From positions 3,286,001-3,350,000 of the forward strand of contig NZ_CP160398.1 in assembly GCF_040729435.1 (NCBI RefSeq): a stretch of DNA of 64,000 nucleotides, read 5' to 3'. Below are positions 1 to 64,000 of the stretch, one piece after another. Below the pieces are notes generated by a model. That model did not search any database. It was not told where the DNA came from and worked only from the letters and a program-made list of their open reading frames with translations. Position numbers and translations under genes: made by a program. The stretch's first letter is position 1. Each line of letters opens with the position of its first letter. Origin of the DNA: Pseudomonas sp. HOU2. Its GTDB lineage: Bacteria > Pseudomonadota > Gammaproteobacteria > Pseudomonadales > Pseudomonadaceae.

Positions 1-1357
1 TTTCGGTCAGACGCAGGTCGGCGTTGTCCTCACGCAGGATCAGGCGGTACTCGGCACGGGAAGTGAACATGCGGTACGGCTCTTGGGTACCGAGGGTGAT
101 CAGGTCGTCGACCAGTACGCCGATGTACGCCTCGTCGCGACGCGGGCACCAGGCTTCTTTGCCCTTCGCACGCAAGGCGGCGTTGGCCCCGGCGAGCAGA
201 CCTTGGGCACCGGCTTCTTCGTAACCGGTGGTGCCGTTGATCTGACCAGCGAAGAACAGACCGCCAATCACCTTGGTTTCCAGGCTGTATTTCAAATCGC
301 GCGGGTCGAAGTAGTCGTACTCGATCGCATAACCCGGACGCACGATGTGCGCGTTTTCCATGCCGCGGATCGATTGCACGATCTGCAATTGCACGTCGAA
401 CGGCAAACTTGTGGATATCCCGTTCGGGTACAGCTCATGAGTGGTCAGGCCTTCCGGCTCGATGAACACCTGATGGCTTTCCTTGTCGGCAAAGCGGTGA
501 ATCTTGTCTTCGATCGACGGGCAATAACGCGGACCAATGCCCTCGATTTCGCCGGCAGCGGAATACATCGGCGAACGGTCAAGGTTCGCCGCGATGATTT
601 CGTGGGTGCGGGCGTTGGTATGGGTAATCCAGCAACTGACCTGGCGCGGATGCTGTTCCTTGTTGCCCATGAACGACATGACCGGGATCGGCGTATCGCC
701 TGGTTGCTCAGTCATGACCGAGAAATCCACAGATTTGCCATCGATGCGCGGTGGTGTACCGGTTTTCAGGCGACCGACACGCAACGGCAGTTCACGCAGA
801 CGATGTGCCAGGGCAATCGATGGTGGATCACCGGCGCGACCACCGGAAAAATTCTGCAAACCGATGTGGATAAGTCCACCGAGGAAGGTACCAGTGGTCA
901 ACACCACGGAATCGGCGAAGAACCGCAGACCCATTTGCGTGACAACACCACGTACCTGCTCTTGCTCGACGATCAGGTCGTCAGCGGCCTGTTGAAATAT
1001 CCACAGGTTCGGCTGGTTTTCCAGAATTTCGCGAACAGCTGCTTTGTAAAGAATACGGTCGGCCTGCGCACGGGTTGCCCGTACGGCTGGACCTTTGCGG
1101 CTGTTCAACACGCGAAACTGGATACCGCCCAGATCGGTAGCCATGGCCATCGCGCCGCCGAGGGCGTCGATTTCCTTGACCAGATGGCTTTTGCCAATGC
1201 CACCGATGGCCGGGTTGCAGCTCATGGCACCGAGGGTTTCCACGTTATGCGTCAGCAACAGGGTTTTTGCCCCCATACGTGCTGAGGCCAGTGCTGCCTC
1301 GGTACCGGCATGACCGCCGCCGATGACGATCACTTCAAAACGGGAAGGGAAATCCAC
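1..1357 (-). CDS. mnmG: MnmG (GidA), tRNA uridine 5-carboxymethylaminomethyl modification enzyme, 3'-truncated by window edge
   Basis: FAD-dependent subunit that, with MnmE (encoded at 5974-7344), modifies the wobble uridine (cmnm5U34) of certain tRNAs. The reverse strand is open from 1357 to the window edge, giving about 452 of the roughly 630 residues usual for the family. The N-terminus reads [18 protein letters not shown], containing the FAD-binding [10 protein letters not shown] motif, and [14 protein letters not shown] follows. The start is a GTG at 1357, and a second GTG lies directly upstream at 1360. I chose the inner one because it gives the family N-terminus. The C-terminal part that binds MnmE lies outside the window. 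A perfect DnaA box (865-873) falls inside the gene. The assignment is secure. Confidence 0.96.
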
Positions 1358-1360
1358 CAC

Positions 1361-1925
1361 GCACCTCGTGCCTGCTTAAGTAGGTATTCAGGAATAGTTT
1401 GAGATCAGGTTTCTGGACCTGGTCGACAAGTATAGGGACTTCGCCCTTCCTAAAGAACCCTTTGCACAAAATTTAACCAGCTGTGGAGAACTCGAGGTTA
1501 AAAGAATAAAAAAGAGAGAAATTTATAAAACCTTTGTTTTAATGCTTATTCTTACTGACCGACCTTTCTGTGGATAGATTGCTACAGGCCTTATTATTCA
1601 ATGTGTACAGAGTTTCAAAACCCTGTTATCAGGTCCTCAGGAGGCCCTTGGATAACCGGTTTAAGCCTGTGGATGAATGGGGTGGTTATCCACAGAGGCA
1701 GTTATATCCAGTTTTCACGCCCTGTTATCAACTGACCTCAGAGGCGGTTATTCACAGGGCTTAATCCACAGAAATTCAACCAGACGGTTTTTTCAGGACG
1801 CAGTAAAACGCCACCGAGAGATCGGAGACGAGCATGAAGTCGATAGAGGGATGTGACAGGGCTATTGTGAGAGAACGTAACAGAGGCTAATAATAGCCAT
1901 TATCATTAACTCGTCAGTTTCTCCC
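1361..1925. other. Origin-like intergenic region with DnaA boxes upstream of mnmG
   Basis: This 565-base gap holds no convincing gene. From about 1485 to 1560 it is very AT-rich. It is followed by a DnaA-box array: a perfect TTATCCACA at 1686-1694 and one-mismatch boxes at 1569-1577, 1668-1676, 1748-1756 and 1762-1770. The block CTCAGAGGCGGTTATTCACA (about 1738-1756) is nearly identical to one in oriC at about 10297-10315. From memory, Pseudomonas chromosomes carry two fragments able to replicate autonomously, one next to dnaA and one next to gidA (mnmG), and this fits the second. The right end carries the Fur site and the promoter of the sigma factor gene. Whether it fires here is unknown. 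Confidence 0.6.
1886..1904 (+). promoter_or_regulatory. Predicted Fur box controlling the iron cassette
   Basis: The site GCTAATAATAGCCATTATC matches the 19-base Fur consensus GATAATGATAATCATTATC at 15 of 19 positions. It ends 21 bases before the sigma factor start codon. FecI-type sigma genes are classically Fur-repressed, so position and family agree. I infer that the sigma gene and the co-translated anti-sigma gene are derepressed under iron limitation. Confidence 0.75.
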
Positions 1926-2432
1926 ATGTCCCTACCCGCCCATCATGCTGCGATCGAGCAAATCTACGAGCAACACCATTCGTGGCTGTATGGATGGCTG
2001 AAAGGCAAACTGCACGACGCCTGCGATGCTGCCGATGTCGCGCATGACACTTTCGTGCGGATCCTCGCGGCACGTAATGCGTCGCAGATTCGCGAACCGC
2101 GGGATTATCTGGCGACCATTGCACGTGGCCTCGTCATTGATCGCTATCGAAGACAGGCCATCGAAGTTGCCTACTTGCAGACCTTGGCTGCTCGACCAGA
2201 AGCCACCGCCATCAGCGAAGAAGACAAGGCGCTGATCATCGAAACCCTGATCGCTGTGGATAAAGCCTTGGCCGGTCTGGGCGCGCGAACCCAGAAGATC
2301 TTCATGCTTTCGCAGATCGACGGTCTGACCTATCAACAGATCGCTGCGCAGTTGCAGGTTTCCCTGACCACAGTAAAGAAGCACATGATCCGCGCCCTGA
2401 CGGAATGTGCCCTGATCATGGCGCAGCGTTGA
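1926..2432 (+). CDS. FecI-family ECF RNA polymerase sigma factor
   Basis: Iron-responsive ECF sigma factor of 168 residues, the usual length. Region 2 is at about residues 10-75 (ADVAHDTFVRIL, RDYLATIARGLVIDRYRR). Region 4 helix-turn-helix is at about 115-160 (LTYQQIAAQLQVSLTTVKKH). It should direct polymerase to the siderophore receptor gene downstream once released by its FecR partner. A Fur box ends 21 bases upstream. The stop codon overlaps the start of the next gene (TGATG), so translation is probably coupled. A perfect DnaA box (2255-2263) falls in the coding sequence. The exact paralogue (FoxI-, FiuI- or other-like) cannot be settled by eye. Confidence 0.9.
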   Translation: MSLPAHHAAIEQIYEQHHSWLYGWLKGKLHDACDAADVAHDTFVRILAARNASQIREPRDYLATIARGLVIDRYRRQAIEVAYLQTLAARPEATAISEEDKALIIETLIAVDKALAGLGARTQKIFMLSQIDGLTYQQIAAQLQVSLTTVKKHMIRALTECALIMAQR

Positions 2433-3379
2433 TGGCCACTGCACCAAACCGCAAGGTTTTCGAAGCGGCTGCCAGTTGGTACGTGCAGTTTCAGGCCGAT
2501 CCGCCGACCCTCGCCGATCAAAAAGCCTGGCAGCTGTGGATAGATAGCGATCCAGCGCATCTGGCGGCCTGGAACCAGATGGAACAACTGCAGCGTCAGC
2601 TCGGCACTTTGCCGCTGGATTTGAAACGTCGCGCACTGAATACCGGCCAACAAAGGCGCCAGATCCTGAAATTGTTGCTGCTCGCGACAGGGACGGGGAT
2701 CCTTGGCTGGAACGCCCAACAACATACCTCCCTCGGAAATGCCTGGGCTGATTACAAAACCGGCGTTGGCCAGCGTCGTAACATCTCATTGGCGGATGGC
2801 AGCCAGATCCAGCTCAATACCGATACGGCCATCGATGTGTCTTTCGACGCAACGCAACGGCTGATTCGTTTGCGCTCGGGTGAAATCCTCATTCAGACAG
2901 GCAAGCTCGGCGATCAGCGGCCGTTTTTGGTCGAAACCCGGGACGGTCGGATTCAAGCGTTGGGTACCCGTTTTTCTGTGCATAAGTTGTCGGGCTCAAC
3001 GCGGGTCGGCGTGCTGGAAGATCGGGTCAGCGTGCAACCCGCTGATCAATCAACGAGCGCGATGATCCTGAAAGCAGGCGAAGGTGCGGATTTCGATAGT
3101 CGGCATATCGGGGTCCTTTACCCCTTTAAATCCTCGGCAGTGGCCTGGACCAACGGCCAGCTGATTGTGCTGGATGCGCGGCTGGGCGAGGTAATCGAAG
3201 AGCTGGGGCGTTATCGCAGCGGTGTTCTGCACTGCGATAGTCGTGCCCGGGATCTAAGGGTATCCGGCACCTTTCGGCTCGATTCCACTGATGCCGTGCT
3301 GGCCAATCTTCAGGCCTCGTTACCGATTAACGTCCGCTACTTCACCCGTTACTGGGTCTCGATCAGTCATAGCGTCTGA
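2432..3379 (+). CDS. FecR-family anti-sigma factor / signal transducer
   Basis: Cytoplasmic-membrane regulator that relays siderophore binding by the receptor to the FecI-type sigma factor. About 315 residues. The N-terminal DUF4880-like segment (ASWYVQFQADPPTLADQKAW) should bind the sigma factor. A hydrophobic stretch near LKLLLLATGTGILGW is the single membrane span. The periplasmic FecR domain follows (ISLADGSQIQLNTDTAIDV, then SGEILIQTGK). The C-terminal part, with VSGTFRLDSTDAVLANL, is the usual receptor-facing end. I chose the ATG that overlaps the sigma stop codon. An in-frame ATG at 2405 would add nine unlikely residues. It is the middle gene of a sigma/anti-sigma/receptor cassette. 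Confidence 0.88.
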   Translation: MATAPNRKVFEAAASWYVQFQADPPTLADQKAWQLWIDSDPAHLAAWNQMEQLQRQLGTLPLDLKRRALNTGQQRRQILKLLLLATGTGILGWNAQQHTSLGNAWADYKTGVGQRRNISLADGSQIQLNTDTAIDVSFDATQRLIRLRSGEILIQTGKLGDQRPFLVETRDGRIQALGTRFSVHKLSGSTRVGVLEDRVSVQPADQSTSAMILKAGEGADFDSRHIGVLYPFKSSAVAWTNGQLIVLDARLGEVIEELGRYRSGVLHCDSRARDLRVSGTFRLDSTDAVLANLQASLPINVRYFTRYWVSISHSV

Positions 3380-3496
3380 TTGAAAATTTCCTGGGGAAAA
3401 AAATCAAAAGCAGGGTTATCTTTTTTTGTCCTGACCCGGCCCTACAGGTAATCGCGATAAACGCGGCTCTTCGCCACCTTCAGGGCTTATCCACAC

Positions 3497-5932
3497 ATGC
3501 GTCTTCCCACGTTCCGTCAGCGTTTTTCCCACCACTGCATTGCCTACAGCCTACTGATGACCAGTGCCGCGTCCTGCCTGGTAATGACCCATAACGCCTT
3601 CGCGGCAACGGTCGCGCAGCGCTACACCATTGCTGCCGGCCCGCTGGACAGTGCTTTGAGCCAATTCGCCTCCACTGCAAACGTGATTCTGTCGTTCTCG
3701 CCGCAGCAGACCAGCCGTTTACGCAGTACCGGACTGAACGGCAACTTCACCGTCGAACAGGGATTCGCCCAACTGCTGCAAGGCTCAGGTTTGCAAGCCG
3801 TACCGCAAGCGCCGGGTAGCTACATTCTGCAGGCGATGCCCAATGATGATTTGCTGGAGCTGGCCCCGACCAACATCAACGGGCAATTGGCCAATCCGAT
3901 GGATCTGGATTACGCCGCCGACGTCGGCTACAAGGTGCAGAACAGCCGGATCGGTACGAAAACCAGCACGCCGTTGTCGGAAACGCCGCGTTCGGTATCG
4001 GTGGTGACCGCCCAGCGCATGAAAGATCAGAAATCTCAGACGCTCACCGAGGTACTCGGCTACGTTCCCGGCATCTTCGCCCCACCGTTTGCAGCGGGCG
4101 ACAGCCTGGCCGGCGATCTGTTTTTCATTCGTGGTTTCAACGCCACCGATTACGGCTACGGCCTGTTGCGCGATGGACTGCGTGTACAGGGCAACCGTTA
4201 TGACACCAGCACCGAGCCTTACGGTTTGGAGCGCGTGGAAATTTTTCGTGGACCATCGTCCTTGCTCTATGGGGAAAACGCCCCGGGCGGCCTGGTGAAT
4301 CTGGTGAGTAAACGGCCGACCGCAGTTCCTCGTGGCGAAGTGCAACTGGGTTATGGCTCAAATAATCGCCGGCAGATCGGCGTCGATGTGTCCGGGCCAC
4401 TCAACGACAGCGGCAATGTGCTGGGGCGAGTGGTGATGCTCGGGCGCAAGTCGGACACCCAGACTGATCACGTACCGGATGACCGCATTTACATCGCCCC
4501 GTCGCTGACCCTGAATTTCGACGACTTCAACACCCTGACCCTGTTGGCCAACTACCAGAAAGATCACACCAATATGGAACTGGGTCTGCCGGCGGCCGGC
4601 ACCTTGCTGAGCAATCACAACGGCAAGCTATCCAAAGGCACCATGCTCGGCGATCCGGACTGGAACACTTTCGAACGGGAAACCTGGAGCACCGGTTATG
4701 AGTTCAGCCATTCCTTCAACGATGACTGGCAGTTCCGGCAGAACTCGCGCTACATGCAGTCGCGCATCACCCGCCATGAAACCTGGCCGGGCAACCTCAA
4801 TAACGCAGGCTTCGGCACGCGCCTGAACATGACCGCGTACGATCGCTTCAACAAATCCATGGTGTATTCGCTGGATAACCAACTGGAAGGCAAATTCCAG
4901 GTCGGCGAGCTGGAAAACACCATGCTGTTCGGCGCCAGCTACGACCGCACTTCGTTCAATCAGGACTGGAATGCCGGCATCGTCGGGCCGATCGATATCT
5001 ACAACCCGGTTTACTTGCGCGATCCGACTACACCGATTGCGGTGCAGAACACCTTGCTTGAGCAGCAGATGAAAGGTGTTTATGCACAGCTCCAGAGCAA
5101 GTATGACCACTGGCTGTTCCTGCTTGGCGGTCGTCAGGACTGGGTCGACAGTGACTTCCGCGACAAGGTGGCCAAGGGCAGTGACATCAGTTCCGAGGAC
5201 AAGAAGTTCACCTACCAGAGCGGCGTGATGTACCAGTTCGACAACGGCATGACGCCGTATGTCAGCTATTCCACCTCATTCGTACCGGTGCAGCAGATAT
5301 CCAATGCCGGCGCGCCGCTCGATCCGATCACCAGCAGCCAATACGAAGTGGGCCTCAAGTACGAACCGATCGGCTGGGATACCGCGTTCACCGCGTCGGT
5401 ATATGACCTGCGCAAAAAGGACGACACCTACTTCGACTCGACCACGTCGACCTATCGCCAGGTCGGCGAAAGCCGTTCCAAAGGTGTGGAGCTGGAACTC
5501 AACAGCAATCTGACCCAGAACCTCAATGTGACAGCGGCGTACACCTACACCGACGCGCGGATTACCAAGGACGCGGCGACCTCGTTGGTCAAAGGCCACC
5601 AGATGACCGGCGTGCCTCGTAATCAGGCGTCGGTCTGGGCCAAGTACCGTTTCCTCGATGGCGATTTGAAAGGTTTGTACGTGGGTGGTGGCGTGCGTTA
5701 CTTCGACAGTGCCTTCGCCTACACCTCGCCTTCGCTGTACGGGAAGCTGGATGCCGGCGACGTCACGCTGGTAGATGCGGCGATCGGCTTTCAAATCGAT
5801 TCGCACTGGAGTGTCGACCTGAATGCCAAGAACCTGTTCGACAAGGAATATGTGTCGGGATGCAACGATGCTGGGCGTTGCTACTGGGGCGAAGATCGCA
5901 CTTTGCTCGGTACGGTGTCTTACAATTGGTGA
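3497..5932 (+). CDS. TonB-dependent siderophore receptor with N-terminal signalling (STN) domain
   Basis: Outer-membrane ferric-siderophore importer of the transducer type, 811 residues. A signal peptide ends after AFA at residue 36. The STN domain is at about 44-112 (YTIAAGPLDSALSQFA), a TonB-box-like DLLELAPTNI lies near 118-127, the plug starts near 158 (TPLSETPRSVSVVTAQRM; ERVEIFRGPSSLLYGENAPGG), and a 22-strand-type barrel ends in SYNW. The STN domain, together with the upstream sigma/anti-sigma pair, indicates surface signalling on ligand binding. The barrel resembles FoxA/FiuA/FhuE-type hydroxamate receptors, but the ligand is inference. A DnaA box (3487-3495) sits directly before the start. 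There is no siderophore synthesis gene nearby, so it probably takes up a foreign siderophore. Confidence 0.92.
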   Translation: MRLPTFRQRFSHHCIAYSLLMTSAASCLVMTHNAFAATVAQRYTIAAGPLDSALSQFASTANVILSFSPQQTSRLRSTGLNGNFTVEQGFAQLLQGSGLQAVPQAPGSYILQAMPNDDLLELAPTNINGQLANPMDLDYAADVGYKVQNSRIGTKTSTPLSETPRSVSVVTAQRMKDQKSQTLTEVLGYVPGIFAPPFAAGDSLAGDLFFIRGFNATDYGYGLLRDGLRVQGNRYDTSTEPYGLERVEIFRGPSSLLYGENAPGGLVNLVSKRPTAVPRGEVQLGYGSNNRRQIGVDVSGPLNDSGNVLGRVVMLGRKSDTQTDHVPDDRIYIAPSLTLNFDDFNTLTLLANYQKDHTNMELGLPAAGTLLSNHNGKLSKGTMLGDPDWNTFERETWSTGYEFSHSFNDDWQFRQNSRYMQSRITRHETWPGNLNNAGFGTRLNMTAYDRFNKSMVYSLDNQLEGKFQVGELENTMLFGASYDRTSFNQDWNAGIVGPIDIYNPVYLRDPTTPIAVQNTLLEQQMKGVYAQLQSKYDHWLFLLGGRQDWVDSDFRDKVAKGSDISSEDKKFTYQSGVMYQFDNGMTPYVSYSTSFVPVQQISNAGAPLDPITSSQYEVGLKYEPIGWDTAFTASVYDLRKKDDTYFDSTTSTYRQVGESRSKGVELELNSNLTQNLNVTAAYTYTDARITKDAATSLVKGHQMTGVPRNQASVWAKYRFLDGDLKGLYVGGGVRYFDSAFAYTSPSLYGKLDAGDVTLVDAAIGFQIDSHWSVDLNAKNLFDKEYVSGCNDAGRCYWGEDRTLLGTVSYNW

Positions 5933-5939
5933 AACGAAA

Positions 5940-5969
5940 AGGGGCTGTGGATAAATGTCCACAGCCCCT
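5940..5969. terminator. Bidirectional hairpin between receptor gene and mnmE
   Basis: A perfect 12-base stem (AGGGGCTGTGGA / TCCACAGCCCCT) with a 6-base loop lies between the convergent receptor and mnmE genes. An A-run precedes it, giving a T-run on the minus strand, so it should stop mnmE transcription best. The left arm and loop contain a perfect DnaA box at 5946-5954, an unusual overlap. Confidence 0.7.
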
Positions 5970-5973
5970 CTAG

Positions 5974-7344
5974 TCATTTACCGATGCAGAAGCTGGAGAA
6001 GATCCGGCCAAGCAGGTCATCGGAACTGAATGCTCCGGTGATTTCCCCAAGAGAGTGCTGCGCCTGACGCAAATCCTCAGCCAGCAGCTCTCCTGCGCCG
6101 GCCAACGTCAGCTGTGCGCGACCATGTTCCAGCGCTGCACTGGCGTGGCGCAGAGCCTCCAGATGACGCCGACGGGCACTAAAGCTGCTTTCCGAGGTTT
6201 GCTCATAGCCCATGCAGGCCTTGAGGTGTTCGCGCAGCAACTCCAGACCATCGCCGGCGGATTTGGCGCTAAGGCTGATGGTCACGTGGCCATCGTCGCT
6301 GACTTCCAGGGCAATTGCCTCACCTGTCAGGTCAGCCTTGTTGCGGATCAAGGTGACTTTCGCCGGATCCGGACGGGTTTCGAGGAATTCCGGCCACAGA
6401 GCAAACGGATCTGCAGCTTCCGGCGCGGTGGCATCGACTACCAGCAGCACCCGATCCGCTTCAGTAATCGCTTTCAACGCCCGCTCGACGCCGATCTTTT
6501 CCACATGATCGTCGGTGTCGCGCAGACCGGCGGTGTCCACCACGTGCAACGGCATGCCGTCGATGTGGATATGTTCGCGCAGGATATCCCGGGTGGTGCC
6601 GGCAATCTCGGTGACGATCGCGGCTTCGCGGCCGGCCAGGGCATTCAACAGACTGGACTTGCCGGCATTCGGACGACCGGCAATCACCACCGTCATGCCA
6701 TCACGTAACAAGGCACCCTGCCCGGCTTCACGCAGCACGGTGGATAACTCTTCACGCACCTTGTCGAGCATGCTCAGCACGTGACCGTCGGCCAGGAAAT
6801 CGATTTCCTCTTCCGGGAAGTCGATGGCGGCTTCGACGTAGATGCGCAGGCTGATCAGTTGTTCGGTGAGGTTATGCACACGCTGAGAAAACGCCCCCTG
6901 CAGGGAGCGCAAGGCATTGCGTGCAGCCTGTGCAGAACTGGCTTCGATCAGGTCGGCGATCGCCTCGGCCTGAGCCAGGTCGAGTTTATCATTGAGGAAC
7001 GCGCGCTCGCTGAATTCACCCGGGCGAGCCAGACGGCAACCCAGTTCCAGGCAACGCTTGAGCAGCATGTCGAGAACGATCGGGCCACCGTGCCCCTGCA
7101 ACTCCAGCACGTCTTCGCCGGTGAACGAGTTCGGTCCCGGGAAATACAGGGCCAGACCTTCGTCCAGCACCTGCTGATCAGCACTGAAAAACGGACCGTA
7201 ATGCGCGTAACGCGGTTTCAGTTCGCGGCCGCTGATTGTTTTGGCCGCAACGCTGGCCAATGGCCCGGAAATACGGACGATGCCGACACCACCGCGACCT
7301 TGAGCGGTGGCGACAGCGGCGATGGTTTCACGAGGTGCGCTCAT
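5974..7344 (-). CDS. mnmE: MnmE (TrmE), tRNA modification GTPase
   Basis: GTPase partner of MnmG in wobble-uridine modification. 456 residues, the family length. The N-terminal formyl-THF-binding domain starts [19 protein letters not shown]. The embedded G domain has P-loop GRPNAGKS at 223-230, G2 in [15 protein letters not shown] at 270-276 and NKAD. The C-terminus carries the catalytic CIGK tail. I chose the ATG at 7344. An in-frame ATG 18 bases upstream would add residues not typical of the family. Normally mnmE follows close to mnmG in pseudomonads, but here a siderophore cassette separates them. Confidence 0.97.
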
Positions 7345-7376
7345 AAACCGGAATCCAGACAAAAGTGGCAGATAGC

Positions 7377-7401
7377 AAAACGCCCCACTAGGGGGCGTTT
7401 T
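7377..7401 (-). terminator. Terminator downstream of yidC
   Basis: AAAACGCCCC / GGGGCGTTTT stem of 10 bases with a short loop, symmetrical, with T-rich flanks. It lies 24 bases past the yidC stop and before mnmE, so it probably ends or attenuates the rpmH-rnpA-yidD-yidC transcript. A DnaA box (7410-7418) lies beside it. Confidence 0.7.
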
Positions 7402-7425
7402 GAGTGGTGTTATCCACAGAGTAAG

Positions 7426-9108
7426 TTACGCCTCGGCTTTTTTCGTCGCCGCTTCGATCTTACGCGTGATGTACCACTGTTGGGCAATCGACAGGCAGTT
7501 GTTCACAACCCAGTACAGCACCAGACCTGCAGGGAACCAGAGGAAGAAGAAGGTGAAGATGATTGGCATCATTTTCATGACCTTCGCCTGCATCGGATCC
7601 GGTGGAGTCGGGTTCAGACGCTGCTGGATGAACATGGTCGCGCCCATGATGATCGGCAGGATGAAGAACGGATCTTTGATCGACAGGTCAGTGATCCACA
7701 GCATGAATGGCGCTTGGCGCATTTCCACGCTTTCCAGCAGAACCCAGTACAGCGAAAGGAAAACCGGCATCTGCACGAGGATCGGCAAGCAGCCGCCCAG
7801 CGGGTTGATCTTCTCTTTCTTGTACAGCTCCATCATGGCTTGCGACATTTTCTGCCGGTCATCGCCATGTTGCTCTTTCAGTGCAGCCAGTTTCGGCGCA
7901 ACGGCACGCATGCGCGCCATGGATTTGTAGCTGGCAGCCGACAGCGGGAAGAAGATCCCTTTGATCAGCATGGTCAGGAAGATGATCGACCAGCCCCAGT
8001 TACCCACAATCGCGTGGATGTGTTGCAGCAACCAGAAGATTGGCTGGGCGATGAACCACAGAATGCCGTAGTCGACGGTCAGTTCCAGACCTGGGGACAA
8101 CTGTTTCAGTACAGCCTGGCTTTTCGGACCGGCGTACAGAATGGCGCTGGTTTCAACTTTCGCGCCCGGTGCAGCGGTCAATGAAGGACCGGTGTAACCG
8201 ATGATGTAGTTGCCCTTGCTGTCCTTACGCGTCTGAACGATGTTGTTTTCGCCCTTCGGCGCAACCCATGCAGTCACGAAGTAGTGTTGCAGCCAGGCTA
8301 CCCAGCCACCGGTGACGGTTTCCTTGAGCTGACCTTTGTCCATGTCTTTCATGGACACTTTCTTGTACGGCTCGGAACTTGTCCACAGGGCTGCGCCCAG
8401 GTAAGTCGCGGTGCCGGTGGCAGTGGTCGACGAAGGGTCGGCACTTGCATCGCGCTTCAGTTGGGCGAACATCGAACCCGACCAAGGCTGCGCGCTCTGG
8501 TTATCCACAAGGTAGGTCACGGTCACGTCATACAGGCCGCGTTTCAGGGTGAAACGCTTGATGTAGTTGACGCCGTCCTTGCTGAACTTCAGGTCGACGA
8601 CCAGTTGGTCCTGACCGTCAGCCAGTTGATAACTTTTCTTCTCCGAGGCGTAAACCGGACGACCGGCCGGGCTAGCGTCCGGACCGTTGGTGCCGATCAG
8701 GCCGCTTTGTGCCAGATAAGTACGCTCGCCGCCGTTGTCGAACAGCTGAAACGGCACATCAGGACGATCCTGACGACGTGGATACAGTGGCAAAGTCAGT
8801 TGAGCAACGTCACCGCCCTGTGGATCGATCGCCAGATCGAGCACGTCGGTTTTGACCTGGATCAGATCCTTGCTGGCAGCGACCGGAGTTTCCACAGGTG
8901 CGCTGGTATCGCTGGCGGCACGCGGAATATCGTCACTGGCGGAAGCGTTATTGCCAGGAACGGTGTCCGGCAAACCGGATGCAGTCGTACTGGAAGCAAC
9001 ATTCTGAGTCGGCAGGGCAGCCTGGCCATAGTCCTGGTTCCATTTAAGAACCATAACGTAGGACACGATTGCCAGGGCGACGATCAGGATCGTGCGTTTG
9101 ATATCCAT
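7426..9108 (-). CDS. yidC: YidC membrane protein insertase
   Basis: Inner-membrane insertase (Oxa1 family) acting alone or with SecYEG, 560 residues as in other gammaproteobacteria. It begins MDIKRTILIVALAIVSYVMV (first membrane span), followed by a Ser/Ala/Pro-rich linker and the large periplasmic P1 domain (about residues 60-340). The conserved insertase core follows, with GNWGWSIIFLTMLIKGIFFP, YKSMARMRAVAPKLAALKEQ and LGGCLPILVQMPVFLSLYWV. The C-terminus is basic. yidD lies two bases upstream, so they are co-translated. A perfect DnaA box (8501-8509) is inside the gene. Confidence 0.97.
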   Translation of the reverse strand: MDIKRTILIVALAIVSYVMVLKWNQDYGQAALPTQNVASSTTASGLPDTVPGNNASASDDIPRAASDTSAPVETPVAASKDLIQVKTDVLDLAIDPQGGDVAQLTLPLYPRRQDRPDVPFQLFDNGGERTYLAQSGLIGTNGPDASPAGRPVYASEKKSYQLADGQDQLVVDLKFSKDGVNYIKRFTLKRGLYDVTVTYLVDNQSAQPWSGSMFAQLKRDASADPSSTTATGTATYLGAALWTSSEPYKKVSMKDMDKGQLKETVTGGWVAWLQHYFVTAWVAPKGENNIVQTRKDSKGNYIIGYTGPSLTAAPGAKVETSAILYAGPKSQAVLKQLSPGLELTVDYGILWFIAQPIFWLLQHIHAIVGNWGWSIIFLTMLIKGIFFPLSAASYKSMARMRAVAPKLAALKEQHGDDRQKMSQAMMELYKKEKINPLGGCLPILVQMPVFLSLYWVLLESVEMRQAPFMLWITDLSIKDPFFILPIIMGATMFIQQRLNPTPPDPMQAKVMKMMPIIFTFFFLWFPAGLVLYWVVNNCLSIAQQWYITRKIEAATKKAEA

Positions 9109-9110
9109 GA

Positions 9111-9356
9111 TTACTCGGCCATCGAAGAAGAACGGGAGGTAGGGATAGGTGGAACCGGGTCATAACCACCGGGATTCCACGGATGACAGCGACCTAAACG
9201 ACGAAAGGTCAGCCAGCCACCGCGCAGAAGGCCATGATTTTCGATGGCTTCATACGCGTAGCAAGAACAACTGGGGTAGAAACGACAGTGACTGGCCATC
9301 AAAGGACTAATGGCGTAGCGATAAAACTGGATCGGAACGAGTGCCAGTTTACGCAT
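9111..9356 (-). CDS. yidD: YidD, membrane protein insertion efficiency factor
   Basis: Small amphipathic protein (81 residues) that helps YidC insert membrane proteins. The family core is plain: LIPIQ-like start ([15 protein letters not shown]), then [15 protein letters not shown] and [10 protein letters not shown]. The start codon overlaps the end of rnpA by eight bases, and the stop lies two bases before yidC, giving the classic rpmH-rnpA-yidD-yidC operon. Confidence 0.95.
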
Positions 9357-9750
9357 CTGGACTGTCTACCCCTACAGTTTCGGTTTTGACCGCTGGAACT
9401 GGCTTGTTACGGGCCAGACGCTTCCAGAGTTTGCCGAAATGCTGAATCAATTCGGGGTTTTCTACGTCGCCCAAACCTTTGCGCGCGACGATAACGATAT
9501 CCCAGCCGACCAGAGCATCCTGGTGCAGACGGAACGATTCGCGCATCAGACGTTTGAGGCGATTGCGCTCGACGGAGAGCTTTACGCTCTTTTTCCCGAT
9601 AACCAGCCCGAGACGGGGGTGATCAAGATCGTTGTTGCGCGCAAGGAGCAGGAGATTTTTCCCCGGAACCTTGCCGGTAGGGGAGTCAAAGACTGCCTTG
9701 AAATGCCGGGGGGTAAGCAGACGCTTTTCCCGACTGAAGTCCTGACTCAC
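9349..9750 (-). CDS. rnpA: RnpA, ribonuclease P protein component
   Basis: Protein subunit of RNase P, which trims tRNA 5' leaders. 133 residues if started at the GTG at 9750, giving the family N-terminus [16 protein letters not shown]. The RNR signature is in [16 protein letters not shown]. The frame stays open upstream through rpmH in another frame, but a longer protein would not match the family. The Shine-Dalgarno-like GGAG directly abuts the GTG, an odd spacing that suggests coupling to rpmH translation, which ends 16 bases upstream. The last eight bases overlap yidD. Confidence 0.92.
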
Positions 9751-9766
9751 CTCCAGTACCGGATTA

Positions 9767-9901
9767 TCAAACTGCCAGACGCGCACGACCTTTGGCGCGA
9801 CGACGCGACAGGACAGCGCGACCGTTCTTGGTAGCCATGCGAGCACGGAAACCGTGGGTACGAGCGCGTTTGATAGTGCTTGGTTGGAAAGTACGTTTCA
9901 T
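9767..9901 (-). CDS. rpmH: Ribosomal protein bL34
   Basis: 44-residue, very basic protein of the large ribosomal subunit. Reading the reverse strand gives [18 protein letters not shown] at the N-terminus and [18 protein letters not shown] at the C-terminus, the complete bL34 sequence. It is the first gene of the rpmH-rnpA-yidD-yidC operon, transcribed away from oriC. The promoter must lie in 9902-10000, between it and the origin. Confidence 0.97.
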
Positions 9902-9984
9902 GTCGTGTTACCTGGTTCGTCCACAACGGGCCGGAATGGCCCCCGTTTTAAGAGACCGGGGATTCTAGAGAAAGCAAGCCTTCA

Positions 9985-10467
9985 GGTCAATTTCCAACCA
10001 GCGTTTCCTTATAAATAGATCTCTGGAGCTTCCGGAACCGAAAACCTGTTTGCCAGACATAAAAATAAAGAAGGGAATTATTTAAAGCTTTTCTGTAAAG
10101 CTTGTAAAAGCTAGGGCAGCCATCTTCTGTGGATAACCATCTTCAGCCCTTGTAGAGCGTGATGTACAGAGAATGACAACTACAGTGGAAAACCGTGTTC
10201 AGCCTGTGCTGCGCTGTCGGATAACCTGTGTGTGGAATGGCCTGTTATCCACAGGCTGGTTATCCACCGAGTTCCACCCCCAGTTGTCCAGTGCCCTCAG
10301 AGGCGGTTATCCACAGAGCTTATGCACACGCCGTTGGTCGCCTTTTTACCGGTTAACGCATTGATTAATCATGGTCACCACACAACCTGCATGTGGATAA
10401 GTGGACAGCTCGCCGCTACAATGGCCGCTTGTTTTTGCCTCACCGGCTTTCAACTTAGGGGATATCC
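9985..10467. other. Chromosomal replication origin oriC
   Basis: The rpmH-dnaA intergenic region. An AT-rich stretch at about 10005-10120, with runs of A/T, is the likely unwinding element. It is followed by DnaA boxes: perfect TTATCCACA at 10138-10146 (reverse), 10245-10253, 10307-10315 and 10392-10400 (reverse), and one-mismatch boxes at 10260-10268 and 10320-10328. This arrangement between rpmH and dnaA is the established Pseudomonas oriC. The dnaA ribosome-binding site AGGGGA lies at its right end, and the boxes near the dnaA start would also allow DnaA autoregulation. An open frame here (10173-10364) is not considered coding. Confidence 0.93.
10005..10125. other. Probable DNA unwinding element of oriC
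   Basis: The most A/T-rich 120 bases of the rpmH-dnaA gap, including TTATAAATAGATCT and CATAAAAATAAAG. It sits directly beside the first DnaA box (10138-10146). Position and composition are what is seen. Opening at this place is inference from origin architecture. Confidence 0.6.
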
Positions 10468-11991
10468 GTGTCAGTGGAACTTTGGCAGCAGTGCGTGGAG
10501 CTTTTGCGCGAGGAGCTGCCTGCCCAACAATTCAACACCTGGATCCGTCCACTACAGGTCGAAGCCGAAGGCGACGAGTTGCGCGTCTACGCACCGAACC
10601 GTTTTGTGCTGGACTGGGTCAACGAAAAGTACCTCGGTCGCGTCCTTGAACTGCTGGATGAGCACGGCAACGGCATGGCGCCAGCTCTTTCCTTATTAAT
10701 AGGCAGCAAACGCAGTTCGGCACCGCGTGCCGCGCCGAATGCGCCGTTGGCCGCTGCGCAGGTGTCCCAGGCTCAGGCCAATACCGCGCCGGCCAGTACG
10801 CCAGCGCCCGCTCCAAGTGCGGCCCCGGCCAAGCGCTCGACGCAGAAAACCGAGGAAGTCAGTGAAGAGCCGTCCCGCGACAGCTTTGACCCGATGGCCG
10901 GTGCGGCCTCGCAACAGGCCCCGGTTCGCGCCGAACAGCGCACCGTTCAGGTCGAAGGCGCGCTCAAGCACACCAGTTACCTGAACCGTACCTTCACCTT
11001 CGAGAATTTCGTCGAAGGCAAGTCCAACCAGCTCGCCCGCGCGGCGGCCTGGCAGGTGGCGGACAATCCCAAGCACGGCTACAACCCGCTGTTCCTTTAT
11101 GGCGGCGTCGGCTTGGGTAAAACCCACTTGATGCACGCAGTGGGTAATCATCTATTAAAGAAGAACCCGAATGCCAAGGTCGTGTACCTGCATTCCGAGC
11201 GCTTCGTGGCCGACATGGTCAAGGCGTTGCAGCTGAACGCGATCAACGAGTTCAAGCGTTTCTACCGTTCGGTGGACGCTCTGCTGATCGACGATATTCA
11301 GTTCTTCGCCCGTAAAGAGCGTTCCCAGGAAGAGTTTTTCCACACCTTCAACGCCCTGCTTGAAGGGGGCCAGCAGGTCATTCTCACCAGTGACCGCTAC
11401 CCTAAAGAAATCGAAGGCCTTGAAGAGCGCCTCAAATCCCGCTTCGGCTGGGGCCTGACGGTTGCCGTCGAGCCGCCGGAGCTGGAAACCCGCGTGGCGA
11501 TCTTGATGAAGAAGGCCGACCAGGCCAAAGTCGAGTTGCCTCACGACGCGGCGTTCTTCATTGCCCAGCGAATTCGTTCCAACGTCCGTGAGCTGGAAGG
11601 CGCGCTGAAACGCGTGATCGCCCACTCGCACTTCATGGGCCGCGACATCACCATCGAGTTGATCCGCGAATCCCTGAAAGACTTGTTGGCACTGCAGGAC
11701 AAACTGGTCTCTGTGGATAACATTCAGCGCACCGTCGCCGAGTACTACAAGATCAAGATTTCCGACCTGCTGTCCAAGCGCCGTTCGCGCTCGGTGGCTC
11801 GTCCGCGTCAGGTGGCCATGGCGCTGTCCAAGGAGCTGACCAACCATAGCCTGCCGGAAATCGGCGATGTGTTTGGTGGTCGTGACCACACGACGGTGTT
11901 GCACGCCTGCCGCAAGATCAACGAACTTAAGGAATCCGACGCGGACATCCGCGAGGACTACAAGAACCTGCTGCGTACACTGACCACTTGA
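10468..11991 (+). CDS. dnaA: DnaA, chromosomal replication initiator
   Basis: AAA+ initiator that binds the boxes just upstream, melts oriC and loads DnaB. 507 residues. Domain I is at about 1-80 ([18 protein letters not shown]). The Ala/Pro-rich linker runs to about 170. The AAA+ domain has Walker A GGVGLGKT at 212-219 and Walker [10 protein letters not shown] at 272-280. The DNA-binding domain IV carries the signature [15 protein letters not shown]. The start is GTG at 10468 with AGGGGA upstream. A perfect DnaA box (11712-11720) is inside the gene. dnaN follows after 39 bases. Confidence 0.99.
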
Positions 11992-12030
11992 TGAACACCA
12001 GCGCAGCTTATTAAGGCAAGGGACTAGACC

Positions 12031-13134
12031 ATGCATTTCACCATTCAACGCGAAGCCCTGTTGAAACCCCTGCAACTGGTCGCAGGCGTCGTCGAGCGCC
12101 GACAGACCTTGCCGGTACTGTCCAACGTGCTGCTGGTCGTCGATGGCCAGCAACTGTCGCTGACCGGTACCGACCTGGAAGTCGAACTGGTCGGTCGCGT
12201 GCAACTCGAAGAGCCGGCCGAAACCGGTTCCATTACCGTGCCTGCGCGCAAGCTGATGGACATCTGCAAGAGCCTGCCCAACGACGCGCTGATCGACATC
12301 AAGGTCGACGAGCAGAAGCTGGTCGTGAAGGCCGGTCGCAGCCGTTTCACCCTGTCGACCCTGCCGGCCAACGATTTCCCGACGGTTGAAGAAGGCCCGG
12401 GTTCCCTGACCTGCAGCCTGGAGCAAAGCAAACTGCGTCGTCTGATCGAACGCACCAGCTTCGCCATGGCCCAGCAGGACGTGCGCTACTACCTCAACGG
12501 CATGCTCCTGGAAGTCTCGGCCGGTGTGATCCGCGCCGTGGCTACCGACGGTCACCGTCTGGCCATGTGCTCGATGCAGGCCGATATCGGTCAGCCGGAT
12601 CGTCACCAGGTGATCGTGCCGCGCAAAGGCATTCTGGAACTGGCGCGGCTGCTCACCGAGCCGGATGGCAACGTCAGCATCGTTCTGGGTCAGCACCACA
12701 TCCGCGCCACCACCGGCGAATTCACCTTCACCTCGAAGCTGGTCGACGGCAAGTTCCCGGACTATGAGCGCGTTCTGCCGAAGGGTGGCGACAAGCTGGT
12801 ACTGGGCGATCGTCAGGCCCTGCGTGAAGCGTTCAGCCGTACTGCGATCCTGTCCAACGAGAAATACCGCGGCATCCGTCTGCAACTGGCCAACGGTCAG
12901 TTGAAGATCCAGGCCAACAACCCGGAGCAGGAAGAAGCGGAAGAAGAAGTGGGCGTTGAATACAACGGCGGTTCGCTGGAAATCGGCTTCAACGTGAGCT
13001 ACCTGCTCGACGTGCTGGGCGTGATGACCACCGAACAGGTTCGCCTGATCCTGTCCGACTCCAACAGCAGTGCGCTGGTGCAAGAGTCCGACAATGACGA
13101 CTCGGCTTATGTTGTCATGCCGATGCGTCTGTAA
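12031..13134 (+). CDS. dnaN: DnaN, DNA polymerase III beta sliding clamp
   Basis: Processivity clamp, 367 residues, as in other gammaproteobacteria. It begins MHFTIQREALLKPLQLVAGV. Three clamp folds of about 120 residues each are recognisable (first ending near TLPANDFP, second containing RYYLNGMLLE and ATDGHRLA, third ending YVVMPMRL). It lies between dnaA and recF in the same direction, with recF starting 14 bases after its stop. No anomalies were seen. Confidence 0.99.
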   Translation: MHFTIQREALLKPLQLVAGVVERRQTLPVLSNVLLVVDGQQLSLTGTDLEVELVGRVQLEEPAETGSITVPARKLMDICKSLPNDALIDIKVDEQKLVVKAGRSRFTLSTLPANDFPTVEEGPGSLTCSLEQSKLRRLIERTSFAMAQQDVRYYLNGMLLEVSAGVIRAVATDGHRLAMCSMQADIGQPDRHQVIVPRKGILELARLLTEPDGNVSIVLGQHHIRATTGEFTFTSKLVDGKFPDYERVLPKGGDKLVLGDRQALREAFSRTAILSNEKYRGIRLQLANGQLKIQANNPEQEEAEEEVGVEYNGGSLEIGFNVSYLLDVLGVMTTEQVRLILSDSNSSALVQESDNDDSAYVVMPMRL

Positions 13135-13148
13135 TCAGCTGATTCTGG

Positions 13149-16675
<3,527 letters not shown>

Positions 16676-16700
16676 TCCATCGTCCCATCGCTAACGCACG

Positions 16701-16735
16701 AAAAAAAAGCCAGCGCTATGCGCTGGCTTTTTTTT
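16701..16735 (+). terminator. Intrinsic terminator of the dnaA-dnaN-recF-gyrB operon
   Basis: GCCAGCGC / GCGCTGGC 8-base stem with a TAT loop, flanked by eight A and eight or more T residues. It works in both directions and ends 60 bases after the gyrB stop. It marks the left boundary of the accessory hcp and two-component segment. Confidence 0.92.
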
Positions 16736-16909
16736 GGTTCTTTCTTGTTGGATTAAATCCTGCAAATTTTAAGACTATCCCTTCGTAGAGGAGAGACTCT
16801 TCCTACATATATCTGGATCGGTTCTATTTATCTTACAGCCGCTTCGCTAACTGCCCTACGGCACAGGTGAAGCATTGTCAGTGTCTAGAATCAAACAGGG
16901 AACTTAGTT

Positions 16910-17428
16910 ATGCCAACACCTGCGTATTTGACGATCAATGGTAATCGACAAGGTTTAATCAGTGCTGGAGCTTTTACAGCAGATTCAGTGGGTAATACCT
17001 ACCAGGAAGGGCACGAAGATCAGATTTTGGTACAAGCTTTCAGCCATCAAATCATCATTCCACGTGACCCTCAATCCGGCCAACCCACCGGTCAGCGGGT
17101 GCATAAGCCGCTCATGGTTACCAAGGTTTTCGACAAGGCATCCCCGTTGATATTCAGCGCCTTGACCAGTGGCGAAGTCTTGGACAATTGTCATATTGCC
17201 TGGTATCGAACTTCCGCTTCAGGTAAACAAGAACATTTTTTCAGTATTGAATTGGTAGACGCCGTTATTGTGGAAGTGAATTCCAGAATGCCGAATTGCC
17301 AAGATATGAATATGGCGCACTTCACACAGTTGGAAGACGTACATTTCACGTATCGTAAAATCATCTGGACGCATGAAATTTGCGGCACGACGGGTTCAGA
17401 TGACTGGCGTGCACCTTTGGTCAACTGA
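16910..17428 (+). CDS. hcp: Hcp-family type VI secretion tube protein (orphan)
   Basis: 172-residue Hcp, the hexameric ring protein that stacks into the T6SS inner tube and carries effectors. Family landmarks are the start MPTPAYLTINGNRQGLI, TYQEGHEDQILVQAFSHQI, IPRDPQSGQPTGQRVHKPL, NCQDMNMAHFTQLEDV and the end GSDDWRAPLVN. A ribosome-binding site (AGGGAAC) precedes it. No vgrG, sheath, effector or other T6SS gene is in the window, so it is an orphan copy that must work with a cluster elsewhere. Its base composition is visibly lower in G+C than gyrB and its codon use is less biased, which suggests acquisition. It sits between gyrB and plsC, adjacent genes in the P. aeruginosa layout as I recall it. 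Confidence 0.93.
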   Translation: MPTPAYLTINGNRQGLISAGAFTADSVGNTYQEGHEDQILVQAFSHQIIIPRDPQSGQPTGQRVHKPLMVTKVFDKASPLIFSALTSGEVLDNCHIAWYRTSASGKQEHFFSIELVDAVIVEVNSRMPNCQDMNMAHFTQLEDVHFTYRKIIWTHEICGTTGSDDWRAPLVN

Positions 17429-17447
17429 CACTCTCGGGCTGCCAAAT

Positions 17448-17470
17448 ATCGACCAGTTTGACTGGTCGAT
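17448..17470. terminator. Hairpin between convergent hcp and response regulator genes
   Basis: Perfect 9-base stem ATCGACCAG / CTGGTCGAT with loop TTTGA, placed in the 47-base gap between the two convergent stop codons. There is no T-run, so termination strength is uncertain, but the location fits a shared bidirectional terminator. Confidence 0.5.
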
Positions 17471-17475
17471 TCACC

Positions 17476-18213
17476 TTACGACTGCATCATGCTGTCAGCA
17501 GCTGTCGCAGATACACTCTCCAACCGATACCCATACCCATAAATCGTCAGCAACTGCCAACCCCGATCCGCCGTCAGCCCCAGTTTGTTGCGCAGGCGGT
17601 AGATGTGCGTATCCAGCGGCCGCGACGAAGCGACTTCTTCGTGGGGCCAGAAGCGTTCGTATAAGTACTCTCGCGACAACGGCCGACCCAGGTTACTGAA
17701 CAGGCAGCGCGCCAGGCGGTATTCACGCTCCGTCATGACCACGGCCTTGCCCTCGCGGGTGACGCTCAGTTCGGCGTCGTCGAAGGTCAGGTCATTGAAG
17801 CTCAGGACTTCGGCAGCGCTATTGCGTTGCTGGCTGTGCCGGCGCAGTACAGCGGCGACTCGGGCTTTCAGCTCGTTGGGGCGGAACGGTTTGCTGACGT
17901 AATCGTCGGCACCGGCGTTCAGCGCCTGGACGATATCGCTTTCGCCGTCGCGGCTGGTCAGCATGATAGCGGCGGGCGGCGACTCCATGTGTTCGCGGGT
18001 CCAGCGCAGCAGCGCCAGGCCGGTCAGGTCGGGCAGTTGCCAGTCGAGGATCAGCAGGTCGAAAGTGTCCCGGCGCAATTGGCGCAGCAGGTCCTCGCCC
18101 CGTTCAAAGCTGTGCAACGACCAAGGTTGATCTCCCTCCGCAGCCATTTGCTGCAGGGTTTGCTCGACCCGCCGCAGTTCGGCAGGTTCATCGTCCAGTA
18201 TCGCAACGCGCAT
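17476..18213 (-). CDS. OmpR/PhoB-type response regulator
   Basis: Transcriptional response regulator, 245 residues. The receiver domain starts MRVAILDDEP (acidic pocket D7, D8), with phospho-acceptor Asp57 in LLILDWQLPD and the conserved Lys in YVSKPF. The C-terminal winged-helix DNA-binding domain has MTEREYRLARCLFSNLGRPL and DTHIYRLRNKLGL. I chose the ATG at 18213. An upstream in-frame ATG adds residues before the receiver start. It is divergent from the histidine kinase at 18382, with a 168-base gap that probably holds both promoters. Target genes are unknown. Proximity to hcp suggests, but does not show, a link. Confidence 0.9.
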   Translation of the reverse strand: MRVAILDDEPAELRRVEQTLQQMAAEGDQPWSLHSFERGEDLLRQLRRDTFDLLILDWQLPDLTGLALLRWTREHMESPPAAIMLTSRDGESDIVQALNAGADDYVSKPFRPNELKARVAAVLRRHSQQRNSAAEVLSFNDLTFDDAELSVTREGKAVVMTEREYRLARCLFSNLGRPLSREYLYERFWPHEEVASSRPLDTHIYRLRNKLGLTADRGWQLLTIYGYGYRLESVSATAADSMMQS

Positions 18214-18381
18214 ACGCGTGGGTTCCTTGTTGCTTGGGCAGTGGCCGGCAACCATAACGGTCTGGCCTGTGCGGTAAAAGTAAGCCGTCCATCATCGGTC
18301 GACGTCCGCTATGATTCTTCGGATCTACGTCCTCAGACCTGTGGTCCATGAAACCATTCACTGCCCACCTCCCTGTTTGCC

Positions 18382-19914
18382 ATGAATAGCCCGCGTCGAC
18401 GCGAAAGCCGCGAGCCGAGTCAGGTCCAGCGCCTGTTTCGACGGCTGGTGCGTGAGTGGGTGTGGATAAGTCTAGTGCTGTTGCCGCTGACTGCCTTGTT
18501 GTCGTATCGCGCGCAGATCAATCTGCACGACGTGGTACCGATTTGGAGTGCGTTGCTTTCGGTAGGGCTGGTAGCCTGCGTACTCGGATTGCTGCTGTGG
18601 CGCCCGCGCTGGGCGATCTGGGTAACATCGTGCGGTGTGGCTTGTGTGCTGCTGACCAGCGCCGGGCTGGCGGAAGTCAGGCACTGGTGGTCACCGACTC
18701 CAGCAGCGCTCGGCATGTTGTTCGGTTACCTGATCTGGAACTGGCGGCGCCTGAGCGTGGTGCTGACGTACTTTGGCTGGGAGCTGGCGCGACTGGACCG
18801 CGAGCCGAAAGTATTTCCGGAGCGCCGTCGTGCGCAATTCACCAGCGCTGATCAGCTGCAGGGCCAGATCATGGCACTGGAGCAAGCCATGAGCCGCACG
18901 CGCGATACTCGACGCTTCATTGCCGACGGTCTGGAATACCTGCCGGTGGCGACGCTGATCAGCGATCCCAAGGGGCAGATTCTGCTGGGAAACCGCAAGG
19001 CCCGCGTATTGTTCGATCATCCTCTGGTTGGCGACGACGTTCTCAAGCAACTGGCCCGCCTTGGTTACCCGGAGTTGTCCAAAGAACCACGCCCGGCGCT
19101 GTCGGACCTGACGCTGCTGGAGTTTCGCGATCACAAGGAACGCAGCTTGCGTCTGGAGCGCGCGGCATTGCTGCCGGTGGATGGCGATACTCCCATCGGC
19201 TGGCTGCTGAGCCTCACCGATCTGAGCGCCGAACGCGCCGCAGAAGAACAGCGCGGGGTCTTGCTGCGTTTTCTATCTCACGATCTGCGCGCCCCGCATT
19301 CGGCGATTTTGGCCCTGCTCGATGTGCATCGCCATCAAGCCGGAGCGGACTCACCGCTGTTCGAGCAGATCGAGCGCCAGGTACGCCGGGCGCTCGATCT
19401 GACTGACGGTTTCGTTCTGTTGGCGCGGGCCGAGTCTGAGGCTTACCAGTTCCAGCCCAGTCTGTTCGCGATGCTGGTACTGGACGTGCTGGATCAGGCG
19501 TTGCCCATCGCCCAGCAGAAAAGCATCAAGTTGCTTCATCAAATGGATGAACAATCCCAGGAGCGTCTGATCAACGCTGACCAAGGCCTGCTGACCCGCG
19601 CCTTGTTCAACCTGTTGGAAAACGCGGTCAAGTACAGCCCGCCTGATACAACGATCAAGTTGAACGTCAGTTGCCAGGGCGAGTGGCTGTGCTGTGAATT
19701 GACCGATCAGGGCAAAGGCATTGCCGCCGATGAGCTGCCGGATCTGTTCACCCAGTACCGGCGCTTTTCGTCGGCGCAGGGGATTGATGGCGTCGGGTTG
19801 GGGCTGTCGATGGTCAAGGCAGTGGTCGATCATCATGGCGGAATCATTGAGTGCCACAGCATCGTCGATCAAGGCACCACGTTCCGGCTGCAGCTACCGC
19901 TGATCGCCGAGTGA
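18382..19914 (+). CDS. Membrane sensor histidine kinase (CHASE2-kinase-like, lacking the CHASE2 sensor)
   Basis: Sensor kinase of 510 residues, probable partner of the divergent response regulator. Membrane spans lie at about 25-42, 53-73, 77-97 and 107-122. The WRRLSVVLTYFGWELARL segment follows, a short PAS-like domain at about 180-280 (FIADGLEYLPVATLISD), the H box with His300 in FLSHDLRAPHSAIL, the N box NLLENAVKYSP, and G boxes DQGKGIAADELP and GVGLGLSM. The membrane and linker layout resembles the C-terminal half of CHASE2 kinases. Here the first membrane span joins the terminal spans with only about ten residues between, so no extracytoplasmic sensor is present. The signal may come from the membrane itself or the PAS domain. 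Confidence 0.88.
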   Translation: MNSPRRRESREPSQVQRLFRRLVREWVWISLVLLPLTALLSYRAQINLHDVVPIWSALLSVGLVACVLGLLLWRPRWAIWVTSCGVACVLLTSAGLAEVRHWWSPTPAALGMLFGYLIWNWRRLSVVLTYFGWELARLDREPKVFPERRRAQFTSADQLQGQIMALEQAMSRTRDTRRFIADGLEYLPVATLISDPKGQILLGNRKARVLFDHPLVGDDVLKQLARLGYPELSKEPRPALSDLTLLEFRDHKERSLRLERAALLPVDGDTPIGWLLSLTDLSAERAAEEQRGVLLRFLSHDLRAPHSAILALLDVHRHQAGADSPLFEQIERQVRRALDLTDGFVLLARAESEAYQFQPSLFAMLVLDVLDQALPIAQQKSIKLLHQMDEQSQERLINADQGLLTRALFNLLENAVKYSPPDTTIKLNVSCQGEWLCCELTDQGKGIAADELPDLFTQYRRFSSAQGIDGVGLGLSMVKAVVDHHGGIIECHSIVDQGTTFRLQLPLIAE

Positions 19915-19922
19915 ACAGGCAC

Positions 19923-19953
19923 AAAAAAACCGGCTATATCAGCCGGTTTTTTT
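19923..19953 (+). terminator. Terminator after the histidine kinase gene
   Basis: ACCGGCT / AGCCGGT stem with loop ATATC, flanked by a run of A residues and a run of T residues. It begins eight bases after the kinase stop codon. The AT-rich stretch that follows, to 20082, separates the accessory segment from plsC and contains a DnaA box (20069-20077). Confidence 0.9.
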
Positions 19954-20082
19954 ACTTCCGAAAAAAACTTATGCACCTTTTACGATGTTTTATGAGCTTG
20001 AGAAATATATAAGTAAATCAATCGGTTACTTTCGATATTCAGGCTTTTTCAACAAAACCGTACACAGGTTATCCACAAAATT

Positions 20083-20862
20083 TCAGACAGCTACATGATC
20101 GTTCGCGGCAGGTGCCTGCGGTGCCGGCGGCAGCGAACCCATTTCGCGCTGGGTCTGTTCGTTCCAGGCCTGTACCCGGTCGTTCAGTTCGGCAATGGCG
20201 CGCGGGCCAGTGCCTTCGGCATACATCGGCTTGCCGATGACCACGGTGATCACACCCGGCGTCTTGCCCCAGCCGATTTTTGGCCAGAATTTGCCGGCAT
20301 TGTGTGCAATCGGCAGCACCGGAAGCGCCGCATTGACTGCCAACGCGCTGCCACTGCGCGAGAACTTGCCAATAGTGCCGTGGGGAACGCGGGTGCCTTC
20401 CGGGAAGATCAATACCCAGACATTGTCCTTAAGCAGCTCATCGCCTTTGGCCGCGACTTGCTTGAGCGCGGCTTTCGGGTTGTCGCGGTCAATCGCGATC
20501 GGCCGCAGCATGGCCATGGCCCAACCGAAGAACGGTACGTAGAGCAATTCACGCTTGAGCACTTGGCTCAAGGGCGAGAAATAAGCGGAGAGAAAGAACG
20601 TCTCCCAGGTGCTCTGGTGGTTCGACTGAATCACGCAGGGCCGATCCGGCACGTTTTCCGCGCCTTTGACTTCGTAACGAATGCCGAGAAACACCTTGGT
20701 CAACCACAAGGCACAACGGCACCAGTACACATTGATGAAACGATAACGCGCCTTGAACGGCAAAAAGGGCGCGATAAAAAAGCTCAGGCTGCACCACAGC
20801 AAGGCAGTAGTGCCCAGCAGCAGGTAAAAGAGAAAAATTCTGATGGCCTGCAGTATCGACAT
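20083..20862 (-). CDS. plsC: 1-acyl-sn-glycerol-3-phosphate acyltransferase (PlsC family, HdtS-type)
   Basis: Inner-membrane lysophosphatidic acid acyltransferase of phospholipid synthesis. 259 residues from the ATG at 20862 (MSILQAIRIFLFYLLLG). One or two N-terminal membrane spans are followed by the acyltransferase motifs NHQSTWE (His82, with Glu87 in place of the usual Asp), the RPIAIDRDNPKAALK block and FPEGTR. A perfect DnaA box (20950-20958) lies upstream. From memory, the P. fluorescens homologue at this position was named hdtS and was reported to direct acyl-homoserine-lactone production when expressed in E. coli. Phospholipid synthesis is the safer assignment. gmhB lies upstream in the same direction. 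Confidence 0.9.
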   Translation of the reverse strand: MSILQAIRIFLFYLLLGTTALLWCSLSFFIAPFLPFKARYRFINVYWCRCALWLTKVFLGIRYEVKGAENVPDRPCVIQSNHQSTWETFFLSAYFSPLSQVLKRELLYVPFFGWAMAMLRPIAIDRDNPKAALKQVAAKGDELLKDNVWVLIFPEGTRVPHGTIGKFSRSGSALAVNAALPVLPIAHNAGKFWPKIGWGKTPGVITVVIGKPMYAEGTGPRAIAELNDRVQAWNEQTQREMGSLPPAPQAPAANDHVAV

Positions 20863-20944
20863 GGCGACGTTTACCGTTACGGGCAATGCCCGACTGTTCA
20901 AGCGCACTCCCGATCAATCCCTGGTCAGGAACTTCAGAAGTACT

Positions 20945-21478
20945 CTAGTTGTGGATAAGTTCTGCGGCAATCGCCGCCAGATCGTCAAAAATCAGGGTGC
21001 CGACCGGAAGGGTCTTGCCCAGAGTCTTTTCGCCTTTCCCGGTCTTTACCAAAACGGGCTGTGAATCGACGGCTTTGGCGGCCTCCAGGTCACCAAGGCT
21101 GTCGCCGACGAACCAGACATTCGTCAGCGCCACGTTGTAATGCGCCGCGATGGTTTGCAACATCCCCGGCTTCGGCTTGCGGCAATCGCAACCCTCGTCA
21201 GGCCCATGCGGGCAATACACGATCAGCCCGACTTCACCGCCCTGCTCTGCCACAAGCGTGCGCAAGCGCGCGTGCATGGCGTCGAGGGTGGCGAGGTCGT
21301 AATAGCCGCGAGCAATGCCCGACTGGTTGGTGGCGACCGCCACCGTCCAGCCGGCCTTGTTCAACTGCGCAATCGCTTCGATCGAGCCGGGCAGCGGAAT
21401 CCACTCCTCCACCGACTTGATGTAAGCGTCGGAGTCGTAATTGATCACTCCGTCCCGATCGAGAATCAGCAGTTTCAA
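20945..21478 (-). CDS. gmhB: GmhB, D-glycero-D-manno-heptose-1,7-bisphosphate 7-phosphatase
   Basis: HAD phosphatase in ADP-heptose synthesis for the LPS inner core. 177 residues from a TTG at 21478, with GAGGGA at good spacing. The protein then starts MKLLILDRDGVINYD, the catalytic DxDG motif at the N-terminus as in the family. Zinc-binding residues are in CPHGPDEGCDCRKPKPGM, and GDSLGDLEAA is the third HAD motif. The frame continues upstream into glyS, but those residues are not part of the family. glyS ends 10 bases upstream, so the two are co-transcribed. Confidence 0.93.
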   Translation of the reverse strand: MKLLILDRDGVINYDSDAYIKSVEEWIPLPGSIEAIAQLNKAGWTVAVATNQSGIARGYYDLATLDAMHARLRTLVAEQGGEVGLIVYCPHGPDEGCDCRKPKPGMLQTIAAHYNVALTNVWFVGDSLGDLEAAKAVDSQPVLVKTGKGEKTLGKTLPVGTLIFDDLAAIAAELIHN

Positions 21479-21488
21479 CAGCAGTCCC

Positions 21489-23539
21489 TCAACCCAGCAA
21501 CGAAATGTCGGCAACCCCGAGGAACAGGCCACGCAGACGCGCCAGCAGCGCGTAACGGTTGGCCCGCACATTGGCGTCTTCGGCATTGACCATCACCGCG
21601 TCGAAGAACGCGTCGACCGGCTCACGCAATGCTGCCAGACGCGCCAGCGATTCGTTGTACTGACGCGCTGCGGCCATTGGCTGCACCGCCTGATCCGCTT
21701 GCTGGATCGCCGAGTACAGCGAGAACTCGTTGGCGTTGTCGAAATACTTGGCCTGGACGTCGGTCGGCACCGAGCCTTCCACCTTGCTCAGCAGGTTCGA
21801 CACACGCTTGTTGACTGCCGCCAGCGCTGCCGCTTCCGGCAATTTGCGGAAAGCCTGCACCGCTTGCACACGCTGGTCGAAGTCCAGCGCCGAACCCGGC
21901 TTCAGGGCACGTACCGACAGGTAGGTGGCGACATCCACGCCTTCGTCTTCGTAGCGTGCACGCAGACGGTCGAAGATGAATTCCAGCACCGCGTCGTTCA
22001 GACCGGCAGCCTTGACCTTGGCGCCGAACGCACTCACGGCGAACGCCACGGCGTCGTTCAGGTCCAGATCCAGTTGTTTCTCGATCAGGATCCGCAGCAC
22101 GCCGAGGGCCGCACGGCGCAGGGCATACGGGTCCTTGCTGCCGGTTGGCAGCATGCCGATACCGAAGATGCCGACCAGGGTGTCGAGCTTGTCGGCGATT
22201 GCAACGGCTGCACCGGTCAGGGTCGCCGGCAGTTCAGCACCGGCACCGCGTGGCATGTATTGCTCGTTCAGCGCCAGCGCGACGTCTTCCGGCTCGCCGT
22301 CATTGAGGGCGTAGTAGTAACCGGCGACACCTTGCATCTCCGGGAACTCGCCGACCATTTCGGTGGCCAGGTCGCACTTCGACAGCAGGCCGGCACGGGC
22401 CGCCCACGAAGCGTTGCCGCCGATCCGCGCGGCAATGTAGGCCGCGAGTTTCGAAACGCGCTCGGCCTTGTCGTAGACGCTGCCGAGTTTTTCCTGGAAC
22501 ACCACGTTCTGCAGACGCAGGTTGAAGTCTTCGAGTTTCTGCTTCTTGTCTTGCTTGAAGAAGAACTCGGCGTCGGTCAGGCGTGGGCGAACCACTTTCT
22601 CGTTACCGGCGATGATCTGCTGCGGGTCTTTGGATTCGATGTTGGCGACGGTGATGAAACGCGGCAGCAACTTGCCGTCGGCATCCAGCAGGCAGAAGTA
22701 CTTCTGGTTGTCCTGCATGGTGGTGATCAGCGCTTCCTGCGGCACGTCGAGGAAGCGTTCCTCGAACGAGCACACCAGCGGCACCGGCCATTCGACCAGC
22801 GCGGTCACTTCATCGAGTAGCGCCGGCGGCACGATCGCGGTGCCTTCCTGACGGGTCGCCAGTTCCTCGGTGCGTTTGCTGATGATCTCGCGACGCTCGT
22901 TGGCATCGGCCAGAACATAGGCAGCACGCAGGTCGGCCAGGTAGCTCGACGGCGAACCGATGCGCACGCTTTCCGGGTGATGGAAGCGGTGACCACGGGA
23001 GTCGCGGCCAGCCTTCTGCGCGAGGATGGTGCAGTCGATGACCTGGTCACCGAGCAGCATCACCAGCCATTGGGTCGGACGCACGAACTCTTCCTTGCGC
23101 GCACCCCAACGCATGCGTTTCGGGATCGGCAGGTCGTTCAGCGAATCTTCGACGATGGTCGGCAGCAGGCTGGCGGTCGGCTTGCCGGCGATGTTCTGGC
23201 TGTAACGCAGTTTTGGACCACTCTGGTCGATTTCGCTCAGCTCGACGCCGCACTTCTTGGCAAAGCCCAGGGCTGCCTGAGTCGGGTTGCCTTCGGCATC
23301 GAAGGCAGCCTGACGTGGCGGGCCGTCGAGGTTGATGCTGCGATCCGGCTGCTGGGTGGCCAGTGCAGTGATCAGTACGGCCAGACGCCGCGGTGCGGCG
23401 TAGACGGTTTTGCTTTCGTAGTTCAGGCCGGCAGCTTGCAGGCCCTTGTCGATACCGGCGAGGAACGCTTCAGCCAGGGTGTTCAGGGCTTTTGGCGGCA
23501 GTTCTTCGGTGCCCAGTTCAACCAGAAAATCTTGAGCAC

Positions 23540-23543
<4 letters not shown>
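21489..23543 (-). CDS. glyS: Glycyl-tRNA synthetase beta subunit
   Basis: Beta subunit (684 residues) of the bacterial alpha2beta2 glycyl-tRNA synthetase, involved in tRNA recognition. It begins [20 protein letters not shown], the family signature. [29 protein letters not shown] and the C-terminal DALR-like anticodon-binding end ([22 protein letters not shown]) are visible. The start codon overlaps the glyQ stop (ATGA), giving tight coupling. Length and motifs are normal. Confidence 0.98.
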
Positions 23544-24493
<950 letters not shown>

Positions 24494-24574
24494 GAAATTC
24501 ACCTGTTTCTTGGGCTGCGATTTAAAGAGCGGGAGTATACCCGATTCGTTGCTGCGCACGCCCCCTGGAGCCTT

Positions 24575-25132
24575 ATGCCACGCTGCTTTTGGTGTACCGA
24601 AGATCCGCTGTACATGGCTTATCACGATCAGGAGTGGGGCACGCCGCTACGCGATGCGCAGGGTTTGTTCGAGTTGCTTTTGCTCGAAGGGTTCCAGGCC
24701 GGGCTGTCGTGGATCACCGTGCTGCGCAAACGCGAGCGCTACCGCGAGGTGTTGTACGGCTTCGACGTGCAGCGCGTGGCGCAGATGAGCGACGCCGAGA
24801 TCGATGAACTGATGCTCGATCCGGGGATCATCCGCAACCGCCTCAAACTCAATGCCGCCCGACGCAATGCCCAGGCCTGGCTGGCGCTGGAGGACCCGGT
24901 AGCGTTCCTCTGGTCGTTCGTCGGCGGCCGACCAATCATCAATCATTTCAAGGATCGCAGCGAAGTCCCGGCGATCACCCCCGAAGCGCTGGCGATGAGC
25001 AAAGCCCTGAAAAAGGCCGGCTTCACGTTCGTCGGCCCGACCATTTGCTACGCACTGATGCAGGCTTCGGGCATGGTCATGGATCACACTCAGGACTGTG
25101 ACCGCTACGCGCAGCTGGTCAACGGCGGTTAG
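24575..25132 (+). CDS. tag: DNA-3-methyladenine glycosylase I
   Basis: Base-excision repair glycosylase for 3-methyladenine. 185 residues. It begins [20 protein letters not shown], with zinc ligand Cys4 and the conserved WG of EWGTPLRD. The helix-hairpin-helix-like core [19 protein letters not shown] follows, then [20 protein letters not shown] with the conserved His, and zinc-binding DCDRY near the end. The ATG at 24575 has GGAG at good spacing. It is divergent from glyQ, with an 81-base gap. Confidence 0.96.
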
Positions 25133-25172
25133 AATGGCCGCCTCGCGCACAGCACAAAATCAGGAGTGACCT

Positions 25173-26060
25173 GTGGAAAAGTTTAAAGGCGCCTTGCTGG
25201 TAGGCGCTCTGCGGCTGTTTGCCCTGCTGCCATGGCGGGCCGTGCAGGCCGTGGGTTCGGCGATCGGCTGGATCATGTGGAAAACCCCCAACCGCTCCCG
25301 CGATGTGGTGCGGATCAACCTCGCCAAATGTTTTCCACAGATGGACCCGGCCGAGCGCGAGCGCCTGGTTGGCCAGAGCCTGAAAGACATCGGCAAATCC
25401 CTGACCGAAAGCGCCTGCGCGTGGATCTGGCCGGCGCAGCGCTCGATCGATCTGGTGCGCGAAGTCGAAGGCCTGGACATCCTCAAGGAGGCGCTGGCCT
25501 CGGGCAAAGGCGTGGTCGGCATCACCAGTCACCTGGGCAACTGGGAAGTGCTCAACCACTTCTATTGCAGCCAGTGCAAACCGATCATTTTCTACCGCCC
25601 GCCGAAGCTCAAGGCGGTGGATGAATTGCTGCGCAAGCAGCGCGTGCAACTGGGCAACAAGGTCGCCGCTTCCACCAAGGAAGGCATTCTCAGCGTCATC
25701 AAGGAAGTGCGCAAAGGTGGTGCAGTCGGCATTCCCGCTGACCCGGAACCGGCCGAATCCGCGGGGATCTTCGTGCCGTTCTTCGCCACTCAGGCACTGA
25801 CCAGCAAATTCGTGCCGAACATGCTTGCCGGCGGCAAAGCGGTCGGGGTGTTCCTGCATGCCCTGCGCCTGCCGGACGGTTCCGGCTACAAAGTGATCCT
25901 CGAAGCAGCGCCAGAAGCCATGTACAGCACCGACACTGAGGAATCCTGCGCGGCCATGAGCAAAGTGGTCGAACGCTACGTTGCCGCCTATCCAAGCCAA
26001 TACATGTGGAGCATGAAGCGCTTCAAGAAACGCCCACCGGGCGAAGCGCGCTGGTACTGA
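25173..26060 (+). CDS. LpxL/HtrB-family lipid A secondary acyltransferase
   Basis: Inner-membrane enzyme that adds a secondary acyl chain (laurate or similar) to lipid A. 295 residues from a GTG start with CAGGAGTGA upstream. There is a hydrophobic N-terminus (GALLVGALRLFALLPW), the HX4E catalytic motif SHLGNWE (His120, Glu125) and the conserved IPADPEPAESAGIFVPFF block. Which hydroxylated position and chain it uses cannot be read from sequence. It lies 40 bases after tag, possibly co-transcribed. Confidence 0.88.
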   Translation: MEKFKGALLVGALRLFALLPWRAVQAVGSAIGWIMWKTPNRSRDVVRINLAKCFPQMDPAERERLVGQSLKDIGKSLTESACAWIWPAQRSIDLVREVEGLDILKEALASGKGVVGITSHLGNWEVLNHFYCSQCKPIIFYRPPKLKAVDELLRKQRVQLGNKVAASTKEGILSVIKEVRKGGAVGIPADPEPAESAGIFVPFFATQALTSKFVPNMLAGGKAVGVFLHALRLPDGSGYKVILEAAPEAMYSTDTEESCAAMSKVVERYVAAYPSQYMWSMKRFKKRPPGEARWY

Positions 26061-26089
26061 GCAAGTTGGCACACTCTGTGGATAACCCG

Positions 26090-26131
26090 TAGGAGCTGCC
26101 GCAGGCTGCGATCTTTTGATCTTGCTCCTGC
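26090..26131. repeat. Dispersed palindromic repeat unit, family C (single arm)
   Basis: TAGGAGCTGCCGCAGGCTGC followed by GATCTTTTGAT, then a partial return arm CTCCTGCGGC. The same unit recurs at 43448-43478 and as a perfect inverted pair at 57325-57409. It lies between lpxL-like and pilZ genes and is flanked by two perfect DnaA boxes (26077-26085 and 26135-26143). Confidence 0.8.
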
Positions 26132-26170
26132 GGCTTATCCACAACCCCGTTCATTCAAGGGCGCATAAAG

Positions 26171-26410
26171 ATGTCCGAACAACGCAAATCCTTCCGCATC
26201 AAGATCACCCACGACAGCTTCGGCGAATGCCTGGGTCAGACGCGCAATCTGTCGGCCACCGGGGTGTATGTCCAGCATCCAGGCCTGGCTTCACTGCCCA
26301 AAGGCGCGGTGGTTTATGGCCAGGTCCAGGATTTACCCACCGGCGCGCCACGGGTGCGGATGGAAGTGGTGACGGTAGATGCCGAGGGCATCGGCCTGCG
26401 TTATCTCTAG
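26171..26410 (+). CDS. PilZ-domain protein (c-di-GMP receptor)
   Basis: 79-residue single-domain PilZ protein. Both c-di-GMP-binding motifs are present: RKSFR (RxxxR) at residues 5-9 and NLSATG (D/NxSxxG) at about 27-32. It should therefore bind c-di-GMP and act as a small adaptor, cytoplasmic, with no membrane segment. It ends one base before the stop codon of the convergent TPR gene. The partner protein is unknown. Confidence 0.88.
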   Translation: MSEQRKSFRIKITHDSFGECLGQTRNLSATGVYVQHPGLASLPKGAVVYGQVQDLPTGAPRVRMEVVTVDAEGIGLRYL

Positions 26411-26411
26411 C

Positions 26412-26726
26412 TTATTGCGCCTGACGGTCGAGCTTCTTCAGAAACACCGTCATTTCCTTTTCAGCCTGCTTGTCGCCATGGGCGCGGGCGGCTTCCAGAC
26501 CTTGCTCCCACGCCTGCCGTGCGGCGGCGTGATCGCCGAGTGCGAGTTGCGCTTTGCCCAATAGCTTCCACGCCGCTGAGTACTTCGGATCGAAGTCGAC
26601 GCAGCGCTGTAAATGCTCGGCGGCCTTGGCGTTCTCTCCCAAATCCAGATAACCCTTGCCCAGGCCAAAGCGCAGCAATGAGTTATCCACACCCTTGGCG
26701 AGCATTTTTTCCAGGGATTCGAGCAT
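26412..26726 (-). CDS. Small tetratricopeptide repeat protein
   Basis: 104 residues, nearly all TPR: about three helical repeats, with LRFGLGKGYLDLGENAKAAE, AAWKLLGKAQLALGDHAAAR and AWEQGLEAARAHGDKQAEKE. No signal peptide or membrane segment, so probably a cytoplasmic protein-protein adaptor. AAGGA precedes the ATG. It is convergent with pilZ and carries a perfect DnaA box (26683-26691) in its coding sequence. Function unknown. Confidence 0.85.
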   Translation of the reverse strand: MLESLEKMLAKGVDNSLLRFGLGKGYLDLGENAKAAEHLQRCVDFDPKYSAAWKLLGKAQLALGDHAAARQAWEQGLEAARAHGDKQAEKEMTVFLKKLDRQAQ

Positions 26727-26768
26727 TGGTGGAGTCCTTTTCTAGTGCGTCAGAAAGATCTGCGGTGC

Positions 26769-26868
26769 CGCCATCGCTGGCAAGCCAGCTCCCACAAGGA
26801 TCTCGGGTGCACATCACATTTGTGAACAACCGAAAAACCTGTGGGAGCTGGCTTGCCAGCGATGGGGC
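26769..26868. repeat. REP palindrome pair (BIME), family A
   Basis: ATCGCTGGCAAGCCAGCTCC with CACA at 26773-26796, and its inverted copy TGTGGGAGCTGGCTTGCCAG with CGAT at about 26840-26863, separated by about 43 bases. Further copies are at 47448-47489, 47521-47614 and 49511-49590. It lies between the TPR gene start and the trkA stop. Confidence 0.88.
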
Positions 26869-26893
26869 CAATGAAGGCACCGCTCATTCAGGA

Positions 26894-28270
26894 TCAGAAA
26901 AAGCTGAGACCCACATGAAACAGCTTCTCCACATCGCGAATATGCTTTTTATCCACAAGGAACAGAATCACGTGGTCGCCGGTTTCGATCACCGTATCGT
27001 CGTGGGCGATGATCACTTCTTCGTTACGGATGATCGCGCCAATCGTGCTGCCCGGTGGCAGGCCGATTTTCTCGATCGGCCGGCCGATGACCTTGCTCGA
27101 CTTTGCATCACCGTGGGCAATCGCCTCGATGGCCTCTGCCGCACCCCGGCGCAGTGAGTGTACGCTGACGATATCGCCACGCCGCACGTGAGCGAGCAAG
27201 GTGCCGATGGTCGCCAGTTGCGGGCTGATGGCGATGTCGATGTCGCCACCCTGGATCAGGTCGACGTAAGCCGGGTTGTTGATGATCGTCATTACCTTCT
27301 TCGCGCCCAGGCGCTTGGCCAGCAGGGACGACATGATGTTGGCTTCGTCATCGTTGGTCAGCGCAAGGAAGATGTCGGCGTCGGCGATGTTTTCCTCCAG
27401 CAGCAGATCACGGTCCGACGCACTGCCCTGCAGCACCACGGTGCTGTCGAGGGTGTCGGAGAGATAGCGGCAGCGCGCCGGGCTCATCTCGATGATCTTC
27501 ACCTGGTAGCGGCTTTCGATGGCCTCGGCCAGACGCTCACCGATCTGTCCGCCACCGGCAATCACGATACGTTTGTAGGTTTCGTCGAGACGGCGCATTT
27601 CGCTCATCACTGCGCGAATATTCTCACGGGCGGCGATGAAGAAGACTTCGTCGTCAGCCTCGATCACCGTATCGCCCTGGGGCAGGATCGGCCGGTCGCG
27701 GCGGAAAATCGCGGCCACGCGGGTTTCGACATTCGGCATGTGTTCGCGCAACTGGCGCAGCTGCTGACCCACCAGCGGCCCGCCGTAATACGCGCGCACC
27801 GCGACAAGCTGCGCCTGTCCTTCGGCGAAGTCGATCACTTGCAGTGCGCCCGGATGCTGGATCAAACGCTTGATGTAGTTGGTCACCACCTGCTCGGGGC
27901 TGATCAGCACGTCGACCGGAATCGCTTCGTTCTGGAACAGCTGTTCTTCGCGATTGAGGTAGGACGCTTCGCGCACCCGGGCGATCTTGGTCGGGGTGTG
28001 GAACAAGGTGTGCGCGACCTGACAGGCGACCATGTTGGTCTCGTCGCTGTTGGTCACCGCCACCAGCATGTCGGCATCGTCGGCGCCGGCCTGACGCAGC
28101 ACTGACGGCAGCGAACCCCGGCCCTGGATGGTGCGGATGTCGAGACGGTCGCCGAGGTCGCGCAGGCGGTCGCCGTCGGTGTCGACCACGGTGATGTCGT
28201 TGGCTTCGCTCGCCAAATGTTCGGCCAGCGAACCGCCGACCTGCCCCGCACCGAGGATGATGATTTTCAT
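26894..28270 (-). CDS. trkA: TrkA, regulatory NAD-binding component of Trk potassium uptake
   Basis: Peripheral membrane protein (458 residues) that gates the TrkH/TrkG potassium channel. Two RCK (Rossmann plus TrkA-C) units are present. The first starts [20 protein letters not shown], with the acidic end of strand two in DITVVDTD. The second starts near residue 232 with [22 protein letters not shown] precedes the ATG. No trkH is in the window. rsmB lies 22 bases upstream in the same direction, so def-fmt-rsmB-trkA may form one transcript. A DnaA box (26949-26957) is near the 3' end. Confidence 0.96.
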
Positions 28271-28292
28271 CCAGTCACTCCATTGAATCCGT

Positions 28293-29603
28293 TTAGCCGC
28301 GCGCGGCAGCGATCTTGATCAGCTTGGCGTAGTAGAACCCGTCATGCCCGCCCTGCTGGGCCAGCAATTGGCGACCATGGGGCTGTTTGATCCCGGCCGT
28401 TGTTGCCAGATCCAGTTCGCGGGCACCGGGCGTGCGCTCGAGAAACGCGGCAATGACTTCGGTGTTCTCGGTCGGCAGCGTCGAGCAGGTGGCGTAGAGC
28501 AGGATGCCGCCGACTTCAAGGGTTTTCCACAGGGCGTCAAGCAGTTCGCCTTGCAGTTGCGCGAGGGCGGCGATGTCGTCGGCCTGACGGGTCAGCTTGA
28601 TGTCCGGGTGGCGGCGGATCACCCCGGTGGCCGAACATGGCGCGTCGAGCAGGATGCGCTGGAAAGGCTTGCCGTCCCACCACGCGGCGGTATCGCGGCC
28701 GTCGGCGGCGATCAGTTCGGCGCTCAGGCCCAGCCGCGCAAGGTTCTCCTTTACCCGCACCAGACGCTTGGCTTCCAGATCCACCGCCACCACGCCGGCC
28801 AGCGCCGGTTCGGCTTCAAGGATGTGGCAGGTCTTGCCGCCAGGGGCGCAGCAGGCGTCGAGCACTCGCTGACCCGGAGCCAGATCGAGCAGGTCGGCGG
28901 CCAGTTGCGCCGCTTCGTCCTGCACGCTGATCCAGCCTTCGGCAAAACCCGGCAGGCTGCGCACGTCGGTGGCGGCTTCGAGGACGATGCCGTCGCGGCT
29001 GTAAACACACGGCGTGGCAGCGATGCCGGCGTTGCTAAGCAAACCGAGGTAGGCGTCGCGGCTGTGATGACGGCGGTTGACCCGCAGGATCATCGGCGGA
29101 TGGGCGTTATTCGCGGCGCAGATCGCTTCCCATTGTTCCGGCCAGAAAGCTTTCAGGGATTTTTGCAGCCAGCGCGGGTGGGCGGTGCGCACCACCGGAT
29201 CGCGCTCCAGCTCAGCGAAAATCGTCTCGCTTTCACGCTGGGCGTTGCGCAGCACGGCGTTGAGCAAACCTTTGGCCCAGGGCTTTTTCAGCTTATCGGC
29301 GCAACCGACGGTTTCGCCGATGGCCGCGTGCGGCGGTACGCGGGTGTAGAGCAGTTGATAGAGACCGACCAGCAGCAGCGCCTCGACATCGGCGTCGGCA
29401 GCCTTGAACGGTTTCTGCAACAGCTTTTCCGCCAATGCCGACAGCCGTGGCTGCCAGCGCGCGGTGCCGAACGCCAGATCCTGGGTGAAGCCGCGATCGC
29501 GGTCTTCGACCTTGTCCAGTTGCGTCGGCAGGGAACTGTTGAGCGACGCCTTGCCGCTGAGCACGGCGGCGAGTGCCTTGGCGGCGGCCAGACGCGGGTT
29601 CAT
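28293..29603 (-). CDS. rsmB: RsmB (Sun), 16S rRNA m5C967 methyltransferase
   Basis: SAM-dependent rRNA methyltransferase, 436 residues from the ATG at 29603, which overlaps the fmt stop (ATGA). The N-terminal NusB-like RNA-binding domain is at about 1-140 ([20 protein letters not shown]). The methyltransferase core has [15 protein letters not shown], the motif IV catalytic Cys in [11 protein letters not shown], and the motif VI Cys in [13 protein letters not shown]. The family commonly travels with fmt and def, as here. Confidence 0.96.
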
Positions 29604-30559
29604 TGCGCGTCCACCGCTGCACCCAACACCGTGCCGACGGCGAATTTTTCGCGGCGGCTGTTGAACAGGTCGCTGAAGTTCAGCGCCTTGCCGCCGGGCA
29701 GTTGCATACGGGTCAGGCACAGTGCCTGCTCACCGCAGGCGACGATCAGACCGTCCTTGCTGGCGCTGAGGATTTCACCCGGTGCGCCTTTGCCGTCAGC
29801 CAGCGTTGCGGCCAGCACTTTCAGCGCTTCACCATTGAGGGTGCTGTGGGTGATCGGCCATGGGTTGAACGCACGGACCAGACGCTCCAGCTCAACCGCC
29901 GGACGGCGCCAGTCGAGGCGTGCTTCATCCTTGTTGAGTTTGTGGGCGTAGGTGGCGAGCTCGTCGTTCTGCACTTCGCCTTCGAGGGTTCCGGCGGCCA
30001 GGCCGGCAATTGCCTGAACCACGGCGGGCGGGCCCATTTCGGCGAGGCGGTCGTGCAGCGTGCCACCGGTGTCGTCGGCACTGATCGGGGTCACCACCTT
30101 GAGCAGCATCGGCCCGGTATCGAGGCCGGCTTCCATGCGCATCACGGTCACGCCGCTTTCGGCGTCACCGTGTTCCACGGCGCGCTGGATCGGCGCCGCA
30201 CCGCGCCAGCGTGGCAGCAAGGAGGCGTGACTGTTGATGCAGCCCAGACGCGGAATATCCAGCACCGCTTGCGGCAGAATCAGGCCGTAGGCGACCACCA
30301 CCATCAAATCCGGCTTCAATGCGGCGAGTTCAGCCTGAGCATCAGCGTTGCGCAGGGTCGGCGGCTGCAACACCTGGATATTATTTTCCAGGGCCAACTG
30401 TTTGACCGGGCTCGGCATCAGTTTTTGCCCGCGACCGGCCGGACGATCCGGTTGGGTGTAGACCGCAACGATCTCGTAAGGGCTGTTCAGCAGGGCCTTG
30501 AGGTGTTCGGCGGCGAACTCGGGGGTGCCGGCAAAAACGATGCGCAGTGGCTCAGTCAT
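29600..30559 (-). CDS. fmt: Methionyl-tRNA formyltransferase
   Basis: Formylates initiator methionyl-tRNA using 10-formyl-THF. 319 residues. It begins [20 protein letters not shown]. The catalytic Asn and His are in [17 protein letters not shown], and SLLPRWRG is the folate-binding signature. The C-terminal tRNA-binding domain starts near residue 210. It pairs functionally with def upstream, which removes the formyl group. Confidence 0.97.
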
Positions 30560-30581
30560 GAAGGGAATCTCATAAAAAGAA

Positions 30582-30605
30582 AAAGGCTTGCCGCAGCAAG
30601 CCTTT
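30582..30605. terminator. Hairpin between def and fmt
   Basis: AAAGGCTTGC / GCAAGCCTTT perfect 10-base stem with loop CGCA. On the minus strand it follows def and has only a short T-run, so it may partly terminate or protect the def transcript before fmt. Confidence 0.6.
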
Positions 30606-30616
30606 GAAGAGGGGCA

Positions 30617-31123
30617 TCAAGCGTTCTGGCGGTGGAGCTTTTCCAGTTTCTTCTTGATCCGGTCGCGTTTGAGCGTGGACAGGTAATCGACGAACAACTT
30701 GCCGTTGAGGTGATCGCATTCGTGCTGGATGCACACCGCGAGCAGGCCTTCGGCGATCAGTTCGTAAGGCTGGCCATCGCGGTCCAGCGCCTTGATCTTG
30801 ACCTTCTGCGGGCGGTCGACGTTTTCGTAGAAACCCGGCACTGAAAGGCAGCCTTCCTGGTACTGATCCATCTCGTCGGTAAGCGATTCGAACTCGGGGT
30901 TGATGAACACCCGGGGTTCGGTGCGGTCTTCGGAAAGGTCCATCACGACGATACGTTTGTGCACGTTGACCTGGGTCGCGGCAAGGCCGATGCCCGGCGC
31001 TTCATACATTGTTTCAAACATGTCATCGACCAACTGACGCACTTCGTCGTCCACTACAGCCACAGGCTTGGCGATAGTACGCAGACGCGGGTCCGGGAAT
31101 TCGAGGATGTTTAAAATGGCCAT
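30617..31123 (-). CDS. def: Peptide deformylase
   Basis: Metallo-enzyme that removes the formyl group from nascent proteins. 168 residues from the ATG at 31123. All three motifs are present: GIGLAATQ at 44-51, EGCLSVP with metal ligand Cys92, and HECDH at 134-138. The frame extends upstream to 31264, but the family start is [14 protein letters not shown]. It is divergent from the LysM gene at 31283. Confidence 0.98.
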
Positions 31124-31282
31124 AGGCTGATTGCTGCACGTATTGAGTAAAGTCGGGTCGATGGCCTGGCAGGTCCGAAGATGCAGGCTACCGTTGTGAA
31201 GCGTAGCCAATGCAATTTGCACCAGCGAGCCACGGGGGCTCTGACGGTTCACGCGAACGCACATGATAAAGGGATTCGCTGC

Positions 31283-32308
31283 ATGAGGAAAACACTACTC
31301 GCCCTGCTGCTTCTGGCTTCGGCCACGGCTGCGCAAGGGCAAGTGCAACTCAGGGATGGTTTTCCACAGCAATACACGGTGGTTTCAGGGGACACACTCT
31401 GGGACATTTCCGGCAAATACCTGCGCGAGCCCTGGCAATGGCCACAGCTGTGGCGGGCCAATCCGCAAATTGAAAACCCCAACCTGATCTACCCCGGTGA
31501 CACGCTGACGCTCAGTTACGTCAACGGCCAGCCGCAACTGACCCTCAATCGCGGCGAGTCACGGGGCACCATCAAGCTGTCGCCACGCATCCGTACCAGC
31601 CCCGTGGCCGAGGCGATTCCGAGCATTCCGCTGAAGTCGATCAACAGTTTCCTGCTGAGCAATCGCATCGTCGACAAGGTCGAGGACTTCGACAAGGCGC
31701 CGTACATCGTCGCCGGCGATGCCGAGCGTGTGCTCAGCGGCACCGGCGACCGGATCTTCGCTCGCGGCCACTTCGACCCGAATCAACCGGTGTACGGCAT
31801 CTTCCGCCAGGGCAAGGTCTACACCGACCCGCAGACCAAGGAATTCCTGGGGATCAACGCCGACGACATCGGCGGCGGTGAAATCGTCGCCACCGAAGGC
31901 GACGTCGCCACCCTCGCCCTGCAACGCACCACCCAGGAAGTACGCCTCGGCGATCGTTTGTTCAGCGGCGAAGAGCGTTCGATCAACTCGACCTTCATGC
32001 CCAGCGCCCCGGCCAGCACCATCAACGGCCTGATCATCGACGTGCCGCGCGGCGTCACGCAGATCGGCGTAATGGACGTGGTCACCCTGAACAAAGGCAA
32101 GCGCGACGGCCTCGCTGAAGGCAACGTGCTGGTGGTGATGAAGACCGGGGAAACCGTGCGCGACCGGATCACCGGGCAGCCGCTGAAAATTCCTGACGAA
32201 CGGGCCGGGTTGCTGATGGTGTTCCGCACTTACGACAAACTCAGTTACGGCCTCGTCCTCAACGCATCGCGCTCGCTGGCGGTGCTCGACAAGGTGCGAA
32301 ATCCTTAG
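31283..32308 (+). CDS. Secreted LysM-domain peptidoglycan-binding protein
   Basis: 341 residues. The signal peptide [19 protein letters not shown] has a cleavage site after about residue 19. A LysM domain is at about 29-77 ([30 protein letters not shown]). The rest is a conserved region of unknown role, ending [18 protein letters not shown]. No catalytic peptidase or hydrolase motif was seen. The ATG at 31283 has AAGGGA upstream and directly precedes the signal peptide. The gene is the usual neighbour of def and dprA in pseudomonads. A DnaA box (32334-32342) lies just after it. Confidence 0.9.
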
Positions 32309-32390
32309 CAGGCTTAACAAGTTACCAACAGAGTTATCCACAGCTTGTTCCGAATGGTTCGGGACTTATAACGATCAAGGATGATCCACC

Positions 32391-33488
32391 ATGCTGTCTG
32401 CCCATACGCCGGTTTCCCCTGCGGAACTGGAAGCGCGGTTGCGCCTGCACCGCTTGCCGGAAATCGGCCCGAAACGTTTTGCCAAATTGCTTGAAGCCTT
32501 CGGCTCGGCGTCAAAAGCCATCAGTGCGCCGGCCAGTGCCTGGCGTGCGCTGGGTTTACCGGCGGCGTCGGCCGAGGCGCGGCGCAGCCCCGAAGTACGC
32601 GACGGCGCCAGCCATGCGATGCGCTGGCTAGAGCACCCGCAGCAGCATTTGCTGATGTGGGATCAAGCGGATTACCCCGCGCTGCTGGCGCAGATTCCCG
32701 ACCCGCCACCGCTGTTGTTCGTGGCCGGCGACCCGATGATTCTGGAAAAACCACAGTTGGCGATGGTCGGCAGTCGCCGTGCTTCGCGTCCGGGAATGGA
32801 CACCGCCGCAGCGTTTTCCCGCAGCCTCGCCGGGGCCGGTTTTGTCATCACCAGTGGCTTGGCGCTAGGCATCGATGCGGCGGCCCATCAAGCAGCGCTG
32901 GACGTCGGCGGGCAAACCGTTGGCGTACTCGGCACTGGCCTGGAAAATTTTTATCCACAGCGCAATCGGCGCTTGGCCGATGCCATGATCGCCTCCGGCA
33001 GTGCGGTGCTTTCGGAGTTTCCACTGGACGCCGGGCCGACGGCCAGCAACTTCCCGCGACGCAACCGGATCATCAGCGGTTTGTCCCTTGGCGTGCTGGT
33101 GGTCGAGGCGAGTGTCGCCAGCGGTTCACTGATCACCGCCCGGCTGGCGGCGGAACAGGGTCGCGAGGTGTATGCGATTCCCGGTTCGATCCATCACCCC
33201 GGAGCACGTGGCTGCCATCAGTTGATCCGCGACGGTGCGGTGCTGGTGGAAACCATCGAACACATTCTCGAAGCCTTGCGCGGCTGGCAGCATTTACCGT
33301 TAGCCACAGACCCGCCGGATGCCGCGCATCCCTTGCTTGATCTGCTGCACGCCGCACCGCACACCAGCGAAGCCTTGGTCGACAGCAGCGGCTGGGCGTT
33401 GCCAAAAGTGCTGGCCGCGCTCACCGAACTGGAAATGGACGGCCGCGCAGTGTGCGAAAACGGTCGCTGGCTGGCGAGGACACGCTAG
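32391..33488 (+). CDS. dprA: DprA (Smf), DNA-processing protein
   Basis: Single-strand DNA-binding loader of RecA in natural transformation, 365 residues. A helix-hairpin-helix-like N-terminus (LHRLPEIGPKRFAKLLEAFG) precedes the Rossmann-type DprA fold at about 85-295 (VGSRRASRPG, GLALGIDAAAHQAAL, RNRIISGLSLGVLVVEA). A C-terminal winged helix (DLLHAAPHTSEALVDSSGW) completes it. A ribosome-binding site AAGGAT is present. A perfect DnaA box (32951-32959) lies in the gene. No other competence genes are in the window. Confidence 0.95.
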   Translation: MLSAHTPVSPAELEARLRLHRLPEIGPKRFAKLLEAFGSASKAISAPASAWRALGLPAASAEARRSPEVRDGASHAMRWLEHPQQHLLMWDQADYPALLAQIPDPPPLLFVAGDPMILEKPQLAMVGSRRASRPGMDTAAAFSRSLAGAGFVITSGLALGIDAAAHQAALDVGGQTVGVLGTGLENFYPQRNRRLADAMIASGSAVLSEFPLDAGPTASNFPRRNRIISGLSLGVLVVEASVASGSLITARLAAEQGREVYAIPGSIHHPGARGCHQLIRDGAVLVETIEHILEALRGWQHLPLATDPPDAAHPLLDLLHAAPHTSEALVDSSGWALPKVLAALTELEMDGRAVCENGRWLARTR

Positions 33489-33543
33489 GTTTTACAGGGA
33501 AGATCGGTAAACTGCGCAAAACCTGTTTTCGGAGAGTTTTTTC

Positions 33544-34101
33544 ATGGTCAACAGTTGGCGTGTGCAACAAGCCGCACGAGAGATTCGCGCCGGGGCGGTG
33601 ATTGCCTATCCAACCGAAGCCGTCTGGGGGCTGGGTTGCGACCCGTGGAACGAAGAGGCAGTGGATCGGCTGCTGGCGATCAAGAACCGTTCGGTGGACA
33701 AGGGCCTGATCCTGGTCGCCGACAACATCCGCCAGTTCGACTTCCTGTTCGAAGACTTCCCGCAAGAGTGGATCGACCGCATGGCCAGCACCTGGCCGGG
33801 ACCGAACACCTGGCTGGTGCCGCATCAGAACCTGTTGCCGGAATGGGTGACGGGCGTGCATGACACGGTGGCGCTACGGGTCAGCGATCACCCGCAGGTG
33901 CGGGATCTGTGCTCGATGGTCGGGCCGCTGATTTCCACCTCGGCCAACCCGCAGGGGCGGCCGGCGGCGCGCACGCGGTTGCGCGTCGAGCAGTATTTCC
34001 GTGGGCAGATCGACCTGATCCTTGGCGGGCAACTGGGCGGGCGCAAGAACCCCAGCGTGATTCGCGATCTGGCAACCGGCAAGGTCATTCGTCCCGACTG
34101 A
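33544..34101 (+). CDS. tsaC: TsaC, L-threonylcarbamoyladenylate synthase
   Basis: YrdC/Sua5-family enzyme making threonylcarbamoyl-AMP for t6A37 of tRNAs. 185 residues, the short TsaC form. It begins [17 protein letters not shown]. Conserved elements are [27 protein letters not shown], the [11 protein letters not shown] block and [19 protein letters not shown] precedes the ATG. It lies 55 bases after dprA, the usual order. Confidence 0.95.
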
Positions 34102-34127
34102 TCCTGCGTCGAAAACCTTTACCGTGA

Positions 34128-34156
34128 GTCTTCCTCGCCTTGATGGTGAGGAGGAC
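34128..34156. other. Stem-loop downstream of tsaC
   Basis: A 12-pair stem GTCTTCCTCGCC / GGTGAGGAGGAC (two G-T pairs) with loop TTGAT, 27 bases after the tsaC stop. No T-run follows, so it may be a weak terminator or RNA-stabilising hairpin. The rest of 34102-34341 shows nothing else I can name. Confidence 0.45.
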
Positions 34157-34341
34157 TACGCGCGCCTGCGATTTATCCTGCAATGACGGCAGTTTCCCTG
34201 TCGGAAAAGTCGCCAAGTCCCTGGATTTATTGGCTTTTCCCACTTGATTATCAGACTTTCTGGCGTGGCGGAATCGGCAAAAGCAACCATCCTTTCCCTG
34301 CACTCGAAACACTTCGATAAGTTAAGGTCTGCGGAGAAAGA

Positions 34342-35013
34342 ATGGACACTACCAATTTGCAACTCACGGATTACCTGCAGGCGCTTCAGGTGACGTTGAA
34401 GAGTCACCATGAGGGTTGTCGCATCGTGATGCTTGAGGCAGGGGCGGATACTCAGGAGTTCGACCGGTTTATCGATCGGCAATTTCGGCTTCGGTTGCAG
34501 CATTACATGCTGACTTCACGGGCGCGGATGCTCGAAACCAGACTGGCGATAAAGTCGCGCAGTACCCATTTCCTGCTGTATCGGCACGACCAACTGTTGG
34601 CGGTATTGAGGGCGACTCCGGCGCCGTTCGAGTGGGTATCGCTGGCGCAGCAACATGTTTCTCCGACGGCGGCGCTGTCGCGCCATGTCGAATTCAGCCG
34701 CTTGATTTCGTACACGACCAATCAACTGCCTATCGCGGTCAACGGTCTGCTGGCGGCCGCTACCGAGTGGGCGATAAAACGCGGCTATCGGGGGGTGACC
34801 GCGTTGTGCAGATCGCAACAACTGCGCTTTTATCAGCGCTTCGGCCTGATGCCGATCGCTTCCAATGCCCTGCATATCGACCAGCGCGCACGTGGCGATT
34901 ACTGGGTGTTGTCAGCCGAGTGGCGACAAATCCTCGCGGCGGTCCAGCAGCCTGATCCGGCGGTTGGCCACGTGGTGCAAAAACCGTTGGAGTGTCATCT
35001 GCCGAGGTGCTGA
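34342..35013 (+). CDS. Unrecognised protein with a GNAT/autoinducer-synthase-like fold
   Basis: 223 residues with no signal peptide or membrane segment. The middle (FLLYRHDQLLAVLRATPAPF) and the later EFSRLISYTTNQLPIAVNG then EWAIKRGYRGVTALCRSQQL and FYQRFGLMPI have the strand-helix rhythm of an N-acyltransferase. The EFSRL element and the RFYQRFGLMPI end recall the long-chain N-acyl amino acid synthase and LuxI-like group. This is pattern resemblance only. GGAGAAAG precedes the ATG. Its base composition is less G+C-rich than its neighbours, and it is inserted between tsaC and qor, which are adjacent in the P. aeruginosa layout as I recall it. Substrate unknown. Confidence 0.6.
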   Translation: MDTTNLQLTDYLQALQVTLKSHHEGCRIVMLEAGADTQEFDRFIDRQFRLRLQHYMLTSRARMLETRLAIKSRSTHFLLYRHDQLLAVLRATPAPFEWVSLAQQHVSPTAALSRHVEFSRLISYTTNQLPIAVNGLLAAATEWAIKRGYRGVTALCRSQQLRFYQRFGLMPIASNALHIDQRARGDYWVLSAEWRQILAAVQQPDPAVGHVVQKPLECHLPRC

Positions 35014-35078
35014 ACGCGTTCGAACTGACTTGCCAGCCGTGGGTTTGCAACCCTGACTGGCAAGACGTCGAAGGTTTG

Positions 35079-36056
35079 TCAGGGCAAAAGAATGGTCGAG
35101 CCGGTGGTACGCCGGGCCGACAATTCGGTCTGCGCCTTCGCCGCATCAGCCAGTGGATAGCGCTGGCTGATGTCTACCTTGAGCTTGCCGCTGATGATCA
35201 TCTCGAACAGCTCGTCAGCCATGCGCTGCAGGTTCTCGGCGTTGTTGGCGTAGGTCGCCAGGGTTGGTCGAGTTACGTACAGCGAGCCCTTGGCTGAGAG
35301 AATTCCCAGATTCACCCCGTCCACCGCACCGGAGGCGTTGCCGAAACTCACCACCAGCCCACGCGGCGAAACGCTATCGAGCGAGGTCAGCCAGGTGTCC
35401 TTGCCGACGCCGTCATACACCACCGGGACTTTCTTGCCGTCGGTCAGCTCCAGCACCCGCTCTGCCACGTTTTCGTGGCTGTAATCGATGGTTGCCCAGG
35501 CGCCGTTGGCCTTGGCCAGTTCGGCTTTCTCCTTCGAACTGACCGTGCCGATCAGCTTGACGTCCAGCGCCTTGGCCCATTGGCAGGCCAGCGAACCGAC
35601 ACCCCCTGCAGCGGCGTGGAACAGAATGGTTTCGCCACCCTTGAGTTCATAAGTCTGGCGCAGCAGGTACTGCACAGTGAGGCCCTTGAGCATGACCCCG
35701 GCTGCGGTCTCGAAACTGATCTCGTCCGGCAGTTTTACCAGATTGGCTTCGGGCAGCACGTGCAACTGGCTGTAGGCACCCAGCGGGCCGCTGCCATATG
35801 CCACGCGATCACCAACCTTGAACCGGGTAACGTCGCTGCCCACCGCATCGACGATACCGGCGCCTTCCGCGCCGAGGCCGGACGGCAAGGCTGGCGGGGC
35901 ATACAGACCGCTGCGGAAATAGGTGTCGATGAAGTTCAGGCCGATCGCCTTGTTCGCCACCCGCACCTGATTCGGGCCGGGCGCGGCGGGTTCGTAGTCA
36001 ACAAACTCGAGTACTTCGGGACCGCCGTGGGCGCGGAACTGGATACGCTTTGCCAT
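35079..36056 (-). CDS. qor: NADPH:quinone oxidoreductase, zeta-crystallin type
   Basis: Zinc-independent medium-chain dehydrogenase, 325 residues, reducing quinones with NADPH. It begins MAKRIQFRAHGGPEVLEFVD. Landmarks are NFIDTYFRSGLYAPPALPSG, the nucleotide-binding HAAAGGVGSLACQWAKAL and YDGVGKDTWLTSLDSVSP. No catalytic zinc ligands were seen. It is divergent from hemF, sharing a 163-base regulatory gap. Confidence 0.93.
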   Translation of the reverse strand: MAKRIQFRAHGGPEVLEFVDYEPAAPGPNQVRVANKAIGLNFIDTYFRSGLYAPPALPSGLGAEGAGIVDAVGSDVTRFKVGDRVAYGSGPLGAYSQLHVLPEANLVKLPDEISFETAAGVMLKGLTVQYLLRQTYELKGGETILFHAAAGGVGSLACQWAKALDVKLIGTVSSKEKAELAKANGAWATIDYSHENVAERVLELTDGKKVPVVYDGVGKDTWLTSLDSVSPRGLVVSFGNASGAVDGVNLGILSAKGSLYVTRPTLATYANNAENLQRMADELFEMIISGKLKVDISQRYPLADAAKAQTELSARRTTGSTILLP

Positions 36057-36106
36057 CTGCCTGCTCTCCTTGGGTCGTTTGTAAGCCCCCTATCCAACTC
36101 CCCTGC

Positions 36107-36120
36107 TTGATCTTCGTCAA
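36107..36120 (+). promoter_or_regulatory. Anr/FNR-type box upstream of hemF
   Basis: TTGATCTTCGTCAA matches TTGAT-N4-ATCAA at nine of ten defined bases. A possible -10 element TATGCT lies at 36145-36150, which puts the box centre near -42 of the inferred start, the classic class II activator position. Anr/Dnr control of hemF is known in P. aeruginosa, so both site and target agree. Confidence 0.75.
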
Positions 36121-36195
36121 CTGCGGCGCGCAGGTTTGCGGTGTTATGCTACGCGCCCATTTGCGCCGCCCCCTGCCTGCGGGGCGCCCGCGTAG

Positions 36196-37134
<939 letters not shown>

Positions 37135-37143
37135 GGACCGTTG

Positions 37144-37965
37144 ATGGATCGTTATGTCGTTTTCGGTAACCCGATCGGCCACAGCAAGTCGCCGATGATT
37201 CACAAGCTGTTCGCCGAACAGACCGGCCAGCGCCTCGACTACAGCACCCTGCTGGCGCCGCTTGACGATTTTACTGGCTACGCCACGGCGTTCTTCCAGG
37301 ACGGTCGCGGCGCCAATGTCACGGTGCCGTTCAAGGAAGAGGCCTATCGCCTGGCGAACAGCCTGACCGCCCGTGCACAGCGGGCCGGTGCGGTGAACAC
37401 CTTGAGCAAACTGGCCGACGGCTCATTGCTCGGCGACAACACCGACGGCGCCGGGCTGGTGCGTGACCTGACGGTGAATGCCGGGTTCAGCCTGACTGGC
37501 AAACGCATTTTGTTGCTCGGCGCCGGCGGCGCGGTGCGTGGCGCACTGGAGCCGTTGCTCGCGGAAAAACCGGCGTCGGTGATCATCGCCAACCGCACGG
37601 TGGACAAGGCCGAGCTGCTGGCCGAGCTGTTCTGTGATCTGGGGCCGGTGTCGGCCAGCGGTTTCGACTGGTTGCAGGAGCCGGTGGACGTGATCATCAA
37701 CGCCACCTCCGCCAGCCTCACCGGCGACGTGCCGCCGATTGCAGTGAGCTTGATCGAGCCGGGCCAGACCCTGTGCTACGACATGATGTACGGCAAGGAA
37801 CCGACTGCGTTCTGTCGTTGGGCCAGTGAGCATGGCGCGGCGGTGTCGATGGATGGTCTGGGGATGCTGGCCGAGCAGGCGGCCGAGGCGTTTTTCCTGT
37901 GGCGCGGGGTGCGTCCGGATACGGCGCCGGTGCTGGCCGAACTGCGCCGCCAACTGGCGCAATAA
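37144..37965 (+). CDS. aroE: Shikimate dehydrogenase
   Basis: NADPH-dependent reduction of 3-dehydroshikimate in aromatic amino acid synthesis. 273 residues from the ATG at 37144 (a TTG lies directly before it), with GAGGA upstream. It begins [20 protein letters not shown]. The catalytic Lys is in VTVPFKE, then [11 protein letters not shown] and the dinucleotide fold [17 protein letters not shown], with NRT as the NADPH discriminator. It is likely co-transcribed with hemF. Confidence 0.97.
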
Positions 37966-37974
37966 AAGAGCCTT

Positions 37975-38068
37975 TGTGGCGAGGGAGCTTGCTCCCGCTC
38001 GGGTGCGAAGCGCCCGCAGTTGGGTTTGGGCTGCTGCGCCGCCAGCGGGAGCAAGCTCCCTCGCCACA
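37975..38068. repeat. REP palindrome pair, family B
   Basis: TGTGGCGAGGGAGCTTGCTC followed by CCGC, with its inverted copy GCGGGAGCAAGCTCCCTCGC plus CACA about 45 bases on. It lies in the gap between convergent aroE and sulP, so it may also serve as a terminator. Copies of the same family are at 51041-51173 and 55879-55971. Confidence 0.88.
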
Positions 38069-38090
38069 GAAGTCTGGAATGGCCAGCAGG

Positions 38091-39659
38091 TCAGTCCTCA
38101 AACCGGATCGGGCATTTCTCCGCGCCTTCCAGCTTCCTCAATTCCTCCACCACCTGCGGTCGCGCCCGGCGCAGGGTCAGGCTGCGATCCTGACGCAGCA
38201 GGCGCCGCGCCTCCTGATGCAGCATCTCCACTCCCGAGTAGTCGATGAAATTGATCTGCTGCGCCTCGATCACCACGCGCGCGCCGTGCAGCCGTTGCAG
38301 GCGCACTTGCAGGTAATGGCTGGCGCCGAAGAAGATCGAGCCGCCGACCCGCAGCACGTCCTCCTCGCCGTCGCGCCAATGCTGCACTCGCGGTTGCGAG
38401 GTGCGCTTGAGGTAGAAGAACAGCGACGCCAGCACCCCGGCGTAAATCGCCGTCTGCAATTCCAGCAGCAGCGTGGCGAGGCAGGTCAATGCCATGACCA
38501 CGAACTCGGCGTGGCTGACCCGCAGCAGCGCGCGAATGCCGCGATGATCGACCAGGCCCCAAGCGATCAGCAGAATGCTCCCGGCCATGGCCGGAATCGG
38601 AATGTGCGAAATCAGCCCGGCGCCGAAAATCGCGAACAACGCGACCCAGATCGCCGAAAACACTCCGGCCAGCGGCGAACAGGCGCCCGCCTCGTAACTC
38701 AGGCCGGAACGGGTGAACGAGCCGGCGGATAGCGAACCGGAAAAGAACGCCCCGACGATATTGGATAAACCCTGCGCGCGGACTTCCTGATTGGCATCGA
38801 GCAACTGCTGCGAGCGCGCCGAAATCGAGCGCGCGATCGACAGACTCGTCACCAGCCCGAGCATGCCCACCGCCACCGCGCTCGGCAGCAAGCGCAGCAC
38901 CAGATCGAGATCCAGCGGCAGCGCACTGAACGGTGGCAGGCGTCCGACAAAGGCGCTGACCAGATGCACGTGGCCGAACATCGCCGGCCATAACCACACC
39001 ACTGCGCTGCCCAGCACCAGCGTTATCAACAGAGTCGGCCAGCGCGGCAGCAGTTGTCTGAGGACAAAACCGACCAGCACCGTGGCCACACCCAACACCA
39101 GTGATGGTTTATCCACAGCCCGCAGGTGTTGCAGCAGGTCCATCAGACTGGCCAACGCCGTGGCTTTCGCCGGCAGATCCAGCCCCAGCAGATTGGGCAA
39201 CTGGCCGATGGCAATCACCACTGCCGCGCCGAGGGTGAAACCGAGCACCACCGAATGCGAGACGAAATTCACCAGCGCGCCGAAGCGCAGCAGGCCGAGC
39301 AGCCACTGGAAAATCCCCGCCAGAAAGCTCAGCAACAGGATCAGCGTGATGTAGTCCTGTGACGCCGGCACAGCCAAGGGGCTGACGCTGGCATACAGCA
39401 CAATCGAAATCGCTGCAGTCGGGCCGCAGATCAGATGCCACGACGACCCCCACAGGCAGGCGATCAGCACCGGGATGATCGCGGCGTAGAGGCCGTATTC
39501 CGGCGGCAGGCCGGCGATCAGCGCGTAAGCGATCGACTGCGGTAGCGCGAGAATGGCGCCGCTGAGGCCAACGACCAGATCCCGGCCGACGCTGGCGCGG
39601 GTTTGCCGCGGTAGCCAGGTCAGGAAGGGGAAAAGTGAGTGGCGACTGGGCAGGGCCAT
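38091..39659 (-). CDS. SulP-family anion transporter with STAS domain
   Basis: Inner-membrane anion transporter, 522 residues from the ATG at 39659 with GAGGA upstream. An ATG 27 bases further upstream is possible. The sulfate-transporter core has the conserved ALPQSIAYALIAGLPPEYGL and about 11-14 hydrophobic segments. A cytoplasmic STAS domain at about 430-522 (VIEAQQINFIDYSGVEMLHQ) ends the protein. The neighbouring choline-sulfate genes release sulfate, so sulfate is a plausible substrate, but bicarbonate or other anions are possible in this family. Confidence 0.9.
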   Translation of the reverse strand: MALPSRHSLFPFLTWLPRQTRASVGRDLVVGLSGAILALPQSIAYALIAGLPPEYGLYAAIIPVLIACLWGSSWHLICGPTAAISIVLYASVSPLAVPASQDYITLILLLSFLAGIFQWLLGLLRFGALVNFVSHSVVLGFTLGAAVVIAIGQLPNLLGLDLPAKATALASLMDLLQHLRAVDKPSLVLGVATVLVGFVLRQLLPRWPTLLITLVLGSAVVWLWPAMFGHVHLVSAFVGRLPPFSALPLDLDLVLRLLPSAVAVGMLGLVTSLSIARSISARSQQLLDANQEVRAQGLSNIVGAFFSGSLSAGSFTRSGLSYEAGACSPLAGVFSAIWVALFAIFGAGLISHIPIPAMAGSILLIAWGLVDHRGIRALLRVSHAEFVVMALTCLATLLLELQTAIYAGVLASLFFYLKRTSQPRVQHWRDGEEDVLRVGGSIFFGASHYLQVRLQRLHGARVVIEAQQINFIDYSGVEMLHQEARRLLRQDRSLTLRRARPQVVEELRKLEGAEKCPIRFED

Positions 39660-39710
39660 GGGTCCTCGCGGGCGGGTTTTGTTCAAGGTTATCAGGGTGC
39701 CAGGGTAAAG

Positions 39711-39872
39711 GCCCTCACCCTAACCCTCTCCCGGAGGGAGAGGGGACTGATCGAGGTGAAAGAGGGAAGTACGCCGACCTGAGATATCCAGTCGAACTCA
39801 GGTTCTGAACAACATAAAGATCGGCTCCCTTCCCCCTCACCCCCTCTGGGGGAGAGGGCTGGGGTGAGGGGG
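39711..39872. repeat. CCCTCACCC-type intergenic repeat, two palindromic units
   Basis: CCCTCACCCTAACCCTCTCC followed by CGGAGGGAGAGGGG at 39712-39745, and a second inverted-type unit CCCCCTCACCCCCTCTGGGG then GAGAGGGCTGGGGTGAGGGG at about 39832-39871. This GC-skewed palindrome is common between proteobacterial genes. It fills most of the sulP-choX gap and has no coding sign. Confidence 0.75.
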
Positions 39873-39913
39873 CAAAAATCTCAAGCCGAGCAAAATTCAA
39901 AGCCACCCCACTG

Positions 39914-40834
39914 TCAAAGCTTTGCCTTTACAGCCGCCAAACCATCCTTGCCATCCACGGTCTTCACCCCCTCCAGCCATTTATCCAGCACCGCCGGATT
40001 GGCTTTGATCCATGCCTTCACCGCATCGGCATTGCTGACTTTCTTGTTCACCACCTCAGCCATGATGCTGTTCTCCATGTCCTGGGTGAACGCCAGGTTG
40101 GTCAGCAACTTGACCACATTCGGGCAGGCCTCGGCGTAGCCTTTACGGGTCAGGGTGTAGACGCTGCCGGTGTCGCCGAAGTATTTCTCGCCGCCCTTGA
40201 GGTAATGCATCTTCAGCTGCACGTTCATCGGGTGCGGGGTCCAGCCGAGGAAGGTGACGAATTTCTGCTTTTTCACCGCCCGCGACACTTCGGCGAGCAT
40301 CGCTTGTTCGCTGGATTCGATCAGCTTCCACTGGCCGAGGTCGAAGTCGTTCTTCTTGATGATTTCCTGCAGCGAAATGTTCGCGGGTGCACCGGAACCG
40401 ATGCCGTAAATCTTTTTCTCGAATTTGTCGGCGTATTTGTTCAGGTCGGCAAAGTCATGCACGCCCGCGTCCCACACGTAATCCGGCACGGCCAGGGTGA
40501 ATTCGGTGCCGTCGAGGTTCTTCGCCAGTTGCGTGACGTCACCGGTGGCGACGAACTTGTCGTAGAAGCCCTGCTGCGCCGGCATCCAGTTGCCGAGGAA
40601 CACATCCACCTGACCGTCCTTCAAACCGCCGAAGGTGATCGGCACCGCGAGGGTGTCGACCTTGGCCTTGTAGCCCATGCCGTCCAGCAAAAAACCGGTG
40701 ATGGCGTTGGTCGCGGCAATGTCGCTCCAGCCAGGATCAGCCATTCTCACCGTTTCGCAGCTTTGCTCGGCAAATGCCGAGGCGCTGCTCAGGGCCAGCA
40801 GGCCAATCGTCAGTGCTGTGGATAACTTGCGCAT
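39914..40834 (-). CDS. choX: ChoX, choline ABC transporter substrate-binding protein
   Basis: Periplasmic choline-binding protein (OpuAC family), 306 residues. The signal peptide MRKLSTALTIGLLALSSASA ends after AFA at about residue 22. MADPGWSDIAATNAITGFLL, FLGNWMPAQQ and GIGSGAPANISL are typical. The Trp and Tyr residues that form the aromatic quaternary-ammonium box are present in these segments. It lies 15 bases after betC in the same direction. No permease or ATPase (choW, choV) is in the window, so it must share a transporter encoded elsewhere. A DnaA box (40817-40825) overlaps its start region. Confidence 0.9.
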   Translation of the reverse strand: MRKLSTALTIGLLALSSASAFAEQSCETVRMADPGWSDIAATNAITGFLLDGMGYKAKVDTLAVPITFGGLKDGQVDVFLGNWMPAQQGFYDKFVATGDVTQLAKNLDGTEFTLAVPDYVWDAGVHDFADLNKYADKFEKKIYGIGSGAPANISLQEIIKKNDFDLGQWKLIESSEQAMLAEVSRAVKKQKFVTFLGWTPHPMNVQLKMHYLKGGEKYFGDTGSVYTLTRKGYAEACPNVVKLLTNLAFTQDMENSIMAEVVNKKVSNADAVKAWIKANPAVLDKWLEGVKTVDGKDGLAAVKAKL

Positions 40835-40849
40835 GGACTTCCCCTTACA

Positions 40850-42364
40850 TTATTGGTTTTGGCAGGGTTGTGGATAACGGGCCTGGCGCTCCAGATCGTC
40901 GAGGTCGATGTGGTTGCGCATGTACTGCTGACTGGCGTCCACCAGCGGCTGGTGATCCCAGCTCTTCAGCTTGCCGATGGTCAGGGCATCGGCAACAAAA
41001 CGGCGGCGGCGCTGGCTGGCGAGCACCTCGCGGTGAATCGCCGGGATATCCCACTTAGCCCGCGCTTCGGCGAGAAAATCGTCGAACAGCTGGCGATGTT
41101 GCGATGACTGGCTGAGTTCTTCGAGCTCACGCGGGTCGTTATGCACATCGAAGAGTAGGCACGGGTCGCTTTCACTGTAGATAAATTTGTAGGCGCCACG
41201 GCGGATCATCATCAGCGGGCTGACCGTGCCTTCGGCCATGTATTCGCCGAACACTTCATCATGCCCGCCCTGCCCTTGCAGATGCGCCAGCAGCGAGCGG
41301 CCGTCCAGCGGCAAGCCCGGTTCCAGCACGCCTCCAGCCAGCTCGACGAAGGTCGGCAACAGATCGGCAGTGGACACCGCGGCGCTGACCCGGCCGGCAG
41401 CGAACTGCCCCGGCGCACTGATCAACAGCGGCACCCGCGCAGCCATCTCGAACCAGTGCATTTTGTACCAGAGGCCTTTCTCGCCGAGCATGTCGCCATG
41501 GTCGCCGGAGAAGACGATGATGGTGTCATCGATCAGCCCGGTATCTTCGAGAGTTTGCAGGAGTTTGCCGACGTTGGCGTCGATATAGCTGCACGCGCCG
41601 AAGTAGGCACGCCGTGCATCGCGAATCTTATCCACAGGCAATGGCTTGTCCCACAGGTCATAGACCTTGAGCAGGCGCTGCGAGTGTGGATCGAGGGAAT
41701 GTTGCTCCGGGGTGGTCGGCAGCGGGATGTTACCGTCGTCGTACAAATCCCAGAACGCCTTGGGGATGGTGTACGGATCGTGTGGGTGGGTCATCGACAC
41801 GGTCAGGCAGAACGGTTGGTCGCCGTCCTCGCGAATGTGATCGAACAGGTATTGCCGGGCCTTGAACACCACCTCTTCATCGAAGTCGAGCTGGTTGGTA
41901 CGCACGCACGGACCCGCCTGCAGCACCGAGGACATGTTGTGATACCAGCTCGGGCGTACGTCCGGCTCGTCCCAGTTCACCGCCCAGCCGTAGTCGGCCG
42001 GGTAGATGTCGCTGGTCAGGCGTTCTTCATAACCGTGCAACTGATCCGGGCCGCAGAAATGCATCTTGCCCGACAGCGCGGTGCGGTAGCCGAGGCGGCG
42101 CAGGTAGTGGGCGTAGGTCGGAATGTCGGCGGGGAAATCGGCGGCGTTGTCGTAGGCGCCGATCTTGCTCGGCAACTGGCCGCTGACCAGGGTGAAGCGC
42201 GATGGCGCGCACAGCGGACTGTTGCAGTAAGCGGCATCGAACACCACGCCTTGGGCGGCGAGGCGCGAAAGGTTCGGCAGTTTGATCGGCGACGGGCCGT
42301 AAATTGGCAACATTGGCGCGGCCATTTGATCGGCCATGATGAAAAGAATGTTCTTGCGCTTCAT
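40850..42364 (-). CDS. betC: BetC, choline-sulfatase
   Basis: Type I sulfatase hydrolysing choline-O-sulfate to choline and sulfate. 504 residues from the ATG at 42364 (MKRKNILFIMADQMAAPMLP). The formylglycine motif is CAPSR at 52-56, preceded by the metal-binding Asp12. FSGDHGDMLGEKGLWYKMHW is the second sulfatase signature. The C-terminal extension ends HIDLDDLERQARYPQPCQNQ, like other BetC proteins. An ATG 18 bases upstream is less likely. Operon order is betC-choX. DnaA boxes are at 40869-40877 and 41628-41636. Confidence 0.95.
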   Translation of the reverse strand: MKRKNILFIMADQMAAPMLPIYGPSPIKLPNLSRLAAQGVVFDAAYCNSPLCAPSRFTLVSGQLPSKIGAYDNAADFPADIPTYAHYLRRLGYRTALSGKMHFCGPDQLHGYEERLTSDIYPADYGWAVNWDEPDVRPSWYHNMSSVLQAGPCVRTNQLDFDEEVVFKARQYLFDHIREDGDQPFCLTVSMTHPHDPYTIPKAFWDLYDDGNIPLPTTPEQHSLDPHSQRLLKVYDLWDKPLPVDKIRDARRAYFGACSYIDANVGKLLQTLEDTGLIDDTIIVFSGDHGDMLGEKGLWYKMHWFEMAARVPLLISAPGQFAAGRVSAAVSTADLLPTFVELAGGVLEPGLPLDGRSLLAHLQGQGGHDEVFGEYMAEGTVSPLMMIRRGAYKFIYSESDPCLLFDVHNDPRELEELSQSSQHRQLFDDFLAEARAKWDIPAIHREVLASQRRRRFVADALTIGKLKSWDHQPLVDASQQYMRNHIDLDDLERQARYPQPCQNQ

Positions 42365-42386
42365 GTGATCGCGGCATTCCATAGTG

Positions 42387-42403
42387 AATATTTATGCGAT
42401 ATT
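42387..42403. promoter_or_regulatory. Candidate LysR-type operator in betC/regulator gap
   Basis: AATAT-N7-ATATT inverted repeat, 22 bases before the betC start codon and 75 bases before the LysR-type gene. It fits the interrupted palindrome bound by LysR proteins at autoregulated divergent promoters. It is found by pattern only. Confidence 0.45.
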
Positions 42404-42431
42404 GCTGCGATCGAGCATGGAGTCCATGCCC

Positions 42432-42456
42432 TGTCCGGTAAAGCCCGCGCCGGACA
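42432..42456. other. Inverted repeat just upstream of the LysR gene
   Basis: TGTCCGG-N11-CCGGACA, seven-base perfect arms, ending 22 bases before the LysR gene start. It could be a second operator or a 5' UTR hairpin. There is no T-run. Confidence 0.4.
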
Positions 42457-42478
42457 ATGACTAGGATAAGCACCGCTT

Positions 42479-43429
42479 ATGTATGAAGCCCTCGGTAATC
42501 TGTCCCTCGACCTGTTGCGCGCCTTCGAAGCGGCGGCGCGCCATCGCAGCTTTACCGCCGCCGCGGTGGAGCTGGGCACCACGCAACCGGCGATCAGCCA
42601 ACAGATCAAGCGTCTGGAAGAGCAGCTTGGAGCACGGCTGTTTGACCGAATATACCGCGGCATTGAACTGACCGAGGGCGGGGTGATTCTGTTCGAGCAG
42701 GTTCAGCTCGGTTTGCAGCATATCGATGCAGGATTGAGTGCGATCAGCACGCAGCAGCAACATGAAGTGTTGCAGGTCGCCACCGATTTCGCATTCGCCG
42801 CTTACTGGCTGATGCCGCGCCTGCACCGCTTCCACGAAGCCAACCCGAACGTCGATGTCAGCCTGGTCACCAGCGAGCGCAACCACAACATGCTGCGTAC
42901 CGACATCGATGTCGCGGTGCTGTTTGGTGACGGCCGATTCAAACAGGGCGAGAGCCATTGGCTGTTCAGCGAAGAAGTGTTTCCAGTGTGCAGCCCGCAA
43001 CTGCTCAAGGGCCGCACCCTGCCCTTGCCTGCTCAGGCGTTGCTGGAGTTTCCGTTGCTGCACTTGCGCGGGGAAAACAGCAGCAACTGGTTTGACTGGA
43101 GCGGTCTGTTTCGCGAACTGGGCATCAACACGCCGCCTGCACCGGGGCAATTGCGTTTCGACAATTACACCCTGCTGATTCAAGCGGCGATTGGCGGTCA
43201 GGGTGTGGCCATCGGCTGGCGGCATCTTGTGGATAACTTGCTGACCCAGGGCTTGCTCTGTCGGCCTGTCACCGAGACCACGTTGTCGCGTCTGGGTTAT
43301 TACGTGGTGTTGCCGCAGCGCAAACGCCGGGGTGCGTTGATTCAGCAGTTTGTCGACTGGTTGATGACCGAACAGGCCAGCAGCGCAGAGTCCCTCGCCG
43401 GAGTGGCATTGCCATCGATTGCGGTTTGA
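42479..43429 (+). CDS. LysR-family regulator of choline-sulfate use
   Basis: 316-residue LysR-type transcription factor. The winged HTH is at about 8-67 (LSLDLLRAFEAAARHRSFTA, TTQPAISQQIKRLEEQLGAR). The effector-binding domain is at about 95-300. It is divergent from betC-choX with a 114-base gap, which is how such regulators are usually arranged with their targets. The name betR has been used for homologues, but this is not proven here. A DnaA box (43228-43236) lies in the coding sequence and is the last seen in the window. Confidence 0.87.
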   Translation: MYEALGNLSLDLLRAFEAAARHRSFTAAAVELGTTQPAISQQIKRLEEQLGARLFDRIYRGIELTEGGVILFEQVQLGLQHIDAGLSAISTQQQHEVLQVATDFAFAAYWLMPRLHRFHEANPNVDVSLVTSERNHNMLRTDIDVAVLFGDGRFKQGESHWLFSEEVFPVCSPQLLKGRTLPLPAQALLEFPLLHLRGENSSNWFDWSGLFRELGINTPPAPGQLRFDNYTLLIQAAIGGQGVAIGWRHLVDNLLTQGLLCRPVTETTLSRLGYYVVLPQRKRRGALIQQFVDWLMTEQASSAESLAGVALPSIAV

Positions 43430-43447
43430 ACAGCAAAAGCAACTCCC

Positions 43448-43478
43448 TGTAGGAGCTGCCGCAGGCTGCGATCTTTTT
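43448..43478. repeat. Dispersed repeat unit, family C
   Basis: TGTAGGAGCTGCCGCAGGCT followed by GCGATCTTTTT, the same unit as at 26090 and 57325, as a single arm. It overlaps the last two bases of the adjacent minus-strand gene at 43477. Confidence 0.8.
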
Positions 43479-44142
43479 ACGTACCCGACGTCGCCACAAA
43501 ATTCACATGCTGCCCCACATGCAGATTCAACCGCAGCTCATCGGCAATCCCCACCGCAACGCGGTTCAGCCGTTCCAGCGGCTCCGCCAGCCCCGGCTCC
43601 AGATTGCCGCCCACCTGGCTGAAATGCTCGATCGTCAGCCCCGCCACCCCATGCGGCGCATTCACCAGCGTCCACTGCAGCGGGCTGCTTTGCAGGGCTT
43701 CGCGGATTTCCTCGGCGGCGTGGCGTTGCAACCCGTCGTCCAGTTCCAGCTCGTCGAGCACGGCAAAATTGCCCACCAGAAACAGCCGTGAAACGTTGGC
43801 TGCCTGCAGACCATCCACCAACGCATCGACAGCCAGCACCTGTTCCACCGGCCCCAGCACCACCGATCTTTCCACATGGTCGCTGTTGAACGGCAAGCCC
43901 GGCGCATCCAGCAGGCAGATCACCGCCGAGCTGCCCGCTACGCTCTGTTTTACCCGCTCGGAGTCAAACAGATCGCCGCTTTTGGTGCGCAGTCCCGGAC
44001 GCGGCGCGAGTACATTCAGATCGTCGAGAATCGCGATGACTTCGTGCTGACGGCGCAGCAATTCAGCCATCAATGCACCGCCGAGGCTGGCCATGGCACC
44101 ATAGAGCACCACTTTGACCATTGGGGTTTCGGCATTTTTCAT
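43477..44142 (-). CDS. NAD(P)-binding Rossmann-fold protein (atypical SDR / NmrA-like)
   Basis: 221 residues. The N-terminus VKVVLYGAMASLGGALMAEL is a Rossmann strand-loop-helix in which the glycine motif reads GAMASLG instead of the usual GATGxxG. HEVIAILDDLN ends the second strand. SSAVICLLDAP and RLFLVGNFAVL are later strands. The Tyr-x-x-x-Lys of classical SDRs is absent, so it belongs with NmrA/NAD(P)H-binding proteins. Neighbours give no pathway. A GGA element precedes the ATG at 44142. An in-frame ATG seven codons downstream is an alternative start. Function unknown. Confidence 0.75.
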   Translation of the reverse strand: MKNAETPMVKVVLYGAMASLGGALMAELLRRQHEVIAILDDLNVLAPRPGLRTKSGDLFDSERVKQSVAGSSAVICLLDAPGLPFNSDHVERSVVLGPVEQVLAVDALVDGLQAANVSRLFLVGNFAVLDELELDDGLQRHAAEEIREALQSSPLQWTLVNAPHGVAGLTIEHFSQVGGNLEPGLAEPLERLNRVAVGIADELRLNLHVGQHVNFVATSGT

Positions 44143-44225
44143 GGCTGATTCCTTTTTGTTGTCCCTTGTATGGCGTGTGACATGCAGCCTGCGCCGAGGG
44201 TTCGAACCGATTCAGAGGCTTTCCG

Positions 44226-44552
44226 ATGCAAGCAATCAATGGCTATCACGCCCACGTCTATTTCGACGCCGGCACCATCGATCAGGCGCGCGCCTTGTGT
44301 GAACAGGCGGCGCAGTTGTTTCCTCTGAAGATGGGGCGCGTCCATGAGCGCCCGGTCGGCCCGCACCCGGACTGGAGCTGCCAACTGGCTTTCGGCCCGG
44401 AGCTGATCGGCGAGGTGCTGCCGTGGCTGGCACTCAATCGCAAGGGGCTGGTGGTGTTCCTCCACCCGGATACCGGCGATGACTTGCTCGATCACACCGA
44501 GCACGCGATCTGGATGGGCGCGATGCGGCCGCTGGATTTGTCTGTTTTTTAA
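44226..44552 (+). CDS. DOPA 4,5-dioxygenase-family protein
   Basis: 108 residues, full family length. Conserved His-bearing motifs GYHAHVYFD, GRVHERPVGPHPDWSCQLAF and VVFLHPDTGDD are present and may bind the iron. Fungal and plant members cleave the DOPA ring. The role in bacteria is not established. The stop codon abuts that of the convergent GFA gene (44552/44553). Confidence 0.87.
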   Translation: MQAINGYHAHVYFDAGTIDQARALCEQAAQLFPLKMGRVHERPVGPHPDWSCQLAFGPELIGEVLPWLALNRKGLVVFLHPDTGDDLLDHTEHAIWMGAMRPLDLSVF

Positions 44553-44954
44553 TCAGAGCGTTTCTTGCGGCTCGCCCGGCAGATGTTCATCCAGATGCAG
44601 CCAGGGCAACTGGCTGTCGGTCCAGATATGCCGCTCGGCTGGCGCCTGCTCCGGGTGATCCAGCGTGGCGATGGTCACATCGATGCTTTCGGGACTGAGT
44701 TGCGTCACCAACGCCAGCTGCGCGCCACAACGCGGACAGAAATACCGCGCGCAACTGCTCGACGAGTCATAGCGCGAAGGCGTCCCGGCCAGCCACTGAA
44801 AGCTGGCCGCCGGAACCGTGATCCACGTGGTGACGATTCCGCCGCTGACCTTGCGGCAGATCGAGCAGTGGCAGTGGGCGATGTCCTGCAATCGCCCGCT
44901 GAACTGATAGCGAATATGTCCGCAGTGGCAGCCGCCGCTGTGCACTTCCCTCAT
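44553..44954 (-). CDS. GFA-family (CENP-V/glutathione-dependent formaldehyde-activating) zinc protein
   Basis: 133 residues. Zinc-binding cysteines are arranged as CHCGHIRY, then AHCHCSICRKVSGG, then YFCPRCGAQL, the full GFA pattern. Members are often annotated as formaldehyde-activating enzymes, but most have unknown substrates. No signal peptide. It lies alone, convergent with the DOPA-dioxygenase-like gene. Confidence 0.88.
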   Translation of the reverse strand: MREVHSGGCHCGHIRYQFSGRLQDIAHCHCSICRKVSGGIVTTWITVPAASFQWLAGTPSRYDSSSSCARYFCPRCGAQLALVTQLSPESIDVTIATLDHPEQAPAERHIWTDSQLPWLHLDEHLPGEPQETL

Positions 44955-45277
44955 GTCCCTGCCCTCCCGTGCCCGATTTTATTGACTCTAGCCGCATCCG
45001 ACGGTCGGTTGGTCATTCGCCCGAAGCTTTCGTCAGCGAAAGCTGGCTGAAAGGTTGCCCGATTAGGATCGCCGCCACTACCGGCAACAGACCGGTTGGC
45101 CGATGCGTGTGATCGCTCGCACGCCAGGCCCAATTAACAACAACAATGGTGATTCTGATGTCCTCTGTAGCCCGCCTCCTCGCTGAAACTCCGCCCGTAC
45201 GTCTCGTGCTTCCCGTTCTGCGCTGATCCCTTCCGATCCGCTCACTCAATTAGCCGCGCTACGCCTGGAGTACTCCC
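44955..45277. other. Gap between GFA gene and citrate transporter gene
   Basis: This 323-base region probably holds the promoters of the two divergent genes. A 26-codon frame at 45146-45226 (MVILMSSVARLLAETPPVRL then VLPVLR) precedes the transporter, but it has no clear ribosome-binding site. It could be a leader peptide or chance. Nothing else was recognised. Confidence 0.4.
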
Positions 45278-46585
45278 ATGCTGACTTTCCTTGGCTTCGC
45301 CATGGTCATCACGTTCATGTTCCTGATCATGACCAAGCGCCTGTCTGCGCTGATCGCCCTGATCATCATCCCGATCCTGTTCGCCTTGTTCGGTGGTTTC
45401 GCGCCGAAGATCGGCCCGATGATGCTCGAAGGCATCACCAAGCTTGCGCCGACCGGCGTGATGCTGATGTTCGCCATTCTGTACTTCGCCCTGATGATCG
45501 ACTCCGGCCTGTTCGACCCGGCCGTGCGCAAGATCCTCAAACTGGTCAAGGGCGACCCGTTGAAAGTTTCGGTCGGTACCGCCGTGCTGGCGCTCGTCGT
45601 CTCCCTCGATGGTGACGGCGCGACCACTTACATGATCTGCGTGGCCGCCATGCTGCCGCTGTACAGCCGCATCGGCATGAGCCCGCGGATCATGGCCGGT
45701 CTGATCATCCTCGCCGGTGGCGTGATGAACATGACCCCGTGGGGTGGCCCGACCGCCCGTGCCGCCAGTGCGCTGCATGTGGACCCGTCGGACATCTTCG
45801 TACCGATGATCCCGGCGATGGCCGCCGGTGTGGTGGCGATCCTGATCATTGCCTACTTCTACGGCAAACGTGAACGTGCGCGTCTGGGCGAGCTGCACCT
45901 GATCGGCGACGAGATCGATCACAGCGAAATCAGCGTCTCGCAGTTCCCCGATGCCCGCCGTCCGAAGCTGATCTGGTTCAACGGCCTGCTGACCCTGGCG
46001 CTGATGTGCACCCTGATCGCCGGCCTGCTGCCGCTGCCGGTGCTGTTCATGGTGGCGTTCAGTATCGCGATGATCGTCAACTACCCGTGCCTGCAAATGC
46101 AGAAGGACCGCGTTGCGGCCCACGCCGGCAGCGTGCTGTCGGTGGTCAGTCTGATTTTCGCTGCGGGTATCTTCACCGGTATCCTGTCCGGAACCGGCAT
46201 GGTCGACGCCATGTCGAAAAGTCTGCTGGCAGTGATTCCGGACTTCCTCGGCCCGTACCTGGCGGTGATCACGGCGCTGGTGAGCATGCCGTTCACCTTC
46301 TTCATGTCGAACGACGCGTTCTACTACGGCGTGTTGCCGGTGCTCTCCGAAGCGGCCAGCCATTACGGCATCACCGCGGTGGAAATGGCCCGTGCCTCGA
46401 TCGTCGGTCAGCCCGTCCACTTGCTCAGCCCGCTGGTTCCATCGACTTACCTGCTGGTGGCGCTGGCCGGTATCGAATTCGGCGATCACCAGCGTTTCAC
46501 CCTGAAGTGGGCAGTGCTGGTCTGCCTGTGCATACTGGTGGCCGCCTTGCTGCTGGGGACGTTCCCGCTGTTCAGCACGTTGTAA
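45278..46585 (+). CDS. CitMHS-family citrate/divalent-cation:proton symporter
   Basis: Inner-membrane transporter, 435 residues, about 12 membrane spans, taking up citrate complexed with a metal such as Mg2+ or Ca2+. It begins MLTFLGFAMVITFMFLIMTK. SLDGDGATTYMICVAAMLPL and GGVMNMTPWGGPTARAASAL are family-typical, and a matching second-half segment is FFMSNDAFYYGVLPVLSEAA. GGAG precedes the ATG. No citrate two-component regulator is adjacent. Confidence 0.92.
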   Translation: MLTFLGFAMVITFMFLIMTKRLSALIALIIIPILFALFGGFAPKIGPMMLEGITKLAPTGVMLMFAILYFALMIDSGLFDPAVRKILKLVKGDPLKVSVGTAVLALVVSLDGDGATTYMICVAAMLPLYSRIGMSPRIMAGLIILAGGVMNMTPWGGPTARAASALHVDPSDIFVPMIPAMAAGVVAILIIAYFYGKRERARLGELHLIGDEIDHSEISVSQFPDARRPKLIWFNGLLTLALMCTLIAGLLPLPVLFMVAFSIAMIVNYPCLQMQKDRVAAHAGSVLSVVSLIFAAGIFTGILSGTGMVDAMSKSLLAVIPDFLGPYLAVITALVSMPFTFFMSNDAFYYGVLPVLSEAASHYGITAVEMARASIVGQPVHLLSPLVPSTYLLVALAGIEFGDHQRFTLKWAVLVCLCILVAALLLGTFPLFSTL

Positions 46586-46655
46586 CGGCACTCACTCACC
46601 ATGATGCCAGCTGCTTGCTGGCGTCCTGGTTTAACACTCGCTCAAAGGAATACAC

Positions 46656-47423
46656 ATGGATTGGCTGACCAACCCCGAAATCTGGGTTGCCTTCTTTACC
46701 CTGACCGCCCTGGAAATCGTTCTGGGCATCGATAACATCATCATGATTTCGATCCTGGTCAGCCGCATGCCCAAGCACATGCAGCAGCGCACGCGGATCT
46801 TCGGCCTGGGCCTGGCGATGATCACGCGGATCCTGTTGCTGCTGTCGATCACCTGGGTCATGCGCCTCACCGCCGACCTGTTCGTGGTGTTCGGCCAGGG
46901 CATTTCCGGTCGCGACCTGATCCTGTTCTTCGGTGGCCTGTTCCTGCTGTGGAAGAGCTCGCAGGAGATGTACCACGCACTGGAAGGCGAAGATGAAAGC
47001 GGCGACGAGCCTTCGGGCAAGGGTGGCAACTTCCTCTACACCATCATCCAGATCGCGATCATCGACATCGTGTTCTCGCTGGACTCGGTGATCACCGCCG
47101 TCGGCATGGTCTCCCATGTACCGGTGATGGTCGCGGCGATTGTCGTCGCGGTACTGGTGATGATGGCGGCCTCGGGCAAGATCAGCGAGTTCATCGACAA
47201 GCACCCGTCGCTGAAGATGCTGGCGCTGTCGTTCCTGCTGGTGGTCGGCACCGTGCTGATCGCCGAGTCGTTCGACGTGCACGTACCGAAAGGCTACGTC
47301 TACTTCGCCATGGCGTTCTCGCTGGCGGTGGAAGCGATCAACATCAAGATGCGCACCGCGATCGCCAGGAAGAAAAAACAGCAGGATCCGGTGAAGCTGC
47401 GCAAGGACGTGCCGGGGCAGTAA
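46656..47423 (+). CDS. TerC-family integral membrane protein
   Basis: 255 residues, seven or so membrane spans. It begins MDWLTNPEIWVAFFTLTALE. The metal-site acidic residues lie in the two repeated motifs GIDNIIMISILV and SLDSVITAVGMV. The family is linked to tellurite resistance and, in studied members, manganese export or metalation of exoenzymes. The role here is unproven. AAGGA precedes the ATG. A REP-derived terminator follows. Confidence 0.9.
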   Translation: MDWLTNPEIWVAFFTLTALEIVLGIDNIIMISILVSRMPKHMQQRTRIFGLGLAMITRILLLLSITWVMRLTADLFVVFGQGISGRDLILFFGGLFLLWKSSQEMYHALEGEDESGDEPSGKGGNFLYTIIQIAIIDIVFSLDSVITAVGMVSHVPVMVAAIVVAVLVMMAASGKISEFIDKHPSLKMLALSFLLVVGTVLIAESFDVHVPKGYVYFAMAFSLAVEAINIKMRTAIARKKKQQDPVKLRKDVPGQ

Positions 47424-47447
47424 CCCGCTGATCCGATAGCAATACAA

Positions 47448-47489
47448 AACCTGTGGGAGCTGGCTTGCCAGACTCCCACAGGTTTTTTT
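47448..47489 (+). terminator. REP-derived terminator after terC
   Basis: AACCTGTGGGAG / CTCCCACAGGTT, a perfect 12-base stem whose loop CTGGCTTGCCAGA is the rest of a family A REP unit, followed by a run of seven T residues. A single REP unit has thus become a proper intrinsic terminator. Confidence 0.85.
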
Positions 47490-47520
47490 GTTCAAGCGGA
47501 TTTTGAGCTCGTACACAAAC

Positions 47521-47614
47521 CCTGTGGGAGCTGGCTTGCCAGCGATAGACGCGTGTCAGGCAACATCAATGTCGCCAGTGCTGCCGTCATCGCTGGCGAG
47601 CCAGCTCCCACAGG
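47521..47614. repeat. REP palindrome pair (BIME), family A
   Basis: CCTGTGGGAGCTGGCTTGCC then AGCGAT, with an inverted, slightly diverged partner ATCGCTGGCGAGCCAGCTCC then CACAGG, about 40 bases apart. Same family as 26769-26868 and 49511-49590. Confidence 0.88.
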
Positions 47615-47802
47615 GATTTGGGGTGATTGCGCGGGGGGTGGATGAACCTGTTTTCATGACACTTTTGTTTCAATCCGCACTTTAGCTGTGCAATGCTGGC
47701 GCCCAGTCCGTTAGCCAACTACAGCTTAAGTATCAAAAACGTAGAAACCGCGCGGTACCGTCAACTTGCCCCTCTGGGGCGCTGCTAATACAGGGGGTCT
47801 GC

Positions 47803-49461
47803 ATGCTCACCCTGCTCAATCTGCTTTCTGCCGTGGCCCTGTTGATCTGGGGCACGCACATCGTCCGAACCGGCATCCTGCGGGTGTACGGCACCAATCT
47901 GCGCCATGTGATCGGCCAGAACATGTCCAGGCGCTGGCTCGCGTTCGTCGCCGGCATCGTCGTGACCGCGATGGTGCAGAGCAGCAACGCCACCGCCATG
48001 CTCGTCACCTCCTTCGTCGGCCAGGGCCTGATGGCACTGACCCCGGCGCTGGCGACCATGCTCGGCGCCGACGTCGGTACCGCGCTGATGGCGCGGGTGC
48101 TGACCTTTGACCTGTCTTGGCTGTCGCCGCTGCTGATTTTTCTCGGGGTGATTTTCTTTCTGTCGCGCAAACAGACGCGGCTCGGGCAGATGGGCCGGGT
48201 CAGCATCGGTCTGGGGCTGATCATTCTCGCGCTGCAACTGATCGTCGAAGCTGCCGCGCCGATCACCCACGCCCAAGGGGTGAAGGTGATCTTCGCTTCG
48301 CTGACCGGCGACATTCTGCTCGACGCCCTGGTCGGCGCGTTGTTCGCGATGATTTCCTACTCCAGCCTCGCCGCCGTACTCCTGACCGCAACGCTGGCCG
48401 GTGCCAGCGTGATCAGCCTGCCGGTGGCGATCGGTCTGGTGATCGGCGCCAACATCGGCAGTGGCGTGCTGGCGTTCATGAGCACCAGCATGCAGAACGC
48501 GGCGGGCCGGCAAGTGGCGCTGGGCAGCCTGTTGTACAAACTGATCGGTCTGCTGCTGATCATTCCGGTGCTCGATCCGCTGGTGCACTGGATGGACGGT
48601 CTGGATTTCAGCCCGCAGGAAATGGTCATCGGTTTCCACCTGCTCTACAACACCGCGCGCTGCCTGATTCTGCTGCCCAGCGTCTCGCCAATGGCAAGGC
48701 TGTGTGCCTGGCTGCTGCCAGAGCGCCCGGAGGTCAACGGCACCGCCAAGCCGCGGCATCTCGATGCGACAGCGCTGGTCACTCCGAGCCTGGCGCTGGC
48801 CAACGCCGCCCGCGAGACCCTGCGCATGGGCGATCTGATCGACAACATGCTCGACGCGATGCTCGATGTGCTGCGCGGCAAGCAGACCGCCATTACCCAG
48901 GAAATGCGCCGACTCACCGATGACGTCGAAGCGCTGTACAGCGCGATCAAGCTGTATCTGGCGCAAATGCCCCGCGAGGATCTCGGCGAACAGGACAGTC
49001 GGCGCTGGGCGGAGACCATCGAGCTGGCGATCAACCTGAAACTGGCCAGCGACCTGATCGAACGCATGCTGCGCAAGGTGCAGCAGCAGAAGACCTCGCA
49101 ACGGCGCTCGTTCTCCGAGGACGGCCTGGAGGAACTGGCGGGGTTGCATCAGCAACTGATCGCCAACCTGCGCCTGGGCCTGTCGGTGTTTCTCAGCGGC
49201 GACAAGGAAAGCGCCCGTCAGTTGTTGCGCGAAAAACGTCGCTTCCGCGCACAGGAACGGCGTCTGGCCCATGCCCATGTCAGCCGTTTGCAACGTAAGA
49301 TCGTGCAGAGTCTGGAAACCAGTTCGCTGCATCTTGAGCTGATTGCCGATATGAAGCGCTTGAATTCGCTGTTTTGCAGCAGTGCTTATGTGGTGCTGGA
49401 AACGGCGGATACCGGGGCACTGGAAGCGGATGATATTGCCGACATTACGCATTCGCCTTGA
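47803..49461 (+). CDS. Na/Pi cotransporter family protein with PhoU-like tail
   Basis: 552 residues. The N-terminal half is a Na/Pi transporter with about eight spans and inverted QSS-type repeats: VQSSNATAMLVTS at about 58-70 and ISYSSLAAVLLTATL near 185. The C-terminal half (about 345-545) is soluble and helical, like PhoU (ETLRMGDLIDNMLDAMLDVL). Such proteins move phosphate, probably by exchange or export in bacteria. No phosphate regulon genes are adjacent. Confidence 0.9.
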   Translation: MLTLLNLLSAVALLIWGTHIVRTGILRVYGTNLRHVIGQNMSRRWLAFVAGIVVTAMVQSSNATAMLVTSFVGQGLMALTPALATMLGADVGTALMARVLTFDLSWLSPLLIFLGVIFFLSRKQTRLGQMGRVSIGLGLIILALQLIVEAAAPITHAQGVKVIFASLTGDILLDALVGALFAMISYSSLAAVLLTATLAGASVISLPVAIGLVIGANIGSGVLAFMSTSMQNAAGRQVALGSLLYKLIGLLLIIPVLDPLVHWMDGLDFSPQEMVIGFHLLYNTARCLILLPSVSPMARLCAWLLPERPEVNGTAKPRHLDATALVTPSLALANAARETLRMGDLIDNMLDAMLDVLRGKQTAITQEMRRLTDDVEALYSAIKLYLAQMPREDLGEQDSRRWAETIELAINLKLASDLIERMLRKVQQQKTSQRRSFSEDGLEELAGLHQQLIANLRLGLSVFLSGDKESARQLLREKRRFRAQERRLAHAHVSRLQRKIVQSLETSSLHLELIADMKRLNSLFCSSAYVVLETADTGALEADDIADITHSP

Positions 49462-49510
49462 ACGTCTGAGGCTGGGGTCAGTCAGTAACTCAGAGTTCAG
49501 CCTCAGGGCC

Positions 49511-49590
49511 CCATCGCTGGCAAGCCAGCTCCCACAGGGTTTTGTGAATGCCGCCAATCCTTGTGGGAGCTGGCTTGCCAGCGATGAGGG
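49511..49590. repeat. REP palindrome pair (BIME), family A
   Basis: CCATCGCTGGCAAGCCAGCT then CCCACAGG, and an inverted copy TTGTGGGAGCTGGCTTGCCA then GCGATGAGGG, with about 27 bases between. It lies in the gap between the Na/Pi gene and the peptidase gene. Confidence 0.88.
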
Positions 49591-49637
49591 CCTGACTGAC
49601 GACACGGATCTCCAAATCAGCCGTATGGAAGCCTGTT

Positions 49638-51032
49638 ATGCGTTGCCTGTTGTTCGCCTGTCTGTTGCTCGGTTCCCTGCCCGCCTTCGCCGTTGATCGT
49701 TTTCAGGTCGAAGGCTATGCGCTGCCCAACGGTTTGCAGCTGTTGCTCAAACCCGGCACCGAGCGCGGGCATGTGGCGATTCGTCTGGTGGTGGGCGTCG
49801 GTCTCGACGATTTCGACTGCGATGAAAAAGAGCTGCCGCACTTGCTCGAGCATTTGCTGTTCAGTGGTGTCGACGCCACCGGCGAAGGCGGTCTCGAAGA
49901 GCGCATGCAGGCGCTGGGCGGCGAGTGGAATGCGTTCACCAGCAACGCCGACACCACGTTCGTCATCGAAGCCCCGGCGAAGAATCAGCGCAAGGTCCTC
50001 GACCTGCTGCTGGGCCTGCTGACCCAGACCCGCATCGACGACAACGCGATCAACGCCGCCAAGCGCGTGGTCGAGCGCGAGGACGGCGGCCATTACACGC
50101 GCCTGCAACGCTTTCTCGACCGCCAAGATCTGGGCCACACCGCGAGCAATCAACTGGCGGTGGAACTGGGCCTGAAATGCCCGCAACGGGCCGAAGTCGG
50201 CCATCTGACCCAAGAGCAACTGGAGAAGGTGCGCAAGACCTGGTACGCGCCGAACAACATGACCCTGATCGTCGTCGGCGAACTCGACAAACTGCTGCCG
50301 GCCTATCTGGAGCGCACCTGGGGCGCGCTCGAAGCGGTGGACCCGGCCGAGCACCGTGAGCTGCCGGACATCCGCACCAGCGCCGCCCATGAACGCACCC
50401 TTACCCGCGGCTTCATCGGCGACAGCGCCAAGTTGCACTGGCTGGTGCCGGAGCCGATGCTCGACGATCAGTACGACGAGACCTTCGACATCCTCAAGGA
50501 CTACCTCGACTGGGCGCTGTACCGGCAGATCCGCCTCAACCATGGCTTGTCCTATGGGCCGTGGGCCGAGCGCGAAGTGTTTGGCGGGGTCGGCTTCATG
50601 AGCCTCAACGCCGACGTCGATCGCGATGACCTCGCCGAAGCCAAACAGGTGCTGGAAGACCTTAAAGCCGATTTGCTGAAAAACGGCCTCGACCCCGACA
50701 CGTTCGCCCGGATCAAACAGGCCGCCATCGCCCACCAGGCCTGGGCGGTACAGGGCAACAGCGCGATGGCCGACTACTACTGGAGCGCGCTGGGCGATTA
50801 CGAGGACGGGCGCTTTGCCAACCCGGCCCGCGAGCTGCAAGGCGTGACCCTGGAAACGGCAAACAAGGCCATGCGCGAGTTGCTGTTGCAGCCGGGGTAT
50901 CTGCGGATCGAGAAACCGCTGCTCAGTGATGATGAGGTGTTGTGGCTGATTGCCGGTGGCCTGGGCGTGGTGTTGCTGGTGCTGATTGGCTGGCGCTTGC
51001 ATCGCCGGGAAAAACACAAAGCCAAAGGATGA
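49638..51032 (+). CDS. Membrane-anchored periplasmic M16-family zinc peptidase
   Basis: 464 residues. The signal peptide MRCLLFACLLLGSLPAFA is cleaved after residue 18. The inverted zinc motif HLLEH is at 68-72, with the third ligand probably Glu148 in RVVERED. A second, non-catalytic M16 half covers about 200-420. Near the C-terminus, LWLIAGGLGVVLLVLIGWRL is a membrane span followed by a basic tail. A C-terminal anchor and a single-gene arrangement are unusual, because M16 proteins often come as active/inactive pairs. Substrate unknown. Confidence 0.87.
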   Translation: MRCLLFACLLLGSLPAFAVDRFQVEGYALPNGLQLLLKPGTERGHVAIRLVVGVGLDDFDCDEKELPHLLEHLLFSGVDATGEGGLEERMQALGGEWNAFTSNADTTFVIEAPAKNQRKVLDLLLGLLTQTRIDDNAINAAKRVVEREDGGHYTRLQRFLDRQDLGHTASNQLAVELGLKCPQRAEVGHLTQEQLEKVRKTWYAPNNMTLIVVGELDKLLPAYLERTWGALEAVDPAEHRELPDIRTSAAHERTLTRGFIGDSAKLHWLVPEPMLDDQYDETFDILKDYLDWALYRQIRLNHGLSYGPWAEREVFGGVGFMSLNADVDRDDLAEAKQVLEDLKADLLKNGLDPDTFARIKQAAIAHQAWAVQGNSAMADYYWSALGDYEDGRFANPARELQGVTLETANKAMRELLLQPGYLRIEKPLLSDDEVLWLIAGGLGVVLLVLIGWRLHRREKHKAKG

Positions 51033-51040
51033 GGAAATCC

Positions 51041-51173
51041 TGTGGCGAGGGAGCTTGCTCCCGCTGGGCTGCGAAGCAGCCCCAAAACCGACGGCTGAGT
51101 TAATTCAGGAACACCGTGCACCCAGGTTTTGCGACTGCTGCGCAGTCGAGCGGGAGCAAGCTCCCTCGCCACA
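51041..51173. repeat. REP palindrome pair, family B, enlarged spacer
   Basis: TGTGGCGAGGGAGCTTGCTC then CCGCTGGGC at the left and GCGGGAGCAAGCTCCCTCGC-type inverted copy at the right, about 80 bases apart. It lies directly after the peptidase gene. The rest of the gap to 51268 has no other feature. Confidence 0.86.
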
Positions 51174-51268
51174 GAAATAAGAGGCTTTGCTGACCGGGAG
51201 CCTCGCCACGTCGCCCGGCGGACGGTACTCTGTCGAGGTTTTTTCCCATTCAGTCGTGAACCGCCCAC

Positions 51269-52297
51269 ATGCCGAAAATACCCCAGCTGATCCAGCGCAT
51301 TCTCGAACTGATGAAGCGCTACCCCGGGGTGATTGCGCTTGGCGGTTTCATCTCCGGGGTCGGCAGTTTCATTCTGGTCGATCGCCAGCAGGGGCTGGCG
51401 AGCTGGATCACCGTCATCATGCTGCTGAGCTGGATCTGGCTGATGCTGGAAAACACCCTGACCGGGCTGTTCACGCGCATCTTCAAGCGCGAAATTCCCC
51501 AGCCGCTGCTGCGTTACGCGACGCAGATGATCCATCAGGAAAGCCTGTTTTTCGTCCTGCCGTTCTTCTTCATCACCACCACCTGGAACAGCGGCCAGCT
51601 GATCTTTACCGGCCTGCTGTGCATCGCCGCACTGATCTCGATTGTCGACCCGCTCTACTACAAATGGCTGGCGCCACGGCGCTGGGCGTTTCTCGCGTTG
51701 CACACCCTGACCCTGTTCGCCGCCCTGCTCACCGCGCTGCCGGTGATCATGCACCTGACCACCGCACAGAGTTTCAAATGGGCGCTGGGTACGGCGGTGG
51801 TGCTGTCGTTCCCGAGTCTGGCGTCGATCTTCCCGATCCGCACCGTGCGCAACGCGCTGGCCATTCTGTGCATCACCTTCGGCATCGGCGCGGTGGGCTG
51901 GACCCTGCGCTCGTGGGTGCCGCCGGCGACGTTGTGGATGACCGATGTGGCGATCAGCACCCAGTTGCAGGATCGCACCCCGGGCGACAGCCTCGAACAG
52001 GTCAGCGCCGAACAGATCCGCAACGGTGGCCTCTACGCTTACACCGCGATCAACGCGCCGCGCGGGCTGGATGAGCGGATCTACCATGTGTGGCAGTTCG
52101 ACGGCAAAGAGGTCGACCGTATCGCCCTCGATATCCATGGCGGGCGCAAGGAAGGTTACCGGGCGTGGACGCACAAGCAGAACTTCCCCGGCAACCCGGC
52201 AGGCAAGTGGCAGGTGCGGGTGCTGACTGAAGATGGTCAGGTGATCGGTGTGCTGCGTTTCGAAGTGACGGACAGCACAGCGATCAAAGAAAAGTAA
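51269..52297 (+). CDS. Membrane protein of DUF5924/DUF2914 type
   Basis: 342 residues. The N-terminal part (about 1-215) has six or so hydrophobic spans starting at YPGVIALGGFISGVGSFILV. The C-terminal, probably periplasmic domain (about 225-342) has YAYTAINAPRGLDERIYHVW and GYRAWTHKQNFPGNPAGKWQ, matching the DUF2914 pattern. Molecular function is unknown. It lies 55 bases upstream of the lipid-transport operon in the same direction, so co-expression is possible. Confidence 0.82.
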   Translation: MPKIPQLIQRILELMKRYPGVIALGGFISGVGSFILVDRQQGLASWITVIMLLSWIWLMLENTLTGLFTRIFKREIPQPLLRYATQMIHQESLFFVLPFFFITTTWNSGQLIFTGLLCIAALISIVDPLYYKWLAPRRWAFLALHTLTLFAALLTALPVIMHLTTAQSFKWALGTAVVLSFPSLASIFPIRTVRNALAILCITFGIGAVGWTLRSWVPPATLWMTDVAISTQLQDRTPGDSLEQVSAEQIRNGGLYAYTAINAPRGLDERIYHVWQFDGKEVDRIALDIHGGRKEGYRAWTHKQNFPGNPAGKWQVRVLTEDGQVIGVLRFEVTDSTAIKEK

Positions 52298-52352
52298 TCC
52301 GGTTCGTGCTATTACGTATGCCAGCGTCATCAGCCGAACAAGCACGGAGCTT

Positions 52353-53501
52353 ATGATCAGCAGCTCAACGAGCGGTAATGCCCAGCTGGACACCTCGATC
52401 AGCCCTGCCCGCTTGCGGGTGTCCGGGGACTGGACGCTTGCCCATTACGCCGACCTCAAGCACCTGACCGAAAAGCTCCACGGCCAGTACGACGCCAATA
52501 CCGTGGTCGACCTCAACAACCTCGGTGCGCTCGACACCGCTGGCGCTTCCCTGCTGGTGGAGCTGCTCGGTTCCGAGCGCTTGGGCAAATCCGCCGAACA
52601 CCCCGACTGCACGATTTCCCAGGCTGACCGCGCGCTGTTGCAAACGGTGTATCGCTCGCTGACCGACTTCTGTGTGCCGATCAAGGAGCCGGAAGTCAGT
52701 GTCAGCGTGCAACTGCTGACCCGCATCGGGCGCGCCGTGGAAACGGTCTGGCAGGACACCCTGCAAGTGCTGGGTTTCATCGGCCTGATCCTCGAAACCA
52801 TCGCCCGCAACCTGTTGCGCCCCAAGCGCTGGCGCATCACCCCCGTCGTCGCCCACATCGAACAGACTGGCCTCGACGCCGCGCCGATCGTGGCGCTGCT
52901 GACCTTTCTGGTCGGTGCGGTGGTGGCGTTTCTCGGCGCCACGGTGCTGGCCAGTTTTGGTGCAACGATCTTCACCGTCGATCTGGTGGGCTTCTCCTTT
53001 CTGCGCGAGTTCGGCGTGTTGCTCACGGCAATCCTGATGGCCGGGCGCACCGCCAGTGCGTTCACCGCGCAGATCGGTTCGATGAAGGCCAACGAGGAGA
53101 TCGACGCGATCCGCACCCTCGGCCTCGACCCGATGGAACTGCTGGTGGTGCCGCGGGTACTGGCGATGCTGGTGGCGCTGCCGATGCTGACGTTTCTGGC
53201 GATGCTCTGCGGGATCATCGGCGGCGGCGTGGTGTGCGCGGTGTCGCTGGGGATTTCGCCGGCGATGTTCCTCTCGCTGCTGCAGAGCGACATCGGCATT
53301 CAGCACTTTCTGGTCGGCCTGGTGAAGGCGCCGGTCTTTGCCTTCCTGATCGCCACGATTGGTTGCCTGGAGGGCTTCAAGGTCAGCGGCAGCGCCGAAT
53401 CGGTCGGTGCGCACACCACCTCTGCCGTGGTGCAGTCGATTTTCGTGGTGATCGTGCTCGATGCGGTGGCTGCGCTGTTCTTCATGGAGATGGGCTGGTG
53501 A
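52353..53501 (+). CDS. MlaE-type ABC permease with N-terminal STAS domain
   Basis: Permease of an MCE lipid-transport system, 382 residues. The N-terminal STAS-like domain is at about 10-110 (LRVSGDWTLAHYADLKHL, VVDLNNLGALDTAGASLLVE), fused to an MlaE core at about 125-382 (GRTASAFTAQIGSMKANEEI, VPRVLAMLVALPML). In E. coli Mla, the STAS protein MlaB is separate, so this is a fused arrangement. Stop and next start overlap (GTGA). The operon continues with ATPase, MCE protein and lipoprotein. Confidence 0.92.
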   Translation: MISSSTSGNAQLDTSISPARLRVSGDWTLAHYADLKHLTEKLHGQYDANTVVDLNNLGALDTAGASLLVELLGSERLGKSAEHPDCTISQADRALLQTVYRSLTDFCVPIKEPEVSVSVQLLTRIGRAVETVWQDTLQVLGFIGLILETIARNLLRPKRWRITPVVAHIEQTGLDAAPIVALLTFLVGAVVAFLGATVLASFGATIFTVDLVGFSFLREFGVLLTAILMAGRTASAFTAQIGSMKANEEIDAIRTLGLDPMELLVVPRVLAMLVALPMLTFLAMLCGIIGGGVVCAVSLGISPAMFLSLLQSDIGIQHFLVGLVKAPVFAFLIATIGCLEGFKVSGSAESVGAHTTSAVVQSIFVVIVLDAVAALFFMEMGW

Positions 53502-54301
53502 GTCGTCTACCCCGCGCGCCCTCGGAGGCGGTGATCGAAGTCCGTGGCCTGTGCAATCGCTTTGGCAGCCAGAGCGTGCACGAGAACCTTGATCTGGATT
53601 TGTACAAGGGCGAAATCCTCGCCGTGGTCGGCGGTTCCGGCAGCGGTAAATCGGTGCTGCTGCGCAGCATTGTCGGGCTGCGGCGGCCCAGCGAAGGCAA
53701 CGTGAAGGTGTTCGGGCAGAACCTGCCGAGTCTGTCCGAACATGAGCGTTCGCTGGTCGAGCGACGTTTCGGCGTGTTGTTCCAGAAAGGCGCGTTGTTC
53801 TCTTCGCTGACGGTGACCGAAAACGTCGCCCTGCCGCTGATCGAACACGCCGGCCTGAGCCGCAACGACGCCGAGCACCTGGCGGCGGTGAAGCTGGCGC
53901 TGGCCGGGCTGCCGCTGTCGGCAGCGGACAAATACCCGGCCTCGCTGTCCGGCGGGATGATCAAGCGCGCGGCGCTGGCCCGGGCGCTGGCGCTGGACCC
54001 GGACATCCTGTTTCTTGACGAACCCACCGCCGGCCTCGATCCGATTGGCGCGGCGGCGTTCGATCAACTGATCCTGACCCTGCGCGACGCGCTGGGCCTG
54101 AGCGTGTTTCTGGTGACCCACGACCTCGACACGCTCTACACCATCACCGACCGGGTGGCGGTGCTGGCGCAGAAGAAGGTGCTGGTTGCCGGCCCGATCG
54201 ACGTAGTCTCGGAAACCAACGACGCGTGGATTCACGAATATTTCCACGGCCCGCGTGGCCGCTCGGCGCTGGACGCCGCCAAATTGCTCAACGAGGTCTG
54301 A
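53498..54301 (+). CDS. MlaF-type ABC transporter ATP-binding protein
   Basis: 267 residues from the GTG at 53498, overlapping the permease stop. The frame continues upstream, but the ABC domain starts near EAVIEVRGLCNRFG. Walker A is GGSGSGKS at 45-52, signature LSGGMIKRAALARA, Walker B ILFLDEPTAGLDP and the H loop in VTHDLDT. It energises the MlaE permease for lipid movement between membranes. Confidence 0.93.
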   Translation: MSRLPRAPSEAVIEVRGLCNRFGSQSVHENLDLDLYKGEILAVVGGSGSGKSVLLRSIVGLRRPSEGNVKVFGQNLPSLSEHERSLVERRFGVLFQKGALFSSLTVTENVALPLIEHAGLSRNDAEHLAAVKLALAGLPLSAADKYPASLSGGMIKRAALARALALDPDILFLDEPTAGLDPIGAAAFDQLILTLRDALGLSVFLVTHDLDTLYTITDRVAVLAQKKVLVAGPIDVVSETNDAWIHEYFHGPRGRSALDAAKLLNEV

Positions 54302-54302
54302 C

Positions 54303-55241
54303 ATGGAAACCCGAGCCCATCATGTGTTGATCGGCCTGTTCTCGGTGATAGTGGTGGCAGGCGCCCTGCTCTTCGGCCTGTGGCTGGCCAAGTCCAGCGT
54401 CGATTCCGAGTTCAAGGATTACGAAGTAGTGTTCAACGAGGCGGTCAGCGGCCTGTCCAAGGGCAGCCCGGTGCAGTACAGCGGGATCAAGGTCGGCGAT
54501 GTGGTCAACCTGCGTCTCGACCCGAAAGACCCGCGCCGGGTGCTGGCGCGGATTCGCCTGGGCGGCGATACGCCGGTCAAGGAAGACACCCAGGCCAAAT
54601 TGGCACTGGCCGGGATCACCGGCACCTCGATCATCCAGCTCAGCGGTGGCACTCCAGAAAGTCCGAAGCTGCGCGGGCATGACGGCGAACTGCCGACCAT
54701 CGTCGCGGCGCCCTCGCCCATTTCCCGCCTGCTCAACGACAGTAACGACTTGATGACCGGCATCACCGCCCTGCTGAACAACGCCAACCAGATGTTCTCC
54801 CCGGAGAACGTCGAGCGCGTCAGCAACACGCTGGCGCATCTGGAGCAGACCACCGGTTCGATCAACGATCAGCGCGGCGACCTGCGTCAGGCCATGCAGC
54901 AACTGGCGAGCGTCGGCAAACAGGCCGGCAGCATGCTCGAGCAGACCTCGGCGCTGATGCGCAACGCCAACGGCCTGCTCAACGATCAGGGCAAGCAGGC
55001 GCTGGGCAGTGCCGAGCAGGCAATGAAATCGCTGGAACAGAGCAGCGCCACCATCAACGGCCTGCTGAGCAAGAACCAGAACTCCCTCGACAACGGTATG
55101 CAGGGCCTAAATGGCCTGGCCCCGGCGATCCGCGAACTGCGCGAAACCCTGACCTCACTGCGCGGCATTTCCCAACGGCTTGAGGCCAACCCCAGCGGCT
55201 ACCTGCTGGGCAGTGACAAGAACAAGGAGTTCACCCCATGA
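54303..55241 (+). CDS. MlaD-type MCE-domain protein
   Basis: 312 residues. It begins METRAHHVLIGLFSVIVVAG, a single N-terminal membrane anchor at about 8-28. The MCE domain is at about 37-115 (VVFNEAVSGLSKGSPVQYSG). A long C-terminal helical, coiled-coil-prone region (about 150-300) is longer than in E. coli MlaD and closer to needle-type or Pqi/Ttg2-type MCE proteins. The periplasmic part should form a hexameric lipid channel. The ATG lies one base after the ATPase stop. Confidence 0.92.
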   Translation: METRAHHVLIGLFSVIVVAGALLFGLWLAKSSVDSEFKDYEVVFNEAVSGLSKGSPVQYSGIKVGDVVNLRLDPKDPRRVLARIRLGGDTPVKEDTQAKLALAGITGTSIIQLSGGTPESPKLRGHDGELPTIVAAPSPISRLLNDSNDLMTGITALLNNANQMFSPENVERVSNTLAHLEQTTGSINDQRGDLRQAMQQLASVGKQAGSMLEQTSALMRNANGLLNDQGKQALGSAEQAMKSLEQSSATINGLLSKNQNSLDNGMQGLNGLAPAIRELRETLTSLRGISQRLEANPSGYLLGSDKNKEFTP

Positions 55242-55861
55242 AGCTGACTCACTTCGCCCTCCTCGCCAGCCTCGCCTTGACCAGTGCCTGCTCGATTCTG
55301 CCCAAGGCCGAGCCTTCGGACGTCTATCGCCTGCCCGCCGCACAGGCGCCCGCCTCGTCCAGTTCGGCGGCGACCCAGCACTGGTCGCTGCGCCTGAACA
55401 AGTTGCAAGCCAGCGAAGCGCTGAACCGGCCGAACATCGCAGTGATTCCCCAGGGTGATGTGATCAGCAGCTACAAGGCCTCGCGCTGGAGCGATCCGGC
55501 GCCGGTGCTGGTGCGTAATCGGCTGCTGGATGGTTTCGCCCGGGATGGTCGGGTGACGCTGCTCAGCACCGATGACAGTAACTTCGCTGCGGATCTGGAA
55601 CTGGGCGGCAGTTTGCAGGCGTTTCAGACCGAGTATCAGGGCAATCAGGCCAGCGTCGTGGTGCGCGTCGATGCGCTGCTGGTGCGCGGCTATGACCAGA
55701 AGATTCTCGCCAGCCGCCGCTTTGAAGAGCGTCAGCCTCTGAATGATGTGCAGGTGCCAGCAGTGGTGGCAGGGTTTGGACAGGCCAGTGATCGGCTGAC
55801 GGCCAAGGTTGTTGCTTGGGCCGTCGACCAAGGCCAGAAACTCGCCCCTCAGAGACCCTGA
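55238..55861 (+). CDS. PqiC/ABC-auxiliary outer-membrane lipoprotein
   Basis: 207 residues. Lipobox LTSAC with lipidated Cys18. DUF330/ABC-type auxiliary signature in WSLRLNKLQASEALNRPNIA, ISSYKASRWSDPAPVLVRNR and RRFEERQPLND. The family sits at the outer membrane and receives or passes lipid for MCE systems. The first codons overlap the MCE gene, so it closes the STAS-permease, ATPase, MCE, lipoprotein operon. Confidence 0.9.
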   Translation: MKLTHFALLASLALTSACSILPKAEPSDVYRLPAAQAPASSSSAATQHWSLRLNKLQASEALNRPNIAVIPQGDVISSYKASRWSDPAPVLVRNRLLDGFARDGRVTLLSTDDSNFAADLELGGSLQAFQTEYQGNQASVVVRVDALLVRGYDQKILASRRFEERQPLNDVQVPAVVAGFGQASDRLTAKVVAWAVDQGQKLAPQRP

Positions 55862-55878
55862 TCGATCAAAATTGCTTT

Positions 55879-55971
55879 TGTGGCGAGGGAGCTTGCTCCC
55901 GCTGGGCTGCGTAGCAGCCCCCTCTTTCAGGGCCGCTTCGCGCCCCAGCGGGAGCAAGCTCCCTCGCCACA
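55879..55971. repeat. REP palindrome pair, family B
   Basis: TGTGGCGAGGGAGCTTGCTC then CCGCTGGGCTGCG, with an inverted copy ending GAGCAAGCTCCCTCGCCACA. It lies between the convergent lipoprotein and SpmAB-type genes, where it could serve as a shared terminator. Confidence 0.88.
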
Positions 55972-56000
55972 GAGAAAGTGGTTGCCCGAAGCTCTTGTGG

Positions 56001-57230
56001 TTAACCAAAGAACCAGTAGCACACGCCAATCGCGCCGAGCACGCCGGCCAGTTCTGCCAGCAGCGCACAGCCCACCGCATGCCTTGCCCGCTGAATCCCC
56101 ACCGCGCCGAAATACACCGCCAGCACATAGAACGTGGTCTCGGTACTGCCCTGAATCGTCGCCGCCACCAGCGCCGGGAAGCTGTCGACGCCGGAAGTCT
56201 TCATGGTCTCGATCAGCATCGCTCGTGCGGCGCTGCCGGAAAACGGTTTGACCATCGCCGTCGGCAAGGCATCGACAAAACGCGTATCCCAACCGGCCCA
56301 CTGCACCAGATGCCGAATGCCATCCAGACCAAAGTCCAGCGCGCCCGAGGCACGCAGCACGCCAATCGCGCAGAGCATCGCCACCAGATACGGCAGCAGG
56401 TTCTTGGCGACGTCGAAGCCCTCCTTCGCGCCCTCGACGAACGCTTCGTAGACCTTGACCTTGCGTAACGCGCCGATCAGCAGGAACAGCATGATCAGAC
56501 CGAACAGCGTCAGGTTGCCAAGGATCGACGACAGCCCGGCCAGCGCCGTGGCCGACATCGTCGCCAGCAGCGCCATGAAGCCGCCGAGGATCAGTGCGCC
56601 GGGAATCAGATAGGCCAGCACCACCGGGTCCCAGATGCGCAGGCGCTGCATGAACGCCACCGAAAGGAAGCCGACGATGGTCGAGCAACTGGTTGCCAGC
56701 AGGATCGGCAGGAATACCAGGGTCGGGTCCGGCGCGCCTTGCTGGGCGCGGTACATGAAGATCGTCACCGGCAGCAGGGTCAGGGACGAGGCGTTAAGAA
56801 CCAGGAACAGGATTTGTGCGTTGCTGGCGATGGTCGAGCTGGGGTTGAGTTCCTGCAGCGCTTTCATGGCCTTGAGGCCGATCGGCGTGGCGGCGTTGTC
56901 CAGGCCCAGACCGTTGGCGGCGAAGTTCAGGGTGATCAGGCCCAGCGCCGGGTGCCCCGCCGGGACTTCCGGCATCAGCCGCAGGAACAGCGGTCCGAGG
57001 ACTTTGGCCAGCCATTCGACGATCCCGGCCTTCTCGGCGATGCGCAGAAAGCCCAGCCACAGAGTCAGCGTGCCGAACAGCAGCACCATGACCTCGACCG
57101 AGAGTTTGGCCATGGCGAAAATGCTTTCCACCATCGCCGCGAAAATCCCGGCGTTGCCACCGACCAGCCACTGCACCAGCGCAGATATTGCTGCCACGAC
57201 AAAGAAGCCAAGCCACAGGCCATTAAGCAT
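56001..57230 (-). CDS. Nucleoside-recognition (SpmA/SpmB-fusion) membrane protein
   Basis: 409 residues, about ten membrane spans. The two halves match SpmA-like (GLDNAATPIGLKAMKALQEL) and SpmB-like (FVDALPTAMVKPFSGSAARA, GSTETTFYVLAVYFGAVG) gate domains fused in one chain. The sporulation name is historical and this organism does not sporulate. Transport function is unproven. Divergent from nothing; gltP upstream is also on the minus strand. Confidence 0.86.
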   Translation of the reverse strand: MLNGLWLGFFVVAAISALVQWLVGGNAGIFAAMVESIFAMAKLSVEVMVLLFGTLTLWLGFLRIAEKAGIVEWLAKVLGPLFLRLMPEVPAGHPALGLITLNFAANGLGLDNAATPIGLKAMKALQELNPSSTIASNAQILFLVLNASSLTLLPVTIFMYRAQQGAPDPTLVFLPILLATSCSTIVGFLSVAFMQRLRIWDPVVLAYLIPGALILGGFMALLATMSATALAGLSSILGNLTLFGLIMLFLLIGALRKVKVYEAFVEGAKEGFDVAKNLLPYLVAMLCAIGVLRASGALDFGLDGIRHLVQWAGWDTRFVDALPTAMVKPFSGSAARAMLIETMKTSGVDSFPALVAATIQGSTETTFYVLAVYFGAVGIQRARHAVGCALLAELAGVLGAIGVCYWFFG

Positions 57231-57281
57231 CAGTCAAATCCCCCGGAAGATGCGGCGAATGATAGCGGGGTCGCCAGAAAC

Positions 57282-57311
57282 GACAAACCCCGGATTGCTC
57301 CGGGGTTTGTC
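57282..57311. other. Perfect GC-rich hairpin upstream of the SpmAB-type gene
   Basis: GACAAACCCCGGA / TCCGGGGTTTGTC, 13 perfect pairs, loop TTGC. No T-run on either strand. It lies 52 bases before the SpmAB-type start and just after the large repeat at the gltP end, so it may end gltP transcription or shape the downstream leader. Confidence 0.55.
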
Positions 57312-57324
57312 TGGCCTCAATCAC

Positions 57325-57409
57325 CTGTAGGAGCTGCCGCAGGCTGCGATCTTTTGATTTTGTTTTAATAGCAAGATCAAAAGATCGCAGCCTGCGGCAG
57401 CTCCTACAG
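57325..57409. repeat. Perfect 34-base inverted repeat, family C pair
   Basis: The arms 57325-57358 and 57376-57409 are perfectly complementary, beginning CTGTAGGAGCTGCCGCAGGC and with a 17-base loop. It is the complete paired form of the unit seen singly at 26090 and 43448, and it lies 11 bases after the gltP stop codon. Confidence 0.93.
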
Positions 57410-57420
57410 AGGTTCAGCTA

Positions 57421-58752
57421 TCAGTTCTTGGAGATTTCACCAGCCGGGAGTTTTTCCTTGCTGCGCCAGTGCGGCAGGGAGTTCCAGTAGCGCTCGCCCT
57501 TGGCGTCGTCGTACATGCCTTCCCAACGCGCGATAACCAGAACTGCCAGGGCGTTGCCGATCACATTCAGTGCGGTACGCGCCATGTCCATGATGCGGTC
57601 GACACCGGCGATGAATGCCAGGCCTTCCAGCGGGATACCGACGCTGCCCAGGGTCGCCAGCAGCACTACGAAGGACACGCCCGGTACGCCGGCGATGCCT
57701 TTGGAGGTGACCATCAGGGTCAGCACCAGCAGCAGTTGCTGGCTGATCGACAGGTCGATGCCGTACAGCTGGGCAATGAAGATCGCGGCGATCGACTGGT
57801 ACAGGGTCGAACCGTCGAGGTTGAACGAGTAACCGGTCGGTACCACGAAGCTGCAGATGGCTTTCGGTGCGCCGTAGGCTTCCATCTTCTCGATCACCCG
57901 TGGCAGCACGGTTTCCGAGGAGGCGGTGGAGTAAGCCAGCACCAGCTCATCCTTGAAGATGCGCATCAGCTTGATCACCGAGAAGCCGAACAGCTTGGCG
58001 ATCAGGCCCAGCACCACGAAGGCGAAGAAGGCGATGGCGACGTAAACCAGGATCACCAGTTTGGCCAGCGGCAGCAGCGAGGCGAAGCCGAAGTTGGCCA
58101 CGGTCACCGCGATCAGGGCGAACACACCGATCGGCGCGTAGTTCATGATCATGTGGGTGACTTTGAACATGCTTTCCGAGACGCCCTGGAACATCTTCAC
58201 CAGCGGCTCGCGCAGGTCCGACTGCAGGCTCGACAGACCGAGGCCGAACAGCACGGAGAAGAAGATGATCGGCAGCATTTCGCCGCGGGCCATGGCCGCG
58301 AAGATGTTCGACGGGATCAGGTTGAGGATGGTCTCGATGAACGCGTGTTCATGCTGTACTTCGGCGGCGGTCGCCTGGTACTTGGAGATATCCACCGTGC
58401 CCAGGGTGCTCATGTCGATGCCAGCGCCCGGATGGAACAGGTTGGCCAGCAGCAGGCCGACGATGATCGCGATGGTGGTGACGACTTCGAAGTAGATGAT
58501 GGTCTTCAGGCCGATACGCCCGAGCTTCTTGGCGTCGCCCACGCCGGCAATACCGACGATCAGCGAGGAGATGACGATCGGGATCACGATCATCTTGATC
58601 AGACGGATAAAGATATCGCCTGCCGGTTGCAGGACGTTGCTGATCCACCAGGCCTTCTCGGCACTGAAGTGGTTGAGCAACGCGCCAATTGCAATCCCTA
58701 AAACCAGACCGATGAGGATCTGCCAGGCGAGGCTGAGTTTTGCCTTCTTCAT
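57421..58752 (-). CDS. gltP: GltP, glutamate/aspartate:proton symporter
   Basis: Dicarboxylate/amino acid:cation symporter (DAACS family), 443 residues from the ATG at 58752, with AAGGGTAAAG upstream. It begins MKKAKLSLAWQILIGLVLGI. Re-entrant-loop motifs STASSETVLPRVIEKM and GYSFNLDGSTLYQSIAAIFI and AGVPGVSFVVLLATL mark the substrate and cation sites. Upstream open frame to 58908 is not family sequence. GltP or a C4-dicarboxylate relative is the choice; glutamate/aspartate fits best. Confidence 0.88.
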   Translation of the reverse strand: MKKAKLSLAWQILIGLVLGIAIGALLNHFSAEKAWWISNVLQPAGDIFIRLIKMIVIPIVISSLIVGIAGVGDAKKLGRIGLKTIIYFEVVTTIAIIVGLLLANLFHPGAGIDMSTLGTVDISKYQATAAEVQHEHAFIETILNLIPSNIFAAMARGEMLPIIFFSVLFGLGLSSLQSDLREPLVKMFQGVSESMFKVTHMIMNYAPIGVFALIAVTVANFGFASLLPLAKLVILVYVAIAFFAFVVLGLIAKLFGFSVIKLMRIFKDELVLAYSTASSETVLPRVIEKMEAYGAPKAICSFVVPTGYSFNLDGSTLYQSIAAIFIAQLYGIDLSISQQLLLVLTLMVTSKGIAGVPGVSFVVLLATLGSVGIPLEGLAFIAGVDRIMDMARTALNVIGNALAVLVIARWEGMYDDAKGERYWNSLPHWRSKEKLPAGEISKN

Positions 58753-58881
58753 TATCTTTACCCTTACTTGCGTTTGACTCAGGCACATGCAGCAACTGGA
58801 ACGCTCTTTAGCGGAAAAGTCTGTGCATCTGCCTCCGTATAAGGTGCCCCGAAGCGCGTGTTTACGGCTCTTCGGCAGGCG

Positions 58882-58917
58882 AAAAAAGGCGCAACTATTC
58901 CGATGCAAGGTTGCGCC
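58882..58917 (-). terminator. Intrinsic terminator reading toward gltP
   Basis: On the minus strand, GGCGCAAC / GTTGCGCC stem of eight pairs with a 14-base loop, followed by six T residues. It is 130 bases before the gltP start and has no annotated gene upstream of it, so it would end a short leader RNA or small RNA. Confidence 0.7.
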
Positions 58918-59416
58918 GTCTAATGCCGTAAACGCCTACCCTATGCCGAATCGGCATGAGCTTTTTTAATTGAAACTGGCGTCCCAACCGGTTCGATTAC
59001 GACATTTCAGCCGGCATAAGTGCCGTGAACCGGCCATCACAGCGTAGATGGGTGGTTTTTTTAACGAGAAATTTCGACGGAAATTTTAAGAAAAAGCCTA
59101 CGTTTGCAGACTAGATGTCCCACTGTTCAAAGGGATTCTTTCTCGATATACGGTCGCCATGAAACACCGCGAAATGTTTTCGCGCGCAGTGTGAGGCATT
59201 CAAAGACGAGCAGGACGCTCTGGATCAATGTTTTTGCATTGGATAAAGCTCAGCGCAAGTCCGTCGAGCCACTGAGGGTCGGCGAACCTGCGTCGCAGCT
59301 TTTACCCTGACCCGGCCCTCGCGCAGGCACTCCCTGTACCCGTAGGTCACTCCGACCTTGCAACAGTCAGAACGTCCCGGCCCCCTGGTCATGCGCCAGC
59401 CTTCCTCGGGTAGGCG

Positions 59417-59442
59417 CAATAAAGGGCAGCGGGGCGCTGCCC
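59417..59442 (-). terminator. Terminator after ivy
   Basis: GGGCAGCG / CGCTGCCC stem with three-base loop, followed on the minus strand by TTTATT. It begins 12 bases past the ivy stop codon, closing the DUF1328-ivy unit. Confidence 0.8.
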
Positions 59443-59453
59443 TCATGTTCGAA

Positions 59454-59918
59454 TCAATACCAGTTCGGATCTTTCTTCAGCGTTTCCATCAGCAGATTCT
59501 GCATACCCTCATCCGGTTTGCCGAGGAAGCGGTAAGTGGCATGTCGCGTTGGCGACTTGTCGGCCGGCAGTCCTTCGGGCACATCGACGAGCATGGCGTA
59601 TGCGTCTTTCTTGTCGAAGCTGAAAGCCACGATCAAGCGGTGGTTCAGGCACTTGTCTGCGGATTCGCAGAGCGGGCCGACCAGGTACTTGTCGCCATCT
59701 TCAGTCACGGCATTCATCTGCTGGTCTGGCGTGCCGGACAGGTTCATCACCCATTCCGGCAGGCGTTCTTCGTGCTTCACGACGCCTTGCCAGGTTTCCC
59801 GGTATTGCGGGTCGGAGCTGAGCAGCTCGTTGACCCGCGCCTGGCCATCATTGGCCGCCATCGCCATGGCACTACCGCCCAGAAGCAGGGCGGCTGCCAG
59901 TGTCTTCAAAGCGATCAT
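59454..59918 (-). CDS. ivy: Ivy-family vertebrate-type lysozyme inhibitor
   Basis: Periplasmic inhibitor of C-type lysozyme, 154 residues. The signal peptide MIALKTLAAALLLGGSAMAM is cleaved after AMAA or so at about residue 21. The mature part has YRETWQGVVKHEERLPEWV. The inhibitory loop, between two cysteines, reads CESADKC here, whereas the best-known Ivy proteins have CKPHDC. The end is KKDPNWY. GAGG precedes the ATG, and the DUF1328 gene ends two bases upstream, so the two are co-transcribed. Lysozyme inhibition is inferred. Confidence 0.88.
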   Translation of the reverse strand: MIALKTLAAALLLGGSAMAMAANDGQARVNELLSSDPQYRETWQGVVKHEERLPEWVMNLSGTPDQQMNAVTEDGDKYLVGPLCESADKCLNHRLIVAFSFDKKDAYAMLVDVPEGLPADKSPTRHATYRFLGKPDEGMQNLLMETLKKDPNWY

Positions 59919-59920
59919 CG

Positions 59921-60157
<237 letters not shown>

Positions 60158-60442
60158 TCAGAAAACCCAGCGCTCTTCACGTGGCAGTTGATCCAGCGGC
60201 TGTGGCTGATCGACATCCATCATGCGCATCGACGCGCTTTCGGCCTGACTGCTGCTGACGGCACTGAAGTGCGTCTGCGTGCTGTGTTGAATCGAGATCA
60301 GTGGCTCAGGCTTCTGGCTGTTTTCCCAGCTCAGGTATTGCTGGCAGGCGATCAGGGTGATCAACAGCGCAAGTACGCCAAACAGGCCTTGCTGGATGTG
60401 CAGTGGCGAGATACGCACTTGGGCGGCACGTTGGCGAGTCAT
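60158..60442 (-). CDS. Small hypothetical single-span membrane protein
   Basis: 94 residues from the ATG at 60442 (MTRQRAAQVRISPLHIQQGL). One membrane span at about 20-38 (FGVLALLITLIACQQYLSW), with a Ser/Gln-rich C-terminal tail. The frame is open further upstream but the N-terminus is then unconvincing. No family was recognised. It is divergent from algB, with a 426-base gap. It may be a small Pseudomonas envelope protein. Confidence 0.65.
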   Translation of the reverse strand: MTRQRAAQVRISPLHIQQGLFGVLALLITLIACQQYLSWENSQKPEPLISIQHSTQTHFSAVSSSQAESASMRMMDVDQPQPLDQLPREERWVF

Positions 60443-60868
60443 CCTGGGTTCCTCACTCTTATTCGGTTGGGGCAGGGGAATCTGCCCGGGCTGAATGAGG
60501 TATTGCAGGCTGCATGCCAGTTTTTTATTTGAAAAATATTCAATAAAATCAATGGTTTGAGAGTGAGTGAAATTCAGCGACGGACGCATCCTGCACGATG
60601 GGTCATCTATGGTCGTGCGAAATGCATGATTATTTCGTAGGAGATTTCATTCTTATGGAATTGAGAGCACGTCGCGGATGTCAGAAATGTACGCAGGGAA
60701 CCCACTGCAAATCGGTGATTGTTTAAAAACTCAACAAAATCAACGCATTGGCCGTCAAGGCAGGAGAGAGCTACCCTCCTATGGCTCGCATCGTTCAGAA
60801 TCAACCATGCAACTTGCCCGATTTTTCCGGGACTAACCGAAGATCAATCACTATGGAGCGTAGGAAAA
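60443..60868. promoter_or_regulatory. Regulatory gap upstream of algB, with AlgU-like promoter candidate
   Basis: This 426-base gap carries no gene. A partial match to an AlgU (sigma-22) promoter is GAATTG at 60658-60663, a 17-base spacer and TCAGA at 60681-60685 (consensus GAACTT and TCTGA). It would give a 5' leader of about 180 bases. algB is AlgU-dependent in P. aeruginosa, so the class is expected, but the site is weak. The left half is AT-rich and likely drives the small membrane protein gene. Confidence 0.4.
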
Positions 60869-62215
60869 ATGGAATCTGCCACTGAGCATCAAGGCCGCAT
60901 TCTGCTGGTGGACGACGAGTCCGCCATCCTGCGAACCTTTCGTTACTGCCTCGAGGATGAAGGTTATACGGTGGCCACCGCCAACAGCGCGGCTCAGGCC
61001 GAGGCATTGTTGCAACGCCAGGTGTTCGACCTGTGCTTCCTCGATTTACGTCTGGGTGAAGACAACGGTCTCGATGTGCTGGCGCAAATGCGCGTTCAGG
61101 CGCCGTGGATGCGGGTGGTGATCGTCACCGCGCATTCGGCTGTCGATACCGCCGTAGACGCGATCCAGGCGGGCGCCGCGGATTATCTGGTCAAACCCTG
61201 CAGCCCCGACCAGTTGCGTCTGGCCACCGCCAAGCAGCTGGAGGTGCGCCAACTCTCGGCGCGGCTGGAAGCCCTTGAAGGCGAGATCCGCAAACCCAAG
61301 GACGGCCTCGACTCCCACAGCCCGGCAATGAAAGTCGTGCTGGAAACAGCGCGTCAGGTCGCCGGTACCGACGCCAACATCCTTATCCTCGGCGAGTCCG
61401 GCACGGGTAAGGGCGAACTGGCCCGAGCCATTCATGGCTGGAGCAAGCGCGAGAAGAAATCCTGCGTGACCATCAACTGCCCGTCATTGACCGCTGAGCT
61501 GATGGAAAGCGAGCTGTTCGGTCACAGTCGTGGTGCGTTCACCGGCGCCAGTGAGAGCACCTTGGGCCGAGTCAACCAAGCGGACGGTGGCACGCTGTTT
61601 CTCGACGAGATCGGCGATTTTCCATTGACATTGCAACCGAAGTTGCTGCGTTTCATTCAGGACAAGGAATACGAGCGGGTAGGGGATCCAGTGACCCGTC
61701 GTGCCGATGTACGGATTCTCGCCGCGACCAACCTTAATCTCGAAGACATGGTGCGCGACGGGCGCTTCCGTGAAGACCTGTTGTATCGCCTGAACGTGAT
61801 CACTTTGCATCTGCCGCCATTGCGCGAACGTGCCGAGGACATTCTGACCCTGGCCGACCGCTTCCTTGCGCGCTTCGTCAAAGAGTACGCACGTCCGGCG
61901 CGGGGCTTCAGTGACGAGGCGCGGGAAGCGCTGCTGGGTTATCGCTGGCCGGGCAACATCCGTGAGCTGCGTAACGTGGTGGAGCGGGCGAGCATTATCT
62001 GCCCGCAGGAGCGCGTGGAAATCAGCCACCTCGGCATGGCCGAGCAACCGGCGAACAATGCGCCACGGGTCGGTGCGGCGCTAAGCCTCGATGAACTGGA
62101 AAAAGCCCACATCGGCGCGGTGCTGGCGACTGCCGGCACCCTCGACCAAGCGGCCAAGACCCTGGGTATCGACGCTTCGACCCTGTATCGCAAGCGCAAG
62201 CAGTACAACCTGTGA
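60869..62215 (+). CDS. algB: AlgB, NtrC-family response regulator
   Basis: Regulator of alginate, virulence and light/density responses, 448 residues. The receiver starts MESATEHQGRILLVDDESAI, with phospho-acceptor Asp59 in LCFLDLRLGE. The AAA+ domain has Walker A GESGTGKG, the sigma54-contact loop GAFTGA, and FLDEIGDFPL. The C-terminal Fis-type HTH is TLDQAAKTLGIDASTLYRKR. Frame opens at 60719, but the receiver begins at the ATG at 60869. The GAFTGA motif is kept although AlgB of P. aeruginosa acts independently of sigma54 at algD. kinB follows after 10 bases. Confidence 0.97.
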   Translation: MESATEHQGRILLVDDESAILRTFRYCLEDEGYTVATANSAAQAEALLQRQVFDLCFLDLRLGEDNGLDVLAQMRVQAPWMRVVIVTAHSAVDTAVDAIQAGAADYLVKPCSPDQLRLATAKQLEVRQLSARLEALEGEIRKPKDGLDSHSPAMKVVLETARQVAGTDANILILGESGTGKGELARAIHGWSKREKKSCVTINCPSLTAELMESELFGHSRGAFTGASESTLGRVNQADGGTLFLDEIGDFPLTLQPKLLRFIQDKEYERVGDPVTRRADVRILAATNLNLEDMVRDGRFREDLLYRLNVITLHLPPLRERAEDILTLADRFLARFVKEYARPARGFSDEAREALLGYRWPGNIRELRNVVERASIICPQERVEISHLGMAEQPANNAPRVGAALSLDELEKAHIGAVLATAGTLDQAAKTLGIDASTLYRKRKQYNL

Positions 62216-62225
62216 GTGTCCGGCG

Positions 62226-64000
62226 ATGAAGCTGGCGATGAAGTTGCGCACGCGCTTGTTTCTGAGCATTTCTGCGCTGATCACGGTCGCCTTGCTCGGG
62301 CTGTTGCTCGGGCTGGTCAGCGTGATGCAGATGGCCGGTACTCAGGAAGCGACGATCCGCAGCAACTTCGTGACCCTGGATCTGGGACTCAAATTGCGTC
62401 AGACCCTCGGCGACCAACTGGTGCTGATGCTGGCCGAAAAGCCCGATCCCGCCGCGTTCGAAGCGTCAAAGCAGCACTACCTGCAATTGCTCGATGAAGG
62501 CATTTCGCAGGAGGCAGACGACGATGGTCACCAGTATGGGTTTACTCAGGCCAAGGCCGACTATCTGAGTTTTCTCCAGGCGTTCGAGCTGTCGCGTAAT
62601 CCGGGCAATGTGCTCAGCGGCAACAGCGACCTCAGAGAACGCTTCAACATCTTGCGCAACGGTTTGATTGCCGAGCACAAGCATGCGCTGGACAACATCA
62701 ACGCGGTCCAGCATCACGCCCGGGAGCGAGCGCTGCTGGTCGCCGGCCTGCTGGGACTGGTAGGGCTGGCGGTGTTGATCATCGGCTTTGTCACCGCGCA
62801 TGCGATTGCCCGGCGTTTCGGCGCGCCGATCGAGGCGCTGGCGCAAGCGGCGGACAACATCGGCCAGGGCAATTTCGAGGTGACGCTGCCGATTTCCTCG
62901 GCGATGGAAATGAACCAGTTGACCAAGCGCTTCGGGCTGATGGCCGAGGCGCTGCGCGAGCATCAGGCGACCAACGTCGACGAACTGCTGGCCGGTCAGC
63001 AGCGCTTGCAGGCGGTGCTCGACAGCATCGACGATGGCTTGCTGATGATCGACCGCGAAGGGCATCTGGAGCACCTTAATCCTGTGGCCCAGCGTCAGTT
63101 GGGCTGGGACAGTGACCGTCTTGGCCAGGGTCTCGGCAGCGCGCTTGAGCGCCCGGAGCTCGACGCACAGCTGCAACTGGTGCTGCGCGGCGGCACCCTT
63201 GAGCGCGCTCCGGAAGATTTGAGCATCGAGGTCGATGGCGAATCACGCTTGCTGACCTACAGCCTGACGCCGGTCAGCCACACTCAGGGGCATATTCTTG
63301 GTGCGGTGATGGTGCTGCACGACGTCACCGAGCAGCGCGCCTTCGAACGCGTACGCAGCGAGTTCGTGCTGCGTGCCTCCCATGAGCTGCGCACACCGGT
63401 CACCGGCATGCACATGGCGTTCGGGCTGTTTCGCGAGCGGGCGAAGTTTCCCCCGGAGTCACGTGAGGCGGACCTGCTCGACACGGTCAATGAAGAAATG
63501 CAGCGCCTGATGCAGTTGATCAACGACTTGCTTAACTTCTCGCGCTATCAGAACGGCCTGCAGAAACTCACCCTGGCGCCGTGCTCCATTGAAGATTTGC
63601 TGGAACAGGCGCAGTCGCGCTTCGCTGATTCGGCGGCGGCCAAGGGCATTGCCTTGAACGTCGAAGTGCAGGGGCCGTTGCCGCGCCTGCAGGCCGATCA
63701 GGCGCAACTCGACCGGGTGCTCGACAACCTGATCGACAATGCCCTGCGCCACACCGCTCGTGACGGGCAGATTCGCCTGCAGGCGCGCCGGCATGGCGAG
63801 CGGGTGATCATCAGCGTCGAGGACAACGGCGAAGGCATTGCCTATGGGCAGCAAGGGAGGATTTTCGAACCTTTCGTGCAGGTCGGGCGCAAGAAGGGCG
63901 GCGCCGGCCTTGGCTTGGCGCTGTGCAAGGAAATCGTCCAGTTACATGGCGGACGCATGGGCGTCTATTCGCGGCCGGGGCAGGGCACGCAGTTCTACAT
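62226..64000 (+). CDS. kinB: KinB, sensor histidine kinase, partner of AlgB (3' end cut by window)
   Basis: Membrane kinase/phosphatase for AlgB. About 591 of roughly 595 residues are present and the frame is open to the window edge. It begins MKLAMKLRTRLFLSISALIT, with first span near residues 11-33. The periplasmic sensor, second span (LLVAGLLGLVGLAVLIIGFV near 165-185), HAMP, PAS-like region (VLDSIDDGLLMIDREGHLEH) and H box with His386 in ASHELRTPVTG follow. N box NLIDNALRHTA and G boxes EDNGEGI and GAGLGLALCKEI complete it. A second in-frame ATG four codons on is an alternative start. Downstream sequence is missing. Confidence 0.96.
   Translation, partial: MKLAMKLRTRLFLSISALITVALLGLLLGLVSVMQMAGTQEATIRSNFVTLDLGLKLRQTLGDQLVLMLAEKPDPAAFEASKQHYLQLLDEGISQEADDDGHQYGFTQAKADYLSFLQAFELSRNPGNVLSGNSDLRERFNILRNGLIAEHKHALDNINAVQHHARERALLVAGLLGLVGLAVLIIGFVTAHAIARRFGAPIEALAQAADNIGQGNFEVTLPISSAMEMNQLTKRFGLMAEALREHQATNVDELLAGQQRLQAVLDSIDDGLLMIDREGHLEHLNPVAQRQLGWDSDRLGQGLGSALERPELDAQLQLVLRGGTLERAPEDLSIEVDGESRLLTYSLTPVSHTQGHILGAVMVLHDVTEQRAFERVRSEFVLRASHELRTPVTGMHMAFGLFRERAKFPPESREADLLDTVNEEMQRLMQLINDLLNFSRYQNGLQKLTLAPCSIEDLLEQAQSRFADSAAAKGIALNVEVQGPLPRLQADQAQLDRVLDNLIDNALRHTARDGQIRLQARRHGERVIISVEDNGEGIAYGQQGRIFEPFVQVGRKKGGAGLGLALCKEIVQLHGGRMGVYSRPGQGTQFY

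Follow-up and report, generated by a model that had tools for sequence, protein, structure and literature searches.

DnaA boxes of the oriC region

The window analyzed, a DNA stretch of 64,000 nucleotides, is part of the complete 6.05-Mb chromosome of Pseudomonas sp. HOU2 and contains both oriC and dnaA (Table 1). The TTATCCACA boxes located between rpmH, with its start taken from our own reading, and dnaA correspond to a Pseudomonas-type oriC; the P. putida oriC position used for comparison was taken from PMC3056050.

Counting both strands, 26 perfect TTATCCACA sites were identified in the window and none from 43237 to 64000; at 34–50 kb from oriC, the genome contains 0 boxes on either side. 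A preliminary description of this DNA had reported the same number and the same right-hand limit, and 25 of its 26 start positions were exact, the remaining one (10138) being a misreading of 10128. It had put the chance expectation at about 0.5 sites; dinucleotide shuffles of the window (n = 100) contained a mean of 0.22 and a maximum of 2 TTATCCACA sites. It had also placed over a third of the boxes inside genes, which is correct because 12 of the 26 fall in genes according to the CDS map.

Table 1. Perfect DnaA boxes, oriC, and dnaA in the window (window coordinates).
Feature	Position	Strand	Context
Perfect DnaA box	865..873	-	In mnmG; intact in 16/16 aligned congeners
Perfect DnaA box	1686..1694	+	Intergenic by CDS map
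Perfect DnaA box	2255..2263	-	In ORF 1926-2432
Perfect DnaA box	3487..3495	+	Intergenic, fecR-like ORF/TonB receptor gene
Perfect DnaA box	5946..5954	-	41-bp gap, convergent TonB receptor gene/mnmE
Perfect DnaA box	7410..7418	+	Intergenic, mnmE/yidC
Perfect DnaA box	8501..8509	+	In yidC
oriC perfect DnaA box	10128..10136	-	Given as 10138 in the preliminary description
oriC perfect DnaA box	10245..10253	+	In the oriC core
oriC perfect DnaA box	10307..10315	+	Intact in 16/16 congeners
oriC perfect DnaA box	10392..10400	-	Intact in 16/16 congeners
DnaA-box core of oriC	10128..10400		Flanked by rpmH start (minus strand, 9901, own reading) and dnaA
dnaA	10468..11991	+	TIGR00362, 633.5 bits
Perfect DnaA box	11712..11720	-	In dnaA
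Perfect DnaA box	18461..18469	-	Intergenic by CDS map; within PhoR-like kinase ORF if start is 18382
Perfect DnaA box	20069..20077	+	Intergenic; intact in 13/14 aligned congeners
Perfect DnaA box	20950..20958	-	In gmhB-like gene
Perfect DnaA box	26077..26085	-	Intergenic
Perfect DnaA box	26135..26143	+	Intergenic
Perfect DnaA box	26683..26691	+	In ORF 26412-26726
Perfect DnaA box	26949..26957	+	In trkA
Perfect DnaA box	32334..32342	+	Intergenic, upstream of dprA
Perfect DnaA box	32951..32959	+	In dprA
Perfect DnaA box	39109..39117	+	In sulP-like gene
Perfect DnaA box	40817..40825	-	Upstream of choline-binding protein gene by CDS map
Perfect DnaA box	40869..40877	-	In choline-sulfatase gene
Perfect DnaA box	41628..41636	+	In choline-sulfatase gene
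Perfect DnaA box	43228..43236	-	In ORF 42479-43429; right-hand island edge

Box densities along the chromosome

In the whole genome, 154 perfect TTATCCACA sites were counted versus 17 for the reversed motif. They are distributed over three zones. The edges of these zones, the 33-kb step among them, were obtained by fitting the very data to which they are applied. A dense block, termed the island, spans −29 to +33 kb relative to oriC with 38 sites (54 per 100 kb); it is centered on oriC (window position ~10.1–10.4 kb) and runs 19 kb to the left of the window start, which adds 12 boxes. Beyond it, a plateau of 107 sites (4.4 per 100 kb) extends to 1.29 Mb, followed by a background of 9 sites in ~3.4 Mb (0.26 per 100 kb), the perfect-box density near oriC being ~200-fold that far from oriC. 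To the right of the island, the next site is found at 3372254 (window coordinate 86254, beyond the window), where the density is lower. Within 200 kb of oriC, exponential decay with an added constant gave a poorer fit (logL −369.1) than the step at 33 kb (logL −362.5), and a smooth gradient from oriC was rejected. With its three density zones, the box distribution is therefore stepped. From the origin-proximal gradient proposed in the preliminary description, the enrichment near oriC was retained, whereas the shape had to be revised to a step followed by a plateau; the whole-genome count by distance from oriC that it had suggested as a check yielded far from equal densities (0.26 versus 54 per 100 kb). 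Once 1.1% of each replichore has been replicated, a quarter of the perfect boxes (25%) have been copied; at 43%, the figure is 94%. Genome-wide, no strand bias was observed (80 of 154 perfect boxes codirectional, P 0.69), and an E. coli-like strand preference was rejected.

The right-hand edge of the island is not a synteny break because the DNA at +34.5 to +52 kb aligns with that of the congener G005 and is box-free in both genomes; on the left, this alignment stops at −24.9 kb, short of the island edge. Such a bounded, roughly symmetrical domain, which harbors parB together with a single exact palindromic parS-like site, would also fit the nucleoid-organizing signal considered in the preliminary description, with DnaA or another motif-reading protein folding or tethering the origin region. 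This appears unlikely to us: the sequence itself, like the majority of the variants tolerated, matches DnaA, and nothing independent points to a protein of this kind. Moreover, three parS-like sites with 1–2 mismatches are located beyond the island (−54 to −66 kb), and the plateau spans 43% of each replichore.

Of the 39533 9-mers present in the core, TTATCCACA was the top island-enriched one among those with at least 5 copies (38 in 63.5 kb versus 6 in 322 kb of flank). The one-mismatch variants TTTTCCACA and TTATGCACA, both of which match TTWTNCACA, were also enriched in the island, as was the one-mismatch variant ATATCCACA; in total, TTWTNCACA occurred 52 times in the core versus 19 times in the flank. 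It is the DnaA-box sequence specifically that is in excess. An origin from base composition, codon usage, or dispersed repeats was rejected and is barely conceivable in view of the dinucleotide shuffles (0.22 versus 26), the reversed motif, the 9 sites in ~3.4 Mb distant from oriC, and box flanks that seem unrelated as judged by eye. In agreement, the codon-usage null named in the preliminary description gave only 1.0 site in synonymous-codon shuffles as compared with the 20 genic island sites observed, and codon use is no explanation.

Conservation of the boxes among congeners

In 16 congeners, genic boxes were intact in 133 of 242 cases, versus a fraction of 0.24 for phase-matched control 9-mers; the stretches of G024 and G027 were cut by contig ends. 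At the third codon positions of the boxes, 459 of 605 were conserved in all 16 congeners (360.1 expected). The outcome differed between ten near congeners (391 of 442 conserved versus 282.5 expected) and six distant ones (68 of 163 versus 77.6, with G027 clearly below expectation), a split that was chosen after divergence and results had been seen. Conservation at synonymous positions, a further check from the preliminary description, thus held for the near congeners and failed for the distant ones. From these comparisons, boxes inside genes appear to be maintained by selection among near congeners; with conservation lost in the six distant ones, the present layout is therefore not universal under the genus label.

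Of the 38 island boxes, 20 are genic and 18 intergenic by the CDS map, with intergenic DNA accounting for ~14% of the island sequence. The map was derived from codon scores in this analysis, and since it misses at least one ORF (fecR-like, 2405–3379), this noncoding share is somewhat overstated. The 18 boxes in so little sequence suggest that some may be regulatory, and DnaA is a known transcription factor (PMC8203912). That the boxes as a whole represent DnaA-controlled sites of origin-proximal genes is nevertheless quite improbable: many of the 20 genic boxes are distant from a gene start, genic boxes are conserved as well as intergenic ones (intact fractions of 0.55 and 0.54 in the 16 congeners), one box occupies the 41 bp that separate two convergent genes, and genes continue past the abrupt end of the island.

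Within 50 kb of dnaA, 6–41 boxes were found in the 16 congeners, at least 22 of them in ten, versus 0–3 for the reversed motif. Genome-wide, boxes outnumbered the reversed motif in each of the 14 complete congeners, by a narrow margin in G014 (32 versus 24), where the excess is confined to the vicinity of oriC. In G005, 13 right-hand boxes have been displaced by ~39 kb of box-free DNA and persist at positions between +45 and +68 kb. This persistence, together with the 107-box plateau reaching to 1.29 Mb and thereby far beyond any local range, argues against an antenna that raises local DnaA, aids loading of oriC, and promotes rather than restrains initiation. In its favor, the centering on oriC and the edges at −29/+33 kb are more readily understood as a local-concentration effect than as a sink, for which any early-replicating place would do; on balance, we consider an antenna rather unlikely.

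For the spread among gammaproteobacteria, 58 of 80 loci were scored, the other 22 being excluded by hand, mainly as short or truncated. With the kilobase upstream of dnaA excluded, six Pseudomonas loci had 3–12 perfect boxes per ~20 kb and three Stutzerimonas/Halopseudomonas loci had 2–3; the other 49 loci had 0–3, with the exception of the MAG locus L147 with 6. In this class, dnaA was located in 110 of 113 genomes. The counts of G215 and G223 are raised by 630-bp repeat arrays.

Proposed initiator titration and comparison with known systems

Titration is the likeliest function of this putative DnaA-binding island. With a probability of roughly 0.6, the oriC-centered block of high-affinity DnaA sites acts as an early-doubling initiator sink; it is best read as a sharply bounded, strong variant of the already known initiator titration. 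Forks leaving oriC would copy a quarter of the perfect boxes before passing 1.1% of each replichore; free DnaA would drop immediately and then remain low as further boxes double, up to 94% by 43%. This drop and the low level that follows are proposed to keep the same origins from firing a second time. If Pseudomonas contains many hundreds of DnaA molecules, the 38 boxes would bind only a small share of them.

SeqA hides new origins in E. coli. A search for SeqA (PF03925) was negative in 15 of 15 complete pseudomonads and positive in the E. coli control. With no SeqA found there, Pseudomonas could depend more strongly on the sink. Many other bacteria are likewise not known to have SeqA, and its absence alone proves nothing. 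A tentative wider reading is that in Pseudomonas and near kin re-initiation is blocked by the bounded sink, with its 38 perfect boxes spread over 62 kb, the plateau ending at 43% of the replichore, and a conserved five-box array ~0.5 Mb from oriC, the box layout itself possibly serving as a post-initiation refractory clock. In the openly licensed literature, no paper on such a box layout in Pseudomonas was found. Chromosomal titration as a replication timer has been debated for decades; the E. coli enrichment is modest, its boxes are mostly degenerate, and they act alongside SeqA, datA, and DARS. Here, the enrichment is extreme, with perfect boxes, measurable edges, and selection seen at silent codon positions, which offers a clean system for titration tests with countable sites in a bacterium without detected SeqA.

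The distal array at 2.751 Mb, next to etfB and 545 kb from oriC, comprises five boxes in <1 kb of intergenic DNA (four perfect boxes and one TTGTCCACA). It resembles E. coli datA (PMC5295017), a locus that promotes DnaA-ATP hydrolysis, in having about five boxes within ~1 kb away from oriC, but differs in its repeat architecture. An assignment as datA was rejected as the strict IHF consensus was absent from 10 of 10 arrays scanned, which may still carry a degenerate site. According to PMC5295017, B. subtilis has six oriC-proximal DnaA-box clusters, the joint removal of which led to early initiation (Okumura et al. 2012, cited therein). Like these clusters, which hold DnaA, the Pseudomonas boxes lie outside oriC; unlike them, they occur as single boxes or small groups over 62 kb and many genes.

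In E. coli, DnaA is titrated by boxes that are more abundant toward oriC (Olivi et al. 2025, PMC12371093); the set of ~900 mostly degenerate boxes rises broadly in the interval from centisome 98 to centisome 5 and favors the lagging strand (PMC12371093). The lack of strand bias in Pseudomonas, unlike this preference, speaks against a sink, although lagging-strand preference is not strictly defining for a titration reservoir. Further differences are the perfect boxes, the bounded 62-kb block, and the second plateau to 1.29 Mb. As in E. coli (PMC12371093), where permuted motifs served as null, the boxes around oriC exceed sequence-matched nulls, accumulate at oriC, and are duplicated early, with titration proposed in both cases; their conservation in relatives extends to the ten near congeners and not to the six distant ones. 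At distances of up to 33.5 kb from oriC, the counts for E. coli MG1655 were 2 perfect boxes and 11 TTWTNCACA sites, as compared with 38 and 52, respectively, in Pseudomonas sp. HOU2.

DnaA boxes in the window and along the chromosome

The chromosome is complete in one contig of 6047544 bases, of which the window covers bases 3286001-3350000. Perfect matches to the DnaA-box motif TTATCCACA on either strand (boxes) numbered 26 in the window, as in the preliminary description, versus 0.22 expected from dinucleotide shuffles; the coordinates given there were correct except for 10138 (in fact 10128), and the motif count likewise found no box beyond 43236 to the window end. The origin-region genes (mnmG, rsmG, parB, mnmE, yidC, dnaA, dnaN, recF, gyrB) and the closest DnaA among the matches listed (P. 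gingeri, 94%) place the genome in Pseudomonas. The minus-strand start at 9901 reads as rpmH (ribosomal protein L34), and the location of the four oriC boxes between rpmH and dnaA agrees with the P. putida oriC position published in PMC3056050.

Features with coordinates in the Pseudomonas sp. HOU2 chromosome and in relatives
Feature	Position	Remarks
FecR-like and FoxA/FhuA-like TonB receptor genes	window 2405-5932	between mnmE and mnmG
oriC boxes	window 10128-10400	four perfect, between dnaA and the minus-strand start
dnaA	window 10468-11991	TIGR00362 match
Palindrome TGTTCCACGTGGAACA	window ~14200	exact; dnaA + 3732, near the recF/gyrB junction
Largest box group outside the island	chromosome 2750988-2753389	545 kb left of oriC
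Intergenic box array	L018:10988-11684 = chromosome 2750988-2751684	downstream of etfB; direct repeats 182, 182, 150 bp
Congener loci with at least three boxes past etfB	L181-L187, L189, L190, L191, L194, L195	
Box row, genome G215	G215:C1:141182-150010	15 perfect boxes, one strand, exact 630 bp spacing
Box row, genome G223	G223:C1:141306-147606	11 perfect boxes, one strand, exact 630 bp spacing

In several congeners (relatives labelled Pseudomonas) the left-hand boxes are displaced by ~4.1 kb, as if the stretch with the receptor genes were absent there. The palindrome is a parS-like site, and three further sites, each differing from the parS consensus at 1-2 positions, are located at -54 to -66 kb.

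The whole genome contains 154 boxes (full position list obtained by splitting the search pattern) versus 17 copies of the reversed motif, with no strand preference (80/154). Counted over all genome positions, 38 boxes lie in a core island from -29.2 to +33.0 kb of oriC, none at 34-50 kb, 107 from 34 kb to 1.32 Mb and nine beyond. Thus, the origin-proximal enrichment proposed earlier was upheld by the whole-genome counts, but the smooth gradient was not: up to 200 kb from oriC, a step at 33 kb fitted better than an exponential decay plus constant, and a step model set a second, outer boundary 1290 kb from oriC, equal to 43% of the replichore (4.35 sites per 100 kb inside versus 0.26 outside). 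At 54 per 100 kb, the core density is ~200 times that far from oriC. Assuming equal speed of both forks, one-quarter of the boxes would be copied within the first 1.1% of each replichore, half by ~18%, and 94% by 43%.

Specificity and conservation of the island boxes

Among 9-mers with at least five copies (39533 9-mers are present in the core), TTATCCACA showed the highest island enrichment (38 in the core versus 6 in 322 kb of flank, P 4e-24), followed by 9-mers overlapping it; the one-mismatch variants with the largest rise were TTTTCCACA, ATATCCACA and TTATGCACA. The consensus TTWTNCACA, applied to E. coli in PMC12371093, occurred 52 times in the core versus 19 in a five-fold larger flank. 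By the CDS map made here, the region is ~14% noncoding, and the island boxes comprise 20 genic and 18 intergenic sites. Codon usage does not account for the counts, as 1000 synonymous-codon shuffles of the 51 core genes gave a mean of 1.0 and a maximum of 5 genic boxes; 0.04 intergenic boxes were expected from a first-order Markov model of intergenic DNA. None of the 20 genic boxes uses a frame requiring TTA, ATA or a stop.

In 16 congeners, genic boxes outside oriC were intact in 133/242 cases (0.24 for phase-matched neighbouring 9-mers), and intergenic boxes in 67/124 (0.17 for neighbouring 9-mers). Third codon positions of boxes, evaluated against identical codons in the rest of the region, were kept in 459/605 cases versus 360.1 expected. 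After a split by divergence made once the results were known, the excess was found in the ten near congeners (391/442 versus 282.5), whereas the six distant ones showed none (68/163 versus 77.6), with one of them (G027) clearly under expectation. Selection on silent positions in boxes is thus clear among the nearer members of the genus label; beyond them, box sites turn over.

Within 50 kb of dnaA, the 16 congeners contain 6-41 boxes (at least 22 in ten; stretches of G024 and G027 end at contig ends) and 0-3 reversed motifs. Boxes outnumber reversed motifs genome-wide in all 14 complete congeners, marginally in G014 (32 versus 24), where the excess is confined to ~8 kb beside oriC. A step-like layout along the whole genome recurred in G003 and G020 (log-likelihood gains 26.2 and 15.3); it was weaker in G012 (6.6) and barely present in G014 (2.7). 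In congener G005, ~39 kb of box-free DNA without alignment to the HOU2 origin region lies between the equivalents of +6.2 and +9.4 kb. It has pushed the right half out to +45 to +68 kb, where 13 boxes are found, as many as in the HOU2 counterpart (+9.4 to +33 kb), a likeness by count, not box by box; neither genome has a box in the conserved DNA past the HOU2 right edge. The boxes are therefore part of an ancestral DNA stretch and can survive relocation by tens of kb. The box-free stretch, seen in this one congener, adjoins gyrB (dnaA +6.2 to +45 kb).

Across 119 genomes sampled from 19 genera of the family, genus labels g1, g121 and g124 had median box counts of 104-132 versus 10-12 reversed motifs, with g1 genomes spanning 16 to 154 boxes. 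Boxes were 0.6 to 3.4 times the reversed motifs in 13 of the remaining 16 labels (fewer than reversed in g125), and 4.6 to 8 times in g131, g115 and g122, from 32-46 boxes. E. coli MG1655 has two perfect boxes and 11 TTWTNCACA sites within 33.5 kb of oriC. When the kilobase upstream of dnaA was excluded, the sole non-pseudomonad locus among the 58 scored to exceed three perfect boxes was that of the uncultured gammaproteobacterium RBC015 (L147; six in ~20 kb), possibly an independent case. The box rows of G215 and G223 are apparently tandem repeats, each unit with a box.

A distal array near etfB

The largest box group outside the island combines the intergenic array, each repeat unit of which has a box (one being TTGTCCACA in HOU2), with boxes within etfB and etfA. 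The etf genes were found in 17 of 18 congeners searched; 12 of these 17 have at least three perfect boxes in the 1.5-kb flank past etfB, G024 and G001 two each (the G001 flank being shorter), and G003, G012 and G017 none, G017 having a five-box group ~11 kb off. Both etfA boxes were retained in 13/17, and an alignment of ten arrays, HOU2 included, showed strong conservation of the repeat units. The array-oriC distance in 12 genomes was 0.33 to 1.1 Mb (0.51-0.55 Mb in eight). In box number the array resembles E. coli datA; we do not name it datA because the strict IHF consensus was missing from all ten arrays scanned. It is a candidate control element comparable to datA.

Proposed function and known systems

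We consider a DnaA sink that doubles early the best reading of the island, with a probability of roughly 60%. DnaA would bind the island boxes, free DnaA would drop after initiation, and the cell would be guarded against re-initiation. Position, motif specificity, selection in near congeners, early replication and the lack of SeqA matches support the sink; the SeqA search covered 15 complete pseudomonads and was positive for E. coli, which served as control. An antenna, a regulatory role of the boxes and the nucleoid-organizing signal of the preliminary description are each possible and could hold side by side.

The kind of phenomenon is already known: accumulation of boxes near the origin and DnaA titration are described for E. 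coli (PMC12371093) and DnaA-box clusters for B. subtilis (PMC5295017), and simulations of the initiator titration model mostly place more boxes near the origin (PMC5835720). As far as searches of the openly licensed literature show, the following are new in Pseudomonas: a sharply bounded block of 62 kb, a layout with two steps, selection at silent sites, and a distal array that is conserved.
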